From NCBI RefSeq assembly GCF_005116455.1, contig NZ_SWBP01000004.1, forward strand, positions 248,001-312,000: a DNA stretch of 64,000 nt, read 5' to 3'. The notes under the pieces are model-generated. The model worked only from the letters and a program-made list of their open reading frames with translations. It searched no databases and was not told the origin of the DNA. The stretch is from Pedobacter cryophilus. GTDB taxonomy: Bacteria; Bacteroidota; Bacteroidia; Sphingobacteriales; Sphingobacteriaceae. Positions 1 to 64,000 of the stretch are shown one piece after another; the first letter of the stretch is position 1; each line of letters opens with the position of its first letter. A program made the translations under genes and the position numbers.

Positions 1-277
1 GGCTTGGGCAAAATACAACAATATTGATTTTGGTGATGGCAAATTAAAGCATTTGAAAATGAGGCTTAGATCAATTAATGGAGGAGATATTCAGATTAAA
101 ATTAGTGATCAGATTAAGACGGAATACATAAATGCGAAAGTAGTATCAGGACATGATTGGGTTATTGTAGAGGTGCCTTTGTTAGGAATTTCAAAAATTG
201 AAGGGATTAAAAATCTAACGGTTTCAAACTTAAAAAATACTTCAGTTGAAATAGATTGGATGACTTTTACTAATTAA
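1..277 (+). CDS. C-terminal end of a CBM6-type carbohydrate-binding protein (partial)
   Basis: The reading frame is open from base 2 to a TAA ending at 277, so only the last 91 or so residues of a longer gene are here. They start AWAKYNNIDFGDGKL, continue through a GGDIQIKI strand and finish with EIDWMTF. This is the usual C-terminal pattern of family 6 carbohydrate-binding modules, which are beta-sandwiches that hold xylan chains. In Bacteroidetes such modules often end GH43 arabinofuranosidases or xylosidases. The catalytic part is outside the window, so the enzyme family is inferred only from the esterase and GH43 genes that follow. The first in-frame ATG (53) is internal. Confidence 0.7.
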   Translation, partial: AWAKYNNIDFGDGKLKHLKMRLRSINGGDIQIKISDQIKTEYINAKVVSGHDWVIVEVPLLGISKIEGIKNLTVSNLKNTSVEIDWMTFTN

Positions 278-325
278 ATATGTTCTCGACCTAGTTAAAT
301 AAATAAATAAAAACCATTTTAAATA

Positions 326-1180
326 ATGAAACTAAAATTCACATTCATAGCCACTATTTTATTTCTTTTTATCCAATTAAAAGGATTTGCACAGGATAAA
401 AAGTTTTACATTTTTCTTTGTTTTGGACAGTCAAATATGGAGGGAAATGCAAAAATTCAACCTCAAGATACCCTTCATGTTGATCCTCGCTTTAAAGTAT
501 TAGAAGCTTTAAATTGCCCTGATTTAAACCGAAAAATGGGAAATTGGTACACTGCATTTCCCCCTTTAAGTCGATGTAATACAGGTTTAACTCCGGTAGA
601 TTATTTTGGACGAACGTTGGTTGCCAACCTCCCAAAAGATGTAAGAGTAGGAGTTATTAACGTAGCTGTTGGTGGCTGTAAAATAGAATTATTTGATAAG
701 GATCATTATGAATCTTATGTATCCACAGCTCCTGATTGGATGCAGGCATTTATCAAACAATATGATGGTAACCCTTACAAAAGATTGGTTGAGATGGCAA
801 AAATCGCCCAAAAGGATGGTGTAATCAAAGGGATTTTGCTTCATCAAGGAGAATCTAATAAAGGCGATGTTTTATGGCCAAAAAAGGTAAATGTGGTATA
901 TCAGAATTTATTGAAAGATCTTCATTTAAAGGGCAAAAAAGTTCCTCTTTTGGCTGGAGAAACTGTAAATAAAGATCAGGGCGGTATTTGCGCCAACATG
1001 AATAATATCATTGCTACACTTCCGCAAACTATACCAAATTCTTATATTATATCCTCTGCTGGTTGTCCAGATGGGCCAGATAATTTGCATTTTAATGCAG
1101 AGGGATATAGAATGCTTGGAAATAGGTATGCAGAGAAAATGCTTTCATTGTTGGGTCATCCTTTTAAAAACGATCATTAA
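326..1180 (+). CDS. CE6/SASA-type SGNH acetylesterase, probable acetylxylan esterase
   Basis: This 284-residue protein has a signal peptide ending FAQ near residue 23. The block FGQSNMEG follows, with Ser36 as candidate nucleophile, and PDNLHF near the C-terminus supplies Asp252 and His255 for the catalytic Asp-x-x-His. Both motifs are typical of the SASA/DUF303 group, which includes carbohydrate esterase family 6. Such enzymes remove acetyl groups from xylan or oligosaccharides in the periplasm or at the surface. The gene lies 48 bases after the CBM6 gene in the same direction and probably shares its transcript. Sialate O-acetylesterase is the alternative name for this fold, but the xylan setting favours acetylxylan. 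Confidence 0.8.
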   Translation: MKLKFTFIATILFLFIQLKGFAQDKKFYIFLCFGQSNMEGNAKIQPQDTLHVDPRFKVLEALNCPDLNRKMGNWYTAFPPLSRCNTGLTPVDYFGRTLVANLPKDVRVGVINVAVGGCKIELFDKDHYESYVSTAPDWMQAFIKQYDGNPYKRLVEMAKIAQKDGVIKGILLHQGESNKGDVLWPKKVNVVYQNLLKDLHLKGKKVPLLAGETVNKDQGGICANMNNIIATLPQTIPNSYIISSAGCPDGPDNLHFNAEGYRMLGNRYAEKMLSLLGHPFKNDH

Positions 1181-1249
1181 GTTTTACTGGTTTGAAATCT
1201 CAGTTAGCAAACAATTTTTTAGACTTTAATTCTGCAGTAATTAATTTCC

Positions 1250-1421
1250 TTTATTTGGAATGATAAAAAACAAGAATTGGAAATTGGAGCTACTCAAGGA
1301 TCATTCAATGGGCAAAAAAAACAGGACGTTTGACGTGACACTTATTGATTCATCTAAACATAATAAAACACAAAACATATCAATTAAAAAAGTTTTGAAC
1401 TACAAAGGGTCGAGGCATTAA
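1250..1421 (+). pseudogene. Remnant of the C-terminal domain of a GH31 enzyme (alpha-xylosidase type)
   Basis: This lies between the esterase and GH43 genes. From 1250 one frame reads FIWNDKKQELEIG followed by ATQGSFNG. After a frame change near 1308 the text continues GKKNRTFDVTLID and ends KKVLNYKGSRH with a stop at 1419-1421. This pattern (WND, L-x-I-G, G-x-F-x-G, K-x-R-x-F-x-V) matches the C-terminal DUF5110-like domain of GH31 glycosidases. No intact ORF, start or catalytic domain is present, and the frame upstream of 1250 is closed by stops. I read it as the scar of a deleted GH31 gene. The family call is from memory of the motif and was not searched. Confidence 0.5.
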
Positions 1422-1448
1422 ATCAAAAATTAAATAAATATCATTTTT

Positions 1449-2417
1449 ATGAAGAGAATAACAAAGCATTACTTAGCAACACTATTACTGGTATTTGTTG
1501 CCACTAATTTGTTTTCACAAAACCCAATTATTTCACATATCTACACTGCAGATCCGTCTCCAATTGTATATAATAATACGGTTTATTTATACACCGGGCA
1601 TGATACAGCCTCAGTAGATGATACCAATTATAAAATGCCTGATTGGCATGTGTTCTCTTCAAAAGATATGGTTACGTGGAAAGATCATGGAGCGCTTTTG
1701 TCGCCTAAAACATTCTCTTGGGCAACGGGTGATGCTTATGCAGCTCAGTGTATAGAAAGCAATGGTAAATTTTATTGGTTTGTTTCCACTTTTCATAAGA
1801 GTGATAGTGTAAGTAAAGGTGGTGCTGCTATTGGCGTAGCGGTTTCTGATAGTCCAACTGGTCCTTTTAAAGATGCTATTGGTAAAGCCTTAATTATTAA
1901 CGAGATGACCATTGATAAAAAACATGCTTGGGATGATATTGATCCAACCGTTTTTATGGATGACGATGGCACACCTTACATGTATTGGGGTAATGGTAGC
2001 TGTAAATATGTTAAGTTAAAAAAGAACATGATTGAAACTGATGGACCTATCACAGTTATAAATCCGAAGAATTTTATTGAAGGTCCTTGGGCTTATAAAA
2101 GAAATGGATTGTATTATTTAGTTTATGCAAGTGCGGGCACAAAGCCAGAAATGATAGAATATTGCACTTCTACAAGTCCTACTGGTCCGTGGAATTACCA
2201 AGGCATCATTCAAGAAAATGTACCTAATAGTTTTACCACACACCCTGGAATAGTTGATTTCAAAGGAAAGAGTTATTTCTTTTATCACAATGGTTCCTTA
2301 CCACAAGGTGGCAGTTATAGGAGATCTATCTGTGTAGATTATATGTATTATAACCCAGATGGAACTATTCAAAAAATTGTGCAAACTACTCAAGGTGTGG
2401 CTCCCGTAACTCAATAA
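1449..2417 (+). CDS. GH43 family glycosidase (beta-xylosidase or alpha-L-arabinofuranosidase)
   Basis: This 322-residue secreted five-bladed propeller enzyme has a signal peptide ending LFSQ at residue 24. The general base sits in YTADPSP (Asp35), the pKa-modulating Asp in WDDIDPTVF and the general acid in FIEGPW (Glu211), which are the three GH43 acidic residues. The length fits a single GH43 domain with no added CBM. It would remove xylose or arabinose from xylan fragments. A close paralogue lies at 57698-58720, with the same TADPS, YLYTGHD and SDSPTGPFKDAIG blocks. The gene follows a GH31 remnant and precedes a long gap before the regulator. Sequence alone does not decide between xylosidase and arabinofuranosidase. 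Confidence 0.85.
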   Translation: MKRITKHYLATLLLVFVATNLFSQNPIISHIYTADPSPIVYNNTVYLYTGHDTASVDDTNYKMPDWHVFSSKDMVTWKDHGALLSPKTFSWATGDAYAAQCIESNGKFYWFVSTFHKSDSVSKGGAAIGVAVSDSPTGPFKDAIGKALIINEMTIDKKHAWDDIDPTVFMDDDGTPYMYWGNGSCKYVKLKKNMIETDGPITVINPKNFIEGPWAYKRNGLYYLVYASAGTKPEMIEYCTSTSPTGPWNYQGIIQENVPNSFTTHPGIVDFKGKSYFFYHNGSLPQGGSYRRSICVDYMYYNPDGTIQKIVQTTQGVAPVTQ

Positions 2418-2838
2418 ATAAATTATGGTAGCAAATTTGGCTTTTTCATTGATTTAAATACCAGAATACACCGTTAATAGGGTAGATATTACCACCAATA
2501 TAAGATAAAGTAAAAAGTTTAGCTTTCTCATTATTTTAGTTTCTGTAATACAAAAATGAAGTACAGAAACTTAAACATAGATGACCTTTGTTAACTCCAC
2601 TGTTGATTCTCATCAACAATAACAAAGAGTTTGTTAAAGCTGGTTAATTGGTTTTTTTGACCTAATTAAGCTGATAATATGTTGCTTAGACACTTATTTT
2701 AATGAGATTTTTTTTTGATTTTGTTGGAAGATAAACCTGAAAGCTTTATTTTTAACTCGAACAATTTGTCAAATTATATTCCACATAGTTGATATATAAT
2801 TGTAATTTTCAATCCTTAAACCAAATTGAACCACTAAA
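2418..2838. other. Non-coding gap before the regulator gene, with two strong hairpins
   Basis: No long ORF is present. Two inverted repeats stand out. The first is AGTTTCTGTA at 2538-2547 against TACAGAAACT at 2562-2571, a perfect 10-bp stem. The second is CTTTGTTA at 2586-2593 against TAACAAAG at 2620-2627, enclosing an inner TGTTGAT/ATCAACA stem with a TCTC loop. They may be an RNA leader, an operator or a terminator of the upstream operon. Neither is followed by a long T run. A 25-codon minus-strand ORF (2454-2531) encodes a hydrophobic peptide starting MRKLNFLLYLIL, but I cannot show that it is expressed. Confidence 0.5.
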
Positions 2839-5800
2839 TTGAACAAGCCTAAACTCAAGTGTGTATTGATGGTGCTTTTGTTTTTTGTGACAAAAGAAAT
2901 TGCCGCTCAAGATAGCCAGCAGGAAATCAATTTTAAGCATATCTCCTACAAGGAAGGTTTGGTTCAAAGTCCTATATCTAATTTTTTGCAAGATGATAAG
3001 GGTTTTATTTGGTTTGGTAATTTAAAAGGTTTAACCCGCTATGACGGTTACGAGTTTAAGACTTTTATTTTTGATGAGAACAATAGAAAAAGTTTAAGTA
3101 GTAACAGAGTAAACGTAATTTTTCAGGATAGCGAAAAAAACCTTTGGATAGGTACTGCAAACGGAGTGAATCTCTACAACAGAGAGCAAGAAACCTTTAC
3201 CCCCATTGATATTTTAGACATAAAGGGCGGTAGAAATTACATTTCTTCTATTATTGAAGATGCCCAAAAAAATATTTGGGTGGGCACCTATGGCGGCTTA
3301 AAAAAAATCAATAAGAAAACTAAAAGAATAGAAGATATTGTTAGTCCCAACCAAACTAATGGTTTAACCACCAAACCTATTTTTTCTTTATTTATAGATA
3401 AAGATCAACACATTTGGGTAGGTACAAGATTTGGTTTGCAAATATTTGATCCACAAAAAAATAAATTGGTTTCCATTCCTCTGGTTCTAAGAAGCGATAT
3501 TGAGGTGGCCAATGCCAAGGTATTAGTGGCAAAGCAAGATAAGCAAGGCGCCATTTGGTTTGGTACAGAAACATCAGGTGTTTTTGCTTATCAAAAAAAT
3601 GGAAATATACTTACCAAGTATGTTGCTTCAGATAAAGACGCTTATTCATTAGCATCTAACTGGGTAAAAGATATTTTGATATATGATGATCAAACATTTT
3701 GGTTTGCTACCAGAAATGGCTTAAGTATTCTTAACACTAAAACCAATAAATTTTCAAACTACAGACACAATCCCTTAAACATTAATAGCCTAAATGACGA
3801 TGCCATTTGGAGTTTTATGAAAGATAAAGCATCATGCGTTTGGATAGGGACTTTTGCCGGAGGGATTAATTTTTATTATCAGGGGAACTCTAATTTTCAG
3901 AACATAGGAGAAAGCATTGGCAATAAAATGGCTTTAAATCATTTATTGGTTGATGCGGTTAGTGAAGATAAAGATGGTTCTTTATGGGTAGGTACTTTTG
4001 GTGGTGGATTAAATTATATTAACAGGGCAAAAAAAACTACTGAATATTATTCTCTTGTTTCAGAAAATAGCCACCAATTAAGAAATGATATCAAAACTTT
4101 TGCCGATGATGGAAAAGGGAATTTATGGATTGGTTCTTTAGACGGACTAAGTTTATTTAATAAAGCGGCAAAAACATTTAAGCATTTTAATTTTCCAGTT
4201 AAAGATGGCAAACTAAGTGAAAACCTCATCAATGCAATTATTGCAGATGAAAACGGCGCTTGGATAGGTACAAACGGCGGCGGCTTAAGATATGTGTTGC
4301 CCGATGGTACCAGTAAGTTTTTATATCGGAAAAAACCCGAATTACAGATTAAAAATTACGTAACCGTAGATAAAGAAATAGCCAGCCAATTTGCTGCTTC
4401 TTCCTCATTTGTTCCAAATGGTTATTTCTCATTTTTAAATGCCCGAGACCCAAATTTTATAAGTGATAACTTTATTCAATCTTTAGCAAAAGATGTTGAT
4501 GGAAATTTGTGGGTAGGTACCCAAAATGGTTTAAACTATTTTGATCAAAAAACACAAAAGTTTACCGCCCTATATAAAAAGGTTAAAGACACAAAGTTTC
4601 AGATCAATAACAACAATATTACTACGCTTTTTATAGATTCTAAAAGCAGATTATGGGTAGGTACTGAGGGTGGCGGACTAAATTATTTTGATAAAAAGAC
4701 TAAACGTTTTTTTGCCATCAGTAAAAATTTAGGCTTAGGTGATGATGTTATTCACTCTATTGTAGAAGATAATTCTGAAAATATTTGGATAAGTACAGAT
4801 TTTGGTCTTTACAAGTTAAAATTTAAAAACTTTAAGACTCCTTTTACCAAGCAAGATTTAGAAATTACAGGTTATTCTGCAAATGATGGTTTAATAAGTA
4901 ATCAGTTTTCTAATAATGCAGGCATTAGACTAAAAACAAATGAAATTATTTTTGGAGGAATTAATGGCTTATCAATTTTTTATCCAGAGCGAATTATTAA
5001 AAATAAGCTAGCCCCAAAAGTAGCATTCACACAAATATTAATTAATAATAAGGAAGTTTTAATAGATAGTGTTCATTCTTCCTATTCAAAATCAGAGGGA
5101 GAGGTCAAACAAATAAAGTTAAGTTATGATCAAGCTAACTTAAGTTTTAAATACTCGGCTTTAAATTTTATTAATCCAGAAAATAGTCAGTATGCCTATA
5201 AATTAGAAGGATTGCCAAACAGTGATGAATGGCAAAATACAGGTAAGCAAAGATTTGTGAACTTTCCTAATTTAGCGCCAGGAACTTATTATTTTAAAAT
5301 AAAGGCCGCCAATAATGATGGTGTTTGGAGTGACTATATTAACACCTTAAAAATTATTGTTTTACCTCCTTGGTGGCGCACTTGGTGGGCTTATAGTTTA
5401 TATATCATACTTCTTATTGTAGCTGCTACGGTGGTCATTAATTTTTTAAGAAACAGAGCAAGGCTTAAAAGAGATTTATATTTAGAGCATTTGCAAAACG
5501 AGAAACAAGAAGAGCTTTATCAAATGAAGCTTAATTTCTTCACCAATATATCGCATGAAATTAGAACTCCTTTAACCCTTATTTTAGCTCCTTTAGAAAA
5601 AATATTAGCCGTTAACAACCAAAGCGTTATTGCTAAGCAGTTAGATCTGATAAAAAATAATGCAGATAGATTAATGAAATTAGTGACTGAGCTGTTAGAT
5701 TTTAGAAAGGCAGAAGAAGGGCACATGAAAATTCATTGTGCTTACCAAGATATTGTTCCTTTTTGTAAAGAAATATTTGAATCATTTACCGGGCTAGCTA

Positions 5801-7095
5801 TTGATAAAAATATAACCTACCAATTTGAAGCGCCGCAACATCCAATTTTTATTTATTTTGATAGAAACCAATTAGAAAAAGTGGTTTTAAACCTTTTATC
5901 TAATGCGTTTAAATTTACTGATGTTGATGGAAAAATTACGCTAAGTATATCTCCAAAAACAGATAATAAAAATTGGTTAGATATTAAAGTGATAGATAAT
6001 GGAAAAGGCATTCCAGAAGATATTCAGGATAAATTATTTGAAAGCTTTTTTCAGGTAGACGATGGTGGAAGGCAAAATATAGGCAGTGGAATAGGGTTGG
6101 CCCTTTCTAAAAGTATTGTAGAATTGCACAAGGGAGCAATAAAAGTAACCAGTCATGCTTCTCAGCAAAATTTAACCACTTTTACCATATCCCTGCAAAC
6201 AGGTAAAAATCATTTAAAGGAATCTGAAATTGTTTCTGAAACGGTGTTTACAGAAGATTTTAAAAGCACACCCATACTTAATAAACAACCTACATTATTA
6301 GATGAGGATAATCATCACCTTGTTAAAGAAAAAAAATATCAATTGTTACTTGCCGAGGATAATGAAGAGGTAAGAAAATTGATTATCGATATTTTAACCG
6401 ACGAATACCATGTGGTAGATTTTTCTAATGGTTTAGAGGCGATGGAATACATGAAGAACGAGATTCCAGATTTAATAATTAGTGATATAATGATGCCCGT
6501 AATGGATGGGATAGAATTGTGTAATCAGGTAAAAAATAACGAAAGCACCAATCATATTCCTATGATATTGCTTACCGCCAGAGCTTCAACAGCCTACCAG
6601 GTTGATGGATTATCAAGCGGAGCAGATGCTTACATATCAAAGCCATTTAGTCCCCAGGTATTAACGCTCAACATTAAAAATCTATTAAGGGCAAAAGAGG
6701 TAATGCGAGAAAAGTTTAGTCAGCAAATTACTTTAGAGCCAACTAAAATAACCATTACTTCTCCCGAAGAAAAATTCATTAATAAGCTCATGCAAATTAT
6801 TGAAGATAAAATGGGTGATCCTGAATTTGACGTAAATGAGCTGGTTAATGAAATTGGGATGAGCCGTACCGTTTTATATAAAAAAGTTCAGGCATTAACC
6901 AATTATTCTGTAGCCGATTTAATAAAGCAAATGCGTTTAAAAAAAGCTGCCGAATTATTTAAAACGGCTACATTCCCAGTAGCCGAAGTAGCCTATATGG
7001 TAGGTTTTAATGATAGGAAACACTTTAGTAAAGAATTTAAAAAGCAGTTTGAAGTTTCCCCGTCAGAGTATATTCAAAACTCACAGCAAGTTTAA
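2839..7095 (+). CDS. Hybrid two-component system sensor/regulator (HTCS), probable xylan-locus activator
   Basis: This 1418-residue one-protein signalling chain senses glycan fragments in the periplasm and binds DNA in the cytoplasm. A TTG start at 2839 gives a signal peptide (MNKPKLK..., ending AAQ); ATG 2869 is the alternative. Residues about 30-740 are two-component propeller repeats with recurring W-x-G-T and GGGLNYF motifs. A Y_Y_Y domain follows, with a membrane helix near 845-870. The histidine kinase has NISHEIRTP with His906 and an ATPase domain. The receiver has SDIMMP with phospho-acceptor Asp1216. An AraC-type double HTH ends the protein (about 1315-1415). Full-length HTCS proteins normally control the neighbouring PUL. 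The likely targets are the three shared promoters at 7175, 19177 and 29519. Confidence 0.93.
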   Translation: MNKPKLKCVLMVLLFFVTKEIAAQDSQQEINFKHISYKEGLVQSPISNFLQDDKGFIWFGNLKGLTRYDGYEFKTFIFDENNRKSLSSNRVNVIFQDSEKNLWIGTANGVNLYNREQETFTPIDILDIKGGRNYISSIIEDAQKNIWVGTYGGLKKINKKTKRIEDIVSPNQTNGLTTKPIFSLFIDKDQHIWVGTRFGLQIFDPQKNKLVSIPLVLRSDIEVANAKVLVAKQDKQGAIWFGTETSGVFAYQKNGNILTKYVASDKDAYSLASNWVKDILIYDDQTFWFATRNGLSILNTKTNKFSNYRHNPLNINSLNDDAIWSFMKDKASCVWIGTFAGGINFYYQGNSNFQNIGESIGNKMALNHLLVDAVSEDKDGSLWVGTFGGGLNYINRAKKTTEYYSLVSENSHQLRNDIKTFADDGKGNLWIGSLDGLSLFNKAAKTFKHFNFPVKDGKLSENLINAIIADENGAWIGTNGGGLRYVLPDGTSKFLYRKKPELQIKNYVTVDKEIASQFAASSSFVPNGYFSFLNARDPNFISDNFIQSLAKDVDGNLWVGTQNGLNYFDQKTQKFTALYKKVKDTKFQINNNNITTLFIDSKSRLWVGTEGGGLNYFDKKTKRFFAISKNLGLGDDVIHSIVEDNSENIWISTDFGLYKLKFKNFKTPFTKQDLEITGYSANDGLISNQFSNNAGIRLKTNEIIFGGINGLSIFYPERIIKNKLAPKVAFTQILINNKEVLIDSVHSSYSKSEGEVKQIKLSYDQANLSFKYSALNFINPENSQYAYKLEGLPNSDEWQNTGKQRFVNFPNLAPGTYYFKIKAANNDGVWSDYINTLKIIVLPPWWRTWWAYSLYIILLIVAATVVINFLRNRARLKRDLYLEHLQNEKQEELYQMKLNFFTNISHEIRTPLTLILAPLEKILAVNNQSVIAKQLDLIKNNADRLMKLVTELLDFRKAEEGHMKIHCAYQDIVPFCKEIFESFTGLAIDKNITYQFEAPQHPIFIYFDRNQLEKVVLNLLSNAFKFTDVDGKITLSISPKTDNKNWLDIKVIDNGKGIPEDIQDKLFESFFQVDDGGRQNIGSGIGLALSKSIVELHKGAIKVTSHASQQNLTTFTISLQTGKNHLKESEIVSETVFTEDFKSTPILNKQPTLLDEDNHHLVKEKKYQLLLAEDNEEVRKLIIDILTDEYHVVDFSNGLEAMEYMKNEIPDLIISDIMMPVMDGIELCNQVKNNESTNHIPMILLTARASTAYQVDGLSSGADAYISKPFSPQVLTLNIKNLLRAKEVMREKFSQQITLEPTKITITSPEEKFINKLMQIIEDKMGDPEFDVNELVNEIGMSRTVLYKKVQALTNYSVADLIKQMRLKKAAELFKTATFPVAEVAYMVGFNDRKHFSKEFKKQFEVSPSEYIQNSQQV

Positions 7096-7174
7096 AATCT
7101 TAAAACTATTGGTCTTATTTTTTTCTTAAGATTCTCTAAATGTTTTCAAAAAAGGCTTCTTGGTTGTACTAAGC

Positions 7175-7237
7175 ACATTTAGACCCTTATTTGAGTACGC
7201 ATAGACACCCCTTTTTCTCATCTTGTGTTCATATTTG
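7175..7237 (+). promoter_or_regulatory. Shared regulon promoter, copy 1 (upstream of susC1)
   Basis: ACATTTAGACCCTTA at 7175-7189 is identical in three places in the window. TAGACACC at 7202 repeats the TAGACCC half-site of 7180 exactly 22 bp later. A CATATTTG box lies at 7230-7237, close to the Bacteroidetes -7 consensus TAnnTTTG. The susC1 ATG is 56 bases further on. Two direct half-sites two helical turns apart fit a dimeric AraC-type domain such as that of the HTCS encoded just upstream. Binding is inferred. Confidence 0.7.
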
Positions 7238-7293
7238 TATCGTTATCATCCAATAGATAACTAACCAATTAATAATTAACCAAACCGATTAAA

Positions 7294-10200
7294 ATGAAAA
7301 AACCTTACGAAAAGAAATTTTTTGTGCGAAATCTTTTCAGTAATTGCTTCAAAAATGCGTTCCTCGCATTTTTATGTTTGATGAGCTCTCAAGCATTTTC
7401 ACAACAAACAGTAATTACCGGAACAGTAAAAGATCAAGCAGGTGTAACCTTACCTGGTGTAAGTGTGTTGCTCAAAAACACAACAACAGGTACTATCACC
7501 AACGAGTCTGGTGCGTTTAGCATCAAAGTACCCAATTCACAAGCTATATTAGTTTTTAGGTATTTAGGTTTTGATCCACTAGAAAGAACAGTTGGTGCAA
7601 ACAGCACCCTTGCTGTTGTAATGTTAGAGTCAACCAATAGCCTTACCGAAGTAATTGTAGTAGGTTACGGTGAGCAAAAAAAATCTACACTTACCGGCGC
7701 AATTGCTACAGTAAATACTAAAGAAATTCTTAAATCTCCAACTTCTAATGTAACCAATAGTTTAGTAGGTAGAGTAACTGGTCTTACAGCTGTTCAAAGT
7801 GGCGGTCAACCAGGAAATAATGCTGCAACCATTAGTATTCGTGGAGCTGCAACTTACGGTAATACGGCAGCCATTGTTATTGTAGATGGGATAGAGCGTT
7901 CTAGCTTTGGAGACATAGATCCAAATGAAATAGAATCTGTTTCTGTATTAAAAGATGCTTCTTCTACCGCAATTTTCGGTATTAAAGGTGCAAATGGGGT
8001 AATTATAGTTACTACACGTTCTGGTAAAGAAGGTAAACCAAAAATCAGCTACAGCGGAAACACCAGTATGCAAACTTATACAGGCATCCCAAAAGCTTTG
8101 AGTGCCTATGACAATGCTTTTTTAATAAATGAGGCCAACAGAAATGATGGCAGAGCAGAAACATGGAGAGCAGACGAGTTACAAAAATTTAAAGATGGGT
8201 CTGATCCTTATGGCTACCCAGATGTAAACTGGTTTGAAGAAGTTACTCGTAAAAGCTATTTGCAAACACAACATAATGTGAATGTAAGTGGGGGAACTAA
8301 ACTTATTAAATACTTTACATCTGTAGGTTATTTATTTGAAGATGGTATTTTTAAAGAACTTGATTCTCCTTATGGTATTAGAACTACTCCATCTTATACC
8401 AGATATAATTTTCGTTCTAATTTAGATTTAAACCTTACTAAAAATTTACAAGTAAGTGTTCGTTTAGGTGGGCGTTTAGGTAAACGCTATCAGCCGTCTG
8501 GTTTAGGCGGAAATGCATTCGCTTATGATAACGTAGAGGGAATGATTTCAAGGATTTTACAAACTCCATCTTTCGCCTTTCCTATTACTTTAGCTGATGG
8601 CAGAATTGCTCAAAATCCAGATGTAGGAACTAATATTTGGAATCCTTTAGCCGTATTAACTCGCTGGGGAACCAGAAATGACGATGCCAACACCATTGAA
8701 AGTAATTTTAATGTGAATTATAAATTAGATGGCATTACAAAAGGCTTATCATTTAAAGGCATTTTTGGTTACGATTCTTATTTCACCAGCAATATGAGAA
8801 GAAACGCCAATTGGGCAGCTTATATTCAAGATAGAACAACAGGAGTAGTAACTTTAGATCCTGGTGCTAGAAATATAAATGAGCCTTTAGGGGGTTTTAT
8901 ATCTACCAGTAGTGGTAATATCAGTTCTAATCTACAACTGGGCTTTAACTATGCCAGAAGTTTTGGAAAACATAATTTTTCTGGAGTTTTATTAGCTACC
9001 AGGCAATTAAATCAACAAGAGGGTACAGGGCTTAATGCGGCTCCAAGAGCGGTAGAAGGTATTGTGAGTAGAAGTACTTATAATTTTAACGAGAAGTATT
9101 TTGTTGAATTTAACGCCGCTTATAATGGTTCAGAAGCTTTTGCTCCGGGGTATCAATATGGTTTTTTTCCAGCGGTATCTGGAGGTTGGAATATTTCAAG
9201 AGAAAATTTTCTGAAAGATGTTACTTGGATAGATAACCTTAAAATAAGAGGTTCTTATGGTCAGGTGGGTAATGATGGTTTAACTAACGCTAATCGTTTC
9301 TTATTCTTATCAGATTATAATGTGCAAAATGGGGGCGCTGTTTTTGGTCTTCCAAATTCAAGCGTAAGTTCTCCTATTGTAGTGGTTACAGGTAATAGTG
9401 AAGGTAACCAATTAGTAACCTGGGAAACGGGTACCAAAAGAAACATTGGTTTTGAAAGTAGATTCTTTAAAAATTCATTAGAATTTATTGTAGATCTATT
9501 TGATGAAACCAGATCGGGAATTTTAACACAGAAAAATTCGGGTCAGGTAATATACGGCCTCACTTACCCTGCATTAAACATAGGTGAAGTATATAACAAA
9601 GGCTACGAAGCCGAATTAAATTACAGAAATAGAGTTGGAGCTTTTAATTACAGCTTAAACACCCAAATATCTTTTGCCAGAAACAAAATCATTAGCAGAG
9701 ATGAACCCATCAGCACTCCAGCTAACAAATTACAAGCCGGTAATAGGGTAGGTCAATTTTACGGCTTAACATCTTTAGGTTTTTACACTTCACAAGCAGA
9801 TATTGATGCTTATCTTCCTACTACCATTCCAGGCGTAAGAATTCCGGGCGATTTAAAGTATAAAGATATTGATGGCGACGGAGTAATTACTGTAGATGAT
9901 ACCTCTCCAATAGGTTTTTCTAGAACTCCAGAATACACTTACAGCGTTGCACCAACTTTATCTTGGAAAGGAATAAGCTTATCTGTTTTATTCCAAGGGG
10001 TAGCTAATGTTAGCTCTGATTATATTTTGGCCGAGAATAATAACGGAGCTCAAATGTATGAATTCCAATTAGAAAGATGGACGCCAGAAACTGCTGCAAC
10101 TGCAACATGGCCAGCGCTACACTCAAGAACAGTATCAAGTGGAAACTATCGCTTAAACGATTTTACGCTACAAAACGCGGCTTATTTAAAAGTTAGAAAT

Positions 10201-10416
10201 GCAGAGTTAGCTTGGAACTTGCCTCAAAAATGGGTGAAATCATTAAAGTTGAATTCATTAAGAGTAGCACTAAGCGGACAAAATTTATATACATGGACAA
10301 AATTTAAATTCTATGTAGATCCAGAAAATGTAAATACTTCATTTACAAACTTCTCCAGACAGTCGGTTTACCCTACCTCTAGGATCTATAATCTTGGTTT
10401 AAATGTTACCCTTTAA
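7294..10416 (+). CDS. SusC/RagA-family TonB-dependent outer membrane transporter (first)
   Basis: This 1040-residue outer membrane beta-barrel imports oligosaccharides using TonB energy. After a long signal peptide ending AFSQQ comes a carboxypeptidase-regulatory-like domain (ITGTVKDQAGVTLPGVSV). The TonB-interacting segment and plug follow (VIVVGYGEQKKSTLTGAI, then the SVLKDASSTAIFGIKGANG block typical of SusC). The rest is barrel, ending in NLGLNVTL. A SusD gene follows at once, with its start 10 bases past this stop, and a second SusC/SusD pair comes next. Tandem pairs beside GH10 genes are the hallmark of conserved Bacteroidetes xylan loci. A shared regulon promoter lies upstream. Confidence 0.95.
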   Translation: MKKPYEKKFFVRNLFSNCFKNAFLAFLCLMSSQAFSQQTVITGTVKDQAGVTLPGVSVLLKNTTTGTITNESGAFSIKVPNSQAILVFRYLGFDPLERTVGANSTLAVVMLESTNSLTEVIVVGYGEQKKSTLTGAIATVNTKEILKSPTSNVTNSLVGRVTGLTAVQSGGQPGNNAATISIRGAATYGNTAAIVIVDGIERSSFGDIDPNEIESVSVLKDASSTAIFGIKGANGVIIVTTRSGKEGKPKISYSGNTSMQTYTGIPKALSAYDNAFLINEANRNDGRAETWRADELQKFKDGSDPYGYPDVNWFEEVTRKSYLQTQHNVNVSGGTKLIKYFTSVGYLFEDGIFKELDSPYGIRTTPSYTRYNFRSNLDLNLTKNLQVSVRLGGRLGKRYQPSGLGGNAFAYDNVEGMISRILQTPSFAFPITLADGRIAQNPDVGTNIWNPLAVLTRWGTRNDDANTIESNFNVNYKLDGITKGLSFKGIFGYDSYFTSNMRRNANWAAYIQDRTTGVVTLDPGARNINEPLGGFISTSSGNISSNLQLGFNYARSFGKHNFSGVLLATRQLNQQEGTGLNAAPRAVEGIVSRSTYNFNEKYFVEFNAAYNGSEAFAPGYQYGFFPAVSGGWNISRENFLKDVTWIDNLKIRGSYGQVGNDGLTNANRFLFLSDYNVQNGGAVFGLPNSSVSSPIVVVTGNSEGNQLVTWETGTKRNIGFESRFFKNSLEFIVDLFDETRSGILTQKNSGQVIYGLTYPALNIGEVYNKGYEAELNYRNRVGAFNYSLNTQISFARNKIISRDEPISTPANKLQAGNRVGQFYGLTSLGFYTSQADIDAYLPTTIPGVRIPGDLKYKDIDGDGVITVDDTSPIGFSRTPEYTYSVAPTLSWKGISLSVLFQGVANVSSDYILAENNNGAQMYEFQLERWTPETAATATWPALHSRTVSSGNYRLNDFTLQNAAYLKVRNAELAWNLPQKWVKSLKLNSLRVALSGQNLYTWTKFKFYVDPENVNTSFTNFSRQSVYPTSRIYNLGLNVTL

Positions 10417-10426
10417 ACATAATTTC

Positions 10427-12151
10427 ATGAAAACGATAAAACAAATTATTTTTTTAACTGCAGTAGTTTTTTTGGCTGCATCTTGTAAAAAAGATTTTTT
10501 AGATAAAGCACCCAGTGTAAATTTACCTGAGGAGAAAGTATTCTCAGACCCAATTCTTGCGGTTCAATATGCAGATAACGCTTATAATTTTTTAGTAAAT
10601 GATTATGCCCGTTTTAATACTCATAGAGGAATTACTGGCCAAGCTGCAGATGAAGCAGTTACAGGTAATAACGAAGGGTCTATCAATACCTTAACACAAG
10701 GAACCTACCATGCCCACTCAGATAATTTTGGCACCAATGATATTTCTTATGTATATGCCAGATCTTATGCAGGGATTAGAATTGCAAATGTGATGCTATC
10801 TAAAATAGACGGCGTAAACTGGCCAGCCATTAATAGTCCTAGAGATAGAGTAGAAGGCGAAATGCATTTTGTTAGAGCCTTACTTTATTTTGAATTGATT
10901 AAAAGATTTGGCGGCGTGGTGCTAATAGACCAACGTTTAGAAGCTAACGGAGAGAATGATTTCCCTAGAAATTCTTATCAAGAATGTGTAGATTTTATTT
11001 TGAAAGATTTAGATGCTGCCGATGCTTTATTGCCACTCAATTATAATGCAACTCTTGCCATTAATAACGGAAGAGCAACTGTAGGAGCATCAAAAGCATT
11101 AAGATCAAGACTGTTATTATATGCAGCAAGTAAACTAAATAACGAAACTAATGATTTAAATAAATGGAAGCTTGCTGCCGATGCAGCCAAAGCGGTGATG
11201 GACTTAAATGAATATTCTTTACAATCAACTTATGAAGATATTCTTAATGTACCCACATCAACAGAATACATTATGACCAAAGTGAGAGGCCCCAGAGCTC
11301 CAGACGGAATGATGTTAGATTTTGTAATGTCACCAGGTTCTGGAGGCGCACAAGGTCAGTTAAATCCAACCCAAAACCATGTGGATTTATATGATATGTT
11401 AACTACCGGCAGACCAATAACAGATCCTCTTTCTGGTTATGACGCTACCAAGCCTTATGTTGATAGAGATCCAAGATTAAAAGCAAACGTACTTTATAAT
11501 GATGTACAGTGGCAAGGAGTTGGGGTAAAAATAGAAACTTGGTCTCAAACCTCTTCTACCGGCGTAAAAACTTTTGGAAAAGATTACAGAGAAAATAATC
11601 CTAATTATACCGCAACAAGGTATTACTGCCGTAAATTATGGCCAGAACCTTATGTGAGAAGCTTACCAAATAATAGAGCTTTGCTTAATTATATCTATTT
11701 CAGATATGCCGAGATTTTATTGAATTATGCTGAAGCTCAAAATGAATTTTCTGGTCCGGATGCGAGCATTTTAAATGCTTTAAACTTAATTAGAACCAGA
11801 GCCGGGATGCCGGTTTTTCAAACTACCAATGCAAGCGGAGCAGGTTATATAGCCAATAATAAAGACGATTTTAGAATTAGAATTAGAAATGAAAGAGCAG
11901 TAGAATTAGCTTTTGAAGATGCCAGATGGTATGATATTCAGAGATGGAAAGTGGGGCCAGAAATAGTTGCAAAACCTATGTATGGAATGGATGTAGTAAA
12001 AAACACCAACGGAAGCTTTACCTACACTAAAGTGTTATTACCAATAGCTATGCAAAAGGTTTTTCTAGATTATATGCATCGTTATCCAATTCCTCGTAAT
12101 GAAGTATTTAAAAGTAAAGGAAAATTGATTCAAAATACGGGTTGGGAATAA
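10427..12151 (+). CDS. SusD/RagB-family surface glycan-binding lipoprotein (first)
   Basis: This 574-residue lipoprotein caps the SusC channel and captures glycan at the cell surface. ATG 10427 is preferred over the upstream in-frame ATG at 10403, because it starts a clean lipoprotein signal (MKTIKQIIFL..., LAASC, lipidated Cys20) and avoids overlapping susC1. The Cys is followed by KKDFLDKAP, the usual SusD opening. The TPR-like helical body contains VRALLYFELIKRFGGV and the C-terminal RNERAVELAFEDARWYDIQRWK block, both family signatures. It is co-transcribed with the SusC gene before it. Confidence 0.95.
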   Translation: MKTIKQIIFLTAVVFLAASCKKDFLDKAPSVNLPEEKVFSDPILAVQYADNAYNFLVNDYARFNTHRGITGQAADEAVTGNNEGSINTLTQGTYHAHSDNFGTNDISYVYARSYAGIRIANVMLSKIDGVNWPAINSPRDRVEGEMHFVRALLYFELIKRFGGVVLIDQRLEANGENDFPRNSYQECVDFILKDLDAADALLPLNYNATLAINNGRATVGASKALRSRLLLYAASKLNNETNDLNKWKLAADAAKAVMDLNEYSLQSTYEDILNVPTSTEYIMTKVRGPRAPDGMMLDFVMSPGSGGAQGQLNPTQNHVDLYDMLTTGRPITDPLSGYDATKPYVDRDPRLKANVLYNDVQWQGVGVKIETWSQTSSTGVKTFGKDYRENNPNYTATRYYCRKLWPEPYVRSLPNNRALLNYIYFRYAEILLNYAEAQNEFSGPDASILNALNLIRTRAGMPVFQTTNASGAGYIANNKDDFRIRIRNERAVELAFEDARWYDIQRWKVGPEIVAKPMYGMDVVKNTNGSFTYTKVLLPIAMQKVFLDYMHRYPIPRNEVFKSKGKLIQNTGWE

Positions 12152-12194
12152 AGCTTATGCTTCGTTCAAATAATTAATCATTAATTCTAGAAAC

Positions 12195-15100
12195 ATGAAA
12201 TCAACACTTAAAATATATATATTCTTAATGCTAGCACTCTCTGCATTAAGTAGTAAAGCGCAAGAGCCAGATAGCAAAGTCACTATATCTGGTACAGTAA
12301 AAGATAATCAAGGAAATGCAGTAGAAGGGGTAAGTATTTTTATTCAAGAAAAAGCATCAAACAATTTAACTGCTAAAGACGGTAAGTTTTCAATAAGTGT
12401 AACCGGTAATGATGTTATTTACTTTAAAAAGCAAGGTTATAATTTAGTTCAAAAGCCCGCTTTAGAATTAGATGGTGCTGTGGTTGTTTTAACATTAAGT
12501 TTAATTGATGCTGGTGATGATGACGATGTTTATATCCCATTCGGAATCAGAAAAAAGCGTTCAGTTTCTGCATCCATAAGCACCATAAAAGGCAGTGAAT
12601 TGCCTCAGTTACCACTTTCAACATTAACTAACTCATTATCTGGGAGGTTACCAGGTCTTTATATCAAACAAAGCGGTACTCGCCCCGGTACAGATGATGC
12701 CTCTTTCTTAATTAGAGGAAGGTCATCTTATAACAGCGGTCAGGCACCTTTGGTATTGGTAGATGGAGTAGAACGAGATTTTGTAAATATGGATTTGAAT
12801 GAGATAGAAGGAATAAGCGTATTAAAAGATGCGGCTTCTTTATCTTGGTATGGAATGAGTGCTGCAAACGGAGTAGTTTATGTAACTACAAAACGTGGTG
12901 ATGCGGTAAAAACCAAAGTTACTTTTGATGCTCAGGGTGGTGCACAAACTCCTATTAATATTACAAGCCCATTAAATTCTTTTCAATTTGCTAATCAGTC
13001 TAATCAACATGCTTTAAATAGTGGTTTACCACTTGTTTATGATCAAACAGCATTAGATGCTTATCAATCTGGTTCAGATTTGGTGAACTATCCTAGTAAT
13101 AATTTTGTTGACCGTTTTATTAAAGATGTGGCCCCAGTTCAAAGATATGTGGCTACCGTAAGTGGAGGTAATGCTTTTGCTCGTTATTTTACTTTAGTGA
13201 GTTTGTTTAAACAAGATGGTTTATATAGAGGTGCAGAAACGCCAGATTATAACACCAATTCAAATTACAAAAGATATAATTTTAGAACCAATCTTGATCT
13301 TCATATCAATAAAAGTTTAGATGTTAAACTAGATGTAGGCGGCAGGGTAGAAAACTTGCAGTATAATACCGCAGGCAACGGAACTTTTTTAAACACTATT
13401 TATAACACTCCATCAAATGCTTTCCCACTTTTAAATCAAGACGGAACATTTGGAGGCAGCTCTTTATTTAGAAATAATCCATTAGCCATGTTAACTGCTA
13501 ACGGAAATAATAATGATCTTTCTCGTACTTTATTAGCTACCGTAGATGTGAAGCATAAGTTAGATTTTATTTTAAAAGGCTTATCTGCTAATGCATTTTA
13601 TACCTATGATATTACCAGTGCTTATACTTATGGGTTTAACCAAAACTATGAAATTTATTCTTCTACAGGTGGTGGAACTTTTGAGAGATTTGGTAACAGC
13701 ACACCTTTACAATATAAAAGCAGTGATTTTAATAACAATGTAAGAGGAAACGAGTTTTGGGCAGGTTTAGATTATGACCGTACGTTTGGTTTACACGATG
13801 TAAAATTTTCTACTAGATTATTAAGATCTGTTAATGCAGCACCAGGTAGACTAGATTATAAAAGACAAGCCATCACCAACCGTTTATCTTACAGTTTTAA
13901 CAATCGCTATTTTGCTGATGTTGTTGCGGCTTATGCAGGTTCAGAGAATTTTGCACCAGGCAAACGTTACGGAGTTTTCCCAGCAGTTTCTGCCGGTTGG
14001 ATTTTATCAGAAGAAAATTTCTTAAACAAAGTGAAAGCGGTTAATTATTTTAAACTACGTGGTTCTTATGGCATAGTAGGAAATGATGATTTATTTGCCA
14101 ATCGTTTTTCATTTAATAATTATTTTACCAGAAGTAGTGGCGGTTATAATTTTGGAACAAGCTTTGGTGCTGCTAATGGCTCGGCAGAACTTACCTTGGG
14201 TAACCCTAATTTAACATGGGAGAAAGCTAAAAAAGCAAGCATAGGCTTTGATGGGCAATTTTTTAATCAATCTTTACAATTAGCTTTTGATCTTTTTCAT
14301 GAAAACAGAACCAACCTTTTAACTACTGATATTTTACCAAGTATTATTGGCCAGTCTGTATCTCTTATCAACAACGGGGAGGCTCAGTATAAAGGTTTTG
14401 AAATGGCTATGGGTTACAACAAAACTTTTAATAAAGTAACTGTTGGCATCAATGGAAATTTCACAAAATCTAAAAGTAAAATCATTTCTATTAGTGAAGA
14501 AATTGGTTTGCCAGCATATCAAAGCCAAAAAGGATTTCAAATTGGAAGCGTAATACAAGGAGGAGATTTTATCCGTAGATTTTTAGTTTCTGATGGCCTT
14601 TTTCAAACTCAAGCAGAAATTGATGCAGCTCCAGTACAAAGATTTTCTGGTTTGGTACGCCCAGGTGATATCCGTTACAAAGATCAAAACAACGATAATA
14701 TAATTGATAACCTAGATTTTATAAACACAAATTATTCAGATGTGCCAGATACTTATTATGGTTTTGGTACAAATGTTAAATATTCAAATTTTGATTTATC
14801 GGTTCAATTTCAAGGGGTAGCAGGTAGAACCATCCAAATCAATAACTTAATTAATTCTACTAGCGCATCAGCAAATTATGTGAATCAGTTTAGTACAGAA
14901 AGTTGGACTCCAGCAACAGCCGCAACAGCTAAATACCCTTTAATTGCTTTAAACAACAGAGGCAACAATACCCAAAATTCTGATTTTTGGTTACGTTCTG
15001 GCGATTTTCTGAAATTGAAAAATTTAGAAGTGGGTTATTCATTGTCTTCTAGTGCGGTTAAAAAACTAAAAGTAAATGCAATGAGATTTTATGTAAGCGG

Positions 15101-15227
15101 ATTTAACTTGTTAACATTTAGCAAGGTAAGTGAATTAGGAATAGATCCTGAAATTCCAACAGCAGGATTTAATTCTGATTATCCATACATCACCACTTTT
15201 TCAGCCGGTGTAAACCTTAAGTTTTAA
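12195..15227 (+). CDS. SusC/RagA-family TonB-dependent outer membrane transporter (second)
   Basis: This 1010-residue transporter has a signal peptide (ending SSKAQ), then a regulatory-like domain (ISGTVKDNQGNAVEGVSI). An acidic stretch GDDDDVYIPFG sits where a TonB box is expected. The plug contains RGRSSYNSGQAPLVLVDGVE and ISVLKDAASLSWYGMSAANG, and the barrel ends in FSAGVNLKF. It is a diverged paralogue of the first SusC rather than a recent copy. It lies 43 bases after susD1 and 33 bases before susD2 in one transcript. In studied xylan loci the two pairs handle different chain lengths or decorations; whether that holds here is unknown. Confidence 0.94.
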   Translation: MKSTLKIYIFLMLALSALSSKAQEPDSKVTISGTVKDNQGNAVEGVSIFIQEKASNNLTAKDGKFSISVTGNDVIYFKKQGYNLVQKPALELDGAVVVLTLSLIDAGDDDDVYIPFGIRKKRSVSASISTIKGSELPQLPLSTLTNSLSGRLPGLYIKQSGTRPGTDDASFLIRGRSSYNSGQAPLVLVDGVERDFVNMDLNEIEGISVLKDAASLSWYGMSAANGVVYVTTKRGDAVKTKVTFDAQGGAQTPINITSPLNSFQFANQSNQHALNSGLPLVYDQTALDAYQSGSDLVNYPSNNFVDRFIKDVAPVQRYVATVSGGNAFARYFTLVSLFKQDGLYRGAETPDYNTNSNYKRYNFRTNLDLHINKSLDVKLDVGGRVENLQYNTAGNGTFLNTIYNTPSNAFPLLNQDGTFGGSSLFRNNPLAMLTANGNNNDLSRTLLATVDVKHKLDFILKGLSANAFYTYDITSAYTYGFNQNYEIYSSTGGGTFERFGNSTPLQYKSSDFNNNVRGNEFWAGLDYDRTFGLHDVKFSTRLLRSVNAAPGRLDYKRQAITNRLSYSFNNRYFADVVAAYAGSENFAPGKRYGVFPAVSAGWILSEENFLNKVKAVNYFKLRGSYGIVGNDDLFANRFSFNNYFTRSSGGYNFGTSFGAANGSAELTLGNPNLTWEKAKKASIGFDGQFFNQSLQLAFDLFHENRTNLLTTDILPSIIGQSVSLINNGEAQYKGFEMAMGYNKTFNKVTVGINGNFTKSKSKIISISEEIGLPAYQSQKGFQIGSVIQGGDFIRRFLVSDGLFQTQAEIDAAPVQRFSGLVRPGDIRYKDQNNDNIIDNLDFINTNYSDVPDTYYGFGTNVKYSNFDLSVQFQGVAGRTIQINNLINSTSASANYVNQFSTESWTPATAATAKYPLIALNNRGNNTQNSDFWLRSGDFLKLKNLEVGYSLSSSAVKKLKVNAMRFYVSGFNLLTFSKVSELGIDPEIPTAGFNSDYPYITTFSAGVNLKF

Positions 15228-15260
15228 TTAGACGATTAAGAAATTTTAAGCTAAAAAATC

Positions 15261-16925
15261 ATGAAAATAAGAAACTATAAAATATACACATTACTATTTG
15301 CCCTCTTTATAATGGGATGCGAAAAGGATAAATATTTGCAAGATGGTTCTGTAACAGAAGGAGATATTACAAATGCACAAATTTGGGCTACTAATGCTTA
15401 TGCTCGTGGAATATTAAATAATGCTTACGCAGATATTCCGGAAGAGTATTCTATGGATGGCGGAGGAGCATTAAGAGCTTCTGGCTCAGATGAAGCCGTT
15501 AATTCTAACTTAAATTCATCTATTAACACTTTTAATAATGGTACTTGGAGCCCTACCCGTACGGTAGATAATGTTTATGGCAATATGTATGAAGCATTAA
15601 GAAAAGTGAACTTATTCTTATTAAATATCCCAACGGCAAATATAGATCCTCAAGATGGATTGTCTGTTATTGCTGATAAAGCCCGCTTACGTGGGGAAGC
15701 TTACTTTTTAAGAGCAATGTTTCATTTTGAGTTATACAAACGCTATGGCTCTTTTCCAATAGCAAACAGAGTTTTTGATAGGTTAGAAGATTTAAATTTA
15801 CCTAAAAACACTTATCAAGAATGTGTAGCGCAAATAGTTCTAGACTGTGATTCGGCTGTTTCTCTTTTGCCAGAATGGACTCAGTCTTGGAGTGTTTCTA
15901 ACCGAGGTAGAGCCACTCAAACAGCGGCTTTATCTTTAAAATCTAGGTTATTATTATATGATGCTAGTTTGTTAAATACCCCTGTTACTGATTTAGCTAA
16001 ATGGCAAAAAGCGGCTGATGCAGCCAAAGCTATAATAGATAGAAATAAACACCAGATATTTAACAATTATGTGAATGTGTTTAATTTTAATGCGTCACCT
16101 TATAATAACGAAGTGATTTTTGCTACCAGAGCCAATAGTAGAAATGATCTTGAAACTAATAATGCGCCTATTAGTTATGATGGAGCTAACGGCAGAACCA
16201 ACCCTACTCAAGAGTTAGTTGATGCATTTGGAATGGCAAACGGAAAGCCCATTACTGATGCAACATCGGGCTATAACCCAGCAAATCCTTATGCTAATCG
16301 TGATCCTCGTTTAGGTTTAATAATCAATCACAATGGTAGAGTATTTAAAGGTGTAGCTGTACAAACTTATGTAGGCGGAAAAGATGGATTAGATAGAAAT
16401 GCAAATGCTACTAAAACTGGCTATTACATGCGTAAGTTTTTAAGTGAAGCAGTTACTTGGAATCAGGCAACTAATAATTCTGTTCGTCGTCCTTGGGTGA
16501 TTTTTAGATATGCAGAAACTTTATTGAATTATGCCGAAGCATTAAATGAAGCACAAGGTCCGGTTGCTGATGTTTATAAATACCTAAATGAAGTAAGAAG
16601 AAGAACGGGCGTTAACTTACCATTAATGGTAGCTGGCGCTCCATTATTACTTAAAGATGATATGAGAATCATTATTCAAAACGAGAGAAGAGTAGAATTA
16701 AGTTTTGAAGGTCATCGTTTCTTTGATGTTCGCCGTTGGAAAAAAGGAGAAGAGTTTTTTAACAAGCCTGTAACCGGAATGAGAATCACTAATAATGGCG
16801 GAACTTTAACTTACACCAGATTTCAGGTAGAAAGTAGAGTGTTTACTAACAAAAATTATTTTTATCCTTTTTCACAAAGTGATATAAACAGACAACCAGC
16901 TTTAGTACAAAATACGGATTGGTAA
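15261..16925 (+). CDS. SusD/RagB-family surface glycan-binding lipoprotein (second)
   Basis: This 554-residue lipoprotein has signal MKIRNYKIYTLLFAL with lipobox FIMGC (Cys20). The helical SusD core includes LRGEAYFLRAMFHFELYKRYG, matching the first SusD at the same place, and the C-terminal half has IQNERRVELSFEGHRFFDVRRWKKG. It partners the SusC before it. A G-C-rich hairpin with wobble pairs at 16993-17034 follows the stop codon, so the susC-susD-susC-susD transcript probably ends here. Confidence 0.94.
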   Translation: MKIRNYKIYTLLFALFIMGCEKDKYLQDGSVTEGDITNAQIWATNAYARGILNNAYADIPEEYSMDGGGALRASGSDEAVNSNLNSSINTFNNGTWSPTRTVDNVYGNMYEALRKVNLFLLNIPTANIDPQDGLSVIADKARLRGEAYFLRAMFHFELYKRYGSFPIANRVFDRLEDLNLPKNTYQECVAQIVLDCDSAVSLLPEWTQSWSVSNRGRATQTAALSLKSRLLLYDASLLNTPVTDLAKWQKAADAAKAIIDRNKHQIFNNYVNVFNFNASPYNNEVIFATRANSRNDLETNNAPISYDGANGRTNPTQELVDAFGMANGKPITDATSGYNPANPYANRDPRLGLIINHNGRVFKGVAVQTYVGGKDGLDRNANATKTGYYMRKFLSEAVTWNQATNNSVRRPWVIFRYAETLLNYAEALNEAQGPVADVYKYLNEVRRRTGVNLPLMVAGAPLLLKDDMRIIIQNERRVELSFEGHRFFDVRRWKKGEEFFNKPVTGMRITNNGGTLTYTRFQVESRVFTNKNYFYPFSQSDINRQPALVQNTDW

Positions 16926-16992
16926 TATGATTTTTAAAGCTGTTACAGATTAGATAATTTTATCTTTTGATACACAGCTTAAACAATAAATT

Positions 16993-17034
16993 AAATTGGT
17001 GGTGTGGAAATTATTTTCTGCGCCGCCAATTTTT
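16993..17034 (+). terminator. Probable terminator after the second SusD gene
   Basis: AAATTGGTGGTG at 16993-17004 pairs with CGCCGCCAAT plus TT at 17021-17032, using two G-T wobbles. It is followed by a short T run, 68 bases past the susD2 stop. Confidence 0.6.
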
Positions 17035-17129
17035 ATTATGATTCAACAGTATAAATAATGCAAATTAGCCTAATTATTAACTGTTTTACCTAATGTTCTA
17101 ATAGGTTGTTTGCAACCAAAATTTATTTT

Positions 17130-18971
17130 ATGAAGAGAGTAGTTTTTATTTTTCTATGTTTTTTGATGTATGCCGATACTGGGTTTTCACAAGAAGCCTT
17201 AATCCAAAATATTAGTTCAAGAAATAATTTAAGCCTCAACGGCAGATGGAATTATATTGTTGATCCCTACGAAAACGGTTTTTATGATTACAGACGAGAA
17301 GCCTATGATCAGTCAAAATCTAAAACCGGTGGCTATTATGATGATAAAAGAAATGTAAATAAGTCGGAATTAATTGAGTACGATTTTGACCATTCGCCAA
17401 CTTTAAAAGTTCCTGCTGATTGGAATTCCCAAGAAGAAAAACTGTCACTTTATGAAGGTACAGTTTGGTATCGTAAACTGTTTACGGCCAAACCTATCAG
17501 CGGAAAGCGTTATGTATTATATTTTGCAGCAGCCAATTATGAAGCCCATGTTTACCTCAACGGTAAAAAATTAGGGATGCATAAAGGTGGGTTTACTCCC
17601 TTTCAGTTTGAAGTCACTAATTTATTAAAGGCCGGAGAAAACTCAGTAGTAGTTAAAGTAGATAATACCCGTAAAAAAGAAGAAATACCTACCAATAGTA
17701 CCGATTGGTGGAATTACGGGGGCCTTACTAGAGATGTTTTTTTAGCCGAATTACCAGAAACTTATATTCATGATTATAAAGTTCAATTGGCAAAAGGCAA
17801 TCAAAATTTAATAGAAGGCTATGTGCAGTTAAACGGAGCTAAAAAAGCTCAGAAAGTAACGGTAAACATTCCGGAGTTGGCTTTAAAGTTTTCTGTTGCT
17901 ACAGATGAAAATGGTTATGCATTAATTAAAACTCCTGTTAAAAAATTAAGTTATTGGTCACCAGAAAATCCAAAACTTTATGAGGTACAAATTGCCAGCG
18001 AAACAGATGCAGTAAATGATAAAATAGGTTTTAGAACCATTGTAACCAGTGGAAAAGATATTTTATTAAACGGAAAATCCATTTTTTTAAGAGGAATTTC
18101 CATGCATGATGAAAATCCTTTAATCTCAGGCAGGCCACGATCAGAAGGAGATTTAAGAATGCTTTTAACTTGGGCAAAAGAACTCAATTGTAATTTTGTA
18201 CGCTTGGCACATTATCCTCATAATGAAGAAATGATGCGTTTGGCTGATGAAATGGGCTTATTAGTTTGGGCAGAAGTGCCTGTTTATTGGACCATTGCCT
18301 GGACAAATCCCGATACCTACAAAAATGCACAAAGCCAATTGGGTGATTTAATTACTCGTGATAAAAACAGAGCAAGTGTAATTATATGGTCGGTAGGAAA
18401 TGAAACACCATTGAGTGATCCTCGTCATAAATTTATGGGAAATTTAGTAGATCATGCTCGTTCATTAGATAATACCCGTTTAGTTGCGGCAGCATTAGAA
18501 TTACATCGTGATGGAAATAGAGTAATTGTGGATGATGTATTGGGAGAAAAATTAGATCTAGCAAGTTTTAATGAATATGCGGGTTGGTACTGGGGAGGCA
18601 CACCTAAAGAAATCACAAAATATTTTTTCGATATTAAATATCAAAAACCAGTAGTGGTTACCGAGTTTGGTGGCGATGCTTTGGCAGGTTTTCATGCTGA
18701 TGCAGATACTCGTTATTCTGAAGAATATCAGGAATCTTTATACCAAAATCAGTTTAAAATACTTGGCGGTATTGATGGCCTAAGAGGGATGACCCCTTGG
18801 ATTTTAGTTGATTTTAGATCACCCAGAAGACCGCATCCTATTTACCAAGAATTTTGGAATAGAAAAGGTTTGATCTCAGAAACTGGTAAGAAAAAGAAAG
18901 CATTTTTTACCCTAAAAGATTATTACGATAGCGTATCTAAAACGTTTAATCAAACAAAAGCTTCAAAATAA
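17130..18971 (+). CDS. GH2 family glycosidase, beta-glucuronidase-like
   Basis: This 613-residue periplasmic enzyme starts at ATG 17130 (MKRVVFIFL..., signal ending GFSQ). A TTG eight codons upstream is less likely. It has the GH2 order: sugar-binding jelly roll with LYEGTVWYRKLF, an immunoglobulin-like domain, then a TIM barrel. The acid/base is Glu425 in SVGNETP and the nucleophile is Glu512 in VVTEFGGDALAGFH. The latter, with the following RYSEEYQ, resembles bacterial beta-glucuronidase (ITEYG then TLAGLH). Galactosidase or another GH2 specificity remains possible. The gene lies between two hairpins and has no copy of the shared regulon motif, so its promoter is not identified. Confidence 0.85.
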   Translation: MKRVVFIFLCFLMYADTGFSQEALIQNISSRNNLSLNGRWNYIVDPYENGFYDYRREAYDQSKSKTGGYYDDKRNVNKSELIEYDFDHSPTLKVPADWNSQEEKLSLYEGTVWYRKLFTAKPISGKRYVLYFAAANYEAHVYLNGKKLGMHKGGFTPFQFEVTNLLKAGENSVVVKVDNTRKKEEIPTNSTDWWNYGGLTRDVFLAELPETYIHDYKVQLAKGNQNLIEGYVQLNGAKKAQKVTVNIPELALKFSVATDENGYALIKTPVKKLSYWSPENPKLYEVQIASETDAVNDKIGFRTIVTSGKDILLNGKSIFLRGISMHDENPLISGRPRSEGDLRMLLTWAKELNCNFVRLAHYPHNEEMMRLADEMGLLVWAEVPVYWTIAWTNPDTYKNAQSQLGDLITRDKNRASVIIWSVGNETPLSDPRHKFMGNLVDHARSLDNTRLVAAALELHRDGNRVIVDDVLGEKLDLASFNEYAGWYWGGTPKEITKYFFDIKYQKPVVVTEFGGDALAGFHADADTRYSEEYQESLYQNQFKILGGIDGLRGMTPWILVDFRSPRRPHPIYQEFWNRKGLISETGKKKKAFFTLKDYYDSVSKTFNQTKASK

Positions 18972-18975
18972 AAGC

Positions 18976-19013
18976 TTAATAAATCTCGGTTCATTTGAAC
19001 CGAGATTTATTAA
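18976..19013. terminator. Strong inverted repeat after the GH2 gene
   Basis: A perfect 17-bp stem (left arm 18976-18992 containing AATCTCGGTTC, right arm 18997-19013) has an ATTT loop and begins five bases past the GH2 stop codon. It has no long T run on the plus strand. A Rho-independent or processing terminator is likely. Confidence 0.65.
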
Positions 19014-19176
19014 TTAAAAATGATTCCTCATTTTACAAAGCCTTGTAAAGCCAACTAGAATTCTATAAATCATCATTTTAAAAAATGGATATCTATTTTT
19101 TAAAAGTTAAAAATTGTTCAAATCTTCTTTAACAAGTCGGTTTATTCTAAAAACCTATCAAATAAGCCTAAATAAT

Positions 19177-19240
19177 ACATTTAGACCCTTAATTGCGCAC
19201 ATATAGACGCCCCGTTTTTAAAGCTTACTCATCATATTTG
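19177..19240 (+). promoter_or_regulatory. Shared regulon promoter, copy 2 (upstream of the T9SS protein gene)
   Basis: ACATTTAGACCCTTA lies at 19177-19191. The second half-site TAGACGCC at 19204 is 22 bp after TAGACCC at 19182, and CATATTTG lies at 19233-19240. The start codon is 102 bases beyond the box. The rest of the 370-base gap between 18972 and 19342 holds only this and the preceding hairpin. Confidence 0.7.
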
Positions 19241-19342
19241 GTAAATCGTTAACCAATTGCGGTCATTATTAAACTGTTTTTAAAGCCTCCAAAAGTTTTA
19301 AAAACAATTAGAAACCAGATTATAAACTTTAAAAAATTAAAC

Positions 19343-21025
19343 ATGAAAAAAAAATTACTATTTATTTGTGCAAGCTTAGTGGCTAGTAGCTTTGTGGCAT
19401 TAGCTCAATTTACCGCTGGAAATGTAGTGGTTTACCGTTATGGTGATGGAGGTACTTATACCAACGGTCAATTAGCGCCAACTTTTTTAGATGAATATAC
19501 TGCTGCAGGTGTGCTAGTAAAAACACATGGTGTTCCGTCTGTTACTAATGGTTTAAATAAAGGGTTAACTGGATTACTTAAGTTAGGTTCCGGATTATAT
19601 CAACAAGAAGGAATGTCAACTCTTTCTCAGGATGGAAAGTACATTACCATTTTTGGATACAATGCCGCAGTAGGCGCTACGGTTCCAACTACAGCTGATG
19701 GATTAGTAGTAGGCGTTATTTCTGCAGATGGAAAAATAAATACAACAACAACGCTCTCTAATGCTGCAACAGTTGGTTTGGGAGCTCCCCGTTCAGCAGT
19801 AGTTGATGGCAATAATATTTGGGCAAACGGATTTCAAAATGGAGTTCAATATGCAACTTTAGGTGCCACTACTTCTATACAAGTTAATACATCTACTCAA
19901 AATTCGCCAAGAACCTTAGGCATTTTTAATGATAATTTATATGCACCAACAGGGGCTAGTGATAAATTAGCTTTTCAATCACCTCTACCAACATCAGCAG
20001 CAGCATTTCAAACAAAAATTATGAGTTCGGTTTCAACAGGTGTTAATCCAACTACTAATCAAATTGTTGCATTTCCTATAGGAAATAGAATACTTATTTA
20101 CACCATAGATGATGGCTCTACAACAGGTAATACGATTAGAAGATATAATACCAATTCAGCTGGTGATACGTGGTTAACTTTAGGAACAGCAATTTCTAGT
20201 TCTCCTCAAACAGATTTAGCAAAAAGTATTACTGGTGTTTCTACTGTAGTTGGTGCCAATACAGTGATAAAGTTATATGTTACTACATGGGGAGATTCTG
20301 GAGCAGGAGTTGTAAGCTCTAAATTATTAACTTTTACAGATACTTATGTTACACCAACCACTAATCCATCTACACCAACTACTAGCGCTTTAACTACTTT
20401 AGCTACCGCACCAGCTGGTACAGTTTTTAGAAGCGTAACTATGGCTCCTCAAGGTAGTGCAGCTGTAGGAACAGGCGTTTTGCCAGTTTCATTAACCTCT
20501 TTTGGAGGTCAAAAACAAGGTGATGCTATTCAATTAAATTGGACTACTGCTTCAGAAAAAAACAATTCTCATTTTGATATTTTACGTTCTATAGATGGAA
20601 AAAAATTCCTGAACATTGGAAAAGTAGCTGGAAAAGGAAATTCTGATGCAAAAGTTGATTATACATTTTTAGATCAAAACCCATTAGGAGGAACCAATTA
20701 TTATCAGTTAAATCAGGTTGATTTTGATGGTAAATCTTCAAAATCGGATGTGAAAGCGATAGAATCTGGTATTAAAACCACAGAATTAACGGTTTATGCA
20801 AACAAGAACACTAATGAAGTTGGCGTTTCTATATTCTCTGCAAATTCAACCACAGCAGATTTCAAAATCTTTGATATTTCTGGTCGTGAGCTTTTAAACA
20901 AATCTATTTCTTTAAATAAAGGATATAATTCATTTAATTTACCATTGCAATTAGGCAACGGCGTTTTTGTAACTACCTTAAGAACTCCGGTTGAAACCAT
21001 CAGCAAGAAATTTATCAATCAATAA
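19343..21025 (+). CDS. Secreted protein of unknown function with a type IX secretion C-terminal sorting domain
   Basis: This 560-residue protein has a signal peptide ending ALAQ at residue 22. A repetitive beta-rich region follows (residues about 25-385), opening FTAGNVVVYRYGDGG and FLDEYTAAG, with recurrent LSQDGKYITIFGY and RSAVVDGNNIWANG blocks that suggest a beta-propeller. A linker leads to a VLPVSLTSFGGQKQGDAIQL module. The last 80 residues are a type A sorting domain (ADFKIFDISGRELL, NLPLQLGNGVFVTTLR). I know of no function for this kind of propeller protein. It has its own copy of the xylan-locus promoter and a terminator on each side, so it appears to be a single-gene member of the regulon. 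A surface xylan-binding role is only an inference. Confidence 0.8.
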   Translation: MKKKLLFICASLVASSFVALAQFTAGNVVVYRYGDGGTYTNGQLAPTFLDEYTAAGVLVKTHGVPSVTNGLNKGLTGLLKLGSGLYQQEGMSTLSQDGKYITIFGYNAAVGATVPTTADGLVVGVISADGKINTTTTLSNAATVGLGAPRSAVVDGNNIWANGFQNGVQYATLGATTSIQVNTSTQNSPRTLGIFNDNLYAPTGASDKLAFQSPLPTSAAAFQTKIMSSVSTGVNPTTNQIVAFPIGNRILIYTIDDGSTTGNTIRRYNTNSAGDTWLTLGTAISSSPQTDLAKSITGVSTVVGANTVIKLYVTTWGDSGAGVVSSKLLTFTDTYVTPTTNPSTPTTSALTTLATAPAGTVFRSVTMAPQGSAAVGTGVLPVSLTSFGGQKQGDAIQLNWTTASEKNNSHFDILRSIDGKKFLNIGKVAGKGNSDAKVDYTFLDQNPLGGTNYYQLNQVDFDGKSSKSDVKAIESGIKTTELTVYANKNTNEVGVSIFSANSTTADFKIFDISGRELLNKSISLNKGYNSFNLPLQLGNGVFVTTLRTPVETISKKFINQ

Positions 21026-21037
21026 TAGCCATACCAT

Positions 21038-21074
21038 ATCTCTAACTGCATGAAGTAGTTAGAGATTTTTTTTA
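21038..21074 (+). terminator. Intrinsic terminator after the T9SS protein gene
   Basis: ATCTCTAACT at 21038-21047 pairs perfectly with AGTTAGAGAT at 21057-21066 and runs into a T tract. It ends only 10 bases before the next start codon (21085). Confidence 0.85.
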
Positions 21075-21084
21075 ATTCCGATAC

Positions 21085-23514
21085 ATGTTTTTAAAATTTC
21101 AATTGTTCAAAAAATCAACTTTCCTTTTAGGATGCACATTATTGGTGAATCCTCTTTTTGCTCAAAAAAAAGCAGCCACAATTTATCATGGTCAGTGGAT
21201 TGATTTTAATAAAAATGGTATAAAAGATGTATTTGAAGATCCCACACAAACTATAGATAGGAGAGTAGAAAACTTATTGTCGTTAATGACATTAGAAGAA
21301 AAAACCAACCAAACAGCTACTTTATACGGTTACGGAAGGGTTTTAAAAGATGAATTACCCACAGCAAAGTGGAAAAATGAAATTTGGAAAGACGGTATCG
21401 CTAACATAGATGAGCAATTAAATAGTTTGCCATTTCACCCAAAAGTTACTTCTCAATATTCCTTTCCTTTTAGTAAACATGCTGATGCCATTAATCAGAT
21501 ACAGAAATGGTTTGTAGAAGAAACAAGAATGGGTATTCCGGTAGATTTTACCAATGAAGGAATACATGGTTTAAATCATGATAGAGCAACGCCACTGCCT
21601 TCTCCAATTAATATTGGTAGTACCTGGAACAAAGAAATGGTGTACAAAGCAGGTTTAATGGTAGGTAGAGAAGGTAAAGCTTTGGGTTATACCAATATTT
21701 ATGCGCCTATTTTAGATTTAGCCCGCGACCCAAGATGGGGTAGAGTAGTAGAAACTTACGGCGAAGATCCTTTTTTGGTGGCAGAAATGGGCAAGCAAAT
21801 GGTTTTAGGAATTCAGGAAAACGGAATAGCTTCTACTTTAAAGCATTTTGCGGCTTACAGTATGCCTAAAGGCGGAAGAGATGGAAATGCCAGAACTGAT
21901 CCGCACATTGCCCCAAAAGAATTACATGAACTGCATTTGTATCCTTTTAAAAGAGTAATACAAGAAGCCGGCGTAATGGGAATAATGAGTAGTTATAATG
22001 ATTGGGATGGATTACCTGTAACCGGAAGCAAATATTTTTTGACTGATCTTTTAAGAAAAGAATATGGTTTTAAAGGTTATGTGGTTTCAGATAGTGAAGC
22101 GGTAGAGTTTTTGTTAACCAAACATCACGTAGCTCAAGATTATAAAGAAGCCGTAAGGTTGGCTATTGAAGCCGGTTTAAATGTACGTACCAATTTTACG
22201 CCTCCTTCAGATTTTATTTTGCCTTTAAGAGAATTAGTTAAAGAAGGTAAAGTATCTATGCAGACTTTAGATAGTAGAGTAGGAGATGTATTAAGAATAA
22301 AATTCAGATTAGGTTTGTTTGATCAACCTTATGTTAAAGATCCAAAAGCAGCTGATAAAATAGTTCATACTGCTGATGATGAAGCTTTTGTTACTCAGTT
22401 AAACAGAGAATCTTTAGTGTTGTTAAAAAATGAGAACAACACCCTTCCGCTTGATAAAAATAAAATCAAAAATATATTTGTTACCGGTCCGCTTGCTGAG
22501 GTAACCAACTACCAGTTGAGCCGTTATGGGCCTTCTAACAATAAAGTAACTTCCGTTTTACAGGGAATAAAAAATTATGCAGGCAATACTTTTAACATCA
22601 GCTATGCTAAAGGTTGTGATATTGTAGATGCTACCTGGCCCGAGAGTGAAATTATCCCAACACCTTTAACCGCAAATGAACAAGTTTCTATTGATGAAGC
22701 AGTAGCACAAGCAAAAAATGCAGATGTAATTATTGCCGTAGTTGGTGAAGATGAAAAAAGGGTAGGCGAAAGCTTATCAAGAACAGGTTTGGGTTTACCC
22801 GGAAGACAATTTCAGTTAATACAAGCTTTAAAAGCAACAGGAAAACCAGTTGTTTTGGTTTTAATTAATGGGCAGCCTTTAACTATTAATTGGGAAAACA
22901 GATACGTTTCTTCCATTTTAGAAGCATGGTTTCCTGGTCCGCAGGGAGGAAAAATAATTGCGGAAGCTTTGTTTGGAGATTACAACCCGGGAGGCAAACT
23001 ATCAGTAACTTTTCCAAAAACAACCGGACAAATAGAATTGAATTTCCCTTACAAAAAAGGTTCGCACAACGGGCAGCCGGGTGATGGTCCAAACGGATTT
23101 GGCAATACAGCAGTAGTAGGGGCACTTTTTCCTTTTGGTTACGGTTTGAGCTATACCACATTTGCTTACAAGAATTTAACAGTAACGCCCGAAAAACAAT
23201 TTGGGCAAGGAAATATTGAAGTTACGGTAGAAGTAACCAATACTGGTAAAATGAAGGGAGATGAAGTGGTGCAACTTTATTTAAAAGATATGCTTACCAG
23301 TGTAACTACTTATGAATCTGTTTTAAGAGGTTTTGAAAGAGTAATGATTAACCCTGGTGAAACAAAAACAGTGAAATTCATTCTTCAGCCCAAAGATTTA
23401 GAATTATTAGATAAAGACATGAACTGGGTGGTAGAACCAGGTGTTTTTAAAGTAAAAATTGGTTCTTCATCAGAAGATATCAGGTTAGAAAAAGATTTTA
23501 CCATTATAAAATAA
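21085..23514 (+). CDS. GH3 family glycosidase, beta-xylosidase/beta-glucosidase type (first)
   Basis: This 809-residue enzyme has a signal peptide ending LFAQ. The GH3 TIM barrel has ARDPRWGRVVETYGEDP, LKHFAAYSMPKGGRDGNART and the nucleophile Asp336 in VVSDSEAVEF. A second alpha/beta domain (LVLLKNENNTLPL, VIIAVVGE, VLINGQPLTINW) and a C-terminal fibronectin III-like domain (VTNTGKMKGDEVVQLY) follow. The insert region and length resemble xylan-locus beta-xylosidases, but beta-glucosidase cannot be ruled out. It starts 10 bases after an intrinsic terminator and leads a chain of five close genes to 29465, so expression must depend on read-through or an unseen promoter. Confidence 0.9.
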   Translation: MFLKFQLFKKSTFLLGCTLLVNPLFAQKKAATIYHGQWIDFNKNGIKDVFEDPTQTIDRRVENLLSLMTLEEKTNQTATLYGYGRVLKDELPTAKWKNEIWKDGIANIDEQLNSLPFHPKVTSQYSFPFSKHADAINQIQKWFVEETRMGIPVDFTNEGIHGLNHDRATPLPSPINIGSTWNKEMVYKAGLMVGREGKALGYTNIYAPILDLARDPRWGRVVETYGEDPFLVAEMGKQMVLGIQENGIASTLKHFAAYSMPKGGRDGNARTDPHIAPKELHELHLYPFKRVIQEAGVMGIMSSYNDWDGLPVTGSKYFLTDLLRKEYGFKGYVVSDSEAVEFLLTKHHVAQDYKEAVRLAIEAGLNVRTNFTPPSDFILPLRELVKEGKVSMQTLDSRVGDVLRIKFRLGLFDQPYVKDPKAADKIVHTADDEAFVTQLNRESLVLLKNENNTLPLDKNKIKNIFVTGPLAEVTNYQLSRYGPSNNKVTSVLQGIKNYAGNTFNISYAKGCDIVDATWPESEIIPTPLTANEQVSIDEAVAQAKNADVIIAVVGEDEKRVGESLSRTGLGLPGRQFQLIQALKATGKPVVLVLINGQPLTINWENRYVSSILEAWFPGPQGGKIIAEALFGDYNPGGKLSVTFPKTTGQIELNFPYKKGSHNGQPGDGPNGFGNTAVVGALFPFGYGLSYTTFAYKNLTVTPEKQFGQGNIEVTVEVTNTGKMKGDEVVQLYLKDMLTSVTTYESVLRGFERVMINPGETKTVKFILQPKDLELLDKDMNWVVEPGVFKVKIGSSSEDIRLEKDFTIIK

Positions 23515-23534
23515 ATAAGATTGAACCCATAAAA

Positions 23535-25730
23535 ATGAAATTACTTTTTTTATCATCATGTGTATTTTGGTTTTCGGTACAGGCTTTTGCTCAGAAAATT
23601 CCAGATTATAAGAATAAAAATTTATCAATAGATAAACGTGTTGAAGACCTTATTCAAAGAATGACTTTGGAAGAAAAGGTACTTCAACTCAACCAATGGG
23701 CTTATGGTAGAAATACCAATGTGAATAACATTGAAGAAAAAAAAAGAGCGGTTAGACCAGAGATTGGTTCCCTTATTTTTCAAAGTGTAAATCCTGTTTT
23801 TAGAAATCAGGTTCAAAGAAAAGCAATAGAAGAATCTCGCTTAGGAATTCCCATGTTAATGGGTTTTGATATTATACATGGCTGCCGCACAGTTTATCCA
23901 ATTCCCTTAGCCCAAGCTTGTTCGTTTAACCCAGATTTAGCCACTCAAGCTTGCGCAGTTGCAGCAAAAGAATCAAAATTATCTGGTTTAGATTGGACTT
24001 TTTCTCCCATGGTAGATGTGGCAAGAGACGCCCGTTGGGGCAGGGTTGCCGAAGGTTATGGGGAAGATACTTATCTAAATTCGGTGTTTTCTGCGGCATC
24101 TGTTAAAGGATATCAAGGAAAAAGTTTAGCAGATCCTTACTCAATTGCGGCCTGTTTAAAACATTATATTGGTTACAGTTTATCAGAAGGTGGTAGAGAT
24201 TATCACTCAAGTGATGTATCGCCACAAACACTTTGGGAAACTTTTATGCCTCCGTTTGAAGCTGGCGTAAAAGCTGGTGCAGCTACTTTAATGAGCGGTT
24301 TTAATGATATCAGCGGTATTCCGGCATCAGCTAATTACTACACGCTAACTGATGTTTTAAAAAAGCAATGGAAACATACAGGCTTTGTAGTTTCTGATTG
24401 GGGTTCAGTCGCAAATTTAATTCCTCAAGGTTTTGCTGCCGATAAAAAGGAAGCCGCATACAAATCTTTTATGGCCGGTGTAGAGATGGATATGGTGGAT
24501 AACCTTTATACAGAATATTTGGCTGAGTTGGTGAATGAGAAAAAAATTCCGATGAGTAAGATTGACGATGCGGTAAAACGTGTTTTGCAATTGAAGTTTC
24601 AGTTAGGATTGTTTGATAAACCTTATGTAGTAGAACTTCCAGAAAGCGAAAGATACTTTAAACCAGAGGATGTAGCTATTGCCGCTAAAATGGCCGAAGA
24701 ATCTATGGTTTTGTTGAAAAATAATAATGCAACACTTCCATTAAATAGTAATGTAAAGCAAATCGCATTAATTGGTCCAATGGTTAAAGACTCTGTAAAT
24801 ATGTTGGGGTCTTGGGCCGAACATGGAATTCCATCAACTGTAGAAACCATATACGCTGGTTTGCAAAAAGAGTTTAAAAATAAAGCCAATATTAATTATG
24901 CTTTAGGATGTGATTTTGATGGTAATGATGAATCTGGTTTTGAAGCCGCATTAGAAGCCGCTAAAAACGTCGATGTAATTATTGCTTGTATTGGCGAAAG
25001 AAAAAAATGGAGTGGAGAAAATGCCTCTCGTTCATCTATTGCTTTGCCAGCTATACAAGAACGTTTAATAGAAGCCTTAAAAAAAACAGGCAAACCATTA
25101 ATCTTGGTTTTATCTAACGGTCGTCCGCTAGAATTAGTTCGTTTAGAGCCACTTGCCGATGCTATTTTAGAAATATGGCAACCAGGCATTGCCGGAGGAA
25201 CCCCTTTAGCGCAAATCATTTCGGGGAAAATAAATCCTTCAGGTAAATTGGCCATTACTTTTCCATTAACTACCGGTCAAATTCCAGTTTACTATAATAG
25301 CAGGCAGCCAGCCCGACCAACTTTAGGGCGTTATCAAGATATCAGCACACAGCCAAAATATTGGTTCGGACATGGATTAAGCTATACCAATTTTGCTTAC
25401 GGCGATATTAAACTATCCAATACAAAAATTAGAAAAACTGAAAAGTTAACTGCCGAAATTGAGATCACCAACTCGGGTGCAATGACGGGTAAGGAAACCG
25501 TTTTATGGTATGTTTCAGATCCATCAGCTTCCATCACCAGACCTTTAAAAGAATTAAAATACTTTGAAAAGAAGGAATTAAAAATTGGAGAAAAAAGGAA
25601 ATTCGTTTTTGAAATAGACCCGCTCAGAGATTTAAGTTTTCCGGATGGAACCGGAAAAAGACATTTAGAAGCAGGTGATTTTTATTTAATGGTGAATAAC
25701 CAGAAAGTAAAATTTGAGCTGGTAGATTAA
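23535..25730 (+). CDS. GH3 family glycosidase (second)
   Basis: This 731-residue enzyme has signal peptide ending AFAQK. The GH3 barrel contains MVDVARDARWGRVAEGYGEDTY, CLKHYIGYSLSEGGRDY and nucleophile Asp288 in FVVSDWGSVANL. The second domain has MVLLKNNNATLPL and VIIACIGERKKWSGE, and a FnIII-like domain ends the protein. The MGFDIIHGCRTVYPIPLAQ block is typical of the BglX-like periplasmic beta-glucosidase branch, a different branch from the GH3 just upstream. Twenty bases separate the two genes. Together they could remove different terminal sugars from imported oligosaccharides. Confidence 0.9.
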   Translation: MKLLFLSSCVFWFSVQAFAQKIPDYKNKNLSIDKRVEDLIQRMTLEEKVLQLNQWAYGRNTNVNNIEEKKRAVRPEIGSLIFQSVNPVFRNQVQRKAIEESRLGIPMLMGFDIIHGCRTVYPIPLAQACSFNPDLATQACAVAAKESKLSGLDWTFSPMVDVARDARWGRVAEGYGEDTYLNSVFSAASVKGYQGKSLADPYSIAACLKHYIGYSLSEGGRDYHSSDVSPQTLWETFMPPFEAGVKAGAATLMSGFNDISGIPASANYYTLTDVLKKQWKHTGFVVSDWGSVANLIPQGFAADKKEAAYKSFMAGVEMDMVDNLYTEYLAELVNEKKIPMSKIDDAVKRVLQLKFQLGLFDKPYVVELPESERYFKPEDVAIAAKMAEESMVLLKNNNATLPLNSNVKQIALIGPMVKDSVNMLGSWAEHGIPSTVETIYAGLQKEFKNKANINYALGCDFDGNDESGFEAALEAAKNVDVIIACIGERKKWSGENASRSSIALPAIQERLIEALKKTGKPLILVLSNGRPLELVRLEPLADAILEIWQPGIAGGTPLAQIISGKINPSGKLAITFPLTTGQIPVYYNSRQPARPTLGRYQDISTQPKYWFGHGLSYTNFAYGDIKLSNTKIRKTEKLTAEIEITNSGAMTGKETVLWYVSDPSASITRPLKELKYFEKKELKIGEKRKFVFEIDPLRDLSFPDGTGKRHLEAGDFYLMVNNQKVKFELVD

Positions 25731-25782
25731 TAAGTTCATTTATGAAACAGATACTTCATTATACAATCAATACCTAATTAAT

Positions 25783-27222
25783 ATGAAAAGGATACACCAA
25801 ATTTTCTTGATGTTTTTAGTGATAGGAACCCTGTCTTGCAAAAAATCTAAAGCTCAAGTTGAAACTAAAATAGCGCAACCCACTAAGAGCTATCACCAAG
25901 TAAAAGCCAGAACAAATGCTGATAGTCCAAATTGGAGTACTTACACCGCAAAAACCATTGATAGGTTGCCTGGCTTTACTTACACTAAAGACCCAGAAGT
26001 AAATAGTTATGGCTCTTGGAAAGTAGAAAAATCTGCTGGAAGTGGTTTTTTTAGGATAGAAAAAAGAGCGAATCGGTGGTGGATTGTTGACCCAGAAGGT
26101 TATCCGTTTATACATAAAGGTGTAGCTGTTTACAGGCCGGGAACCTCTGAAAGACAAATAGCGGCTGTAAAAACAAAATATGGGTCAACTAGCAACTGGT
26201 TAAAACAAGAAAGTCAGTATTTAAAAGACAACGGATTTAATGGTTTAGGCGCTTGGTCTGATGTTGATTTGGTTAGAACAGCTCAAAATCCATTAGTGTA
26301 CACCATTATTGTAAGCCCAATGGGCAGCTATAAATCTCAGCATATTAAAAATTATGGAGGCAAATATGAAGTAGCTGGTTGGCAAGGTTACCGCTATGAT
26401 TTAGCCATGGTTTTTGACCCCGAATTTGATATTTATGTAGAAAAAGAAGTTTCTAAAATTGCAAAATACGCAAATGATAAAAGCCTGTTGGGTTATTTTA
26501 CTGATAATGAATTACCATGGAAAAACGATGCTTTAGATAGGCATTTAAATTTTTTAGGTAAAACCGAAGCAGGTTATATTGCCGCTAAAAAATGGTTAGA
26601 TGACCGTAAAGGAAAAGATGCTTCTATAACAGATGTAACTGCCGAAGATCGTTTGGCTTTTACCGGGTTTTATTTTGAAACTTATCTTAAAAAGGTAACT
26701 GCAGCTATAAAAAAATACGATCCTAACCACCTTTACTTAGGTTGTCGTTTTAATCAAAGTGCCGAAGAATTAAACAATCCAGAAATGTTTAAAGTTGCAG
26801 GTAAGTACATTGATATAATTTCTATAAACCATTATAGAAAGTGGGAGCCAGATCAAACCATAATGGCTAACTGGGCAAACTGGTCGGGCAAACCTTTTTT
26901 AATTACAGAATGGTACACCAAAGGCGAGGATTCTGGCTTACCAAATAAAACTGGTGCCGGGTGGAATGTTCCTACTCAGGCAGATCGTGGTTATTTCTAC
27001 CAAAATTTCACCATAGAGTTGTTAAAAAGTAAAGCTTGTGTAGGCTGGAATTGGTTTACTTATCAGGATAATGACCCACTTAATTTAAACACCGATCCTT
27101 CTAATCGTGATTCTAATAAGGGTATTGTAGATTCAGATTTTAAGCCTTATCAACCTTTAATGGATAATATTAAAACGCTTAATACCCATTCTTATGAGCT
27201 CATTAAATTTTTAGATAAATAG
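25783..27222 (+). CDS. Lipoprotein glycoside hydrolase of clan GH-A, agarase-like (GH50-related?)
   Basis: This 479-residue lipoprotein has lipobox GTLSC (Cys19). It shows FFRIEKRANRWWIVDPEGYPF then KGVAVYRPGTSERQ, a pattern seen in agarase-like clan GH-A proteins. The candidate acid/base is Glu243 in YFTDNELPW and the nucleophile Glu376 in FLITEWYTKG. Proteins like this are often auto-named beta-agarase, but nothing else here points to agar. Lying between GH3 and isomerase-like genes in a xylan locus, it more likely acts on a xylan-derived or related plant glycan. The true specificity is unknown. Confidence 0.65.
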   Translation: MKRIHQIFLMFLVIGTLSCKKSKAQVETKIAQPTKSYHQVKARTNADSPNWSTYTAKTIDRLPGFTYTKDPEVNSYGSWKVEKSAGSGFFRIEKRANRWWIVDPEGYPFIHKGVAVYRPGTSERQIAAVKTKYGSTSNWLKQESQYLKDNGFNGLGAWSDVDLVRTAQNPLVYTIIVSPMGSYKSQHIKNYGGKYEVAGWQGYRYDLAMVFDPEFDIYVEKEVSKIAKYANDKSLLGYFTDNELPWKNDALDRHLNFLGKTEAGYIAAKKWLDDRKGKDASITDVTAEDRLAFTGFYFETYLKKVTAAIKKYDPNHLYLGCRFNQSAEELNNPEMFKVAGKYIDIISINHYRKWEPDQTIMANWANWSGKPFLITEWYTKGEDSGLPNKTGAGWNVPTQADRGYFYQNFTIELLKSKACVGWNWFTYQDNDPLNLNTDPSNRDSNKGIVDSDFKPYQPLMDNIKTLNTHSYELIKFLDK

Positions 27223-27238
27223 TATTAAAATAAATATC

Positions 27239-28165
27239 ATGCGAGTTATTTTCATAATATGTTTCTTGTTCTTAAGTAGTCAGTCATCATTCGCTCAAAA
27301 AGCTAAAAAAGGCAAAAATCCATCACCAATCATATTATCATTAAATGCTTATTCTTTTAATGATTTGTTAATGGCAAGAGATAAAAGAGACAATCAGCAA
27401 TTGTACACCTTTTTTAACTTGTTAGATTGGTGCAAAAGCCAAAATATTGAAGCTTTAGATGCAACTGGTTATTTTTTTCCAACCTATCCTAAAGTGCCTT
27501 CAGATGAGTATATCTATAAATTAAAAAATAGAGCTAAAGAATTAGGGATAACAATTAGTGGAACAGGAATTCGTAATGATTTTGCATCTCCAGACCCTGC
27601 TGTAAGGGCAGCCGGAGTGGCTCTTGCAAAAGAATGGATATTAGTTGCTGAAAAATTAGACGCACCAGTTTTAAGATTATTTGCTGGCGAAATTCCAAAA
27701 GGATATGAAAACAGATGGGATGAAGTTGCTGGTTGGATGATTGAATCGTACAAAGAATGTGCTGCTTTTGCTGAAAAACATGGGGTTATCATCGGAATAC
27801 AAAACCATGGAGATATGTTGCAAACAGCAGAGCAATGTATAAAAGTAATTAAAGGCGTTAACTCTAAAGCAGCAGGAATTATAGTAGATACAGGCAATTT
27901 TAAAACAGAAAATCCTTATGCAGATATTGAGGCTATGGTACCTTATGCAGTAAACTGGCAAATTAAGGAAAGTGCTTTTGGTATTGGTAACCCGATAGAA
28001 ACAGATTATGTTAAGATTATGGAAATCCTAAAAAGACAAAATTATAAAGGCTTTTTGCCCATAGAAACCATTTTAGTGAGAGGCGTTCCTTATGATCCTT
28101 TTGAGTTAGTACCCGCTATGTTTGATAAATTAAGAAGTGCTCAAAAAAAGGTTTTTAAAAACTAA
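27239..28165 (+). CDS. Secreted xylose isomerase-like TIM-barrel protein (sugar phosphate isomerase/epimerase family)
   Basis: This 308-residue protein has a signal peptide (MRVIFIICFLFLSSQ, ending SFAQ). The barrel holds the family metal-site pattern: EALDATGYF, LRLFAGEIP, IGIQNHGDM (His), GIIVDTGNF (Asp) and FLPIETI near the end. Members of this AP_endonuc_2 fold include isomerases and epimerases, and many PUL-linked exported ones have no proven reaction. Export to the periplasm rules out an ordinary sugar-phosphate substrate. A free keto or aldo sugar, or an oxidised intermediate, is more likely. It sits 16 bases after the previous gene and 4 bases before the next. Confidence 0.75.
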   Translation: MRVIFIICFLFLSSQSSFAQKAKKGKNPSPIILSLNAYSFNDLLMARDKRDNQQLYTFFNLLDWCKSQNIEALDATGYFFPTYPKVPSDEYIYKLKNRAKELGITISGTGIRNDFASPDPAVRAAGVALAKEWILVAEKLDAPVLRLFAGEIPKGYENRWDEVAGWMIESYKECAAFAEKHGVIIGIQNHGDMLQTAEQCIKVIKGVNSKAAGIIVDTGNFKTENPYADIEAMVPYAVNWQIKESAFGIGNPIETDYVKIMEILKRQNYKGFLPIETILVRGVPYDPFELVPAMFDKLRSAQKKVFKN

Positions 28166-28169
28166 GCTG

Positions 28170-29465
28170 ATGTTTAAATTCATAATCACAACTTTAATTT
28201 TAGCGATTTCTGTATGTTCATTATCGGCTCAAATAAAAATCAGTCCATACCTAATGGGGCAAAATGCTTGGGGAAGGGGAGATATTTTTAGAGTTCAAAA
28301 AGAAGTTGAACAAGTAAAATACCAAACCATTAGAATTGGGGGAAATGGTTATGAAAATAGTGGTTTTATAACAAATCAAGCTATTAAATATATTGATTAC
28401 GCTCGTTCTGTTGGTGCCGAGCCATTTTTGCAAATGCCTCGCCAATTAAGAAATGATAATAAAGCCTATGAAGCAGTCAAATATTTAAATGGAGAGAAAG
28501 GAAAGAATATTAAATTTTGGAGTATTGGTAATGAGCCTGATCATAGAAATCAATTATCTTCTCCGGAAGATGTGTATGATTATTTCACCAAAATAAGTAC
28601 TCAAATAAAAAAGTACGACCCTAAAGCTAAAGTAATGGGTTTTGATTTAGCTTCTTATACCCTAAAATACATGGATAGATTTTTAGGTGGCGATTTAGAT
28701 TTAACAGGTAAAATACCAGGGACTGATGTTTATTATTTAGATGGAGTTACTTTTCATAACTACAAATTTTTAGATATTTCTCGCTTTGAAGCGGATGTTA
28801 AACTACTAAAAACGAAGCTTGCTAAATTTAACGCAGCCAGACCAAAAGAGAATCAACTCACTTGGTCTATTACAGAGTTTAATACCCATTGGATAGTTGA
28901 TCCAAAATTAGAAGAACGCTACCAACCTTATACCTTTCATAACGGGCAAATATTTGCCGAAATGTATGATTTAGGAATGAGAGAGGGAGCCTTTACCATT
29001 TGCCCATGGAGTATTTTAGAGGGTGGTGCAGATAGAGAAGGAACAGACTTAAGTATGTTTGATTTAGTAAATGGTAAATATGAGAAACGCTCTAATTATT
29101 ACCATACCCAAATGCTGGCTCAAAACATTAAAAAGCAATATTTAAGTCATCAAGACAATAGCAAAGATTTGGTGATTATCCCCATGGGTGATAAATCAGG
29201 AATAGCCATTATGATATTAAACAAGAGTAAAACTCAGCCAATTAATTATACGCTGCAACTCAACCATAAAAAACTAAAAGTTGATGATGTTCTTATTAAT
29301 GTGAATGCAAAAACGAATAAAAAAGTAACAGATTCCATTTCAGCATCATGTACTCAAATGTTAGTGTTTAATTCTAAAGGAAACTTGATTAAAAAATATA
29401 CCTATTCCTCTAAAAATGCAGATGCTAAATCTGAACCCGTTCTTGTCCTTTATAAAGGTAATTAA
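28170..29465 (+). CDS. Secreted putative clan GH-A glycoside hydrolase, family uncertain
   Basis: This is a 431-residue protein from ATG 28170 (MFKFIITTLILAI, signal ending LSAQ). A GTG 33 bases upstream would overlap the previous gene and is rejected. The barrel shows YQTIRIGGNGYE, FWSIGNEPDH (candidate acid/base Glu122), YYLDGVTFHNYKF and SITEFNTHW (candidate nucleophile Glu236), then a short beta domain at the C-terminus. This is the layout of clan GH-A families such as GH39, GH44 and GH51, but I cannot place it in one. It is the last gene of the GH3-led chain. A new regulon promoter lies directly downstream. Confidence 0.6.
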   Translation: MFKFIITTLILAISVCSLSAQIKISPYLMGQNAWGRGDIFRVQKEVEQVKYQTIRIGGNGYENSGFITNQAIKYIDYARSVGAEPFLQMPRQLRNDNKAYEAVKYLNGEKGKNIKFWSIGNEPDHRNQLSSPEDVYDYFTKISTQIKKYDPKAKVMGFDLASYTLKYMDRFLGGDLDLTGKIPGTDVYYLDGVTFHNYKFLDISRFEADVKLLKTKLAKFNAARPKENQLTWSITEFNTHWIVDPKLEERYQPYTFHNGQIFAEMYDLGMREGAFTICPWSILEGGADREGTDLSMFDLVNGKYEKRSNYYHTQMLAQNIKKQYLSHQDNSKDLVIIPMGDKSGIAIMILNKSKTQPINYTLQLNHKKLKVDDVLINVNAKTNKKVTDSISASCTQMLVFNSKGNLIKKYTYSSKNADAKSEPVLVLYKGN

Positions 29466-29518
29466 CAGGCCTATTTTCTTGAATTATTTAACACGAAAAA
29501 CGTTTAAAACCTCAAAGT

Positions 29519-29581
29519 ACATTTAGACCCTTAATTAAGGATAAACAGACGCCTCCAAATACTTAAAAGCAAGCATATTTG
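29519..29581 (+). promoter_or_regulatory. Shared regulon promoter, copy 3 (upstream of the first GH10 gene)
   Basis: ACATTTAGACCCTTA lies at 29519-29533. The second half-site CAGACGCC at 29546 is 22 bp after TAGACCC at 29524, and CATATTTG lies at 29574-29581. Downstream sequence GTATATCGCTATCATC resembles that after copy 1. The GH10 start is 133 bases past the box. Confidence 0.7.
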
Positions 29582-29714
29582 TATATCGCTATCATCTAAA
29601 AGATAGAGAAATTGAATACCAATTATATTTTATTAGAGTTGATTTGCTTTTTTGGTTGAAATAAACCCCGTAAAAAGAAAGTGTTTTCTCCTCTTAAAAC
29701 TTAAAAAAATTAAA

Positions 29715-30812
29715 ATGAAAAAGAGTATTTTCTACATCGGTATCTTGCTAATTTTTTCTGCAGCTTGTAAAAAAACTATAAACGATAAGCCAGTTGTGGT
29801 AAACCCACCCGTTGTGGTTATTCCTCCGGTTGTTACTACTCAAAAGCTTACAGAGCTTGCTAACTTTAAGATTGGTGCTGCTGTTAAAATGGCTAATATC
29901 ACAGGTGAAGCCGCTTATTCAAATACGCTTAAAGGAGAATTTAATCAATTAACTGCCGAGTTTGAGATGAAGATGAACTTTATCTGGACATCAGAAAATA
30001 ATTATGATTTTAGTAAAGTAGATTACCTGGTAAACTATGCTCAACAAAATAATATGACCGTACATGGTCATGCCTTGTTATGGTATCAATCTTTTCCAGA
30101 TTGGTTTAAAAATGCCAATTATGATACGGTAGCTTTTGAAAGTAAGGTTAAAGTTTACATAGAAACAGTGGTGGGCAGGTATAAAGGCAAAATTAGAAGT
30201 TGGGATGTTGCCAATGAAATTTTTAATGACGATGGAACCATGAGGATAGAATCTCAAATTCAAGGAAAATTTAAAGATCCAGTTGGTTTTGTAGGCAGGT
30301 GTTTTAAGTATGCAGCTGCGGCTGACCCGGATTGTAAATTGTTTTATAATGATTACAGCGTAGTGCTTGCTTCTGGGAAGAGAAATGCAATGAAAAACAT
30401 GGCCATAAGATTTAAAAATACGGGAGTGCCTATACATGGCTTGGGAGATCAGTTTCATTATAGAATAAGTACTAGCCAAACCACCATAAATAATGGCTTT
30501 GCAGATTTAGTGAGTACGGGTTTGTTAATTCATCTTTCAGAAATTGATTGTAAAGTGAACGTGAATAATTCTCCAACCTATGTTTTAAACAGTACAGACC
30601 TTCAAAAACAATCTGATTTTTATAAAAACACAGCAAAATTATACAACGCCATTCCTGCAAATCAAAAATTTGGAATGACCATGTGGGGAATTACTGATAA
30701 AAACACTTGGCTTAGAGATAGCGGAAACGGCAATAAGGAATATCCTTTATTGTTTGATGAAGTTTATGCTAAAAAGCCAGCTTATGCAGGTTTTTTAGAA
30801 GGCTTAAAGTAA
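29715..30812 (+). CDS. GH10 endo-beta-1,4-xylanase lipoprotein (first)
   Basis: This 365-residue enzyme starts at ATG 29715 (MKKSIFYIGILLIFSAAC, lipid-linked Cys18); an upstream in-frame ATG at 29652 would spoil the signal. A proline- and valine-rich linker with VVVNPP and VVVIPP separates the lipid anchor from the barrel. GH10 signatures are VHGHALLWYQSFPDW, SWDVANEIFND (acid/base Glu168) and IHLSEIDCKV (nucleophile Glu276). The domain is at the short end for GH10. It cuts internal xylan bonds, probably at the cell surface, feeding the SusC/SusD pairs. It has its own regulon promoter. Confidence 0.93.
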   Translation: MKKSIFYIGILLIFSAACKKTINDKPVVVNPPVVVIPPVVTTQKLTELANFKIGAAVKMANITGEAAYSNTLKGEFNQLTAEFEMKMNFIWTSENNYDFSKVDYLVNYAQQNNMTVHGHALLWYQSFPDWFKNANYDTVAFESKVKVYIETVVGRYKGKIRSWDVANEIFNDDGTMRIESQIQGKFKDPVGFVGRCFKYAAAADPDCKLFYNDYSVVLASGKRNAMKNMAIRFKNTGVPIHGLGDQFHYRISTSQTTINNGFADLVSTGLLIHLSEIDCKVNVNNSPTYVLNSTDLQKQSDFYKNTAKLYNAIPANQKFGMTMWGITDKNTWLRDSGNGNKEYPLLFDEVYAKKPAYAGFLEGLK

Positions 30813-30838
30813 AATAACCATTTATTTTTTTGGGAAAA

Positions 30839-30865
30839 ATTCTAATGATTCATCATTATTAGAAT
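30839..30865. terminator. Weak hairpin between the two GH10 genes
   Basis: ATTCTAAT at 30839-30846 pairs with ATTAGAAT at 30858-30865. An upstream T run (30821-30830) would serve the opposite direction. It may reduce read-through into the second xylanase gene. Confidence 0.4.
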
Positions 30866-30968
30866 CTCTATGCCTTTATTTTCTTCAAATTAATTCAAAA
30901 CCAACAAAAATTTAGAAACCATAAAATTAATTATCGAATAAAAATCAATTAAACCAAAAACCAAACGA

Positions 30969-32258
30969 ATGAAAAAAGCAATTTTAATTGTTGCAGCCGC
31001 AATAACTTTTGCAGGATGTAAAAAATCAGTTCAAAACATCACTAAAGAGGGAGAATCAAATTTAGTTTCAGTAAATGCGCTTACGGGGAATGAGCGTTTA
31101 CAAACAGCTAACGTTGATGTACAAGTTGGTGTTGCTATAGCCTTAAACCCTTATCAAACAAATACTTTATATTCTAATCTAGTCAAGCAGGAATACAATA
31201 GTATAACTGCTGAAAATGACATGAAATTTGGAGAACTTCAACCTGCAGAGAATGATTTTTATTTAGATGATACCACCATAGAACATGCGGCTAAATACAA
31301 CGGTAATAAACGAATTCACGGTCATGCTTTAATTTGGTATTCTAGCAACCCAGGTTGGTTAGATTATGTAGATGCAAATACATCTGCAGCAAATAAATAC
31401 AGTAGGTTTAAAGGAATAATGGAAAAACATATTTCTACGGTAGTTAAACATTATAGCAGAGCCAGTTCTATTTATAAAGATGCTGCGGGTAAACCATTAA
31501 TGAAATCTTGGGATGTAGTAAATGAAGTTTTTAATGATAATGGAACTTATAGAGGTAGCGGACAGGCAACTTCTAATCAAGATAGAGATTTTAGTGTTTG
31601 GTATAAAAATTTACCTAATCCAGCTAACGGACAAAAAGGAATTCATCATGTTGAATTAGCATTTAGAGCTGCAAGAAAAGCCGCCAATGAAAACGGAGAT
31701 ACAGATTTGAAATTGTTTTACAACGATTTTGGTCACGAGTATTCTAAAGCTAAAACAGATGCCATATTTGCTATGGTAAACTACCTTAAAAACATTACCG
31801 AAGGAGGTAAGCCAATTATTGATGGAGTTGGGTTACAATTCCACATGAATTACGCTACAAAAACTGATGATACACCCGCTAATGCTAGTGGTAATATTGA
31901 GTATGCGATAAGAAAAATGAAAGAAACCGGGTTAAAAGTGCATATTTCTGAATTAGATATAAGTAGAGCTAAAAAAGAAATTAACGGGAGCATTAATAAT
32001 GATTTAACTACCGAGCAGCAACGCAAAGACGGGCAATATTTTCGTTATTATTATGTGCCTCAAATGTATAGAGCTATTGTTCCGGCAAATCAACGTTGGG
32101 GAATTACCCTTTGGAATGTTGGCGATTCTGATTCTTGGTTAAGAAACCCATCAACCAATAACGGGTACGCAACATTATACAACCCAACTTTTTATACTAA
32201 AAAATACACTTACGAGCGCTTTTACGACGGTCTAAAAAATGCAATTACCGTCGAATAA
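30969..32258 (+). CDS. GH10 endo-beta-1,4-xylanase lipoprotein (second)
   Basis: This 429-residue lipoprotein has lipobox FAGC (Cys17). GH10 signatures are IHGHALIWYSSNPGW, SWDVVNEVFNDNGTY (acid/base Glu186) and VHISELDISR (nucleophile Glu328), with WGITLWNVGDSDSWL near the end. Inserted loops after NEVFNDN (residues about 195-225) make it longer than its neighbour, and the two are clearly different branches. They may prefer different decorations or chain lengths. It is probably co-transcribed with the first GH10 gene, 156 bases upstream, and is the last gene of the locus on this side. Confidence 0.93.
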   Translation: MKKAILIVAAAITFAGCKKSVQNITKEGESNLVSVNALTGNERLQTANVDVQVGVAIALNPYQTNTLYSNLVKQEYNSITAENDMKFGELQPAENDFYLDDTTIEHAAKYNGNKRIHGHALIWYSSNPGWLDYVDANTSAANKYSRFKGIMEKHISTVVKHYSRASSIYKDAAGKPLMKSWDVVNEVFNDNGTYRGSGQATSNQDRDFSVWYKNLPNPANGQKGIHHVELAFRAARKAANENGDTDLKLFYNDFGHEYSKAKTDAIFAMVNYLKNITEGGKPIIDGVGLQFHMNYATKTDDTPANASGNIEYAIRKMKETGLKVHISELDISRAKKEINGSINNDLTTEQQRKDGQYFRYYYVPQMYRAIVPANQRWGITLWNVGDSDSWLRNPSTNNGYATLYNPTFYTKKYTYERFYDGLKNAITVE

Positions 32259-32271
32259 TAAAATTTAAAAG

Positions 32272-32460
32272 ATCAAGCAATTGTTTTAGAGCCTGTTTAA
32301 ATTTATATCGTGAGAATGTTTACAGCTTATTTTTGAGCGAAACGAGGCAAACTTGTAGAAATATCGAGGATACTATCTCGTAAAATTTAACGAAGATGCA
32401 GCCAATAAGAAGCATAAACAAATTATTAGATAAATTTAAATAGGCTATTAGTTGCTTGAT
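32272..32460. repeat. MITE-like element with long terminal inverted repeats
   Basis: The left end (32272-32306, ATCAAGCAATTG..., including GCCTGTTTAAATTTAT) is nearly the reverse complement of the right end (32430-32460, ...AATAGGCTATTAGTTGCTTGAT). Inner parts such as TTTACAGCTTATTTTTG and CCAATAAGAAGCATAAA also pair imperfectly, so the 189 bases can fold as one long hairpin. No ORF is present. It sits between convergent genes and ends in T6, so it may also act as a terminator for the GH10 operon. Confidence 0.6.
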
Positions 32461-32519
32461 TTTTTAATTTAATTGCAAATCATAATTTAATAGCAATAAA
32501 AATTTTATGTGCAAATGGT

Positions 32520-33149
32520 TTAACTGTTTACCCCCATTGCATATAAAATAATATTTACCCCAAATTTGGTGTTGTCTTCTGCTAAAAAGCGTTTGTTTCT
32601 AAAATCATAATCCCACTCGCAGCCATAATCTTTGTTGCTGTACAAAACGCCAATTCTATTATTTACCTGAATGGCTTTTAGGTAATCATGCACCAAATCA
32701 TCTCCCCAGCCATTTAACTCAAAAGAAGTAGTAGGCGGGCCTTTTTCAAACTTAAAAAATGAAGAGTAAATGGGATGGTTGTTGGCAATCTTTTTTAAAG
32801 CCTGAGACCCAAAAATATTGCTCATTTGGGTTTCAAAAGATTTAGCAAACAAGCCGTCAATATCATGGTTGCAATCGTCAACAAATACAAAACCTCCATT
32901 TTGTACATAAGTTTTAAAATTTGCCGCTTCTTGCTTATCAAATTGTACCAGCTTATGCCCGCTTAAATAGCAAAAGGGATATTTAAAAATATCATTGCTA
33001 GAAAGAGAAACCACTTTTTCTTCGGCTTCTAAAGGGATGGTGGTGTATTCTAATAAAGAATTGAGCAAATTTGCAGGCATCCTTTGGTCGGTGTCCCAAT
33101 CACCCGAATTGTATTTTATTCTTGCGAATGTAAACTTAGAACCAATCAT
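32520..33149 (-). CDS. DUF4159-type protein
   Basis: This 209-residue protein has no signal peptide or membrane helix. It contains the DUF4159 pattern: FTFARIKYNSGDWDTD at the start, FVFVDDCNHDIDGLF in the middle (a glutamine amidotransferase-like fold is usual) and a C-terminal CEWDYDF segment. DUF4159 genes regularly accompany MoxR-DUF58-BatA clusters in Bacteroidetes. Here the gene is divergent from such an operon across about 400 bases. Its biochemical role is unknown. It converges on the MITE-like element at its 3' side. Confidence 0.75.
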   Translation of the reverse strand: MIGSKFTFARIKYNSGDWDTDQRMPANLLNSLLEYTTIPLEAEEKVVSLSSNDIFKYPFCYLSGHKLVQFDKQEAANFKTYVQNGGFVFVDDCNHDIDGLFAKSFETQMSNIFGSQALKKIANNHPIYSSFFKFEKGPPTTSFELNGWGDDLVHDYLKAIQVNNRIGVLYSNKDYGCEWDYDFRNKRFLAEDNTKFGVNIILYAMGVNS

Positions 33150-33341
33150 GCTTCTAAAATAAAGTAAAATTCATATTGAATTAATTTTCCTGTTAAATAA
33201 ATTGTAATTTTTTTGATATTTTGTTGAATGATTCAAAATATTAGAGGGATAGCCCTATATTGAAAATTAATTGATAAGTAGCATATTTTGGTGATTTGGA
33301 GTTTGAAATAAAACGCTCATTTGGTTTTGATATTTTGTTTT

Positions 33342-33478
33342 GTGTTAACGATGGAAACGGCATCCCCGCCTGAATGGGACGGGCAGGCTTTTTTGCTTTT
33401 TCGGCAAAAAAGATACCTTGCCTGCGGCAGGCAGGTAGTGGACAGCGTGTTCTCCCGATAGCTATCGGGACGCCCAAA
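33342..33478. repeat. REP-like GC-rich repeat element (copy 1) in the 33150-33545 gap
   Basis: The element starts GTTAACGATGG and carries a hairpin CTTTTTTGC/GCAAAAAAG (33388-33412), a CCTGCGGCAGG palindrome and a perfect 18-bp palindrome TCCCGATAGCTATCGGGA (33453-33470). Its base composition is much richer in G and C than its surroundings. A related element lies at 58871-58990. The rest of this gap is AT-rich with no gene. Confidence 0.6.
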
Positions 33479-33545
33479 ATACCATATTAATACAATCCTA
33501 TTTTTTGATTAAAGATTCAACAACATTTTAAATAAAATACTCGCT

Positions 33546-34544
33546 TTGGAAAGTTCAGAAACAGAAGTTAAAAGTTTAATTAATAAACTAGCCTTACTAA
33601 AAAACGAAATTCAGAAAGTAATTGTAGGGCAAGATGTAATTATTGAAGAAATGTTGGTGGCGTTAATGGCTGGCGGCCATTGTTTATTAGAGGGAGTGCC
33701 GGGTTTGGCAAAAACTTTAATGGTACGCACCATGTCGCAAGCCTTACACCTTTCTTTTAGAAGGATTCAGTTTACCCCAGATTTAATGCCTACAGATATT
33801 GTAGGGACTGAAATTTTGGAGGAAGACCATGTAACGGGTAAGCGTTTTTTTAAGTTTAATAAAGGGCCTTTGTTTGCAAATATTGTATTGGCAGATGAGA
33901 TCAATAGAACGCCACCCAAAACGCAGGCAGCTTTGCTAGAAGCGATGCAAGAATTTGAGGTGACTTATGGCGGGCAAACCTATCCTTTAGACCGACCGTT
34001 TTTTATTTTAGCCACCCAAAACCCTATTGAACAAGCAGGAACTTATCCGCTTCCAGAGGCGCAATTAGACCGTTTTTTACTCTACATAAAAATTGGTTAT
34101 CCTACACAAGAAGAAGAAACCCGAATTTTAAGCAGCACAACAGGCTCTAAAAAGGTAAAAGTAGAACCCATTATTAATGGCGATGAAATTCAGAAAATAC
34201 AATCGTTGGTAAGAGAGGTAAGCATTAGCGATGATTTAATTGAATATGTAAGTCATATTATAAGAGCTACTAGGCCAGATACTACCACCGTTGCATATAT
34301 AAAAGAATGGGTAAGATGGGGAGCTGGTCCACGAGCCGGGCAAGCATTAATTTTGACCGCCAAAGCAAGAGCGCTATTTCATGGTAGATACGCAGTAATT
34401 ATGGAAGATTTACACGCTATGGCTTATCCGGTTTTACGGCACAGGGTGTTAATGAATTTTAAAGCTGACGCCGAGGAAGTAACTTCTGATATGGTGACCA
34501 CCGAATTGTTAAAAGAAGTGAAGAGAAAGAGCCTTATCCTTTGA
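33546..34544 (+). CDS. MoxR-family AAA+ ATPase
   Basis: This 332-residue cytoplasmic ATPase has Walker A GVPGLAKT (50-57) and Walker B VLADEINRTPPKTQAALLEAMQE, with sensor ATQNPIEQAGTYPLPEAQLDRF. MoxR proteins act as chaperone-like partners of von Willebrand factor A proteins such as the DUF58 protein encoded next. No ATG is available in the open frame. TTG at 33546 gives MESSETEVKS and a normal length. It leads an operon of five genes running to 41011. Confidence 0.92.
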   Translation: MESSETEVKSLINKLALLKNEIQKVIVGQDVIIEEMLVALMAGGHCLLEGVPGLAKTLMVRTMSQALHLSFRRIQFTPDLMPTDIVGTEILEEDHVTGKRFFKFNKGPLFANIVLADEINRTPPKTQAALLEAMQEFEVTYGGQTYPLDRPFFILATQNPIEQAGTYPLPEAQLDRFLLYIKIGYPTQEEETRILSSTTGSKKVKVEPIINGDEIQKIQSLVREVSISDDLIEYVSHIIRATRPDTTTVAYIKEWVRWGAGPRAGQALILTAKARALFHGRYAVIMEDLHAMAYPVLRHRVLMNFKADAEEVTSDMVTTELLKEVKRKSLIL

Positions 34545-34571
34545 AATGGTGTGTTAATTGAAAACGCAGTG

Positions 34572-34653
34572 CAGCCCTCTCCAAAGGAGAGGGGAAACAT
34601 AATTAAGTGATTTAACCAATAAACTTTGTCTCCCTCTCTTTTGGAGAGGGCTG
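34572..34653. repeat. Pair of inverted CCCTCTCC palindromes between MoxR and DUF58 genes
   Basis: CCCTCTCC AAA GGAGAGGG at 34575-34593 and CCCTCTC TTTTG GAGAGGG at 34632-34650 are each palindromic and are also inverted copies of one another (flanks GCAG and CTGAG). The right arm of the second one includes GGAGAGGG just before the DUF58 ATG at 34656, so it supplies the ribosome binding site. Confidence 0.6.
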
Positions 34654-34655
34654 AG

Positions 34656-35576
34656 ATGAAAAAAGTAAAAGCAGAAACTTTAATGGGTGAGGCCAAATTA
34701 TTAAATCCTAAAATATTAATGGCAATTAAAGACCTTTCATTAGCGGCTAAAACCGTGGTGGATGGCTTTATGAGCGGAATTAATAAAAGCACTATTAAAG
34801 GTGCCGGGTTAGAGTTTAGTCAGTACAGAAGTTACCAGCCTGGTGATGATTTGCGCTCCTTAGACTGGAAAATGTTTGCTCGCTCAGATCGTTATTACAT
34901 TAGAGAATCTGAGGTGGAAACCAATATTTCTATTCGTTTTTTGGTTGATGCCAGCGCTTCTATGAATCACAGCGATGGCGATTTTAAGAAGATAGATTAT
35001 GCCAGATATTTAGTGGCTTCTTTGGCTTATTTAGGCAATTTACAAGGAGATGCTATTGGTTTATATGTTTTTAAAGATGGCGGAATTTTCTCTATGGCTG
35101 CCAAACAAGATTATCAGCATTTATCAAGGTTGTTTCATCAATTAGAAACCATAAAACCCGAAGGCACTTTTACCAAGCCCATACATTATAAAGAATTATA
35201 TAGTGGCGCTCAAAAGAGAGAATTACTCATTTTTGTAACCGATTTATACCAGCAAAACGAAGAGATTTTCCAATTATTAGATACCCTAAATACTTTAAAG
35301 CATGAAGTAGTGGTGTTCCAAATTATGGCTAAAAATGAGTTGGATTTAGATTTTAAAGGTTATTCTAGTTTTGAGGATTTAGAAACCGGACAAACCATAC
35401 AAATAGATCAGGCTGTAGCCAGAAAAAATTATAAAGAGCAGTTAGAAAAGCACTTGGAGCAAATGCGTATTAAATTGTTAGATAAGCATATTTATTACAG
35501 AATGTTAACCACAGATCAGCCATTAGACCAGGCTTTAAGAGATTTTTTAAATCAAAGAAATAAGCTTAGAAATTAG
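34656..35576 (+). CDS. DUF58 domain protein (von Willebrand factor A-like)
   Basis: This 306-residue protein starts at ATG 34656. An in-frame TTG at 34626 lies in the palindromic repeat and is rejected. It has the DUF58 signature YQPGDDLRSLDWKMFARSD (residues 60-78) followed by a vWA-type metal site DASAS (98-102) in FLVDASASMNHSD. The end is charged and helical. DUF58 proteins pair with MoxR ATPases; in Bacteroidetes the set resembles the Bat (aerotolerance) operon, linked to envelope stress. The next gene follows after 14 bases. Confidence 0.9.
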   Translation: MKKVKAETLMGEAKLLNPKILMAIKDLSLAAKTVVDGFMSGINKSTIKGAGLEFSQYRSYQPGDDLRSLDWKMFARSDRYYIRESEVETNISIRFLVDASASMNHSDGDFKKIDYARYLVASLAYLGNLQGDAIGLYVFKDGGIFSMAAKQDYQHLSRLFHQLETIKPEGTFTKPIHYKELYSGAQKRELLIFVTDLYQQNEEIFQLLDTLNTLKHEVVVFQIMAKNELDLDFKGYSSFEDLETGQTIQIDQAVARKNYKEQLEKHLEQMRIKLLDKHIYYRMLTTDQPLDQALRDFLNQRNKLRN

Positions 35577-35590
35577 TACAGACCAATAAA

Positions 35591-37081
35591 ATGCAGTTTT
35601 TATATCCCATAGCTTTTTTTGCCATCATCGGAATAATAGTTCCGATAATGATTCATTTGTGGAATGTAAAACAGGGGAAAACTTTAAAAATTGGTAGCAT
35701 TATTTTTTTAGGCGAAAGTTCTAGCAAAAGCTCCAGAAGTTTTAAAATTACCGATTGGCTTTTACTCCTTTTACGCTGCTTGTTGATTTTGATTATCGCC
35801 TTTTTATTAGCTGAGCCTTTTATTAATGATAAACTAGTTGCAAATGGTGATAAAGGTTGGGTGCTGATAGAAAAAGAGCAAATTAAAAATTTAAGCAAAA
35901 CCAATTTAAAAGAAATAGATTCTTTAACGCAAAGCGGATTTGAAATTCATGATTTAAACATCAATTTTCCAGCGCTCAATTTAAAAGATACAGCAAGTTG
36001 GCAAGAAACAAACACAACCAAACTATCTTCCAGTTCGCTTTTAAAACAATTAAATACCCAACTTCCAGCTGGTTTTAAGGTGTATTGGTATGGCGCTAAT
36101 TTATTAAATCAATATCCTGATGAAGTGCTAAAATCTTCTTTAGCTATTCAATTCAGAAATATTTTAAAGACTGATTCTACTGTTTTTAAAGTTGCCGAAG
36201 CTTATTTTACCAATAAGGATAGCCTAAAAGTTTTGTTGATAAATTCAACTTCGGGCCAAACAAATTACAGCTTCCAAAACGTAAATGATCAAACTAAAAA
36301 TGTGCTGTTAAAAATAGATTCGGGATTAAGTTTTTTAAAAACTAAAGAGCAGTCAAGCTGGATAAAAGCAGACACTAATACGGTTTACGTTTCGGTTTAT
36401 GAAGCGCAAAATCAAAAAGATGCCAGTTATTTGAAAGCAGCAATTTTAGCGATTAGAGATTACAGCGGAAGAAAAATTAGTGTTCAAGTAGTTAAAAATC
36501 CTAAAGAAATTTCGCCTCAAACTAATATTTTGTTTTGGCTATCTACAGCGGCAATTCCTCAAAACCTAAAAGAGGAAATAATTTTGTTTAGCTATGAAGA
36601 TGGGAAAGAAGAAGTTTTAAATTCTACCATTCAAACAAAAGTAAATTTAGTAAAAAACGAAAGCACTTTTGCTTTATATAAAAGGATTTTATATAAAGAT
36701 GAAAATGCTAACGCCATTTGGACAGATGGTTTTGGAAAATCTATTTTATCTTATCAATATGCAAATCAATTGCATCATTACAGGTTTTATAGCAGATTTA
36801 ACCCCCAATGGACAGATTTAGTGTGGAGCGAAGAATTTGTAAAAGCCCTGATGCCTTTAGTTTTGGTGACACCTTTGGCTCAAAACCAATTTGGCTTTGA
36901 GTTAGATTCGGCAGATCAAAGAGCGGCTACTCAACCATTTTTTTATTCGCAAAATAATCTTAAAAAGAAAGCAGAAAGAGCCGTTGCCCAGCAAAATCCC
37001 ATCAGTAATTGGGTGTGGATTTTGGCGTTTTTAGTATTTGCTTTAGAACGAATTTTGTCTTTTAAACAAAAGAAAGCTTGA
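35591..37081 (+). CDS. BatA-like N-terminal membrane protein
   Basis: This 496-residue protein begins with the BatA N-terminal domain. MQFLYPIAFFAIIGIIVPIMIHLW is a first membrane helix, followed by the cytoplasmic GKTLKIGSIIFL loop and a second helix near residues 58-77 (WLLLLLRCLLILIIAFLLAEPF). A long periplasmic region follows. A last helix at about 472-488 (WVWILAFLVFALERIL) is followed by a short cytosolic tail. The middle part has no catalytic motif that I recognise. It overlaps no gene and is followed after one base by the next membrane protein. Confidence 0.8.
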   Translation: MQFLYPIAFFAIIGIIVPIMIHLWNVKQGKTLKIGSIIFLGESSSKSSRSFKITDWLLLLLRCLLILIIAFLLAEPFINDKLVANGDKGWVLIEKEQIKNLSKTNLKEIDSLTQSGFEIHDLNINFPALNLKDTASWQETNTTKLSSSSLLKQLNTQLPAGFKVYWYGANLLNQYPDEVLKSSLAIQFRNILKTDSTVFKVAEAYFTNKDSLKVLLINSTSGQTNYSFQNVNDQTKNVLLKIDSGLSFLKTKEQSSWIKADTNTVYVSVYEAQNQKDASYLKAAILAIRDYSGRKISVQVVKNPKEISPQTNILFWLSTAAIPQNLKEEIILFSYEDGKEEVLNSTIQTKVNLVKNESTFALYKRILYKDENANAIWTDGFGKSILSYQYANQLHHYRFYSRFNPQWTDLVWSEEFVKALMPLVLVTPLAQNQFGFELDSADQRAATQPFFYSQNNLKKKAERAVAQQNPISNWVWILAFLVFALERILSFKQKKA

Positions 37082-37082
37082 T

Positions 37083-39227
37083 ATGGAATTTATAGAAAGC
37101 AAAAAATGGATAGATAATTTTAAGAGAAAATGGCTCATTTTTTCTTTGCTGAGGTTGTTGATGCTTTCTGGTGCAATAGCTTTGGTGGGCGCTACACTTA
37201 TCAGCCATTTTTCTTCTATTTCTTTTTTACTAATTTTACCCATTTTGTGGTTGATAGTTTTAGTTTTTCTTTGGATAATCAATCCAAAAGGCATTGAAAT
37301 TAAAGATATTTCCACTTACCTCGATCAGCAATTCCCGGTTTTAGAAGAAAGTTCAGCCTTGGTTTTACAACCTTCAAATTCCTTAAGTTTTTTACAAAAA
37401 TTACAGGCTTCAAAAGTTAATGAGCTGTTGCCACAATTAGCGCAACCTAAAGAACCTATCAGTAAATTAAAATCAGGGTTTTTGTTTCTTTTTATAGGAT
37501 TAAGCATCAGCTTTTTGATGACTAAATTACCCGTCAAAAGTGAATTTATGGATACGGGTTCCTCAGCATCGGCGAAAGCCAAATTATTAACCGACAGTAT
37601 ACCTTCAGAAATAGAGCGTTTAAGTGTTCAAATTTTGGCACCTGCTTATACCAAATTAGGAAGTAGAAATCAAAATCAGTTTACATTAAAAGTACCAATT
37701 GGTGCTACCGTTAATTGGAAAATCACTACAAATCAATCGGTTAAAGAAATAAATTTTATTTTTAACGATAGCCAAGTCATCGGCTTAAAGCCTTTAAATA
37801 AAGAAAAAACAGAATGGGCAACTCAAAAAATATTAAAGCAAACGGGCTTTTATCAGGTAGAATTAGACGGAAAACGATCTGATTTGTATGAAATAGCTGT
37901 TGTTTTAGATTTGCCTGTGGCCATCAAAGTAAATAAGCCGGCGCAACAAAGTGTGATAGATTTTGGGCAACCTCAACAAGTGAATCTTCAGGTTTTATTG
38001 ACTGATGATTATGGCATTAGCGATGCTTTTATTGCAGCCACTGTAACCAGCGGAAAAGGGGAAGGGGTGAGTTTTAAAGAACAAAAAATTGCTTTTAATA
38101 AAGCTGTTTCTGGTAAGCAGCAAGCGCTAAATCAGCTTATTAATTTGAGAGCTTTAGGGATGAAACCCGGAGACGAGCTTTATTTTTATGTAAAAGCGAA
38201 GGATAATTTTGGACAAGAAAGCAGATCGGATATTTATATAGTTTCCATTCAAGATACTTCAGAATTGATGAGTTTAACAGGATTAGCTAGCGGTGTAAAT
38301 TTGGTGCCCGAGTATTTTAGAAGTCAGCGCCAAATTATTATTGATACCGAGAAATTGCTCAAAGAAAAAGCAAGCATAACGGATACAGAATTTAAAAACA
38401 GAAGCAACAATTTAGGGATTGATCAAAAATTATTGAGGCTGCGTTATGGTAAGTTTTTAGGCGAAGAATCTGAAACTTATGGCGCTGAGGGAAAAGTAGA
38501 AGAGCATAGTGCCGATGATGGACATAACCACAGTAAAGAAGAAAATGTAAAATTTGGTGATGTGCAAGCGCTAATGGATGAGTACGCTCACAAACATGAT
38601 AACGCAGAAGATGCTGGCTTTTTTGAACCCGAATTGAAATCAAAATTAAAAGCTACGCTAACAGAAATGTGGAGTGCCGAATTGCGCTTACGTACTTACA
38701 AGCCGCAAGAAGCTTTACCTTTTGAATATAAAGCGTTAAGATTATTGAAAGATTTGCAGCAAAGTTCTAGAGCTTATGTTGCCAAAACAACGGTGAAAAC
38801 ATCGCCACTTAAAGACGAAAAAAGATTGACCGGAGAGTTGGATAAAATCACCAATCCGGTAAATAATGCAATGCTAATAACCACAGACCAAAAAGCAGCA
38901 AACTTAAAAAAAGCCATTGCTGTTTTAGAGCAGTTAAAGCAAAAGCCACAACTTTCTGTAATTGATAAAAGGATGTTGAATACCGCTCAAATAGAATTAA
39001 TTACGGCTGCTTCTAAAAGTCCATCAGCTTATTTACCCGCTTTAAAGTTGATGAAGAAAACTGTGAATGGAGAGGTGAAAATCAATAATTCAGAAATTGA
39101 TCTGATAGAAAACGCTTTGCAAAAGTTGCTTGGTAATGTGCAACCTTTACCACAAGCAGGTTCTGGCGTGGCAGCATCTTCTTTAGGGAAATCATACTTT
39201 CAAAACCTAAAAAACGGGAAACAATAA
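37083..39227 (+). CDS. Large membrane-anchored protein of the MoxR/Bat operon (DUF4175-like)
   Basis: This 714-residue protein has two N-terminal helices (about residues 20-60) and a third near 128-146, then a long extracytoplasmic region. A beta-rich section includes AQQSVIDFGQPQQVN and LLTDDYGISDAFI. A helical section follows with a His- and acid-rich segment (HSADDGHNHSKEE, then DEYAHKHDNAEDAG) around residues 475-515. Similar large proteins close Bat-type operons in Bacteroidetes, some under DUF4175; that name is a guess from size and position. The His-rich segment could bind metal. Confidence 0.6.
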   Translation: MEFIESKKWIDNFKRKWLIFSLLRLLMLSGAIALVGATLISHFSSISFLLILPILWLIVLVFLWIINPKGIEIKDISTYLDQQFPVLEESSALVLQPSNSLSFLQKLQASKVNELLPQLAQPKEPISKLKSGFLFLFIGLSISFLMTKLPVKSEFMDTGSSASAKAKLLTDSIPSEIERLSVQILAPAYTKLGSRNQNQFTLKVPIGATVNWKITTNQSVKEINFIFNDSQVIGLKPLNKEKTEWATQKILKQTGFYQVELDGKRSDLYEIAVVLDLPVAIKVNKPAQQSVIDFGQPQQVNLQVLLTDDYGISDAFIAATVTSGKGEGVSFKEQKIAFNKAVSGKQQALNQLINLRALGMKPGDELYFYVKAKDNFGQESRSDIYIVSIQDTSELMSLTGLASGVNLVPEYFRSQRQIIIDTEKLLKEKASITDTEFKNRSNNLGIDQKLLRLRYGKFLGEESETYGAEGKVEEHSADDGHNHSKEENVKFGDVQALMDEYAHKHDNAEDAGFFEPELKSKLKATLTEMWSAELRLRTYKPQEALPFEYKALRLLKDLQQSSRAYVAKTTVKTSPLKDEKRLTGELDKITNPVNNAMLITTDQKAANLKKAIAVLEQLKQKPQLSVIDKRMLNTAQIELITAASKSPSAYLPALKLMKKTVNGEVKINNSEIDLIENALQKLLGNVQPLPQAGSGVAASSLGKSYFQNLKNGKQ

Positions 39228-39229
39228 AT

Positions 39230-41011
39230 ATGAATGTTCACTATATCATCATCCTTTCTGCTTTAATTTTTCTAGCGTTCCTTTTGTTTAAGGAGTGGAA
39301 AAGGGAAAATAGCAGTCGTTTATGGATACGAATGATAGGTTCTGCAATTGCAGTGGTTTCGTTGGTTTTATTATTAATTCCTATTAAATATGAGGTAGAA
39401 AAAAAGGAATCTATAAATGAGTTAGTGATATTTACCGAGGGTGTAAATTTAGATAGCCTTCCTAAAAATAAAAAAGTTTATACGGTTGATTCCTCTTTGT
39501 TGCAGAAGAATTTTAAAACCAAACTCACCTATATTCCAGATTTAGCCTATTATTTAGCAAAACATCCTCAAGTAAAGCAAGTAAATGTTTATGGCAATGG
39601 TTTAGCTTCCGCAGATTTAGCGAGCATAAAAAAACTTCAATTCACTTTCCATCCATCTGCTTTTCCATCAGGCATACCATCCATTTATTGGGATAGGCAA
39701 ATCATTAGCACCCATAAATTGCAAGTGCAAGGGACTTATTTAAATAACCTTTCAAAACCTGTTCAATTAGTTTTAAAAGGATTGGGTTCAAATTTAGATT
39801 CTGTGGTGATTAATAAAAAGGAAAGTATTTCTTTTTCTTTAACCCATACTCCAAAACTAGTTGGAAAAGCAGTTTATAAACTTATCGCTTTAAGCGGAAA
39901 AGATACTTTGTCACAAGAAGAAATTCCTTTTGAGGTGATAGAAAAGCCACCTGTTAAAGTTCTTGTTTTAGCTGCAAGCCCAGATTTTGAGTATAAATTT
40001 CTAAAAAACTGGTTATATCAAAATCAATATCCAGTAGTTTTTAGAAGTCGGATAAGTAAAGATAAGTTTAGTGTAGATTATTTAAATACTAAATCTACAA
40101 GCGTAGATAAAGTGAATCAGTCCCTTTTGCAACAATTTGATTTGCTTATTGCAGATGATGCAGAGTTAGCTTTATTATCCGCCAGTGAGAAATTAACCTT
40201 AGAAAAACAAATAGAACAGGGTTTGGGCTTATTGATTAGAATAAATGAAAACAAACCTATTTCTGTTTTTAGCAAAAAGTTTGCTTACGGTGCTCCATCT
40301 ACTATTAGAGATAAAAGTTATCGCTTAAAGCTGATGGAAAATTTATTATCTCCCTTAGAAATTGATCAGCCTTTATATTTCAATTTAAAAAGCGGAAATC
40401 AGCCTGTAGTCTTTACCAGCGAGGCTAAAATTATGGTGAATAATATGATGTACGGTTCGGGTAAAATTATGGTTTCTACCATTCCGGCAACCTATCACTG
40501 GTTTTTAAATGGGTTAAAAATTGATTACGCCAATTTTTGGACCGAGTTAATCAATAAATCAGCAAAAAAATATAATAATCAACTCCAATATAAAATAGAA
40601 CCTGCTTTTCCATTAATCAACCAGCAAGCCAATATCCATATAGAAAATCCAGAGGCAGGAAACCCCGTTTCCATTCTGGTAGATAGTTTGGTTTTAGCGC
40701 CTTTACAAAACAAGTATATGCCTTTTGTATGGAAAGGTACTTTTTGGCCACAGCAAAAAGGTTGGCATTCGCTAAAAGTTAACCAGCAGTCGGCAACTTC
40801 ATTTTATGTATTTGGTGAAAATAGTTGGAGCAGTATTAGAGATGCAGATAAAATTAAAGCGAATCTTCAAATAGCTAAAGTCCAACTACAAAAACCAGCT
40901 GAATTATTAGAAAAATCAGAAAAAGAAAAACGAGAAGTTTCTAAATGGTGGTTTTTCTTTCTTTTTTTGATGAGTGCAGGTTATTTGTGGGCTGAAGGGA
41001 GGATGGATTAG
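39230..41011 (+). CDS. Membrane protein of the MoxR/Bat operon, unknown function
   Basis: This 593-residue protein has two N-terminal membrane helices (about residues 3-20 and 34-54) and one at the C-terminus (KWWFFFLFLMSAGYLWAEGRMD). The extracytoplasmic part contains a VKVLVLAASPDFEYKFLKNWL block followed by FDLLIADDAELALL, which resembles the glutamine amidotransferase-like domain found in related membrane proteins of such operons. It starts three bases after the previous stop and is the last gene of the operon. Its stop overlaps, by a few bases, the end of the convergent toxin pseudogene. Confidence 0.65.
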   Translation: MNVHYIIILSALIFLAFLLFKEWKRENSSRLWIRMIGSAIAVVSLVLLLIPIKYEVEKKESINELVIFTEGVNLDSLPKNKKVYTVDSSLLQKNFKTKLTYIPDLAYYLAKHPQVKQVNVYGNGLASADLASIKKLQFTFHPSAFPSGIPSIYWDRQIISTHKLQVQGTYLNNLSKPVQLVLKGLGSNLDSVVINKKESISFSLTHTPKLVGKAVYKLIALSGKDTLSQEEIPFEVIEKPPVKVLVLAASPDFEYKFLKNWLYQNQYPVVFRSRISKDKFSVDYLNTKSTSVDKVNQSLLQQFDLLIADDAELALLSASEKLTLEKQIEQGLGLLIRINENKPISVFSKKFAYGAPSTIRDKSYRLKLMENLLSPLEIDQPLYFNLKSGNQPVVFTSEAKIMVNNMMYGSGKIMVSTIPATYHWFLNGLKIDYANFWTELINKSAKKYNNQLQYKIEPAFPLINQQANIHIENPEAGNPVSILVDSLVLAPLQNKYMPFVWKGTFWPQQKGWHSLKVNQQSATSFYVFGENSWSSIRDADKIKANLQIAKVQLQKPAELLEKSEKEKREVSKWWFFFLFLMSAGYLWAEGRMD

Positions 41012-41288
41012 AATAAATCAGAATGCGAGCCAGCTCTTAGTAAAATAATCTCGTTTTGTTCTGTTATTTCAAACCAAATTAGTAGTAAGTCAGGTTTAAT
41101 GTGCGCTTCCCAATTATCTTTATAATTTCCAGAAAGTTTATGAGGGCGATATTTTTTGTCTAATCCAATAGCTCCATCTTGTTGAAGAAGCTCTAAAAAA
41201 ATAATTAATAGTTCGGTATTTCTTTTTGATCGCTTTTTAAGGGTTTTAATATTTTCTTAAACTGGTGAGTAGGTATAAGAGCAAACAT
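41008..41288 (-). pseudogene. YafQ/RelE-type toxin gene broken by one frameshift
   Basis: From the minus-strand ATG at 41288 the frame reads MFALIPTHQFKK and then runs out of frame to a stop after KEIPNY. Adding one A to the AAAA run after FKK restores NIKTLKKRSKRNTELL and the full C-terminal half: KYRPHKLSGNYKDNWE, then PDLLLIWFEI, ending LLRAGSHSDLF at 41008. The restored protein of about 93 residues has the typical YafQ ending. The antitoxin gene ends two bases upstream. Either the toxin is inactive or the base call in the homopolymer is wrong. Confidence 0.75.
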
Positions 41289-41290
41289 TA

Positions 41291-41503
41291 TTATAGAGAT
41301 TTAATAAAACCCTCAACAGTTTCAATAGGTTTATCTAACCCAATACCTTTATGAGCGTCATCTATTGTTTTAGCGGTCAAAGCATTTAGTTTTTTAGATG
41401 ATTTTCTGGTTTCTGCCTTTTTAATGGTAACACCTAGCTCTTTGAGCAGTTGTTTTACCAAGGCACTTTTTTTTTCTGGAATGTTGATGATGAGTGTTTC
41501 CAT
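41291..41503 (-). CDS. Antitoxin partner of the YafQ-type toxin
   Basis: This 70-residue protein starts at minus-strand ATG 41503 (METLIINIPEKKSALVKQLLKELG). A longer in-frame start at 41602 adds a non-conserved N-terminus and is rejected. It has a short beta strand then helices, a charged middle (KKAETRKSSKK) and ends GFIKSL. This is the size and layout of small antitoxins encoded before RelE/YafQ toxins in Bacteroidetes. The family is inferred mostly from position. Confidence 0.65.
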   Translation of the reverse strand: METLIINIPEKKSALVKQLLKELGVTIKKAETRKSSKKLNALTAKTIDDAHKGIGLDKPIETVEGFIKSL

Positions 41504-41657
41504 AAACAAATATAAGAATTTTACTTCCCAAAAATAATTGCCATTCATAAATGTAGTTTGCCTCCTTCCAACCTCCATTGAAACATAAATCTTACAAAAC
41601 AAAATTTTAATTCATTCAAAATAATAGCTAGATTGAATTTTAAAATAAACAGCTTAT

Positions 41658-41666
41658 AAAGGAGGA
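41658..41666 (+). promoter_or_regulatory. Strong Shine-Dalgarno site fixing a TTG start
   Basis: AAAGGAGGA at 41658-41666 lies six bases before TTG 41673. Such a strong site is unusual in this window and supports TTG as the start of the first TldD gene. Confidence 0.8.
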
Positions 41667-41672
41667 ATCAGC

Positions 41673-43307
41673 TTGAAAAGAAAAGACTTTTTATATTTAT
41701 CAGGAATGGGTTTAGGAGCTACTTTGCTGCCTAACTTATCTGCTTTTGGAAATCCAATAGATCCGTTACAAGCCTTAGATGGGGTTGATGTTAGGATTAA
41801 AAAGCAAATGGCTGATGTAGCTTTAAACGCTGCAAGGTCTAAAGGTGCAACTTATGCCGATGTAAGAATTGGCAGATACCTTAATCAGTTTGTCTCCACC
41901 AGAGAAAAAAGAGTACAGGGTGTAGCCAATACAGAATCTTATGGTATTGGTATCCGAGTAATTGCCAATGGATGTTGGGGTTTTGCAGCCACCAACAAAA
42001 TGACCATGGATGACATTGCAAAAGCAGCCGAACAAGCTGTTGCCGTTGCCAAAGCAAATGCTAAAATTCAGGGCGAACCAGTCCAGTTGGCTCCTCAAAA
42101 AGGTTTTGGTGAAGTAAGCTGGAAAGCACCAATAGAAATTAACACCTTTGCCGTACCGGTTAAGGAGAAAGTTGATTTGCTGCTTCAAGTAAATGATATT
42201 GCGTTGCAAAACGGAGCAAGTTTTGTGAATTCAGTAATTTTCGCGGTAAACGAACAAAAATATTTTGCCTCTACAGATGGGTCTTATATAGATCAAGATA
42301 TTCATCGTATTTTCCCTTCATTTGGAGTCACAAAAATTGATAAAGCATCCGGTAAATTCCAAACTCGTTCTTCCTTAAGTTCGCCAATGGGAATGGGATA
42401 TGAATATTTAACGGCTGGTCCGCAAGATAAAGTCCCTGGTATTGTGCCTCGTTATAAAGGCAGGTATGATATGCTGGAAGATGTAAAGTTTGCAGCTTTA
42501 AATGCCACTGAAAAAATCACAGCAAAATCTGTGGAGCCAGGTAAATACGATTTAGTTTTAGATCCATCGCATTTATGGTTAACCATTCATGAGTCTGTTG
42601 GGCATCCAACCGAGTTAGATAGGGTATTAGGTTACGAGGCAAATTATGCTGGTACAAGTTTCTTAACGTTAGATAAATGGAAATCTAAAAACTTCAAATT
42701 TGGTAGCGATAAAGTAAATATTGTAGCTGATAAAACCCAAAAAGGTTCTTTAGGCGCAGTAGGTTATGATGATGAAGGCGTAAAATGTGGTAAATGGGAT
42801 ATTATTAAAGATGGAGTTTTGGTGAACTACCAAGCCATCAGAGATCAGGCCCATATTTTAGGATTAAAAGAATCTCAAGGCTGTTGCTACTCTCAAGGGT
42901 GGGATGATGTGCAGTTCCAAAGAATGCCAAACGTTTCGCTACAACCCGGAAAAGAAAAATTAAGTGTAGATGATATGATCAAAAATGTAGAGAAAGGAAT
43001 TTACATTATTGGTAATGGCAGTTTCTCTATAGATCAGCAACGTTATAATTTTCAGTTTGGCGGACAAATTTTCTATGAAATTAAAGATGGAAAAATTGTA
43101 GGCATGTTAAACGATGTATCTTACCAGGCAAACACCCAAGAATTTTGGAATTCTTGTGCCGCTGTTTGCGATGAAAGTGACTACCGCTTAGGTGGATCTT
43201 TTAACGATGGAAAAGGCCAGCCTTCACAAAGTAGCGCCGTTTCTCATGGCAGTCCAACCACTCGTTTTAACGGAGTAAACGTGATCAATACAGCAAGAAA
43301 AATATAA
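41673..43307 (+). CDS. TldD-family metalloprotease subunit (first)
   Basis: This 544-residue protein starts at TTG 41673 behind a strong ribosome binding site. Its N-terminus, MKRKDFLYLSGMGLGATLLP, resembles a twin-arginine signal but with Lys-Arg-Lys in place of Arg-Arg. The zinc motif is HESVGH (306-311) in LTIHESVGHPTELDRVLG. The C-terminal half carries QQRYNFQFGGQIFYEI and the typical end. TldD provides the zinc site of the TldD/TldE protease, which trims peptides and modified peptides. The TldE gene is 104 bases downstream. Two more TldD paralogues follow within 8 kb. Confidence 0.9.
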   Translation: MKRKDFLYLSGMGLGATLLPNLSAFGNPIDPLQALDGVDVRIKKQMADVALNAARSKGATYADVRIGRYLNQFVSTREKRVQGVANTESYGIGIRVIANGCWGFAATNKMTMDDIAKAAEQAVAVAKANAKIQGEPVQLAPQKGFGEVSWKAPIEINTFAVPVKEKVDLLLQVNDIALQNGASFVNSVIFAVNEQKYFASTDGSYIDQDIHRIFPSFGVTKIDKASGKFQTRSSLSSPMGMGYEYLTAGPQDKVPGIVPRYKGRYDMLEDVKFAALNATEKITAKSVEPGKYDLVLDPSHLWLTIHESVGHPTELDRVLGYEANYAGTSFLTLDKWKSKNFKFGSDKVNIVADKTQKGSLGAVGYDDEGVKCGKWDIIKDGVLVNYQAIRDQAHILGLKESQGCCYSQGWDDVQFQRMPNVSLQPGKEKLSVDDMIKNVEKGIYIIGNGSFSIDQQRYNFQFGGQIFYEIKDGKIVGMLNDVSYQANTQEFWNSCAAVCDESDYRLGGSFNDGKGQPSQSSAVSHGSPTTRFNGVNVINTARKI

Positions 43308-43317
43308 ATGAAGGTTG

Positions 43318-43405
43318 TAGGTATAAGGTTTTAGGTTAAAGGTTTTTTAAAACTGATGGACTTAATTTTCACTTAAAACTTACAACTTAACACTTAAAAC
43401 TTATA
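43318..43405. repeat. AT-rich intergenic repeat of TAGGTTTTA/TAAAACTTA type
   Basis: Between the first TldD and TldE genes the sequence alternates GGTTTTAGGTTAAAGG with ACTTAAAACTTACAACTTAA, so the halves are roughly inverted copies. The same kind of spacer occurs between the third TldD and second TldE genes (51010-51092). Confidence 0.5.
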
Positions 43406-43411
43406 AAAAAA

Positions 43412-44728
43412 ATGGCAATATTAAGTAAAGAAGAAGCCCAAGCGATATTAAAAAAAGCACTCAGTTTTTCAAAATCTGATTCCTGCGAAGTAAGTTTAAA
43501 CGGTTCAGAGGGCGGCAACATCCGTTATGCCCGTAATGCAGTTTCTACAGCGGGTCAAATTAGTACTATGGATTTAGCAGTGAGTGCTACTTTTGGCAAA
43601 AAAACAGGATCGGCTACCATCAATGAATTTGATGATGCATCTATAGAAAAAGTAGTGAAAAGAGCAGAAGAATTGGCGCAATTGGCTCCAGAAAATCCGG
43701 AGTTTATGCCTTTGCTAGGCCCACAAGATTTTCCAGAATCACCAACATATATTCCAAAAACAGCAGCCATTACGCCAGATACAAGGGCAGAAATGGTGGC
43801 TAAAAGCTTACAAGTTGTAAAAGAAGCCAAATTAGAAGCAGCAGGCTTTTTAGAGAATGGTACTAATTTTAATGCCATCATGAATTCTAAAGGGCTTTTT
43901 GCTTATAACAAAAGCACCGACGTTTCTTTTTCTGTAACTGTTAGGAATCAAGAAGGTACTGGCTCAGGCTATGTAGATCAAGGTTTTAACGATGTAGATA
44001 AGATGGATACTTTGGCACTTAGTAAAATTGCAGCCAAAAAAGCTACCGGTTCAGCAGGGGCGAAAGCTATTGAGCCAGGTAAATACACCGTTATTTTAGA
44101 GCCTTTAGCTGCCAGCGATATGTTAGGCAATATGTTTAGAGGTTTTGATGCTCGTAGTGCAGATGAAGGCCGAAGTTTTATGAGCAAAAAAGGTGGCGGA
44201 ACTCGTTTAGGCGAACAACTTTTCTCAGAAAATGTAAACTTATATTCAGATCCTATGAATCCAGATTTGCCTTCTGCAACTTGGAACGGTGATGGATTAA
44301 GATTGAAAAGAACCCAATGGGTAGAAAAAGGAGTGGTGAAAAACCTAGCTTATTCTCGTTATTGGGCTGCTCAAAAAGGAGTAGAGCCTGTCCCATTCGG
44401 ACGTAGTTTTGTAATGGAAGGTGGCAATCAATCTTTAGAAGATTTAATTAAAGGTACCGAAAAAGGAATTTTAGTTACTCGTTTTTGGTACATCCGCTCG
44501 GTAGATCCACAAACGCTATTACTAACCGGTTTAACCCGAGATGGTACTTTCTACATCGAAAATGGAGAAATCAAATTCCCAGTAAAGAATTTCAGATTTA
44601 ATGAAAGTCCGGTAATTATGCTAAATAACGTAGAAGCATTAGGTAAACCAGTAAGAATGGGTAATGTGATGGTTCCTCCAATGAAAATTAGAGACTTTAC
44701 ATTCACATCACTATCTGACGCTGTTTAG
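43412..44728 (+). CDS. TldE/PmbA-family protease subunit (first)
   Basis: This 438-residue protein has the TldE layout: AQLAPENPEF, then GKYTVILEPLAASDML, DARSADEGRSFM and the end segment LLLTGLTRDGTFYIENGEIK then FRFNESPVIMLNN. It lacks the HExxxH zinc site, as TldE proteins do. It starts MAILSKEEAQAILKK with no export signal, unlike its TldD partner. TldE pairs with TldD as a heterodimer. It lies 104 bases after the first TldD gene. Confidence 0.9.
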   Translation: MAILSKEEAQAILKKALSFSKSDSCEVSLNGSEGGNIRYARNAVSTAGQISTMDLAVSATFGKKTGSATINEFDDASIEKVVKRAEELAQLAPENPEFMPLLGPQDFPESPTYIPKTAAITPDTRAEMVAKSLQVVKEAKLEAAGFLENGTNFNAIMNSKGLFAYNKSTDVSFSVTVRNQEGTGSGYVDQGFNDVDKMDTLALSKIAAKKATGSAGAKAIEPGKYTVILEPLAASDMLGNMFRGFDARSADEGRSFMSKKGGGTRLGEQLFSENVNLYSDPMNPDLPSATWNGDGLRLKRTQWVEKGVVKNLAYSRYWAAQKGVEPVPFGRSFVMEGGNQSLEDLIKGTEKGILVTRFWYIRSVDPQTLLLTGLTRDGTFYIENGEIKFPVKNFRFNESPVIMLNNVEALGKPVRMGNVMVPPMKIRDFTFTSLSDAV

Positions 44729-44757
44729 GGGTTAGAGATTGGTTTTGTTTTGCATAA

Positions 44758-44801
44758 TCTTCTTTCTTTTCTCAGAATGTTTTCTAAGTTAAGAAAGAAG
44801 A
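44758..44801. terminator. Inverted repeat after the first TldE gene
   Basis: TCTTCTTTCTT at 44758-44768 pairs perfectly with AAGAAAGAAGA at 44791-44801 across a 22-base loop. It lies 29 bases past the stop and is a possible terminator. Confidence 0.45.
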
Positions 44802-44964
44802 ATCTGCGAGATTTATATGAAGTCTAAAAAATTGGATATGCGGATATGGGCTATACTAATAAATTATTTAGCATCATGAGATGGTAATAGTGTAAATTAA
44901 GGAATTCTTTAGCGTTTTAATTTGAAATATTTAGTGGTATATTCATGCTATAAATCAAAAGGTT

Positions 44965-45576
44965 ATGATTAAGAAAGTTATATTTCCGCACACAAAGGAA
45001 GATCTAATTATTCAACTTCCGGATGAGTTTATTGATATGGAAATTGAAATTATCGCCTATCCATTAGGTAAAAAAAACTCTGATAATAAAGTTTCAGGCA
45101 CTTTTAATGAAAGTACAGTAGATTATAATTCAGATGCAAAATTGTCAAATCAACTTTCTAAGTTATCGCAAGAATCTTTCGCAGAAGTTTGGGATAACGA
45201 AGAGAATAAGCATTGGGATGATTTTTTAGCTTCTAATTTAAAAATGTATCATCAGGGTGATATTATAGCTGTGAATTATCCGTTTTCGGATGATTTATCA
45301 AAATCAAAACTAAGACCAGCAATCATTATCTCTAATCAACTTTCAAATAATTTGGATAATGATGTGCTTATTTGCCCAATTACTACCAATGTAAGACTAA
45401 CCACTTTTTCTTTTCTTTTAAAAGCAGAAGATTTAACAGAAGCACTTCCAAAAAATAGTGAAATAAGATGTAATAAAATTGCCACTATTAGGAATTCACT
45501 TGTTTTAGGGAAAATATCATCCTTAAAGCCTAGCGCATTAGAACAAGTTTTAATGAAAATTAAAAGCGTTTTTTAA
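44965..45576 (+). CDS. Antitoxin-MazF/PemK toxin fusion protein
   Basis: This 203-residue ORF joins two usually separate proteins. Residues 1-93 look like an antitoxin: a beta-hairpin start (VIFPHTKEDLIIQLPDEF, then EIEIIAYPLG) and a helical end with SFAEVWDNEENKHWDDF. Residues 94-203 look like a complete MazF/PemK endoribonuclease: MYHQGDIIAVNYPFSDD, then KLRPAIIISNQ, LICPITTN and C-terminal RNSLVLGKISSLKP. The second part starts with Met94, where a free toxin would start. Removing one T from AATTTAAAAATG would put a TAA just before that ATG, as in an ordinary two-gene pair. It lies 9 bases before the second TldD gene. Confidence 0.8.
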   Translation: MIKKVIFPHTKEDLIIQLPDEFIDMEIEIIAYPLGKKNSDNKVSGTFNESTVDYNSDAKLSNQLSKLSQESFAEVWDNEENKHWDDFLASNLKMYHQGDIIAVNYPFSDDLSKSKLRPAIIISNQLSNNLDNDVLICPITTNVRLTTFSFLLKAEDLTEALPKNSEIRCNKIATIRNSLVLGKISSLKPSALEQVLMKIKSVF

Positions 45577-45585
45577 TTTATAAAA

Positions 45586-47226
45586 ATGAGAAGAAGAGAT
45601 TTTTTATACCTCACCAGCCTAGCCACAGGCGCATCTATTTTGCCTTCTATGCCACTTTTTGGCAAAGAAATTTCTTTAGAAGATGCATTAAACCCAGTTG
45701 ATGTAGCCCTTAAAAAGAAAATGGCCGATGTAGCGTTGAATACCGCTAAATCTTTAGGGGCAACTTATGCCGATGTTCGCATAGGTAGATACCTCAATCA
45801 GGTGGTAGCTACTCGTGAAAAACGAGTACAAAATATTGCCAACACAGAATCTTACGGAATGGGCATTCGTGTAATTGCTAACGGAAGCTGGGGATTTGCA
45901 GCCACCAATATTTTAGATAATGATAGCATTGCCAAAGCAGCAAGTTTGGCTGTAGCCATTGCCAAAGGGAATTCAAAATTATTAACAGAACCTGTAAAAC
46001 TAGCTCCGCAAAAAGGTTATGGAGAGGTCAGTTGGAAAACGCCTATTCAAAAAAATGCATTTGAAGTTCCCATAAAAGAAAAGGTCGACTTGCTGTTAAA
46101 CGTAAACGCAGTAGCCATGCAGGCAGGCGCAAAGTTTGTAAACTCCAGCATATTTATGGTGAATGAGCAAAAATATTTTGCTTCAACAGATGGTTCTTAT
46201 ATAGATCAGGATATCCATCGCATTTGGCCAAACTTTACCGTTACTAAAATTGATGCCGCCAGCGGAAAGTTTGAAACCAGAAATGCCTTAAGCGCACCTA
46301 TGGGAATGGGTTTTGAATATTTAACACCCTTAGAAAGTGAAAAAATAAAAGGCGGCCCGGTAACGATGTACAAAAAGCGTTACGATATTTTAGAGGATGT
46401 AAAGGAAGCCACCCTGCATGTAGAAGAAAAACTAAAAGCAAAGCCAGTAGAACCCGGTAAATACGATTTGATTTTAGATCCTACACATCTTTTTCTCACC
46501 ATTCACGAGTCGGTGGGACACCCAACAGAGTTAGACAGAGTATTAGGTTACGAAGCCAATTATGCCGGTACCAGTTTCTTAACTTTAGATAAATGGGAAA
46601 GTAAAAAATTCAATTTCGGTAGCAAGCAAGTCAATATTTTAGCAGATAAAACCGAACAAGGTTCTTTAGGAGCCGTAGGTTATGATGATGAAGGCGTAAA
46701 ATGTGGCAACTGGAATATCATTAAAGATGGTGTTTTGGTTAACTATCAAACCATCAGAGATCAGGCTCATATTTTAGGTTTGCCAGCATCGCAAGGCTGT
46801 TGCTATGCTGATAGCTGGAGCAGTATACAATTTCAGCGAATGCCAAATGTTTCTTTAGCACCTGGTAACACACCAATGAGCGCTGCAGATATGGTTAAAA
46901 ATGTAGAAAAAGGCATTTACATGTTTGGCCGAAATTCTTATTCTATAGATCAGCAACGTTATAATTTCCAGTTTAGCAGTCAGCTGGCTTATGAAATTAA
47001 AGACGGAAAAATTGTGGGGATGTTAAAAGATGCTTCTTACCAAGCTAATACCCAAGAATTTTGGAATTCATGCACACAATTGGCAGATAAAAATGATTAC
47101 CGTTTAGGAGGTACTTTTTCTGATGGAAAAGGTCAGCCTGGGCAGGTAAGTGCCGTTTCTCATGGTTGCCCAACTACTCGTTTTAATGGTGTTAACATAA
47201 TTAATACTGGAAGAAAGATTGGGTAA
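45586..47226 (+). CDS. TldD-family metalloprotease subunit (second, no adjacent TldE)
   Basis: This 546-residue TldD starts MRRRDFLYLTSLATGASILP, a good twin-arginine signal (RRDFL followed by a hydrophobic stretch). The zinc motif is HESVGH (307-312), with the same GSLGAVGYDDEGVKCG and QQRYNFQF blocks as the first and third copies. No TldE gene follows: the next genes are a regulator on the other strand and an unrelated secreted protein. It may share a TldE from the flanking pairs, or the cluster lost one. It directly follows the antitoxin-toxin fusion gene. Confidence 0.88.
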   Translation: MRRRDFLYLTSLATGASILPSMPLFGKEISLEDALNPVDVALKKKMADVALNTAKSLGATYADVRIGRYLNQVVATREKRVQNIANTESYGMGIRVIANGSWGFAATNILDNDSIAKAASLAVAIAKGNSKLLTEPVKLAPQKGYGEVSWKTPIQKNAFEVPIKEKVDLLLNVNAVAMQAGAKFVNSSIFMVNEQKYFASTDGSYIDQDIHRIWPNFTVTKIDAASGKFETRNALSAPMGMGFEYLTPLESEKIKGGPVTMYKKRYDILEDVKEATLHVEEKLKAKPVEPGKYDLILDPTHLFLTIHESVGHPTELDRVLGYEANYAGTSFLTLDKWESKKFNFGSKQVNILADKTEQGSLGAVGYDDEGVKCGNWNIIKDGVLVNYQTIRDQAHILGLPASQGCCYADSWSSIQFQRMPNVSLAPGNTPMSAADMVKNVEKGIYMFGRNSYSIDQQRYNFQFSSQLAYEIKDGKIVGMLKDASYQANTQEFWNSCTQLADKNDYRLGGTFSDGKGQPGQVSAVSHGCPTTRFNGVNIINTGRKIG

Positions 47227-47500
47227 AATGAGGAGGGCGTTTTAACTCGATTTTCACTGTATCTTCATCCCCGAAAAGCGGATAAAGGACGCCGTTTCAA
47301 TCGTTAATGCGGGAAATAAGTTAAATATTAACTATTTTTCGAAATAAAAATGTTTTATGGGTTTTGAAATGATAATTTAGTCATAAGTTAGGATGAAGTA
47401 TCACTAACAATGTAAATGTTTTGCTATAAAAGCTAAATGAAGAAAAATGTAGGAAAGACTGAAATCTATTCATGGAAATCAGGACTTCGTCCAAGATAAA

Positions 47501-48403
47501 TTAAGAAAAACTAGGATTTCCCAAATCAAGTTTATAACCCTTTCCACGGGTCACCACAATGTTGATATTGGGATCTAATTCTAGTTTTTTCCTGAGTTTT
47601 GATATGAACATATCTAGGCTGCGGCCAACAATCACACCATCATCTTCCCATATCTCTTTTTGCAACCTGCTCCGCTCGATGGTTTCATTGGGTGACTGTG
47701 CGAAAATGAGTAGTAAACGAGATTCAGTTCCAGTGAGTTCAATTGTTTTTCCGTTGATGTTTAGCTTCCGATTCTTCGGATCAAAGCATACTGAACCTAA
47801 AGTGAATAGGTCGGTATCCTGACTTTGAAGGAGGGCTTTTGGGGGCTTAGCTACTCTAAAAAATATAAAACCAAAAAAAGCTAATAAAGACAGGCTACCC
47901 AAAAGATATCCGCTTTTTACTATGGATAAACCAGTCTGTTTAAATTTAATATTGACCTTATAACATGCGCTTGCTTGTTTTCTTCCTATACATGATACAA
48001 TATCATCTTTTTTGTTTTTGGAAATTGCGTATCCATAGACAATACTAGAATTACTACAGTTTATCACATTAACCACATAATCATTTGCCAGCGGGTCTTT
48101 GGCCAGCAAACGGTTGGTAATATCTACTAAGTAGGAAGGTTCAAAAGTAAGCTCATTCTCAAATGAGATTTGGTATTCATTTTCCGAGATTTTCTTTATC
48201 GGAAGCACTCTTGATGTACTGTCTCCCGATTGTAAGAGTAATTCATGTCCGATCCTGCGGAGTAAAATCTCTCTTTTAGCTATGTCAAAATCGTCACTGC
48301 CAATCATACTGAAAGCTGTGCACATTACAGCAAGAGATAAAAGCATAATGAATCCTAAAAGGTATTTGCGTTTCCCTGAAAGAAGATTTAGGCTAACATC
48401 CAT
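47501..48403 (-). CDS. Membrane-anchored winged-helix transcriptional regulator (ToxR-like layout)
   Basis: In this 300-residue protein a helix near residues 12-32 and another near 162-182 frame a periplasmic domain that contains two Cys (VINCSNSS and VSCIGRKQASAC). The C-terminal part, about 195-295, is an OmpR-type winged helix: FTLGSVCFDPKNRKL, LTGTESRLLLIFAQSPNETI, then GRSLDMFISKLRKKLELDP and VVTRGKGYKLDL. DNA binding from a membrane anchor resembles ToxR and CadC, but here the DNA-binding domain is at the C-terminus. Similar single-component regulators occur in Bacteroidetes. It is divergent from the small secreted protein gene at 48504 and may control it. Confidence 0.8.
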   Translation of the reverse strand: MDVSLNLLSGKRKYLLGFIMLLSLAVMCTAFSMIGSDDFDIAKREILLRRIGHELLLQSGDSTSRVLPIKKISENEYQISFENELTFEPSYLVDITNRLLAKDPLANDYVVNVINCSNSSIVYGYAISKNKKDDIVSCIGRKQASACYKVNIKFKQTGLSIVKSGYLLGSLSLLAFFGFIFFRVAKPPKALLQSQDTDLFTLGSVCFDPKNRKLNINGKTIELTGTESRLLLIFAQSPNETIERSRLQKEIWEDDGVIVGRSLDMFISKLRKKLELDPNINIVVTRGKGYKLDLGNPSFS

Positions 48404-48476
48404 AACGTCAATATTTTATTTACAAAGTTTACATTTTTATTTACAATCTAAATGATTCAATCTGAAAACATCAAAG

Positions 48477-48484
48477 TATTTTTG
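48477..48484 (+). promoter_or_regulatory. Probable -7 promoter element
   Basis: TATTTTTG matches the Bacteroidetes -7 consensus TAnnTTTG exactly and lies 20 bases before the ATG at 48504, in the 100-base gap between two divergent genes. No clear -33 TTTG is seen. Confidence 0.45.
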
Positions 48485-48503
48485 TTGCACCAAATTAAAG
48501 GAT

Positions 48504-49043
48504 ATGAAAAAAGTAATTTATGCACTAATTTTTCTGCTGGTTGTGGTAAGCGGACTGGTATTTGCAAACCGTGAAATTAAAAATGAATCTGCTGAAAAGC
48601 CAATCCCAAAGCCACTTTCCATTGCTGAAAGAAAAACCGAAAGGGAAAAATGGGAATCTACCCCTGATGGTATTAGGTACAAAATGTGGGAAGCTTCTCC
48701 TGCAGGTAAAAAAGTGTATGCCGCTGAAGCTAAAATAAGGAAGCACATTAAAGATTACGCCAATATGGAAGGGTTTGTAACCTCTCTTTCTCTTCCGCCA
48801 GGCTCAAGATTAGGTTTTGGAGTGATGGTTAGTATGAATGGTGACGATTATATTGTAAAATTTGAGCCGGAAAAATCTCAACTTGAGCAATTACATAGCC
48901 TGAAAGTTAACGACAAAATAATGATAAAAAGCCATAGCGTATCGCATGCGCCCAAGTATTCATATCCAATAGTATCGGCCGAATATGTAGAACGAGATAG
49001 TAAAGTAATTTTTAACCGTGTTCCCCGCAAAGGCGGTTGCTGA
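48504..49043 (+). CDS. Small secreted protein of unknown function
   Basis: This 179-residue protein starts MKKVIYALIFLLVVVSGLVFA, a signal peptide or anchor helix. A charged helix (ERKTEREKWESTPDG, with ASPAGKKVYAAEAKIRKHI) leads to a beta-rich domain of about 90 residues: GFVTSLSLPPGSRLGFGVMV, DDYIVKFEPEK, LKVNDKIMIKSHSVSHA. It resembles an OB-like fold. It ends RKGGC. I do not recognise the family. A hairpin terminator follows at 49059-49088, so it is a single-gene unit divergent from the membrane regulator. Confidence 0.75.
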   Translation: MKKVIYALIFLLVVVSGLVFANREIKNESAEKPIPKPLSIAERKTEREKWESTPDGIRYKMWEASPAGKKVYAAEAKIRKHIKDYANMEGFVTSLSLPPGSRLGFGVMVSMNGDDYIVKFEPEKSQLEQLHSLKVNDKIMIKSHSVSHAPKYSYPIVSAEYVERDSKVIFNRVPRKGGC

Positions 49044-49058
49044 GTAAATAAATCAGCT

Positions 49059-49088
49059 GTTTGGGTTGTTCCACGGGGCAACCCAAAC
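49059..49088 (+). terminator. Terminator after the small secreted protein gene
   Basis: GTTTGGGTTG at 49059-49068 pairs perfectly with CAACCCAAAC at 49079-49088 around a 10-base loop. It lies 15 bases past the stop codon. Confidence 0.7.
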
Positions 49089-49357
49089 TTGTTAATAAAA
49101 AGGAATCTATAATTTTCCAAACTGTTTTCAGTGTTTCAAAGAATCACTTATATCTTTTCATTAAAATCAGGACTCCGTCTGGCAATAGAACTATCACGCC
49201 ACACATAACTTTTCATTAGCTCTTTTCCCAATAAACCTTGCCATCGCTAAATTTAGGCGTTATTGATCTCAGTAAAGAATATTTATTTAACTCATCATTA
49301 AATTCTATCATTATTTTTCTATATTTTTATTATTCAAAACTTTTTAATTCACCTCAT

Positions 49358-50995
49358 TTGAAACGTAGAAATTTTATTTATTTAACCGGATTAGGGGCTG
49401 CCACGGCTATGCTTCCTGCTATACCGGTTTGGGGAAATTCGGTTTCTCCTGATAAACTGTTAGAATATGTAGATCCGGCAGCTAAAAAATTAATTGCCGA
49501 TGTTGCACTCAATGCAGCAAGATCTAAAGGTGCAACCTACACCGATGTTCGCATTGGAAGATATCTCAATCAGTTTGTCGTCACAAGAGAAGATAAAGTA
49601 GAAAACATAGTAAACACAGAGTCTTACGGAGTAGGAATTAGAGTAATTGCCAACGGAAGCTGGGGTTTTGCCGCTACAGATAAAACCGATAACGACAGCA
49701 TTGCAAAAGCCGCTCAATTAGCAGTTGCTATTGCTAAAGAAAACGCTCGCTTGCTTACAGAACCCGTTCAGTTAGCACCCCAAAAAGGATATGGAGAGGT
49801 GAGTTGGAAAGCTCCTATAGAAAAAAATGCCTTCGAAATCCCTGTTAAAGAAAAAGTGGACTTGCTGTTATCTGTAAATGATGCAGCTATGAAAGGCGGA
49901 GCAGATTATATCAATTCCATCCTGTTTTTAGTAAACGAACAAAAATATTTTGCTTCTACAGATGGTTCTTACATAGATCAGGATATTCATCGTATTTGGC
50001 CAACCTTTTTTATTACCAAAATCAATAAAGAAACGGGAAAATTTGAAACCAGGAATGCTTTAAGTTCTCCAATGGGAATGGGTTATGAATATTTAGATGC
50101 CCGGCCACAAGATAAAATTGTAACAGCAGCCGGAACTTTGTATAAAGGCCGTTATGATATGCTGGAAGATGCCAAACAAGCAGCAGCACAAGCAGGTGAA
50201 AAATTAAAAGCCAAATCTGTAGAACCTGGAAAATACGATTTGGTATTAGATCCTTCTCATTTATGGTTAACCATTCACGAATCTACAGGGCATCCAACAG
50301 AATTAGATAGGGTTTTAGGTTATGAAGCCAACTTTGCCGGAACCAGCTTTTTAACCTTAGATAAATGGGAGTCTAAAAAATTCAATTACGGAAATAAACT
50401 GGTAAATATAGTTGCAGATAAAACCCAAACAGGTTCATTAGGTGCTGTAGGATATGATGATGAAGGCGTAAAATGTGGTTCATGGGATGTGATAAAAGAA
50501 GGAGTTTTAGTGAATTATCAAGCCATTAGAGATCAAGCTCATATTGTTGGTTTAGATAAATCACAAGGCTGTTGTTATGCAGATAACTGGAGCAGTGTGC
50601 AATTTCAACGAATGGCAAATATTTCTTTGCAACCAGGTAAAACACCTTTAAGCGTTTCAGAATTGATAAAAAATGTAGAAAAGGGAATTTATATCATTGG
50701 CGATGGTTCTTTCTCAATAGATCAACAGCGTTATAACTTCCAATTTGGCGGGCAATTATATTACGAAATTAAAGAAGGTAAAATAGTTGGGATGCTTAAG
50801 GATGTGGCTTATCAAGCCAATACCCAAGAGTTCTGGAATTCATGTGCTGCCATTTGCGATCAAAATGATTACCGTTTAGGAGGTTCTTTCTTTGATGGAA
50901 AAGGTCAGCCAACGCAATCAAGTGCCGTTTCACATGGTTCAGCAACCACCAGATTTAATGGTATAAACGTAATCAATACAGGAAGAAAAATTTAA
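49358..50995 (+). CDS. TldD-family metalloprotease subunit (third)
   Basis: This is a 545-residue TldD starting at TTG 49358, giving MKRRNFIYLTGLGAATAMLP, a twin-arginine-like signal aligned with the other two copies. An in-frame ATG at 49238 would add 40 AT-rich-coded residues unlike any TldD and is rejected. The zinc motif is HESTGH (307-312), with Thr where the others have Val. The rest follows the family, ending FNGINVINTGRKI. Its TldE partner gene starts 103 bases downstream. Confidence 0.9.
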   Translation: MKRRNFIYLTGLGAATAMLPAIPVWGNSVSPDKLLEYVDPAAKKLIADVALNAARSKGATYTDVRIGRYLNQFVVTREDKVENIVNTESYGVGIRVIANGSWGFAATDKTDNDSIAKAAQLAVAIAKENARLLTEPVQLAPQKGYGEVSWKAPIEKNAFEIPVKEKVDLLLSVNDAAMKGGADYINSILFLVNEQKYFASTDGSYIDQDIHRIWPTFFITKINKETGKFETRNALSSPMGMGYEYLDARPQDKIVTAAGTLYKGRYDMLEDAKQAAAQAGEKLKAKSVEPGKYDLVLDPSHLWLTIHESTGHPTELDRVLGYEANFAGTSFLTLDKWESKKFNYGNKLVNIVADKTQTGSLGAVGYDDEGVKCGSWDVIKEGVLVNYQAIRDQAHIVGLDKSQGCCYADNWSSVQFQRMANISLQPGKTPLSVSELIKNVEKGIYIIGDGSFSIDQQRYNFQFGGQLYYEIKEGKIVGMLKDVAYQANTQEFWNSCAAICDQNDYRLGGSFFDGKGQPTQSSAVSHGSATTRFNGINVINTGRKI

Positions 50996-51009
50996 TTACT
51001 AAAAGTAAT

Positions 51010-51092
51010 TAGGTTATAAGTATTAAGTAATAGGTTTTGAACCGATAACTTAAAGTTCACTTAAAACCTAAAACTTAACAACCTAAAACTTT
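51010..51092. repeat. AT-rich inverted spacer between the third TldD and second TldE genes
   Basis: AGGTTATAAGTATTAAGT and TAATAGGTTTTG face ACTTAAAACCTAAAACTTAA and CAACCTAAAAC, giving an imperfect large inverted repeat. It is similar in type and position to the spacer at 43318-43405. Confidence 0.5.
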
Positions 51093-51098
51093 AAAAAC

Positions 51099-52436
51099 AT
51101 GGCCATATTAACTAAAGAAGAAACCTTTGCGCTTTTAAAGAAAGTGCTCAGTTATTCCAAAGCAGACGAATGTGAAGTAAATATCAGTGGTTCTGACGGG
51201 GGAAATATAAGATATGCTAGAAATGCAGTTTCTACTAGTGGGGGCGTAAGCCAAACAAGTTTGGTAGTTTCATCTGCATTTGGTAAAAAGGCAGGAGTAG
51301 CTACTATTAATGAATTTGATGATGCATCATTACAAAAAGTAGTAAGAAGATCAGAAGAGTTGGCTCAACTAGCGCCAGAAAATCCTGAATATATGTCATT
51401 TTTAGGACCTCAAAATTATGGGCCTGACACCAATACTTTTTCGCCGGTAACGGCAGCAGTTGGTCCAAAAGAAAGGGCTCAGGCTGTAGCCGATAGCTTA
51501 CAGGTCACGAAAGATAATCAATTAAACGGAGCAGGTTTTTTAGAGAACAGTACAGGTTATACGGCCATGATGAATAGCAAAGGCTTATTTGCTTACAATG
51601 TAACCACAAATGTGGCTTTTAACATCACTATGCGTACAGATGATGGAAAAGGATCTGGTTATGCAACAAGAGGGTATAATGATTTTTCTAAGCTCAATGC
51701 CAAAAAAGACACCATTATAGCAGCAAAAAAGGCCAGCGGTTCTGCTACTGCAAAAGCCATTGAACCTGGCAAATACACCGTAATTTTAGAGCCTACCGCA
51801 GTTGCCGTGATGCTAGAAAATATGTTCTTTGCTTTAGACGCTCGGCAGGCAGATGAAGGCAGAAGTTTTTTAAGCAAGCCCGGTGGTAAAACAAAAGTTG
51901 GAGAGCAATTAGTTGATGAAAGGGTAAATATATATTCAGATCCATGGAATGAAGAACTTCCAACCAACAACTGGACAGGCGATGGCCGTCCGCAGGAGAA
52001 AGTAAACTGGATAGAAAAAGGAATAATCAAAAACTTGTATAGCTCAAGGTATTGGGCTCAAAAAACTGGTATAAAGGCTATTCCGCTTCCAGATGGAGCC
52101 ATTATGCAAGGTGGTACTAAAACCCTGGAAGAATTAATTAAGGGAACAGAAAAAGGCATATTGGTAACTCGTTTATGGTATATCCGCCCGGTAGATCCTC
52201 AAACTTTACTATTAACTGGCTTAACCCGAGATGGTACTTTTTATATAGAAAATGGAGAAATTAAATTCCCAGTTAAAAATTTCAGATTCAATGAAAGCCC
52301 AATCATCATGCTAAATAACTTAGAAGAAATGGGCATTTCAGAAAGAACCGTTAGTGGCGAGTCTAATGTGAATTATATGCTTCCCCCTTTAAAAATAAGA
52401 GATTTTACTTTTACGTCTCTTTCAGACGCTGTTTAA
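51099..52436 (+). CDS. TldE/PmbA-family protease subunit (second)
   Basis: This 445-residue paralogue of the protein at 43412 shares MAIL-KEE, AQLAPENPEY, GKYTVILEPTAVAVML, DARQADEGRSFL and LLLTGLTRDGTFYIENGEIK. It has no zinc motif and no export signal. A short insert near the end (ISERTVSGESNVNYMLPPL) distinguishes it. It forms the second TldD/TldE pair with the third TldD. A strong terminator follows 6 bases after the stop codon. Confidence 0.9.
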   Translation: MAILTKEETFALLKKVLSYSKADECEVNISGSDGGNIRYARNAVSTSGGVSQTSLVVSSAFGKKAGVATINEFDDASLQKVVRRSEELAQLAPENPEYMSFLGPQNYGPDTNTFSPVTAAVGPKERAQAVADSLQVTKDNQLNGAGFLENSTGYTAMMNSKGLFAYNVTTNVAFNITMRTDDGKGSGYATRGYNDFSKLNAKKDTIIAAKKASGSATAKAIEPGKYTVILEPTAVAVMLENMFFALDARQADEGRSFLSKPGGKTKVGEQLVDERVNIYSDPWNEELPTNNWTGDGRPQEKVNWIEKGIIKNLYSSRYWAQKTGIKAIPLPDGAIMQGGTKTLEELIKGTEKGILVTRLWYIRPVDPQTLLLTGLTRDGTFYIENGEIKFPVKNFRFNESPIIMLNNLEEMGISERTVSGESNVNYMLPPLKIRDFTFTSLSDAV

Positions 52437-52442
52437 ATATTT

Positions 52443-52500
52443 ATCACCCTAAATTTCTAATGGTATTTTTTTAGCCAAAAGTGTTTAGGGTGATTTTTTT
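52443..52500 (+). terminator. Intrinsic terminator after the second TldE gene
   Basis: ATCACCCTAAA at 52443-52453 pairs perfectly with TTTAGGGTGAT at 52484-52494, followed by a T tract to 52500. Confidence 0.85.
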
Positions 52501-52641
52501 GTCGTAATAAAAGATGATTTTTTGAAATTTAATTAAGGTTAATAATCTATAGCTAAATAACTTATAAATTAATTACATTGCAGTATAAATAATTTCATTA
52601 ATAAAATGAAATAAAGTTTTTTAACTTTTAACCTGTCTTAT

Positions 52642-54456
52642 ATGTTAATTAATTTTCGATTAGAATATTTATCACGTTATTCCTTTCTTTTTTTACTTAT
52701 CAGTATAATTTCTGTTAAAACTACTTTTGCACAAATAGAAGACTCAGCTATTATAAAATCCGATTCTTTGTACCGGGCTGGCGAATATCAAAAGGTAATT
52801 AATTTACTCCAAAACAGATTGGTAACTGCCCAAAGCAAAAAAGAAAAGGTGATTGAAATAGTAATTTACAATAGTTTTGGGAAAGCCTACTCACAATTAG
52901 GTAAACCAGTAGAGGCTTTAAAAAATTATCAAATAGCGCTAAAAAAGGCAGAGACTGATAATGAAAAACAACAAAGTGGAAAGATTTTAAAAAATATTGG
53001 AGCTCTTTATGAAGAGCAAAAGAATTTTAGTCAGGCTTTAACCTTTTATGAAAGGGCTCAAAATATTGCTATTGAAATTAAAGACGAATCTCTCTTGGCC
53101 GATTGTTATAACAATACAGGAATCATTTATGAGCAACAATTAAAATACGATCTCGCATTAAGCGTATATAAAAAAGCACTTCAAATTTATCAAAAGCTGC
53201 AAAAAACAGATCGTATAGCACTTAGTTTAAACAATATTGGTATTGTTTATAAATATTTAGGAGAGCTGCCAAAGGCGATAGAATATTATAATCAATCTTT
53301 AATTTATTCTGAAAAATTAGGAGATAAGTTTTTTGTAGCAGCTAACTTAAACAACATTGGTAATGTTTATGCATTATTAAAAAATTACCCAAAAGCAATT
53401 GAATTTAATACCAAAAGCCTAAAAATTGCCGAATCTATTCAAGCAACTAATATTGTGGTGGAGGCTTATGGTAGTTTAGCCGAAGATTATGAGGGTTTAG
53501 GAGATTATAAGAAAGCCCTTTATTTTAAAAATAAATACACAAAAGTAAATAGCGATTATATTAATGTAGAAAGCGCTAAGCAGCTAGCAGAAATGCAAAC
53601 ACTTTACCAAACAGAAAAGCAAAGAGGTCAAATCACTGCTTTAAAGCAAAACGAGCAGATCAATAGCCTAAAAATGGCCAGACAAGAATTGCTCATTCAA
53701 AAAAGAAATTATCAAATACTTTTTACAGTTCTGGTGATGATGATTTTTATCTCATCAGGGTATTTGTATTTTCAAAAACAAAGAGTAAAACAAAAGAGAG
53801 AGCAACGTAGGGCCATTTTATTAGCCGAAACCAATGAGCGTTCTCGTATTGCTAAAGATGTACATGATGATATAGGTTCTGGACTATCAAAAATTACATT
53901 AATGGCAGGCATGGTGAGCCACAAGATGCAAGCAAATGGGGTAGAAGTAGGAGAAATAAATAATATTACCCAAATTTCTAAAGATCTGGTAGAAAACATG
54001 AGAGATCTTATTTGGGTTTTAAACCCTCAGAATGCTACACTTGATAACCTAGTAGCCAGAATACGTGAATATTGTTCAGATTATCTGGAAGGTTTAAGTG
54101 TGAAATCTGATTTGGCTATTCAGGATGAAATCCCACAAATTAAAATCTCGCAAGAAGTACAAAGAAATATTTTTCTCACCATAAAAGAAGCACTTCATAA
54201 TTGTATTAAACATGCAGATTGCCACCAAATATTTATAGAACTTGTTTATAAAAACGACCTGCTTACTTTTCATATCAAAGATTCTGGAAAAGGATTTGAG
54301 ATGAATGAATTGAAAAAGAGCGGAAATGGGTTGAAGAATATGCAACAGAGAATGCAAACTATTGGAGCAACTTTTAAGGTGAATTCTGTTTTAGGAGAAG
54401 GAACATCTGTGAAAACCGAAATTAAACTGGCGCAGTTAGAAAAAGCAGTAGCATAA
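52642..54456 (+). CDS. TPR-containing sensor histidine kinase (HisKA_3 type)
   Basis: This 604-residue membrane kinase has a signal peptide (ending TFAQ). Five or more tetratricopeptide repeats (about residues 40-310, with repeated LNNIGIVYKYLGELPKAIEYY-like units) lie in the periplasm. A coiled segment leads to a membrane helix at about 356-376. The HisKA_3 domain has SRIAKDVHDDIGSGLSKI (phospho-His408), and the ATPase domain ends with GKGFEMNE and GNGLKNMQQRM. Kinases of this kind pair with NarL/LuxR regulators, and one is encoded 55 bases downstream. The signal is unknown. Confidence 0.92.
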   Translation: MLINFRLEYLSRYSFLFLLISIISVKTTFAQIEDSAIIKSDSLYRAGEYQKVINLLQNRLVTAQSKKEKVIEIVIYNSFGKAYSQLGKPVEALKNYQIALKKAETDNEKQQSGKILKNIGALYEEQKNFSQALTFYERAQNIAIEIKDESLLADCYNNTGIIYEQQLKYDLALSVYKKALQIYQKLQKTDRIALSLNNIGIVYKYLGELPKAIEYYNQSLIYSEKLGDKFFVAANLNNIGNVYALLKNYPKAIEFNTKSLKIAESIQATNIVVEAYGSLAEDYEGLGDYKKALYFKNKYTKVNSDYINVESAKQLAEMQTLYQTEKQRGQITALKQNEQINSLKMARQELLIQKRNYQILFTVLVMMIFISSGYLYFQKQRVKQKREQRRAILLAETNERSRIAKDVHDDIGSGLSKITLMAGMVSHKMQANGVEVGEINNITQISKDLVENMRDLIWVLNPQNATLDNLVARIREYCSDYLEGLSVKSDLAIQDEIPQIKISQEVQRNIFLTIKEALHNCIKHADCHQIFIELVYKNDLLTFHIKDSGKGFEMNELKKSGNGLKNMQQRMQTIGATFKVNSVLGEGTSVKTEIKLAQLEKAVA

Positions 54457-54510
54457 AATTACCACTTAAGTGTAATTGATGATTTTGTAAGTTCAGCTTA
54501 TTTTTAGATT

Positions 54511-55155
54511 ATGGAAACAAATGCCAAAATAAACGTAGCAATAATTGAAGATCAGCAAGAACTAAGAGAAATGTTGGGCCAATTGCTAGAAGGGAGCGAT
54601 GGTTTTGTTTGTGCAGCAAAGTTTGAAAATGCCGAAGAAGCTCTAAAAATATTGCCTTCATTAAAACCCGATGTCGTACTAGTAGATATTCATTTGCCTG
54701 GTCAATCGGGCATAGCGGCGGTCAAAATTTTAAAAGAAAAATGCGAGGATGCGAAATTTTTGATGTGTACCTCATTAGAAGATACCGACAATATTTTTAA
54801 CGCTTTAAAAGCTGGTGCTGATGGGTACATCTCTAAAACTTTATTGCCTGTTAAAATATTAGAAGCCATTACAGATGTTTATAAAGGAGGCGCTCCAATG
54901 AGCAGTCAAATAGCCAGAAAGGTAGTCGCATTTTTTCAAACAGAAGCTCCAAAAAAGATAAATGCAGAGTTAGAAAAACTCTCTAACCGAGAGCAAGAAA
55001 TTTTACAATACCTTTCTAAAGGATATCGCTACAAAGAAATATCGGGCTTTTTATTCATCAGTATAGAAACCGTAAGAAAGCATATTCATAATATCTATGA
55101 AAAACTACAAGTAAGTTCCCGTACTGATGCTTTAAATAAAGTTGCGGATTATTAA
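54511..55155 (+). CDS. NarL/LuxR-family response regulator
   Basis: In this 214-residue protein the receiver domain has acidic EDQ near residue 12, phospho-acceptor Asp59 in VVLVDIHLPGQSG, Thr/Ser in MCTSLED and Lys in GYISKTLLP. The C-terminal HTH has LSNREQEILQYLSKGYRYKE then ISIETVRKHIHNIYEKLQVSSR, the LuxR signature. It is the partner of the TPR kinase encoded just upstream. No target can be named. Repeat elements begin about 27 bases after its stop. Confidence 0.93.
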   Translation: METNAKINVAIIEDQQELREMLGQLLEGSDGFVCAAKFENAEEALKILPSLKPDVVLVDIHLPGQSGIAAVKILKEKCEDAKFLMCTSLEDTDNIFNALKAGADGYISKTLLPVKILEAITDVYKGGAPMSSQIARKVVAFFQTEAPKKINAELEKLSNREQEILQYLSKGYRYKEISGFLFISIETVRKHIHNIYEKLQVSSRTDALNKVADY

Positions 55156-55182
55156 TTTTTATTTTCAATGCAAATTAGTTTT

Positions 55183-55810
55183 TCCCGCCATTAAGGACCG
55201 AGAGGTTTGAGCTTTTGGGGAATTGGCGTTTCAATTAAATTCAGTATTCCAATTCATACACATCCGGCTCATGCCGCCGGTAGGGCAAATACTTTTTTCG
55301 CAGTTTTTTAAATGTTTTTTTAAAGCTCTCAAGAGTGCTTCGCAGTTTTCCTTTAGCTGAAAAAGTATTCAAAAAAGCCACCGCTACGCCGATTGCTATG
55401 AAAGGTTCTGCTTTTACCTCTTCAATGCCACCCGCAATCGCCAAGGCGGAATAAAACGGTGTACTTTGGCATGTCAGGCTACTTCTGTGGGTTAAGTCAA
55501 ATTCACTATTCCAATCGATTTTTCGGCTTTGCAAATCTCCCATCAAAAGTTATTTAGCAGAGCGCCATAGTAAGGATGGCCTATGAAGATTTGGAAAGGA
55601 AGTCCAATAAATCTTTTGTAGAAACCTTTTTAATGCACTACCCTTAGCAAACCGACGAGTGGTGCATAAACTTTGTTAATCCATAGCCATTCCCACGGCT
55701 TCGGTTTGCCTGCCGGCAGGCAGGCGCTTAAAGATTTATTGAGGCTAACTGAACAAATATTCATCAAGCCTTGATTTTTTGGTTACTTTTTTATCAAGAA
55801 AAAAGTGACT
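55183..55810. repeat. Unit A of the ~600-bp intergenic repeat family (array 1)
   Basis: It starts CCCGCCATTAAGGACCGAGAGG and ends before the next AGGCTTGTCCCGCCATTAGG at 55811. It contains the 'atagccattcccacggcttcgg' block, the hairpin at 55782-55809, and an inserted palindrome at 55710-55725. Bases 55558-55810 match 62102-62357 almost perfectly (three small differences). A minus-strand ORF of 101 codons (55241-55546) is inside the repeat and has no gene-like features, so I do not call it. Confidence 0.7.
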
Positions 55811-56421
55811 AGGCTTGTCCCGCCATTAGGGACGGAGAGGCTTGAGCTTTTGGCAAAATACTGTTTTAATGAAATTCAATTTTTCAATTCATAATCACGC
55901 CGCTCATAGCCGCGGAGGCATATTACTTTTTTCGCAAGTTTATATTGTTTTAATTGCCCTCAAGCATGCTTACGCAGGATTCTTTAGCAAAAAAGTAACA
56001 AAATGCCACCGCTACCTGCCTGCAGGCGCCATTAGCTACAAAGGTTCTGCTTAAACCTCTTCACCACAACCGCAATCGCCAAGGCGGAATAAGACGGTTT
56101 ACCTTGGTTAATGCTAAATGTTCTGAATTTAATTTTGAAATTTATTATCCCAATTGAAATTGTGCCTTTTCAAAACGTTTATGCAGAGCTATATAGCAAG
56201 GATGGCCTATGAAGATTTGGAAAGGAAGACCAATAAATCTTTTGCAGAAACTTACATAAAAGAAGAACCTCAGCACACCGACGAAGTGGTGCATAAACTT
56301 TTTTAATTCACTGCCGTTCCCACGGCTTCGGTTTGCGCTTAAAGATTTATTGAGGCTTACTGAACAAATATTCATCAAGCCTTGATTTTTTGGTTACTTT
56401 TTTATCAAGAAAAAAGTGACT
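55811..56421. repeat. Unit B of the ~600-bp intergenic repeat family (array 1)
   Basis: This is a full 611-base unit between successive AGGCTTGTCCCGCCATTAGG starts. It carries a 12-base palindromic insert at 56016-56027, an empty insertion site at 56336/56337, and the hairpin at 56393-56420. A plus-strand ORF of 70 codons (55842-56054) recurs in unit C and reflects the repeat rather than a gene. Confidence 0.7.
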
Positions 56422-56880
56422 AGGCTTGTCCCGCCATTAGGGACGGAGAGGCTTGAGCGTTTTGGCAAAATACTGTTTTAATGAAATTCAATTTTTCAAT
56501 TCATAATCTCGCCGCTCACAGCCGCGGAGGCCTATTACTTTTTTCGCAAGTTTCTATTGTTTTAATTGCCCTCAAGCATGCTTACGCAGGATTCTTTAGC
56601 GAAAAAGTAACAAAATGCCACCGCTACCTGCCTGCAGGCGCCATTAGCTACAAAGGTTCTGCTTAAACCTCTTCACCACAACCGCAATCGCCAAGGCGGA
56701 ATAAGACGGTATACTTTGGTTTGTCTGACTACTTCTTGGGGTTGAGTTGAATTTGATTTTCCAATGGAGATGGTGCCTTTGCTAAGGTTATGCAGAGCGA
56801 CGTAGCAAATCCTTATAACAGAGCAACAAAGCAAGGACGACCTTTGAAGATAAAGGACCGCCGATAAATACAACTAAAGT
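56422..56880. repeat. Unit C of the ~600-bp intergenic repeat family (array 1, truncated)
   Basis: The first 290 or so bases are nearly identical to unit B, including the 12-base insert (56628-56639). It then diverges and ends near 56880. Bases 56881-56963 hold no feature that I can name. Confidence 0.65.
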
Positions 56881-57025
56881 GTAATTGATTCCAATTCATC
56901 ACCTAAGTAAATTTGATCATGCTCAATCAACCTCTTCATCCACAAATCATTAAAACAAACAACATGAAAAATTTAAACGTATTAAAAAAAACACTTTCCA
57001 AATCTTAACCTTAGCGGCAATAAGC

Positions 57026-57523
57026 ATGGTAACATTTAGCTCCTGCGGTACTATCGGCGCTGCATTATCTAAGGGAGAACGACCATCATTTATTGTAAAC
57101 GCCCCAAAAGATGTGGTGGTAAAATTAGACGGAAAAGAAATAGATATATCTTCAGAAATTTTTGCTGCGGGTGGTGTAGGTAATGTAACCAATACTTTTT
57201 ATTCGTCAGCTGTAAATGTGCCGTTTAAAAAGCCAATTACTTTAGAAATATCTTCAGCATCTACAGGTAAAACAGCCATGGTAGATTTAAAACCAAAAAA
57301 TGGCAGCGTTTATTTTTGGGGGAATCTAATTTTTGCACCTATTGTTGGTCATGTGATAGATGGCGTTACAGATAATAATAAAGAACTTACGCCCAGATAT
57401 ATTGATGTAGCTAGTGCATTAAACAATGTCCCTTTTGATCAATGGCCAAATCAAGGTAAACTAAAAAGAATACAAAAATCTAAAGCCAAGCAAAACGTAA
57501 CCAAAACAACCACATTTTACTAA
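57026..57523 (+). CDS. Putative lipoprotein of unknown function, start region frameshifted
   Basis: The frame from ATG 57026 starts MVTFSSCGTIGAALSKGE, with a lipobox-like FSSC but almost no signal peptide. Upstream, ATG 56964 opens MKNLNVLKK and stops soon after. Adding one A to the A8 run at 56984-56991 joins them into a normal lipoprotein signal: MKNLNVLKKNTFQILTLAAI then SMVTFSSC. The mature part has VNAPKDVVVKLDGKEIDI and GSVYFWGNLIFAPIVGHVID, and a basic C-terminus. I do not recognise the family. The gene is either broken, mis-sequenced or corrected by slippage. Confidence 0.6.
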   Translation: MVTFSSCGTIGAALSKGERPSFIVNAPKDVVVKLDGKEIDISSEIFAAGGVGNVTNTFYSSAVNVPFKKPITLEISSASTGKTAMVDLKPKNGSVYFWGNLIFAPIVGHVIDGVTDNNKELTPRYIDVASALNNVPFDQWPNQGKLKRIQKSKAKQNVTKTTTFY

Positions 57524-57554
57524 AGATAAACAACTCATTTTTTTAAATGAATAC

Positions 57555-57584
57555 AAGCCGATGCTTAAATTTGAGCATCGGCCT
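57555..57584 (+). terminator. Terminator after the lipoprotein gene
   Basis: GCCGATGCT at 57557-57565 pairs perfectly with AGCATCGGC at 57574-57582, extended by AA/TT, with loop TAAATTTG. It lies 32 bases past the stop. Confidence 0.75.
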
Positions 57585-57619
57585 TGTGCTTTAGCAATAG
57601 ATTAATAAAACATAAAAAT

Positions 57620-57645
57620 AATTGTCAATAAAACATTTAATTGTC
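57620..57645. promoter_or_regulatory. Tandem AATTGTC motif upstream of the second GH43 gene
   Basis: AATTGTC occurs at 57620-57626 and 57639-57645 (19 bp apart), the second within ACATTTAATTGTCT. A similar pair lies upstream of the symporter gene at 62725-62751. It is a possible operator for a shared uronate or xylan-product regulator. Confidence 0.35.
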
Positions 57646-57697
57646 TATTTTAGATTTTTAAATTGCTTAATACCAATTAAGGCCAAAAAAATGTTTT

Positions 57698-58720
57698 ATG
57701 ATTTCATCAAAAATTGCCGCTAAATTAAAAAGAGGAAAAGCATTATTTATGCTTTCAACAACTATAGGCTTTACCCTGTTTTTTGCGCAAAATATGAATG
57801 CACAAAATACAGTTAAAGACACCGTATTTAAAGCTAACGGAAACCCCATCATCACCCATAAATACACTGCAGATCCTTCTGCTTTGGTTTACAATAACAA
57901 AGTTTACCTCTACACCGGGCATGATGAAGCTGCAAAAGGAAAAAACTCATATGTAATGCATGATTGGCTGTGTTTTTCTACCACAGATATGCAAACCTTT
58001 ACAGAACATCCATCACCGCTTTCGGTAAAAGATTTTGCATGGGCAAAAGGCGATGCCTGGGCTTCTCAAGTCATTCACTATAACAATAAATTCTACTGGT
58101 TTGTATCCATCAGTCATGGCGCAATACATGGCAAATCTATTGGTGTAGCCGTTTCAGACAGCCCAACCGGACCTTTTAAAGACGCTATTGGATCGGCTTT
58201 AATTACCAACGACATGACCAAAGGCACCAACATCAGCTGGGACGATATTGACCCAACTGTATTTGTTGATAAAGATGGCCAACCCTATCTTTTTTGGGGA
58301 AACACCATTTTAAATTATGTGAAACTCAAAAAGAACATGATAGAAATGGATGGTCCAATGCAAACCGTCAATGTGCCAAAATTTACCGAAGCACCTTGGG
58401 TTCATCAAAAAAACGGATGGTATTATTTATCTTATGCTACAGAATTTCCCGAGAAAATAGCCTACGCCATGAGCCGTAACATTAACGGACCGTGGGAGTA
58501 CAAAGGCATTATCAATGAAATAGCCGGAAACTCCAACACCAACCACCAAGCCATCATAGATTTTAAAGGGAAATCATATTTTGTGTACCATAATGGTGCT
58601 TTGGCAGCTGATGCAGGCAGTTTTCACCGTTCCGTTTGTATAGATTATTTATATTATAACAAAGATGGAACTATTAAAAGAGTCATCATGACATCTGAAG
58701 GGGTAAAACCAGTGAAATAA
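57698..58720 (+). CDS. GH43 family glycosidase (second), paralogue of the one at 1449
   Basis: This 340-residue enzyme has an N-terminal export segment ending MNAQ (residue 36). The GH43 residues are Asp59 in KYTADPSALVY, Asp in WDDIDPTVFVDKDG and Glu in FTEAPWVHQKNG. The blocks YLYTGHDEA, GVAVSDSPTGPFKDAIG and KSYFVYHNGAL match the first GH43. Start ATG 57698 is chosen because ATG 57691 is out of frame. A xylosidase or arabinofuranosidase role is likely. It stands apart from the main locus, next to uronate catabolism genes, and ends without a clear hairpin. Confidence 0.85.
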   Translation: MISSKIAAKLKRGKALFMLSTTIGFTLFFAQNMNAQNTVKDTVFKANGNPIITHKYTADPSALVYNNKVYLYTGHDEAAKGKNSYVMHDWLCFSTTDMQTFTEHPSPLSVKDFAWAKGDAWASQVIHYNNKFYWFVSISHGAIHGKSIGVAVSDSPTGPFKDAIGSALITNDMTKGTNISWDDIDPTVFVDKDGQPYLFWGNTILNYVKLKKNMIEMDGPMQTVNVPKFTEAPWVHQKNGWYYLSYATEFPEKIAYAMSRNINGPWEYKGIINEIAGNSNTNHQAIIDFKGKSYFVYHNGALAADAGSFHRSVCIDYLYYNKDGTIKRVIMTSEGVKPVK

Positions 58721-58870
58721 CCAAATGAGGCTAAAATGCTAATTTATTTTCTCATCCAAAGCCTCCATCAGTCCATGAACACCACTTTCCTGGGCAAGAT
58801 TATCTGAAATGGCATAGAGATAATTGTTTTAAAGGATAGATTCTAAAATTTAATACTTTCTTTATTTCTG

Positions 58871-58990
58871 GGTTAACGATAGCAGTGAAAATCCTTTTGT
58901 TTTTTTGGAAACAAAAGATTGCAACAAATAGCGTGGCCCCGCCTTGCAAATACTTCCCATTTTAAACGATGAATTTGTTGGCGGGGAAAC
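58871..58990. repeat. REP-like repeat element (copy 2) in the 58721-59238 gap
   Basis: It starts GGTTAACGATAGCAGTG and has a hairpin CTTTTGTTT/AAACAAAAG (58894-58917), then TAGCGTGGCCCCGCC. It resembles the element at 33342 in order and start, with a different but equally paired stem. Elsewhere in this gap a short minus-strand open stretch (about 58736-58825, reading NNYLYAISDNLAQE then ALDEKIN) could be a gene remnant. The rest shows nothing that I can name. Confidence 0.5.
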
Positions 58991-59238
58991 CCCAAATTTA
59001 TTTTTTAGAAATTTTGGTCGCTGTTTAATAGCTGTAACCCTCAAAAATTAAAACCACCTTAAAACTTCAGGACTTGCAGGTTTCAAAATCAGAATAGGCG
59101 TTTTCGGTAAGGGTTGCGTATTTTTTTTTGCCCTAAAATTATATAGTCCTCAATTTTTTAGGCAATTTGAGACTTAATTAGAAAATTCTCGTTTTCTTAT
59201 TTTCAGAATCAATTATAAAGCAATAGAATAAAATAGAT

Positions 59239-60057
59239 ATGAGCATAGAAAATTTCTCTTTAAAGGGAAAGGTAATTGTGGTTACTGGTGGTACAGGTGT
59301 TTTAGGAGCATCTTTTGTAAAAGCAATAGCACAAGCAGGTGGGAGTGTGGTTATTTTAGGTAGAAATGCCGAAGTTGCACAACATAGAGCCGACGAAATT
59401 AATACGAGCGGTGGAAATGCTTTTGCCGTTGTTGCAGATGTTTTAAATGAAACAGCCTTACAAAATGCTAAAGAGTTGATTTTAGCAAAATATGGTAAAA
59501 TTGATGGTTTGGTAAATGCTGCCGGTGGAAATATGCCGGGTGCGGTGGTAGAACCAACAGCTTCGGTTTTTGATTTAAATATGGACAGCTTAAAGCAAGT
59601 GGTTGATCTTAATTTGTTTGGTACTGTTATTCCAACTCAGGTATTCGGACAAGAAATTGCGAAAACAGGAAGCGGAAGTATTGTAAATATTTCATCAATG
59701 GCTTCGCAAAAAGCAATTACCAAAGTTTTGGGTTACAGCATGGCAAAAAGTGCCATTGATGGTTATACCAAATGGTTTGCAGTAGAATTAGCCAACCGCT
59801 ACGGCGATAAAATTAGAATGAATGCCATTGCGCCAGGTTTTTTCTTAACAGAGCAAAACAGAAACTTATTAACCAACCCCGATGGTTCTTTTAAAGAAAG
59901 AGGAAACTTGGTTATTAAACAAACTCCGTTTAAAAGATTTGGTACCGCAGATGAATTAGAAGGCGCTTTAATTTGGTTACTAAGTGATGCTTCAAAATTT
60001 GTAACCGGCTCTATTGTGAATGTAGACGGTGGTTTTGCAACTTTTTCTGGAGTGTAA
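59239..60057 (+). CDS. SDR-family oxidoreductase, probable D-mannonate oxidoreductase (fructuronate reductase)
   Basis: In this 272-residue cytoplasmic protein the nucleotide-binding motif is TGGTGVLGASF (residues about 16-26), with NAAGGNMPGA. The catalytic set is SISSMA-type Ser (VNISSMASQK) and Tyr-x3-Lys in YSMAKSAIDG. In many Bacteroidetes an SDR directly before uxuA carries out fructuronate to mannonate reduction, replacing the classical UxuB. The position 149 bases before uxuA supports that here. Another substrate is possible on sequence alone. Confidence 0.8.
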   Translation: MSIENFSLKGKVIVVTGGTGVLGASFVKAIAQAGGSVVILGRNAEVAQHRADEINTSGGNAFAVVADVLNETALQNAKELILAKYGKIDGLVNAAGGNMPGAVVEPTASVFDLNMDSLKQVVDLNLFGTVIPTQVFGQEIAKTGSGSIVNISSMASQKAITKVLGYSMAKSAIDGYTKWFAVELANRYGDKIRMNAIAPGFFLTEQNRNLLTNPDGSFKERGNLVIKQTPFKRFGTADELEGALIWLLSDASKFVTGSIVNVDGGFATFSGV

Positions 60058-60065
60058 GTTAAGTT

Positions 60066-60203
60066 GTTAGTGTTTGAGGATTAAAGATTAAGGAGCAAGG
60101 ATAAAGGATTAGAAATCTTCAAATCACCAACTCAATTAGCATCAATAATTTACTTTAACACAAGCATCATCAAATTTTCAAATCACCAAATCATCAAATT
60201 AAT
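60066..60203. repeat. Low-complexity AT-rich spacer with CAAATCACCAA-type units
   Basis: AATCTTCAAATCACCAACTC, then TTTTCAAATCACCAAATC and ATCATCAAATT repeat a short unit between the SDR gene and uxuA, preceded by GGATTAAAGATTAAGGAGC-like units that are partly its complement. Confidence 0.45.
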
Positions 60204-60206
60204 TAG

Positions 60207-61382
60207 ATGAAAAATTATAAAATGACACCAACTATGCGTTGGTACGGACCAAATGATCCGGTTCAATTATCAGATTTATTGCAGGCAGGCTGCGAGGGCG
60301 TAGTGAGTGCATTGCACCATATCCCTAACGGAGAAGTGTGGACGGTAGAAGAAATTCAAAAAAGACAGCAAATAATTAAAAGTGCTGGTTTAATATGGAA
60401 CGTGGTAGAAAGTGTACCCGTTTCTGAAGCTATAAAAACCCAAAGCGGCGATTATTTAAAGCATATAGAAAATTATAAGCTATCTGTTAAAAACTTAGCC
60501 GACTGTGGCATTTTTACCATCACCTACAACTTTATGCCTGTTTTAGATTGGACTCGTACCGATTTAGCCTATACCGTAGCAGATGGTTCAAAAGCTTTAA
60601 GGTTTGAAAAGGCTGCTTTCATTGCGTTTGACTTATATATTCTGAAAAGAAAAGATGCCGCTAAGGATTACACATTAGCAGAGATTGAAAGGGCTACTTT
60701 AAGGTTTGAAGGCATGTCTGCCGCAGATAAAACCTTGCTCGAGAGAAATATTATAGCCGGTTTGCCCGGAAGTGAAGAAAGCTTTACGGTAGAAAAATTT
60801 CAGGAAGCTTTAGATCAGTATCAAGATATTGATGCGCCACAGTTAAAGAAAAACCTCATTTACTTTTTACAACAAGTTATTCCAGTTGCCGAAGCCAATA
60901 AAGTGAACATGGTAATTCATCCAGATGATCCTCCTTATGCTATTTTAGGTTTGCCCCGAGTGGTGAGTACTGCTCAGGATATGCAGGATTTGGTAGATGC
61001 AGTGCCATCTTTAAGTAATGGATTGTGTTTTTGCACCGGATCTTTTGGGGTTAGACCCGATAATAATTTGCCCGAAATTGTGAAACAATTTGGCGATAGA
61101 ATTAACTTTTTACACTTAAGAAGCACCAAAAGAAACGAGTTTGGCGATTTTTTTGAAGACAACCATTTAGAAGGCGATGTAGATATGTATGCGGTAGTAA
61201 AAGAAGTGGTTGCTTTAATGCAGAAAAGACAAGTAAGCATTCCAATGCGACCAGATCACGGACATCAAATGTTAGATGATTTAAATAAAAAAACCAATCC
61301 AGGTTACTCAGGTATTGGAAGATTAAGAGGTTTAGCCGAATTAAGAGGTTTAGAATTAGGGATTGCTCGGTCAATAGTTTAG
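60207..61382 (+). CDS. uxuA: D-mannonate dehydratase
   Basis: This 391-residue cytoplasmic enzyme removes water from D-mannonate to give 2-keto-3-deoxy-D-gluconate, the step after the reductase. The start [16 protein letters not shown] and [11 protein letters not shown] are uxuA signatures, as are [15 protein letters not shown], the metal-site segments [16 protein letters not shown] and [14 protein letters not shown], and the C-terminal [11 protein letters not shown]. The length is normal. It follows the SDR gene and ends with a strong terminator. Glucuronate released from xylan would be its source. Confidence 0.95.
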
Positions 61383-61409
61383 GAATTATTATTTCCCTTA
61401 TCAGATTTT

Positions 61410-61448
61410 AAAGGTTATTTCAATTTAATGTTGAAATAACCTTTTTTT
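61410..61448 (+). terminator. Intrinsic terminator after uxuA
   Basis: AAAGGTTATTTCAA at 61410-61423 pairs perfectly with TTGAAATAACCTTT at 61431-61444, followed by a T run to 61448. Confidence 0.88.
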
Positions 61449-61499
61449 ATTATAAAATTAAGAGATGACATTTTTTATTGAATTTAGTATTCCTATTAC

Positions 61500-61762
61500 A
61501 TTTGAGATTTGCAAAGCCACTATACAGAGCCACAATTTAGGGACGACCTCAGAAGATTTGGAAGAAAAATCCATTTGGCTTTTGCAGAAACTTTAATAAA
61601 CCACTGAAACTAAACAATTTTAAAAAGTGTTGTAGAAACTTTAGTGAAGCAGAACCATTCCCACGGCTCAAAATTGTGCTTCAAAGCCAAATGAGGTTTT
61701 TCAAACAAATGTTCTGCCAGTCTTAATTCTTTGGTTACTTTCTCATCAAGGAGAAAGTAACT
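61500..61762. repeat. Unit D of the ~600-bp intergenic repeat family (array 2, diverged)
   Basis: This shares the ATTTGGAAG, GAACCATTCCCACGGCT and TTGGTTACTTTCTC blocks with the other units but has diverged. Its hairpin at 61734-61761 differs in sequence from the others yet stays fully paired. It precedes unit E. Confidence 0.6.
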
Positions 61763-62357
61763 AGGCTTGTCCCGCCATTAGGGACGGAAAGCCTTGTGCG
61801 ATTTGGGCTTTAATAGTTTAATTGAAATTAGTATTCTAATTTTATAATCTCGCCGCTCATAGCCGCAGTTTGCCTTGTCCTTTTGCTTCAGCGCAAAAGG
61901 ACCAAAACGCCGCCGCTACGCCGATTGCTATGAAAGTTTCTGCAAATATTTCTTCAGTGCTACCCGCAATCGCCAAGGCGGAATAAGACGGTTATGAATG
62001 GTTGGTGCTATATGTTCTGAATTTAATTTTGAGATTCACTATTCCAATTAAGATTGTGCCTTTGCAAAGTCGTTATGCCAAGCATAAGCATATCAACAAT
62101 GCAGAGCGCCATAGTAAGGATGGCCTATGAAGATTTGGAAAGGAAGTCCAATAAATCTTTTGTAGAAACCTTTTTAATGCACTACCCTTAGCAAACCGAC
62201 GAGTGGTGCATAAACTTTGTTAATCCATAGCCATTCCCACGGCTTCGGTTTGCCTGCCTGCCGGCAGGCAGGCGCTTAAAGATTTATTGAGGCTTACTGA
62301 ACAAATATTCATCAAGCCTTGATTTTTTGGTTACTTTTTTATCAAGAAAAAGTGACT
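61763..62357. repeat. Unit E of the ~600-bp intergenic repeat family (array 2)
   Basis: This 595-base unit starts AGGCTTGTCCCGCCATTAGG. Its last 256 bases (62102-62357) are almost identical to the end of unit A. It carries a 20-base palindromic insert at 62254-62273 and a different hairpin (GTCCTTTTGC/GCAAAAGGAC, 61877-61902) at the place where other units have ATTACTTTTTTCGC. Confidence 0.7.
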
Positions 62358-62570
62358 AGGCTTGTCCCGCCATTAGGGACGGAGAGGCTTGAGCGTTTTG
62401 GCAAAATACTGTTTTATTGAAATTCAATTTTTCAATTCATAATCTCGCCGCTCATAGCCGCGGAGGCCTATTACTTTTTTCGCAAGTATTTATGTTTTTA
62501 ATTGCCCTCAAGCATGCTTAAGTAGGATTCTTCAGCAAAAAAGTAACAACTTGAGTGCAATGAAAGCATG
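62358..62570. repeat. Unit F of the ~600-bp intergenic repeat family (array 2, truncated)
   Basis: The first part matches units B and C (start AGGCTTGTCCCGCCATTAGG, then CGCCGCTCATAGCCGCGGAGG). It breaks off near 62550-62570. From there to 62720 I see no feature. Confidence 0.65.
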
Positions 62571-62724
62571 AAGGCCTTTGAAAAACAATAAACAATACAA
62601 AAAAGTGACAAGCACCAAACTTGAGAACAACGAAAGCCATTACGTTTCTAAAAACCAAAAAACTTTAATTTCTAAAAGCAGATATCAGCTAATAAATGAA
62701 ACCTAAATAATTTATTCATAAATT

Positions 62725-62751
62725 AATTGTTAAATTGACAATTTAATTGTC
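62725..62751. promoter_or_regulatory. AATTGT motif pair and GACAATTTAATTGTC palindrome upstream of the symporter
   Basis: AATTGT at 62725-62730 and AATTGTC at 62745-62751 are 20 bp apart. The latter is the right half of a near-perfect palindrome GACAATTTAATTGTC (62737-62751). It resembles the site at 57620-57645. The start codon is 140 bases downstream. Confidence 0.4.
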
Positions 62752-62890
62752 TTTAGAAAGACTTATTGTAAAAAATACACGCTATTTAATATACAATTTT
62801 GGAATTTCATTATAAGAAACTAAATTGCATCCCGAACGGAGAGAATTTTATATCAAAATCATTGATAAACCTAAACCAATTTTATAATTA

Positions 62891-64000
62891 ATGAAAACCC
62901 TTGCAACCGCGGATTACATCGTATTCCTCATTTATTTTGTCACAGTAGCCACTTATGGCCTATGGATTTACCGTAGAAAGAAAAGCGCAACTAGCGACTC
63001 AAAAGATTACTTCCTAGCAGAAGGTTCTCTAACTTGGTGGGCTATTGGAACCTCTTTAATTGCTTCTAACATTTCTTCTGAGCAGTTTATTGCCATGTCT
63101 GGAAACGGATTTAAAATGGGATTAGCAATTGCTACCTATGAGTGGATGGCTGCCGCTACTTTAATTATTGTGGCTGTATTTTTCATTCCAGTTTACCTAA
63201 AAAACAAAATTTATACCATGCCTCAATTCTTGAGTGAGCGCTATAATGGTAACGTAGCTATGATTATGGCTGTTTTTTGGTTGTTACTTTACGTAATAGT
63301 TAATTTAACATCCATACTTTATTTAGGTGCATTAGCAATTAATGGTATTTCGGGTTTAAATATTGATTTATGTATGTATATGCTTGCTTTTTTCGCCATC
63401 ATTATTGCCTTAGGCGGGATGAAGGTAATTGGCTATACCGACGTAATTCAGGTAGTATTTTTAATTTTCGGAGGATTAGTGACCACTTATTTAGCTTTAA
63501 ATAAGGTGGCAGAATTAAACGGACAAACAGGAATGGTAGATGGGTTTAACTATATGATGAACCAATCTGAAGACCATTTTCACATGATATTTGATCAAAC
63601 CAATTCTAATTTCCCAAGTTTACCGGGTTTAACGGTGCTTATAGGTGGTATGTGGATTGTAAATTTAAACTATTGGGGCTGTAACCAATACATCACCCAA
63701 AGAGCTTTAGGTGCGGATTTAAAAACTGCCAGAAGCGGAATTTTATTTGCGGCTTTTTTAAAGTTATTAATGCCAGTAATAGTAGTTTTACCAGGTATTG
63801 CTGCGTACGTAATTTATACTAAAGGTGGTTTACAAACAGAAATGTTAGGTCCTGATGGTGTTTTAAATCCAGATAAGTCTTATCCTGTATTGTTAAACTT
63901 GTTACCTGCCGGATTAAAAGGTTTGGCTTTTGCCGCACTTACAGCTGCTGTAGTAGCATCATTAGCGGGTAAAGTAAATAGTATTTCTACCATTTTTACC
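62891..64000 (+). CDS. Sodium:solute symporter (SSS family), partial
   Basis: The first 370 codons are present, and the frame is open at the window end. ATG 62891 gives MKTLATADYIVFLIYF, the start of helix 1. Further helices follow, with family blocks DYFLAEGSLTWWAIGTSLIASNISSEQFIAMSGNGF, YTMPQFLSERYNG, GGMKVIGYTDVIQV and NYWGCNQYITQRALGA. These mark a sugar-type sodium symporter of the inner membrane. Its position near uxuA suggests import of uronate, xylose or oligosaccharide. The substrate is not shown by the sequence. Confidence 0.9.
   Translation, partial: MKTLATADYIVFLIYFVTVATYGLWIYRRKKSATSDSKDYFLAEGSLTWWAIGTSLIASNISSEQFIAMSGNGFKMGLAIATYEWMAAATLIIVAVFFIPVYLKNKIYTMPQFLSERYNGNVAMIMAVFWLLLYVIVNLTSILYLGALAINGISGLNIDLCMYMLAFFAIIIALGGMKVIGYTDVIQVVFLIFGGLVTTYLALNKVAELNGQTGMVDGFNYMMNQSEDHFHMIFDQTNSNFPSLPGLTVLIGGMWIVNLNYWGCNQYITQRALGADLKTARSGILFAAFLKLLMPVIVVLPGIAAYVIYTKGGLQTEMLGPDGVLNPDKSYPVLLNLLPAGLKGLAFAALTAAVVASLAGKVNSISTIFT

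Follow-up and report, generated by a model that had tools for sequence, protein, structure and literature searches.

Three promoters in the window, as we call the whole stretch of 64,000 nucleotides that was analysed (C11:248001-312000), share a conserved upstream element, which raises the question of which regulator reads it and how it would be coupled to transcription. The 15-mer ACATTTAGACCCTTA is identical at 7175, 19177 and 29519, upstream of susC1, the T9SS-protein gene and the first GH10 gene (ATGs at 7294, 19343 and 29715), and a second AGAC follows the first at a spacing of 22 bp at all three sites, as the sequence-only reading had described. That reading had also placed CATATTTG 28, 29 and 28 bp beyond the second AGAC; the box is indeed present at every site, but the distances from the start of the second AGAC to the start of CATATTTG are 27, 28 and 27 bp (23, 24 and 23 intervening bases), the earlier figures being a counting slip. 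The element is a direct repeat of half-sites of about 15 bp, summarized from the relatives as GTACATTTARACCCY and GTACATATGNACRCC, and the two direct-repeat half-sites, expected about 21 bp apart in an operator of a hybrid two-component system (HTCS), are separated by 22 bp in the three sites as well as in 16 aligned sites (Table 1).

Table 1. Coordinates of the proposed regulator, putative operators, promoter boxes, possible hairpins and putative target genes in the window
Feature	Position	Strand	Basis or remark
HTCS, 1418 aa	2839..7095	+	Pfam; candidate for operator binding
Operator 1, distal half-site GCACATTTAGACCCT	7173..7187	+	sequence, alignment
Operator 1, proximal half-site, TACGCATAGACACCC region	7195..7209	+	22 bp from distal; at the -33 place
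susC1 promoter, -7 box CATATTTG	7230..7237	+	placed as -12 to -5 after PMC9723704
Possible hairpin GTTATC-8-GATAAC	7242..7261	+	starts at predicted +1 of susC1
susC1	7294..10416	+	TIGR04056, 884 bits; heads susC1-susD1-susC2-susD2 (neighbours by Pfam)
Operator 2, distal half-site ATACATTTAGACCCT	19175..19189	+	sequence, alignment
Operator 2, proximal half-site, GCACATATAGACGCC region	19197..19211	+	sequence, alignment
T9SS-protein promoter, -7 box CATATTTG	19233..19240	+	sequence, alignment
Possible hairpin ATCGT-9-GCGGT	19245..19263	+	T9SS-protein leader
T9SS type A sorting-domain protein	19343..21025	+	TIGR04183, 26.4 bits (cut-off 23)
Operator 3, distal half-site GTACATTTAGACCCT	29517..29531	+	sequence, alignment
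Operator 3, proximal half-site GGATAAACAGACGCC	29539..29553	+	sequence, alignment
GH10 promoter, -7 box CATATTTG	29574..29581	+	sequence, alignment
Possible hairpin with internal mismatch, CTATC-8-GATAG core	29586..29609	+	GH10 leader
GH10 gene 1	29715..30812	+	PF00331; ATG 29715, start given by the ORF tool TTG 29652
GH10 gene 2	30969-32258		downstream of GH10 gene 1

The open reading frame of the proposed regulator encodes in one chain a sensor propeller (Reg_prop, Y_Y_Y), HisKA, HATPase_c, Response_reg and an AraC-type HTH_18 (Pfam), and thus all modules of an HTCS, from the sensor and the histidine kinase to the receiver and the AraC-type HTH. Its C-terminal 259 aa match PDB 12aw (E 8.9e-60), a chain of 279 aa that bears the name hybrid two-component system protein. 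We consider it highly probable, from the sequence comparisons set out here, that the three sites are operators of this HTCS, which would activate the xylan units through an AraC-type dimer docked at -33. The neighbouring HTCS had been named as the obvious candidate, and a genome scan, recurrence in relatives, co-occurrence and the expected domains all support this choice. Among the putative targets, the T9SS type A sorting-domain protein gave no match in the Pfam search.

Exact copies of ACATTTAGACCCTTA number three in the entire genome, where 0.017 would be expected from base composition (4-Mb genome), and 0.0003 within the window. When up to two mismatches were allowed, 16 matches were obtained (3 exact, 13 with two mismatches) versus 19 for the reversed-pattern control, and the inexact matches are therefore background. 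A loose scan for TTTAGACC-N17-AGAC, with up to two mismatches, was uninformative (273 matches versus 514 for the reversed control), and a search for repeat plus box by self-identity proved weak, the promoter of susC1 itself scoring 6.8 at 22 bp versus 8.1 at a shifted 24 bp. This weakness is due to the differences between the half-sites, and an alignment model was therefore used. When the whole genome was scanned with a model built only from the sites of other genomes, scoring 150 of the 5314 first-look candidates, the three promoters and a fourth site ranked first with 41.4, 40.2, 38.3 and 28.2 bits (E-values from 5e-10 to 8e-6), followed by noise (next best 15.3 bits, E 0.09). The fourth site, a diverged one, lies at G000:C11:236063-236129, upstream of a GH3 gene and about 12 kb outside the window. 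The absence of a fourth copy is thus true of the window, but the promoters found total four.

The same arrangement recurs in relatives. The corresponding promoters of G011, G013, G017 and G036 keep the repeat, with the box position within 1 bp, and over 534 upstream regions the commonest distances of repeats that precede a box are 22 bp (11) and 21 bp (6), the other 18 distances together contributing 17. Across 399 genomes of the family, operator (model match at E<=0.001) and HTCS ortholog (E<=1e-260) occur together in 16, the operator alone in four, the HTCS alone in eight and neither in 371, so that 16 genomes are common to the 20 with a match and the 24 with the HTCS (Fisher p 2e-19); once the five training genomes are set aside, 11 are common to 15 and 19, respectively (p 1e-13). 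The sites stand before susC/D and glycosidase units in the neighbourhood of the HTCS gene, and recur with it in these 16 of 24 HTCS genomes. Of the 11 shared genomes outside the training set, G009, whose contigs are fragments, was left aside; in the other ten the distance from a site to the HTCS match is 85-486 bp in nine and 1742 bp in G252, in which the HTCS match spans only the C-terminal part of the protein. Likewise, repeat and box were found before all five SusC1 orthologs of at least 60% identity accompanied by the HTCS, and before none of the four such orthologs with no HTCS in view. The remaining eight HTCS genomes gave no model match among the 12 first-look candidates scored per genome under stricter filters, and absences in this survey are soft because of these few candidates and stricter filters; in fact, both genomes inspected among the eight, G056 and G079, have a diverged repeat and box after the HTCS. 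Four of the 20 genomes with a match (G008, G042, G276 and G421) have no HTCS at E<=1e-260; the match in G008 falls within a gene, and that in G042 is a repeat plus box upstream of another susC.

Could a different AraC-type regulator, for instance another HTCS, read these operators while the neighbouring HTCS acts elsewhere? The genome encodes five further HTCSs, of which the one at C9:679491-683573 is flanked beyond its 5' end by TATAGACCC...TTTAGACC, likewise at a spacing of 22 bp, and a single G011 locus harbors two HTCS orthologs (62% and 57%). Nevertheless, the C9 site is absent from the 31 scan matches at E<=10 (150 of 5314 candidates scored) and shows by eye no -7 box where one would be expected, whereas the operator goes with the HTCS of 2839-7095 in 16 of 24 genomes, usually adjoining it, and we regard a different regulator as improbable.

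The geometry of the promoters bears on how the operators would act. The operator lies at a distance from the -7 box that is constant within 1 bp, and its proximal half-site occupies the -33 position. CATATTTG agrees with the -7 consensus TAnnTTTG in five of six defined bases, with C in place of T, and keeps its place, with some substitutions, across the 16 aligned sites. By eye, a -33 TTTG was not seen in the aligned sites, since the proximal half-site sits there; nor could the -33 motif be identified in F. johnsoniae, according to the relevant part of PMC7366714, and it is therefore not phylum-defining. A pair of conserved blocks that lies before a start and keeps its spacing is reminiscent of a two-part promoter, such as that of an alternative (ECF) sigma factor, and in Ferruginibacter (L118) an orthologous SusC adjoins ECF sigma and FecR genes; however, the block was not found upstream of that ortholog, and here it is a 22-bp direct repeat that ends before a -7 box of the sigma-A type, so that an ECF promoter instead of an activator operator is very unlikely. 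Recent duplication of one leader, devoid of regulatory meaning, would account for the perfect identity of distal block and box, but is hardly credible given that the flanking bases differ, that the spacing is kept and the spacer sequence is not, and that promoters of other genomes maintain the arrangement with changed letters.

Returning to the neighbouring HTCS as activator, its periplasmic propeller domain would sense a xylan-derived oligosaccharide as inducer, after which phosphate would be transferred to the receiver domain. We infer that the AraC-type DNA-binding domains would then bind as a side-by-side dimer on one DNA face, the 22 bp between half-sites corresponding to two helical turns, and that the promoter-proximal monomer would stand in for the -33 element upstream of CATATTTG and recruit RNA polymerase carrying the primary sigma factor. 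This would be activation in class II style, like that by AraC at araI1-araI2, where the spacing is 21 bp and araI2 overlaps the -35. Four units would thereby come under one regulator, namely susC1D1C2D2 and the genes that follow, the T9SS-protein unit, the GH10 unit and the GH3 gene outside the window.

Direct repeats averaging 21 bp apart were described as HTCS motifs of Bacteroides by Ravcheev et al. 2013 (PMC3878776), likewise as two-site operators before susC/D and glycosidase genes and with an AraC-type HTH in the HTCS. The design had thus already been predicted, and the present operator set is a new example of it, differing in the 22-bp spacing, the letters and the host, Sphingobacteriaceae rather than Bacteroides, and also in its fixed distance to a -7 box, promoter placement not being treated in the portion of PMC3878776 available to us. 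A functional parallel comes from B. xylanisolvens, in which an HTCS insertion mutant had PUL 43 and part of rPUL 70 repressed (PMC4855328): there, too, one xylan-PUL HTCS governs several GH10 and tandem susC/D units and part of a second locus, in another genus and with other gene content, and no operator was found in the accessible text. E. coli AraC also uses two half-sites of which the proximal one recruits RNA polymerase, but it is soluble and binds the sugar directly, in contrast to a membrane HTCS with phosphorelay (PMC4760080). Our literature search found no paper that treats a hybrid two-component system together with xylan and polysaccharide utilization loci in Pedobacter. What emerges is a simple rule, a 22-bp direct repeat with its proximal half-site at -33 and a -7 box at fixed distance, that selects HTCS-bearing genomes outside its training set and fails at loci with no HTCS in view; its fixed geometry makes HTCS activation testable by spacing mutants.

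Another putative feature is a hairpin at the 5' end of the transcripts (Table 1), the GH10-leader hairpin not being counted as a perfect stem in the tallies below. Such a hairpin near the predicted +1 is possible in 11 of 16 close-set promoters (0 of 2000 shuffles as high), and in that of the T9SS protein two of five pairs are changed on both sides relative to the same-gene promoters of G011 and G017. Among held-out promoters it appears in 1 of 14; ten of 12 held-out operators have a box in range, and in one of these, G391_10261, a stem of 5 bp or more is present at offsets 3-5. Of the five matches in G009, four show a sequence resembling the box at about the expected position, with a loose resemblance in the two partial matches, and none has a stem there. 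As a general promoter feature the +1 hairpin is unsupported, with no excess at other boxes of the genome stretches examined: under four box definitions (number of boxes in brackets), its frequency versus control was 0.104/0.203 (67), 0.176/0.194 (17), 0.133/0.197 (30) and 0.132/0.208 (38) in the own genome. Before distant susC genes it was 0.400/0.292 (20), 0.379/0.328 (29), 0.400/0.273 (25) and 0.250/0.344 (16), in small samples. We may tentatively suggest a two-level control, in which a promoter-docked HTCS operator is combined with a clade-specific +1 hairpin that selectively stabilises the activator-driven xylan mRNAs or chooses their start; the hairpin letters might then vary from gene to gene while the +1 position stays, which is likewise doubtful. 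If real, the hairpin would add a post-transcriptional layer to PUL expression. In E. coli, ompA is an example of mRNA stabilisation by a 5'-terminal stem-loop. Hairpins with this stabilising effect (Emory 1992, cited in PMC7509114) also form from the first mRNA nucleotides, while those considered here are predicted, short (5-10 bp) and belong to one regulon of one clade; no 5'-terminal hairpin of PUL transcripts was described in those parts of the literature that our search reached. As a separate observation on leaders, ACCAATT occurs in 13 of 101 PUL-side versus 8 of 200 background regions (p 0.007).

The 15-mer ACATTTAGACCCTTA occurs in exact copies at 7175, 19177 and 29519, as the sequence-only reading had it, and the second AGAC follows in each of the three sites at the 22 bp that it had given. 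Its distances from there to the -7 box CATATTTG (28, 29 and 28 bp) were off by one: the start of the second AGAC lies 27, 28 and 27 bp from the start of the box in sites 1 to 3, with 23, 24 and 23 intervening bases. Many unrelated copies in the genome, named in that reading as counting against it, were not found. From base composition, the expectation is 0.0003 exact copies for the window and 0.017 for all 3.99 Mb of the genome; three are observed genome-wide, every one inside the window, and the 13 copies with two mismatches are at background level. The three-site observation is real, and is well explained by predicted operators of the HTCS.

The genome-wide model scan proposed in the same reading placed the three window promoters on top, together with one more, followed by a gap. 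A model of 16 sites, including four own ones, scored those four at 41-51 bits and the next best match at 14.8 (150 of 5670 first-look candidates scored), and a second model, built on 12 sites that all come from other genomes, scored them at 41.4, 40.2, 38.3 and 28.2 bits (E 5e-10 to 8e-6) and the next best match at 15.3 bits (E 0.09; 150 of 5314 candidates scored). That no fourth copy was visible by eye holds for the window, but a diverged fourth site lies outside it, and was initially detected by a repeat search, before the model scan. The GH3 behind it shares only 31.6% identity with GH3a of the window, and a similar site in two relatives, G011 and G009, precedes a different GH3, the GH3b ortholog.

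Features of the probable xylan locus and its predicted operators
Feature	Position	Remark
Fourth operator, diverged	G000:C11:236063-236129 (= L039:8063-8129)	outside the window; with CATATTTG box; before GH3 gene at C11:236425
Possible hairpins at predicted +1 of three mRNAs	7242-7261, 19245-19263, 29586-29609	letters vary, place constant
Gene order from SASA esterase		SASA esterase, GH43, HTCS, susC1-susD1-susC2-susD2, GH2
Gene order after GH2		T9SS-sorted protein, GH3, GH3, unknown, xylose isomerase-like TIM barrel, protein with weak GH44-like match, GH10, GH10
Upstream of that gene set		GH8, esterases, GH43-like gene, one more GH3

Orthologs of the HTCS (56-68% identity) are present in the genomes G009, G011, G013, G017 and G036, of which G017 falls into the genus of the window's genome. 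When the loci of the last four were searched with a matrix built on the window's three sites, matches fell at the corresponding promoters of susC1 (G013, G017), the T9SS gene (G011, G017) and GH10 (G011, G013, G017), and in G036 at that of the SusC gene after the HTCS, which at 30% identity is no ortholog of susC1. Further matches within these loci lie at GH2, GH3b and one more promoter in G011 and at one more in G017. Sixteen sites, the three of the window and the fourth own one included, can be aligned with a single 1-base gap column, in the interval between proximal half-site and box. Next to HTCSs near 50% identity (L105, L106, L107, L110, G056, G079) the geometry is kept and the half-sites have diverged, e.g. 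TTTTACCCC. Among relatives with HTCSs at about that identity, the bases right after the -7 box are conserved, roughly as CTnnAACCAAATAnTGTATGATG, in L105, L106, L107, L260, L262, L263 and L264, with slight departures in L107 and L262. In G013 (C1:1972791-1985120; L094, L095) the HTCS, susC1 and susC2 orthologs are each broken into two frames, reflecting either a decaying PUL or sequence errors, and two operators persist despite the interrupted genes.

Among 90 relatives, operator matches of at least 26 bits occur only in G000 (the window's genome), G009, G011, G013, G017 and G036, the genomes with close HTCS orthologs, and G009 was outside the model. In a survey of 399 genomes of the family Sphingobacteriaceae (12 candidates scored per genome, stricter filters), whose cut-offs of E<=0.001 for the operator and E<=1e-260 for the HTCS ortholog were fixed after the ortholog and 90-relative results were known, 20 genomes have an operator match and 24 an ortholog: both occur in 16, the operator only in 4, the HTCS only in 8 and neither in 371 (p 2e-19; 1e-13 without the five training genomes). 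The operator sites are located near the HTCS gene. A natural control is offered by nine named loci with SusC1 orthologs of at least 60% identity, among the best 80 loci returned. The 22-bp repeat and box are found in 5/5 loci with an HTCS (L103, L105, L106, L107, L110) and, in the 600 bp upstream, in 0/4 without an HTCS match in the locus (L104, L108, L109, L118), a contrast (Fisher p 0.008, HTCS absence judged within the locus) of limited independence because L105-L107, three of the five, are closely related. Directly upstream of the SusC1 ortholog lie an ECF sigma and FecR in L118 and an IclR regulator in L104, a LacI regulator is found about 2.3 kb upstream in L108, and no regulator was found in L109, where one of two genes in the 2.7 kb upstream was checked. 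The same kind of transporter beside other regulators looks like a regulator swap.

With the -7 box read as -12 to -5 (PMC9723704), the proximal half-site would sit in place of the -33 element, and TTTG was not seen there in the operator promoters. Since a -33 motif could not be identified in F. johnsoniae either (PMC7366714), the lack of one says little by itself. The predicted geometry of operator and box corresponds to class II activators. For Bacteroides HTCSs, Ravcheev et al. (PMC3878776) inferred two monomers that occupy the same side of the DNA at a distance of two turns. HTCS receiver-HTH proteins bind in vitro to susC-type promoters (PMC11253607), and in a B. xylanisolvens xylan HTCS mutant PUL 43 is repressed, as is part of another PUL (PMC4855328). 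A relative with a solved structure exists (12aw). HTCS operators are an already known kind, of which the present set is a further example, and the rule by which operator docks to promoter is worth an experiment.

A count over 534 upstream regions, taken from the loci examined, covered 12-bp repeats with the second copy beginning 26-33 bp ahead of a box: 11 were found at 22 bp, 6 at 21 bp and 17 in total at the other 18 distances (14-33 bp). Eleven of the 17 at 21-22 bp are xylan-regulon promoters (two counted at both distances); the remaining 6 lie outside the regulon, 2 at 22 bp and 4 at 21 bp, and one of them adjoins another HTCS of the window's genome (C11:195.3k, L049). An alpha-L-fucosidase gene and a different HTCS flank a further 22-bp repeat, TATAGACCC...TTTAGACC (G000:C9:684003-684031, L047); where its -7 box would be expected, none was seen.

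In many of the operator promoters of the window's genome and its close relatives (the close set) a hairpin can be folded after the box, its first base being the fifth after the box, which is the predicted +1 if the box spans -12 to -5. It was spotted by eye, and the promoters that had suggested it also served for the test. Averaged over 22 promoters, the stem score is highest at offset 4 (7.0), followed by offset 5 (5.8), and stays within 0-3.6 elsewhere; after removal of two near-duplicates, 12/20 promoters have a perfect stem of 5 bp or more at offsets 3-5 (shuffles: mean 2.6, maximum 9, 0/2000 as high), and within the close set 11/16. The stem letters vary from gene to gene, and in three T9SS promoters 2/5 pairs change on both sides with the loop TAACCAATT kept, a result that 57/500 shuffles match. 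The hairpin is not general across promoters of the window's genome, and no such stem is seen at the own GH3, G011 GH3 and G011 GH2 promoters. Among held-out operators with a box it occurs in 1/14, only G391_10261, which adjoins a 65% HTCS, and in 0/4 in G009, of the same genus. Given this poor recurrence, the lack of generality, the missing cases and its origin by eye, the hairpin would at best belong to some of the promoters of a narrow clade. If real, a stabilising 5'-terminal stem-loop is its likeliest function, worth an experiment more tentatively than the docking rule.

Xylan as substrate is deduced from the gene content of the locus, which fits it. Two PUL proteins (25783-27222 and 28137-29465) have no Pfam match above cut-off and no NCBIfam match, the latter having a weak GH44-like match. 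In the window's genome, ACCAATT is found in the 5' leaders of 13/101 genes in PUL/HTCS stretches versus 8/200 in background stretches, with 15 sense and 1 antisense in the former. A Flavo-1 RNA (RF01705) lies at 58860-58942 (56.5 bits).
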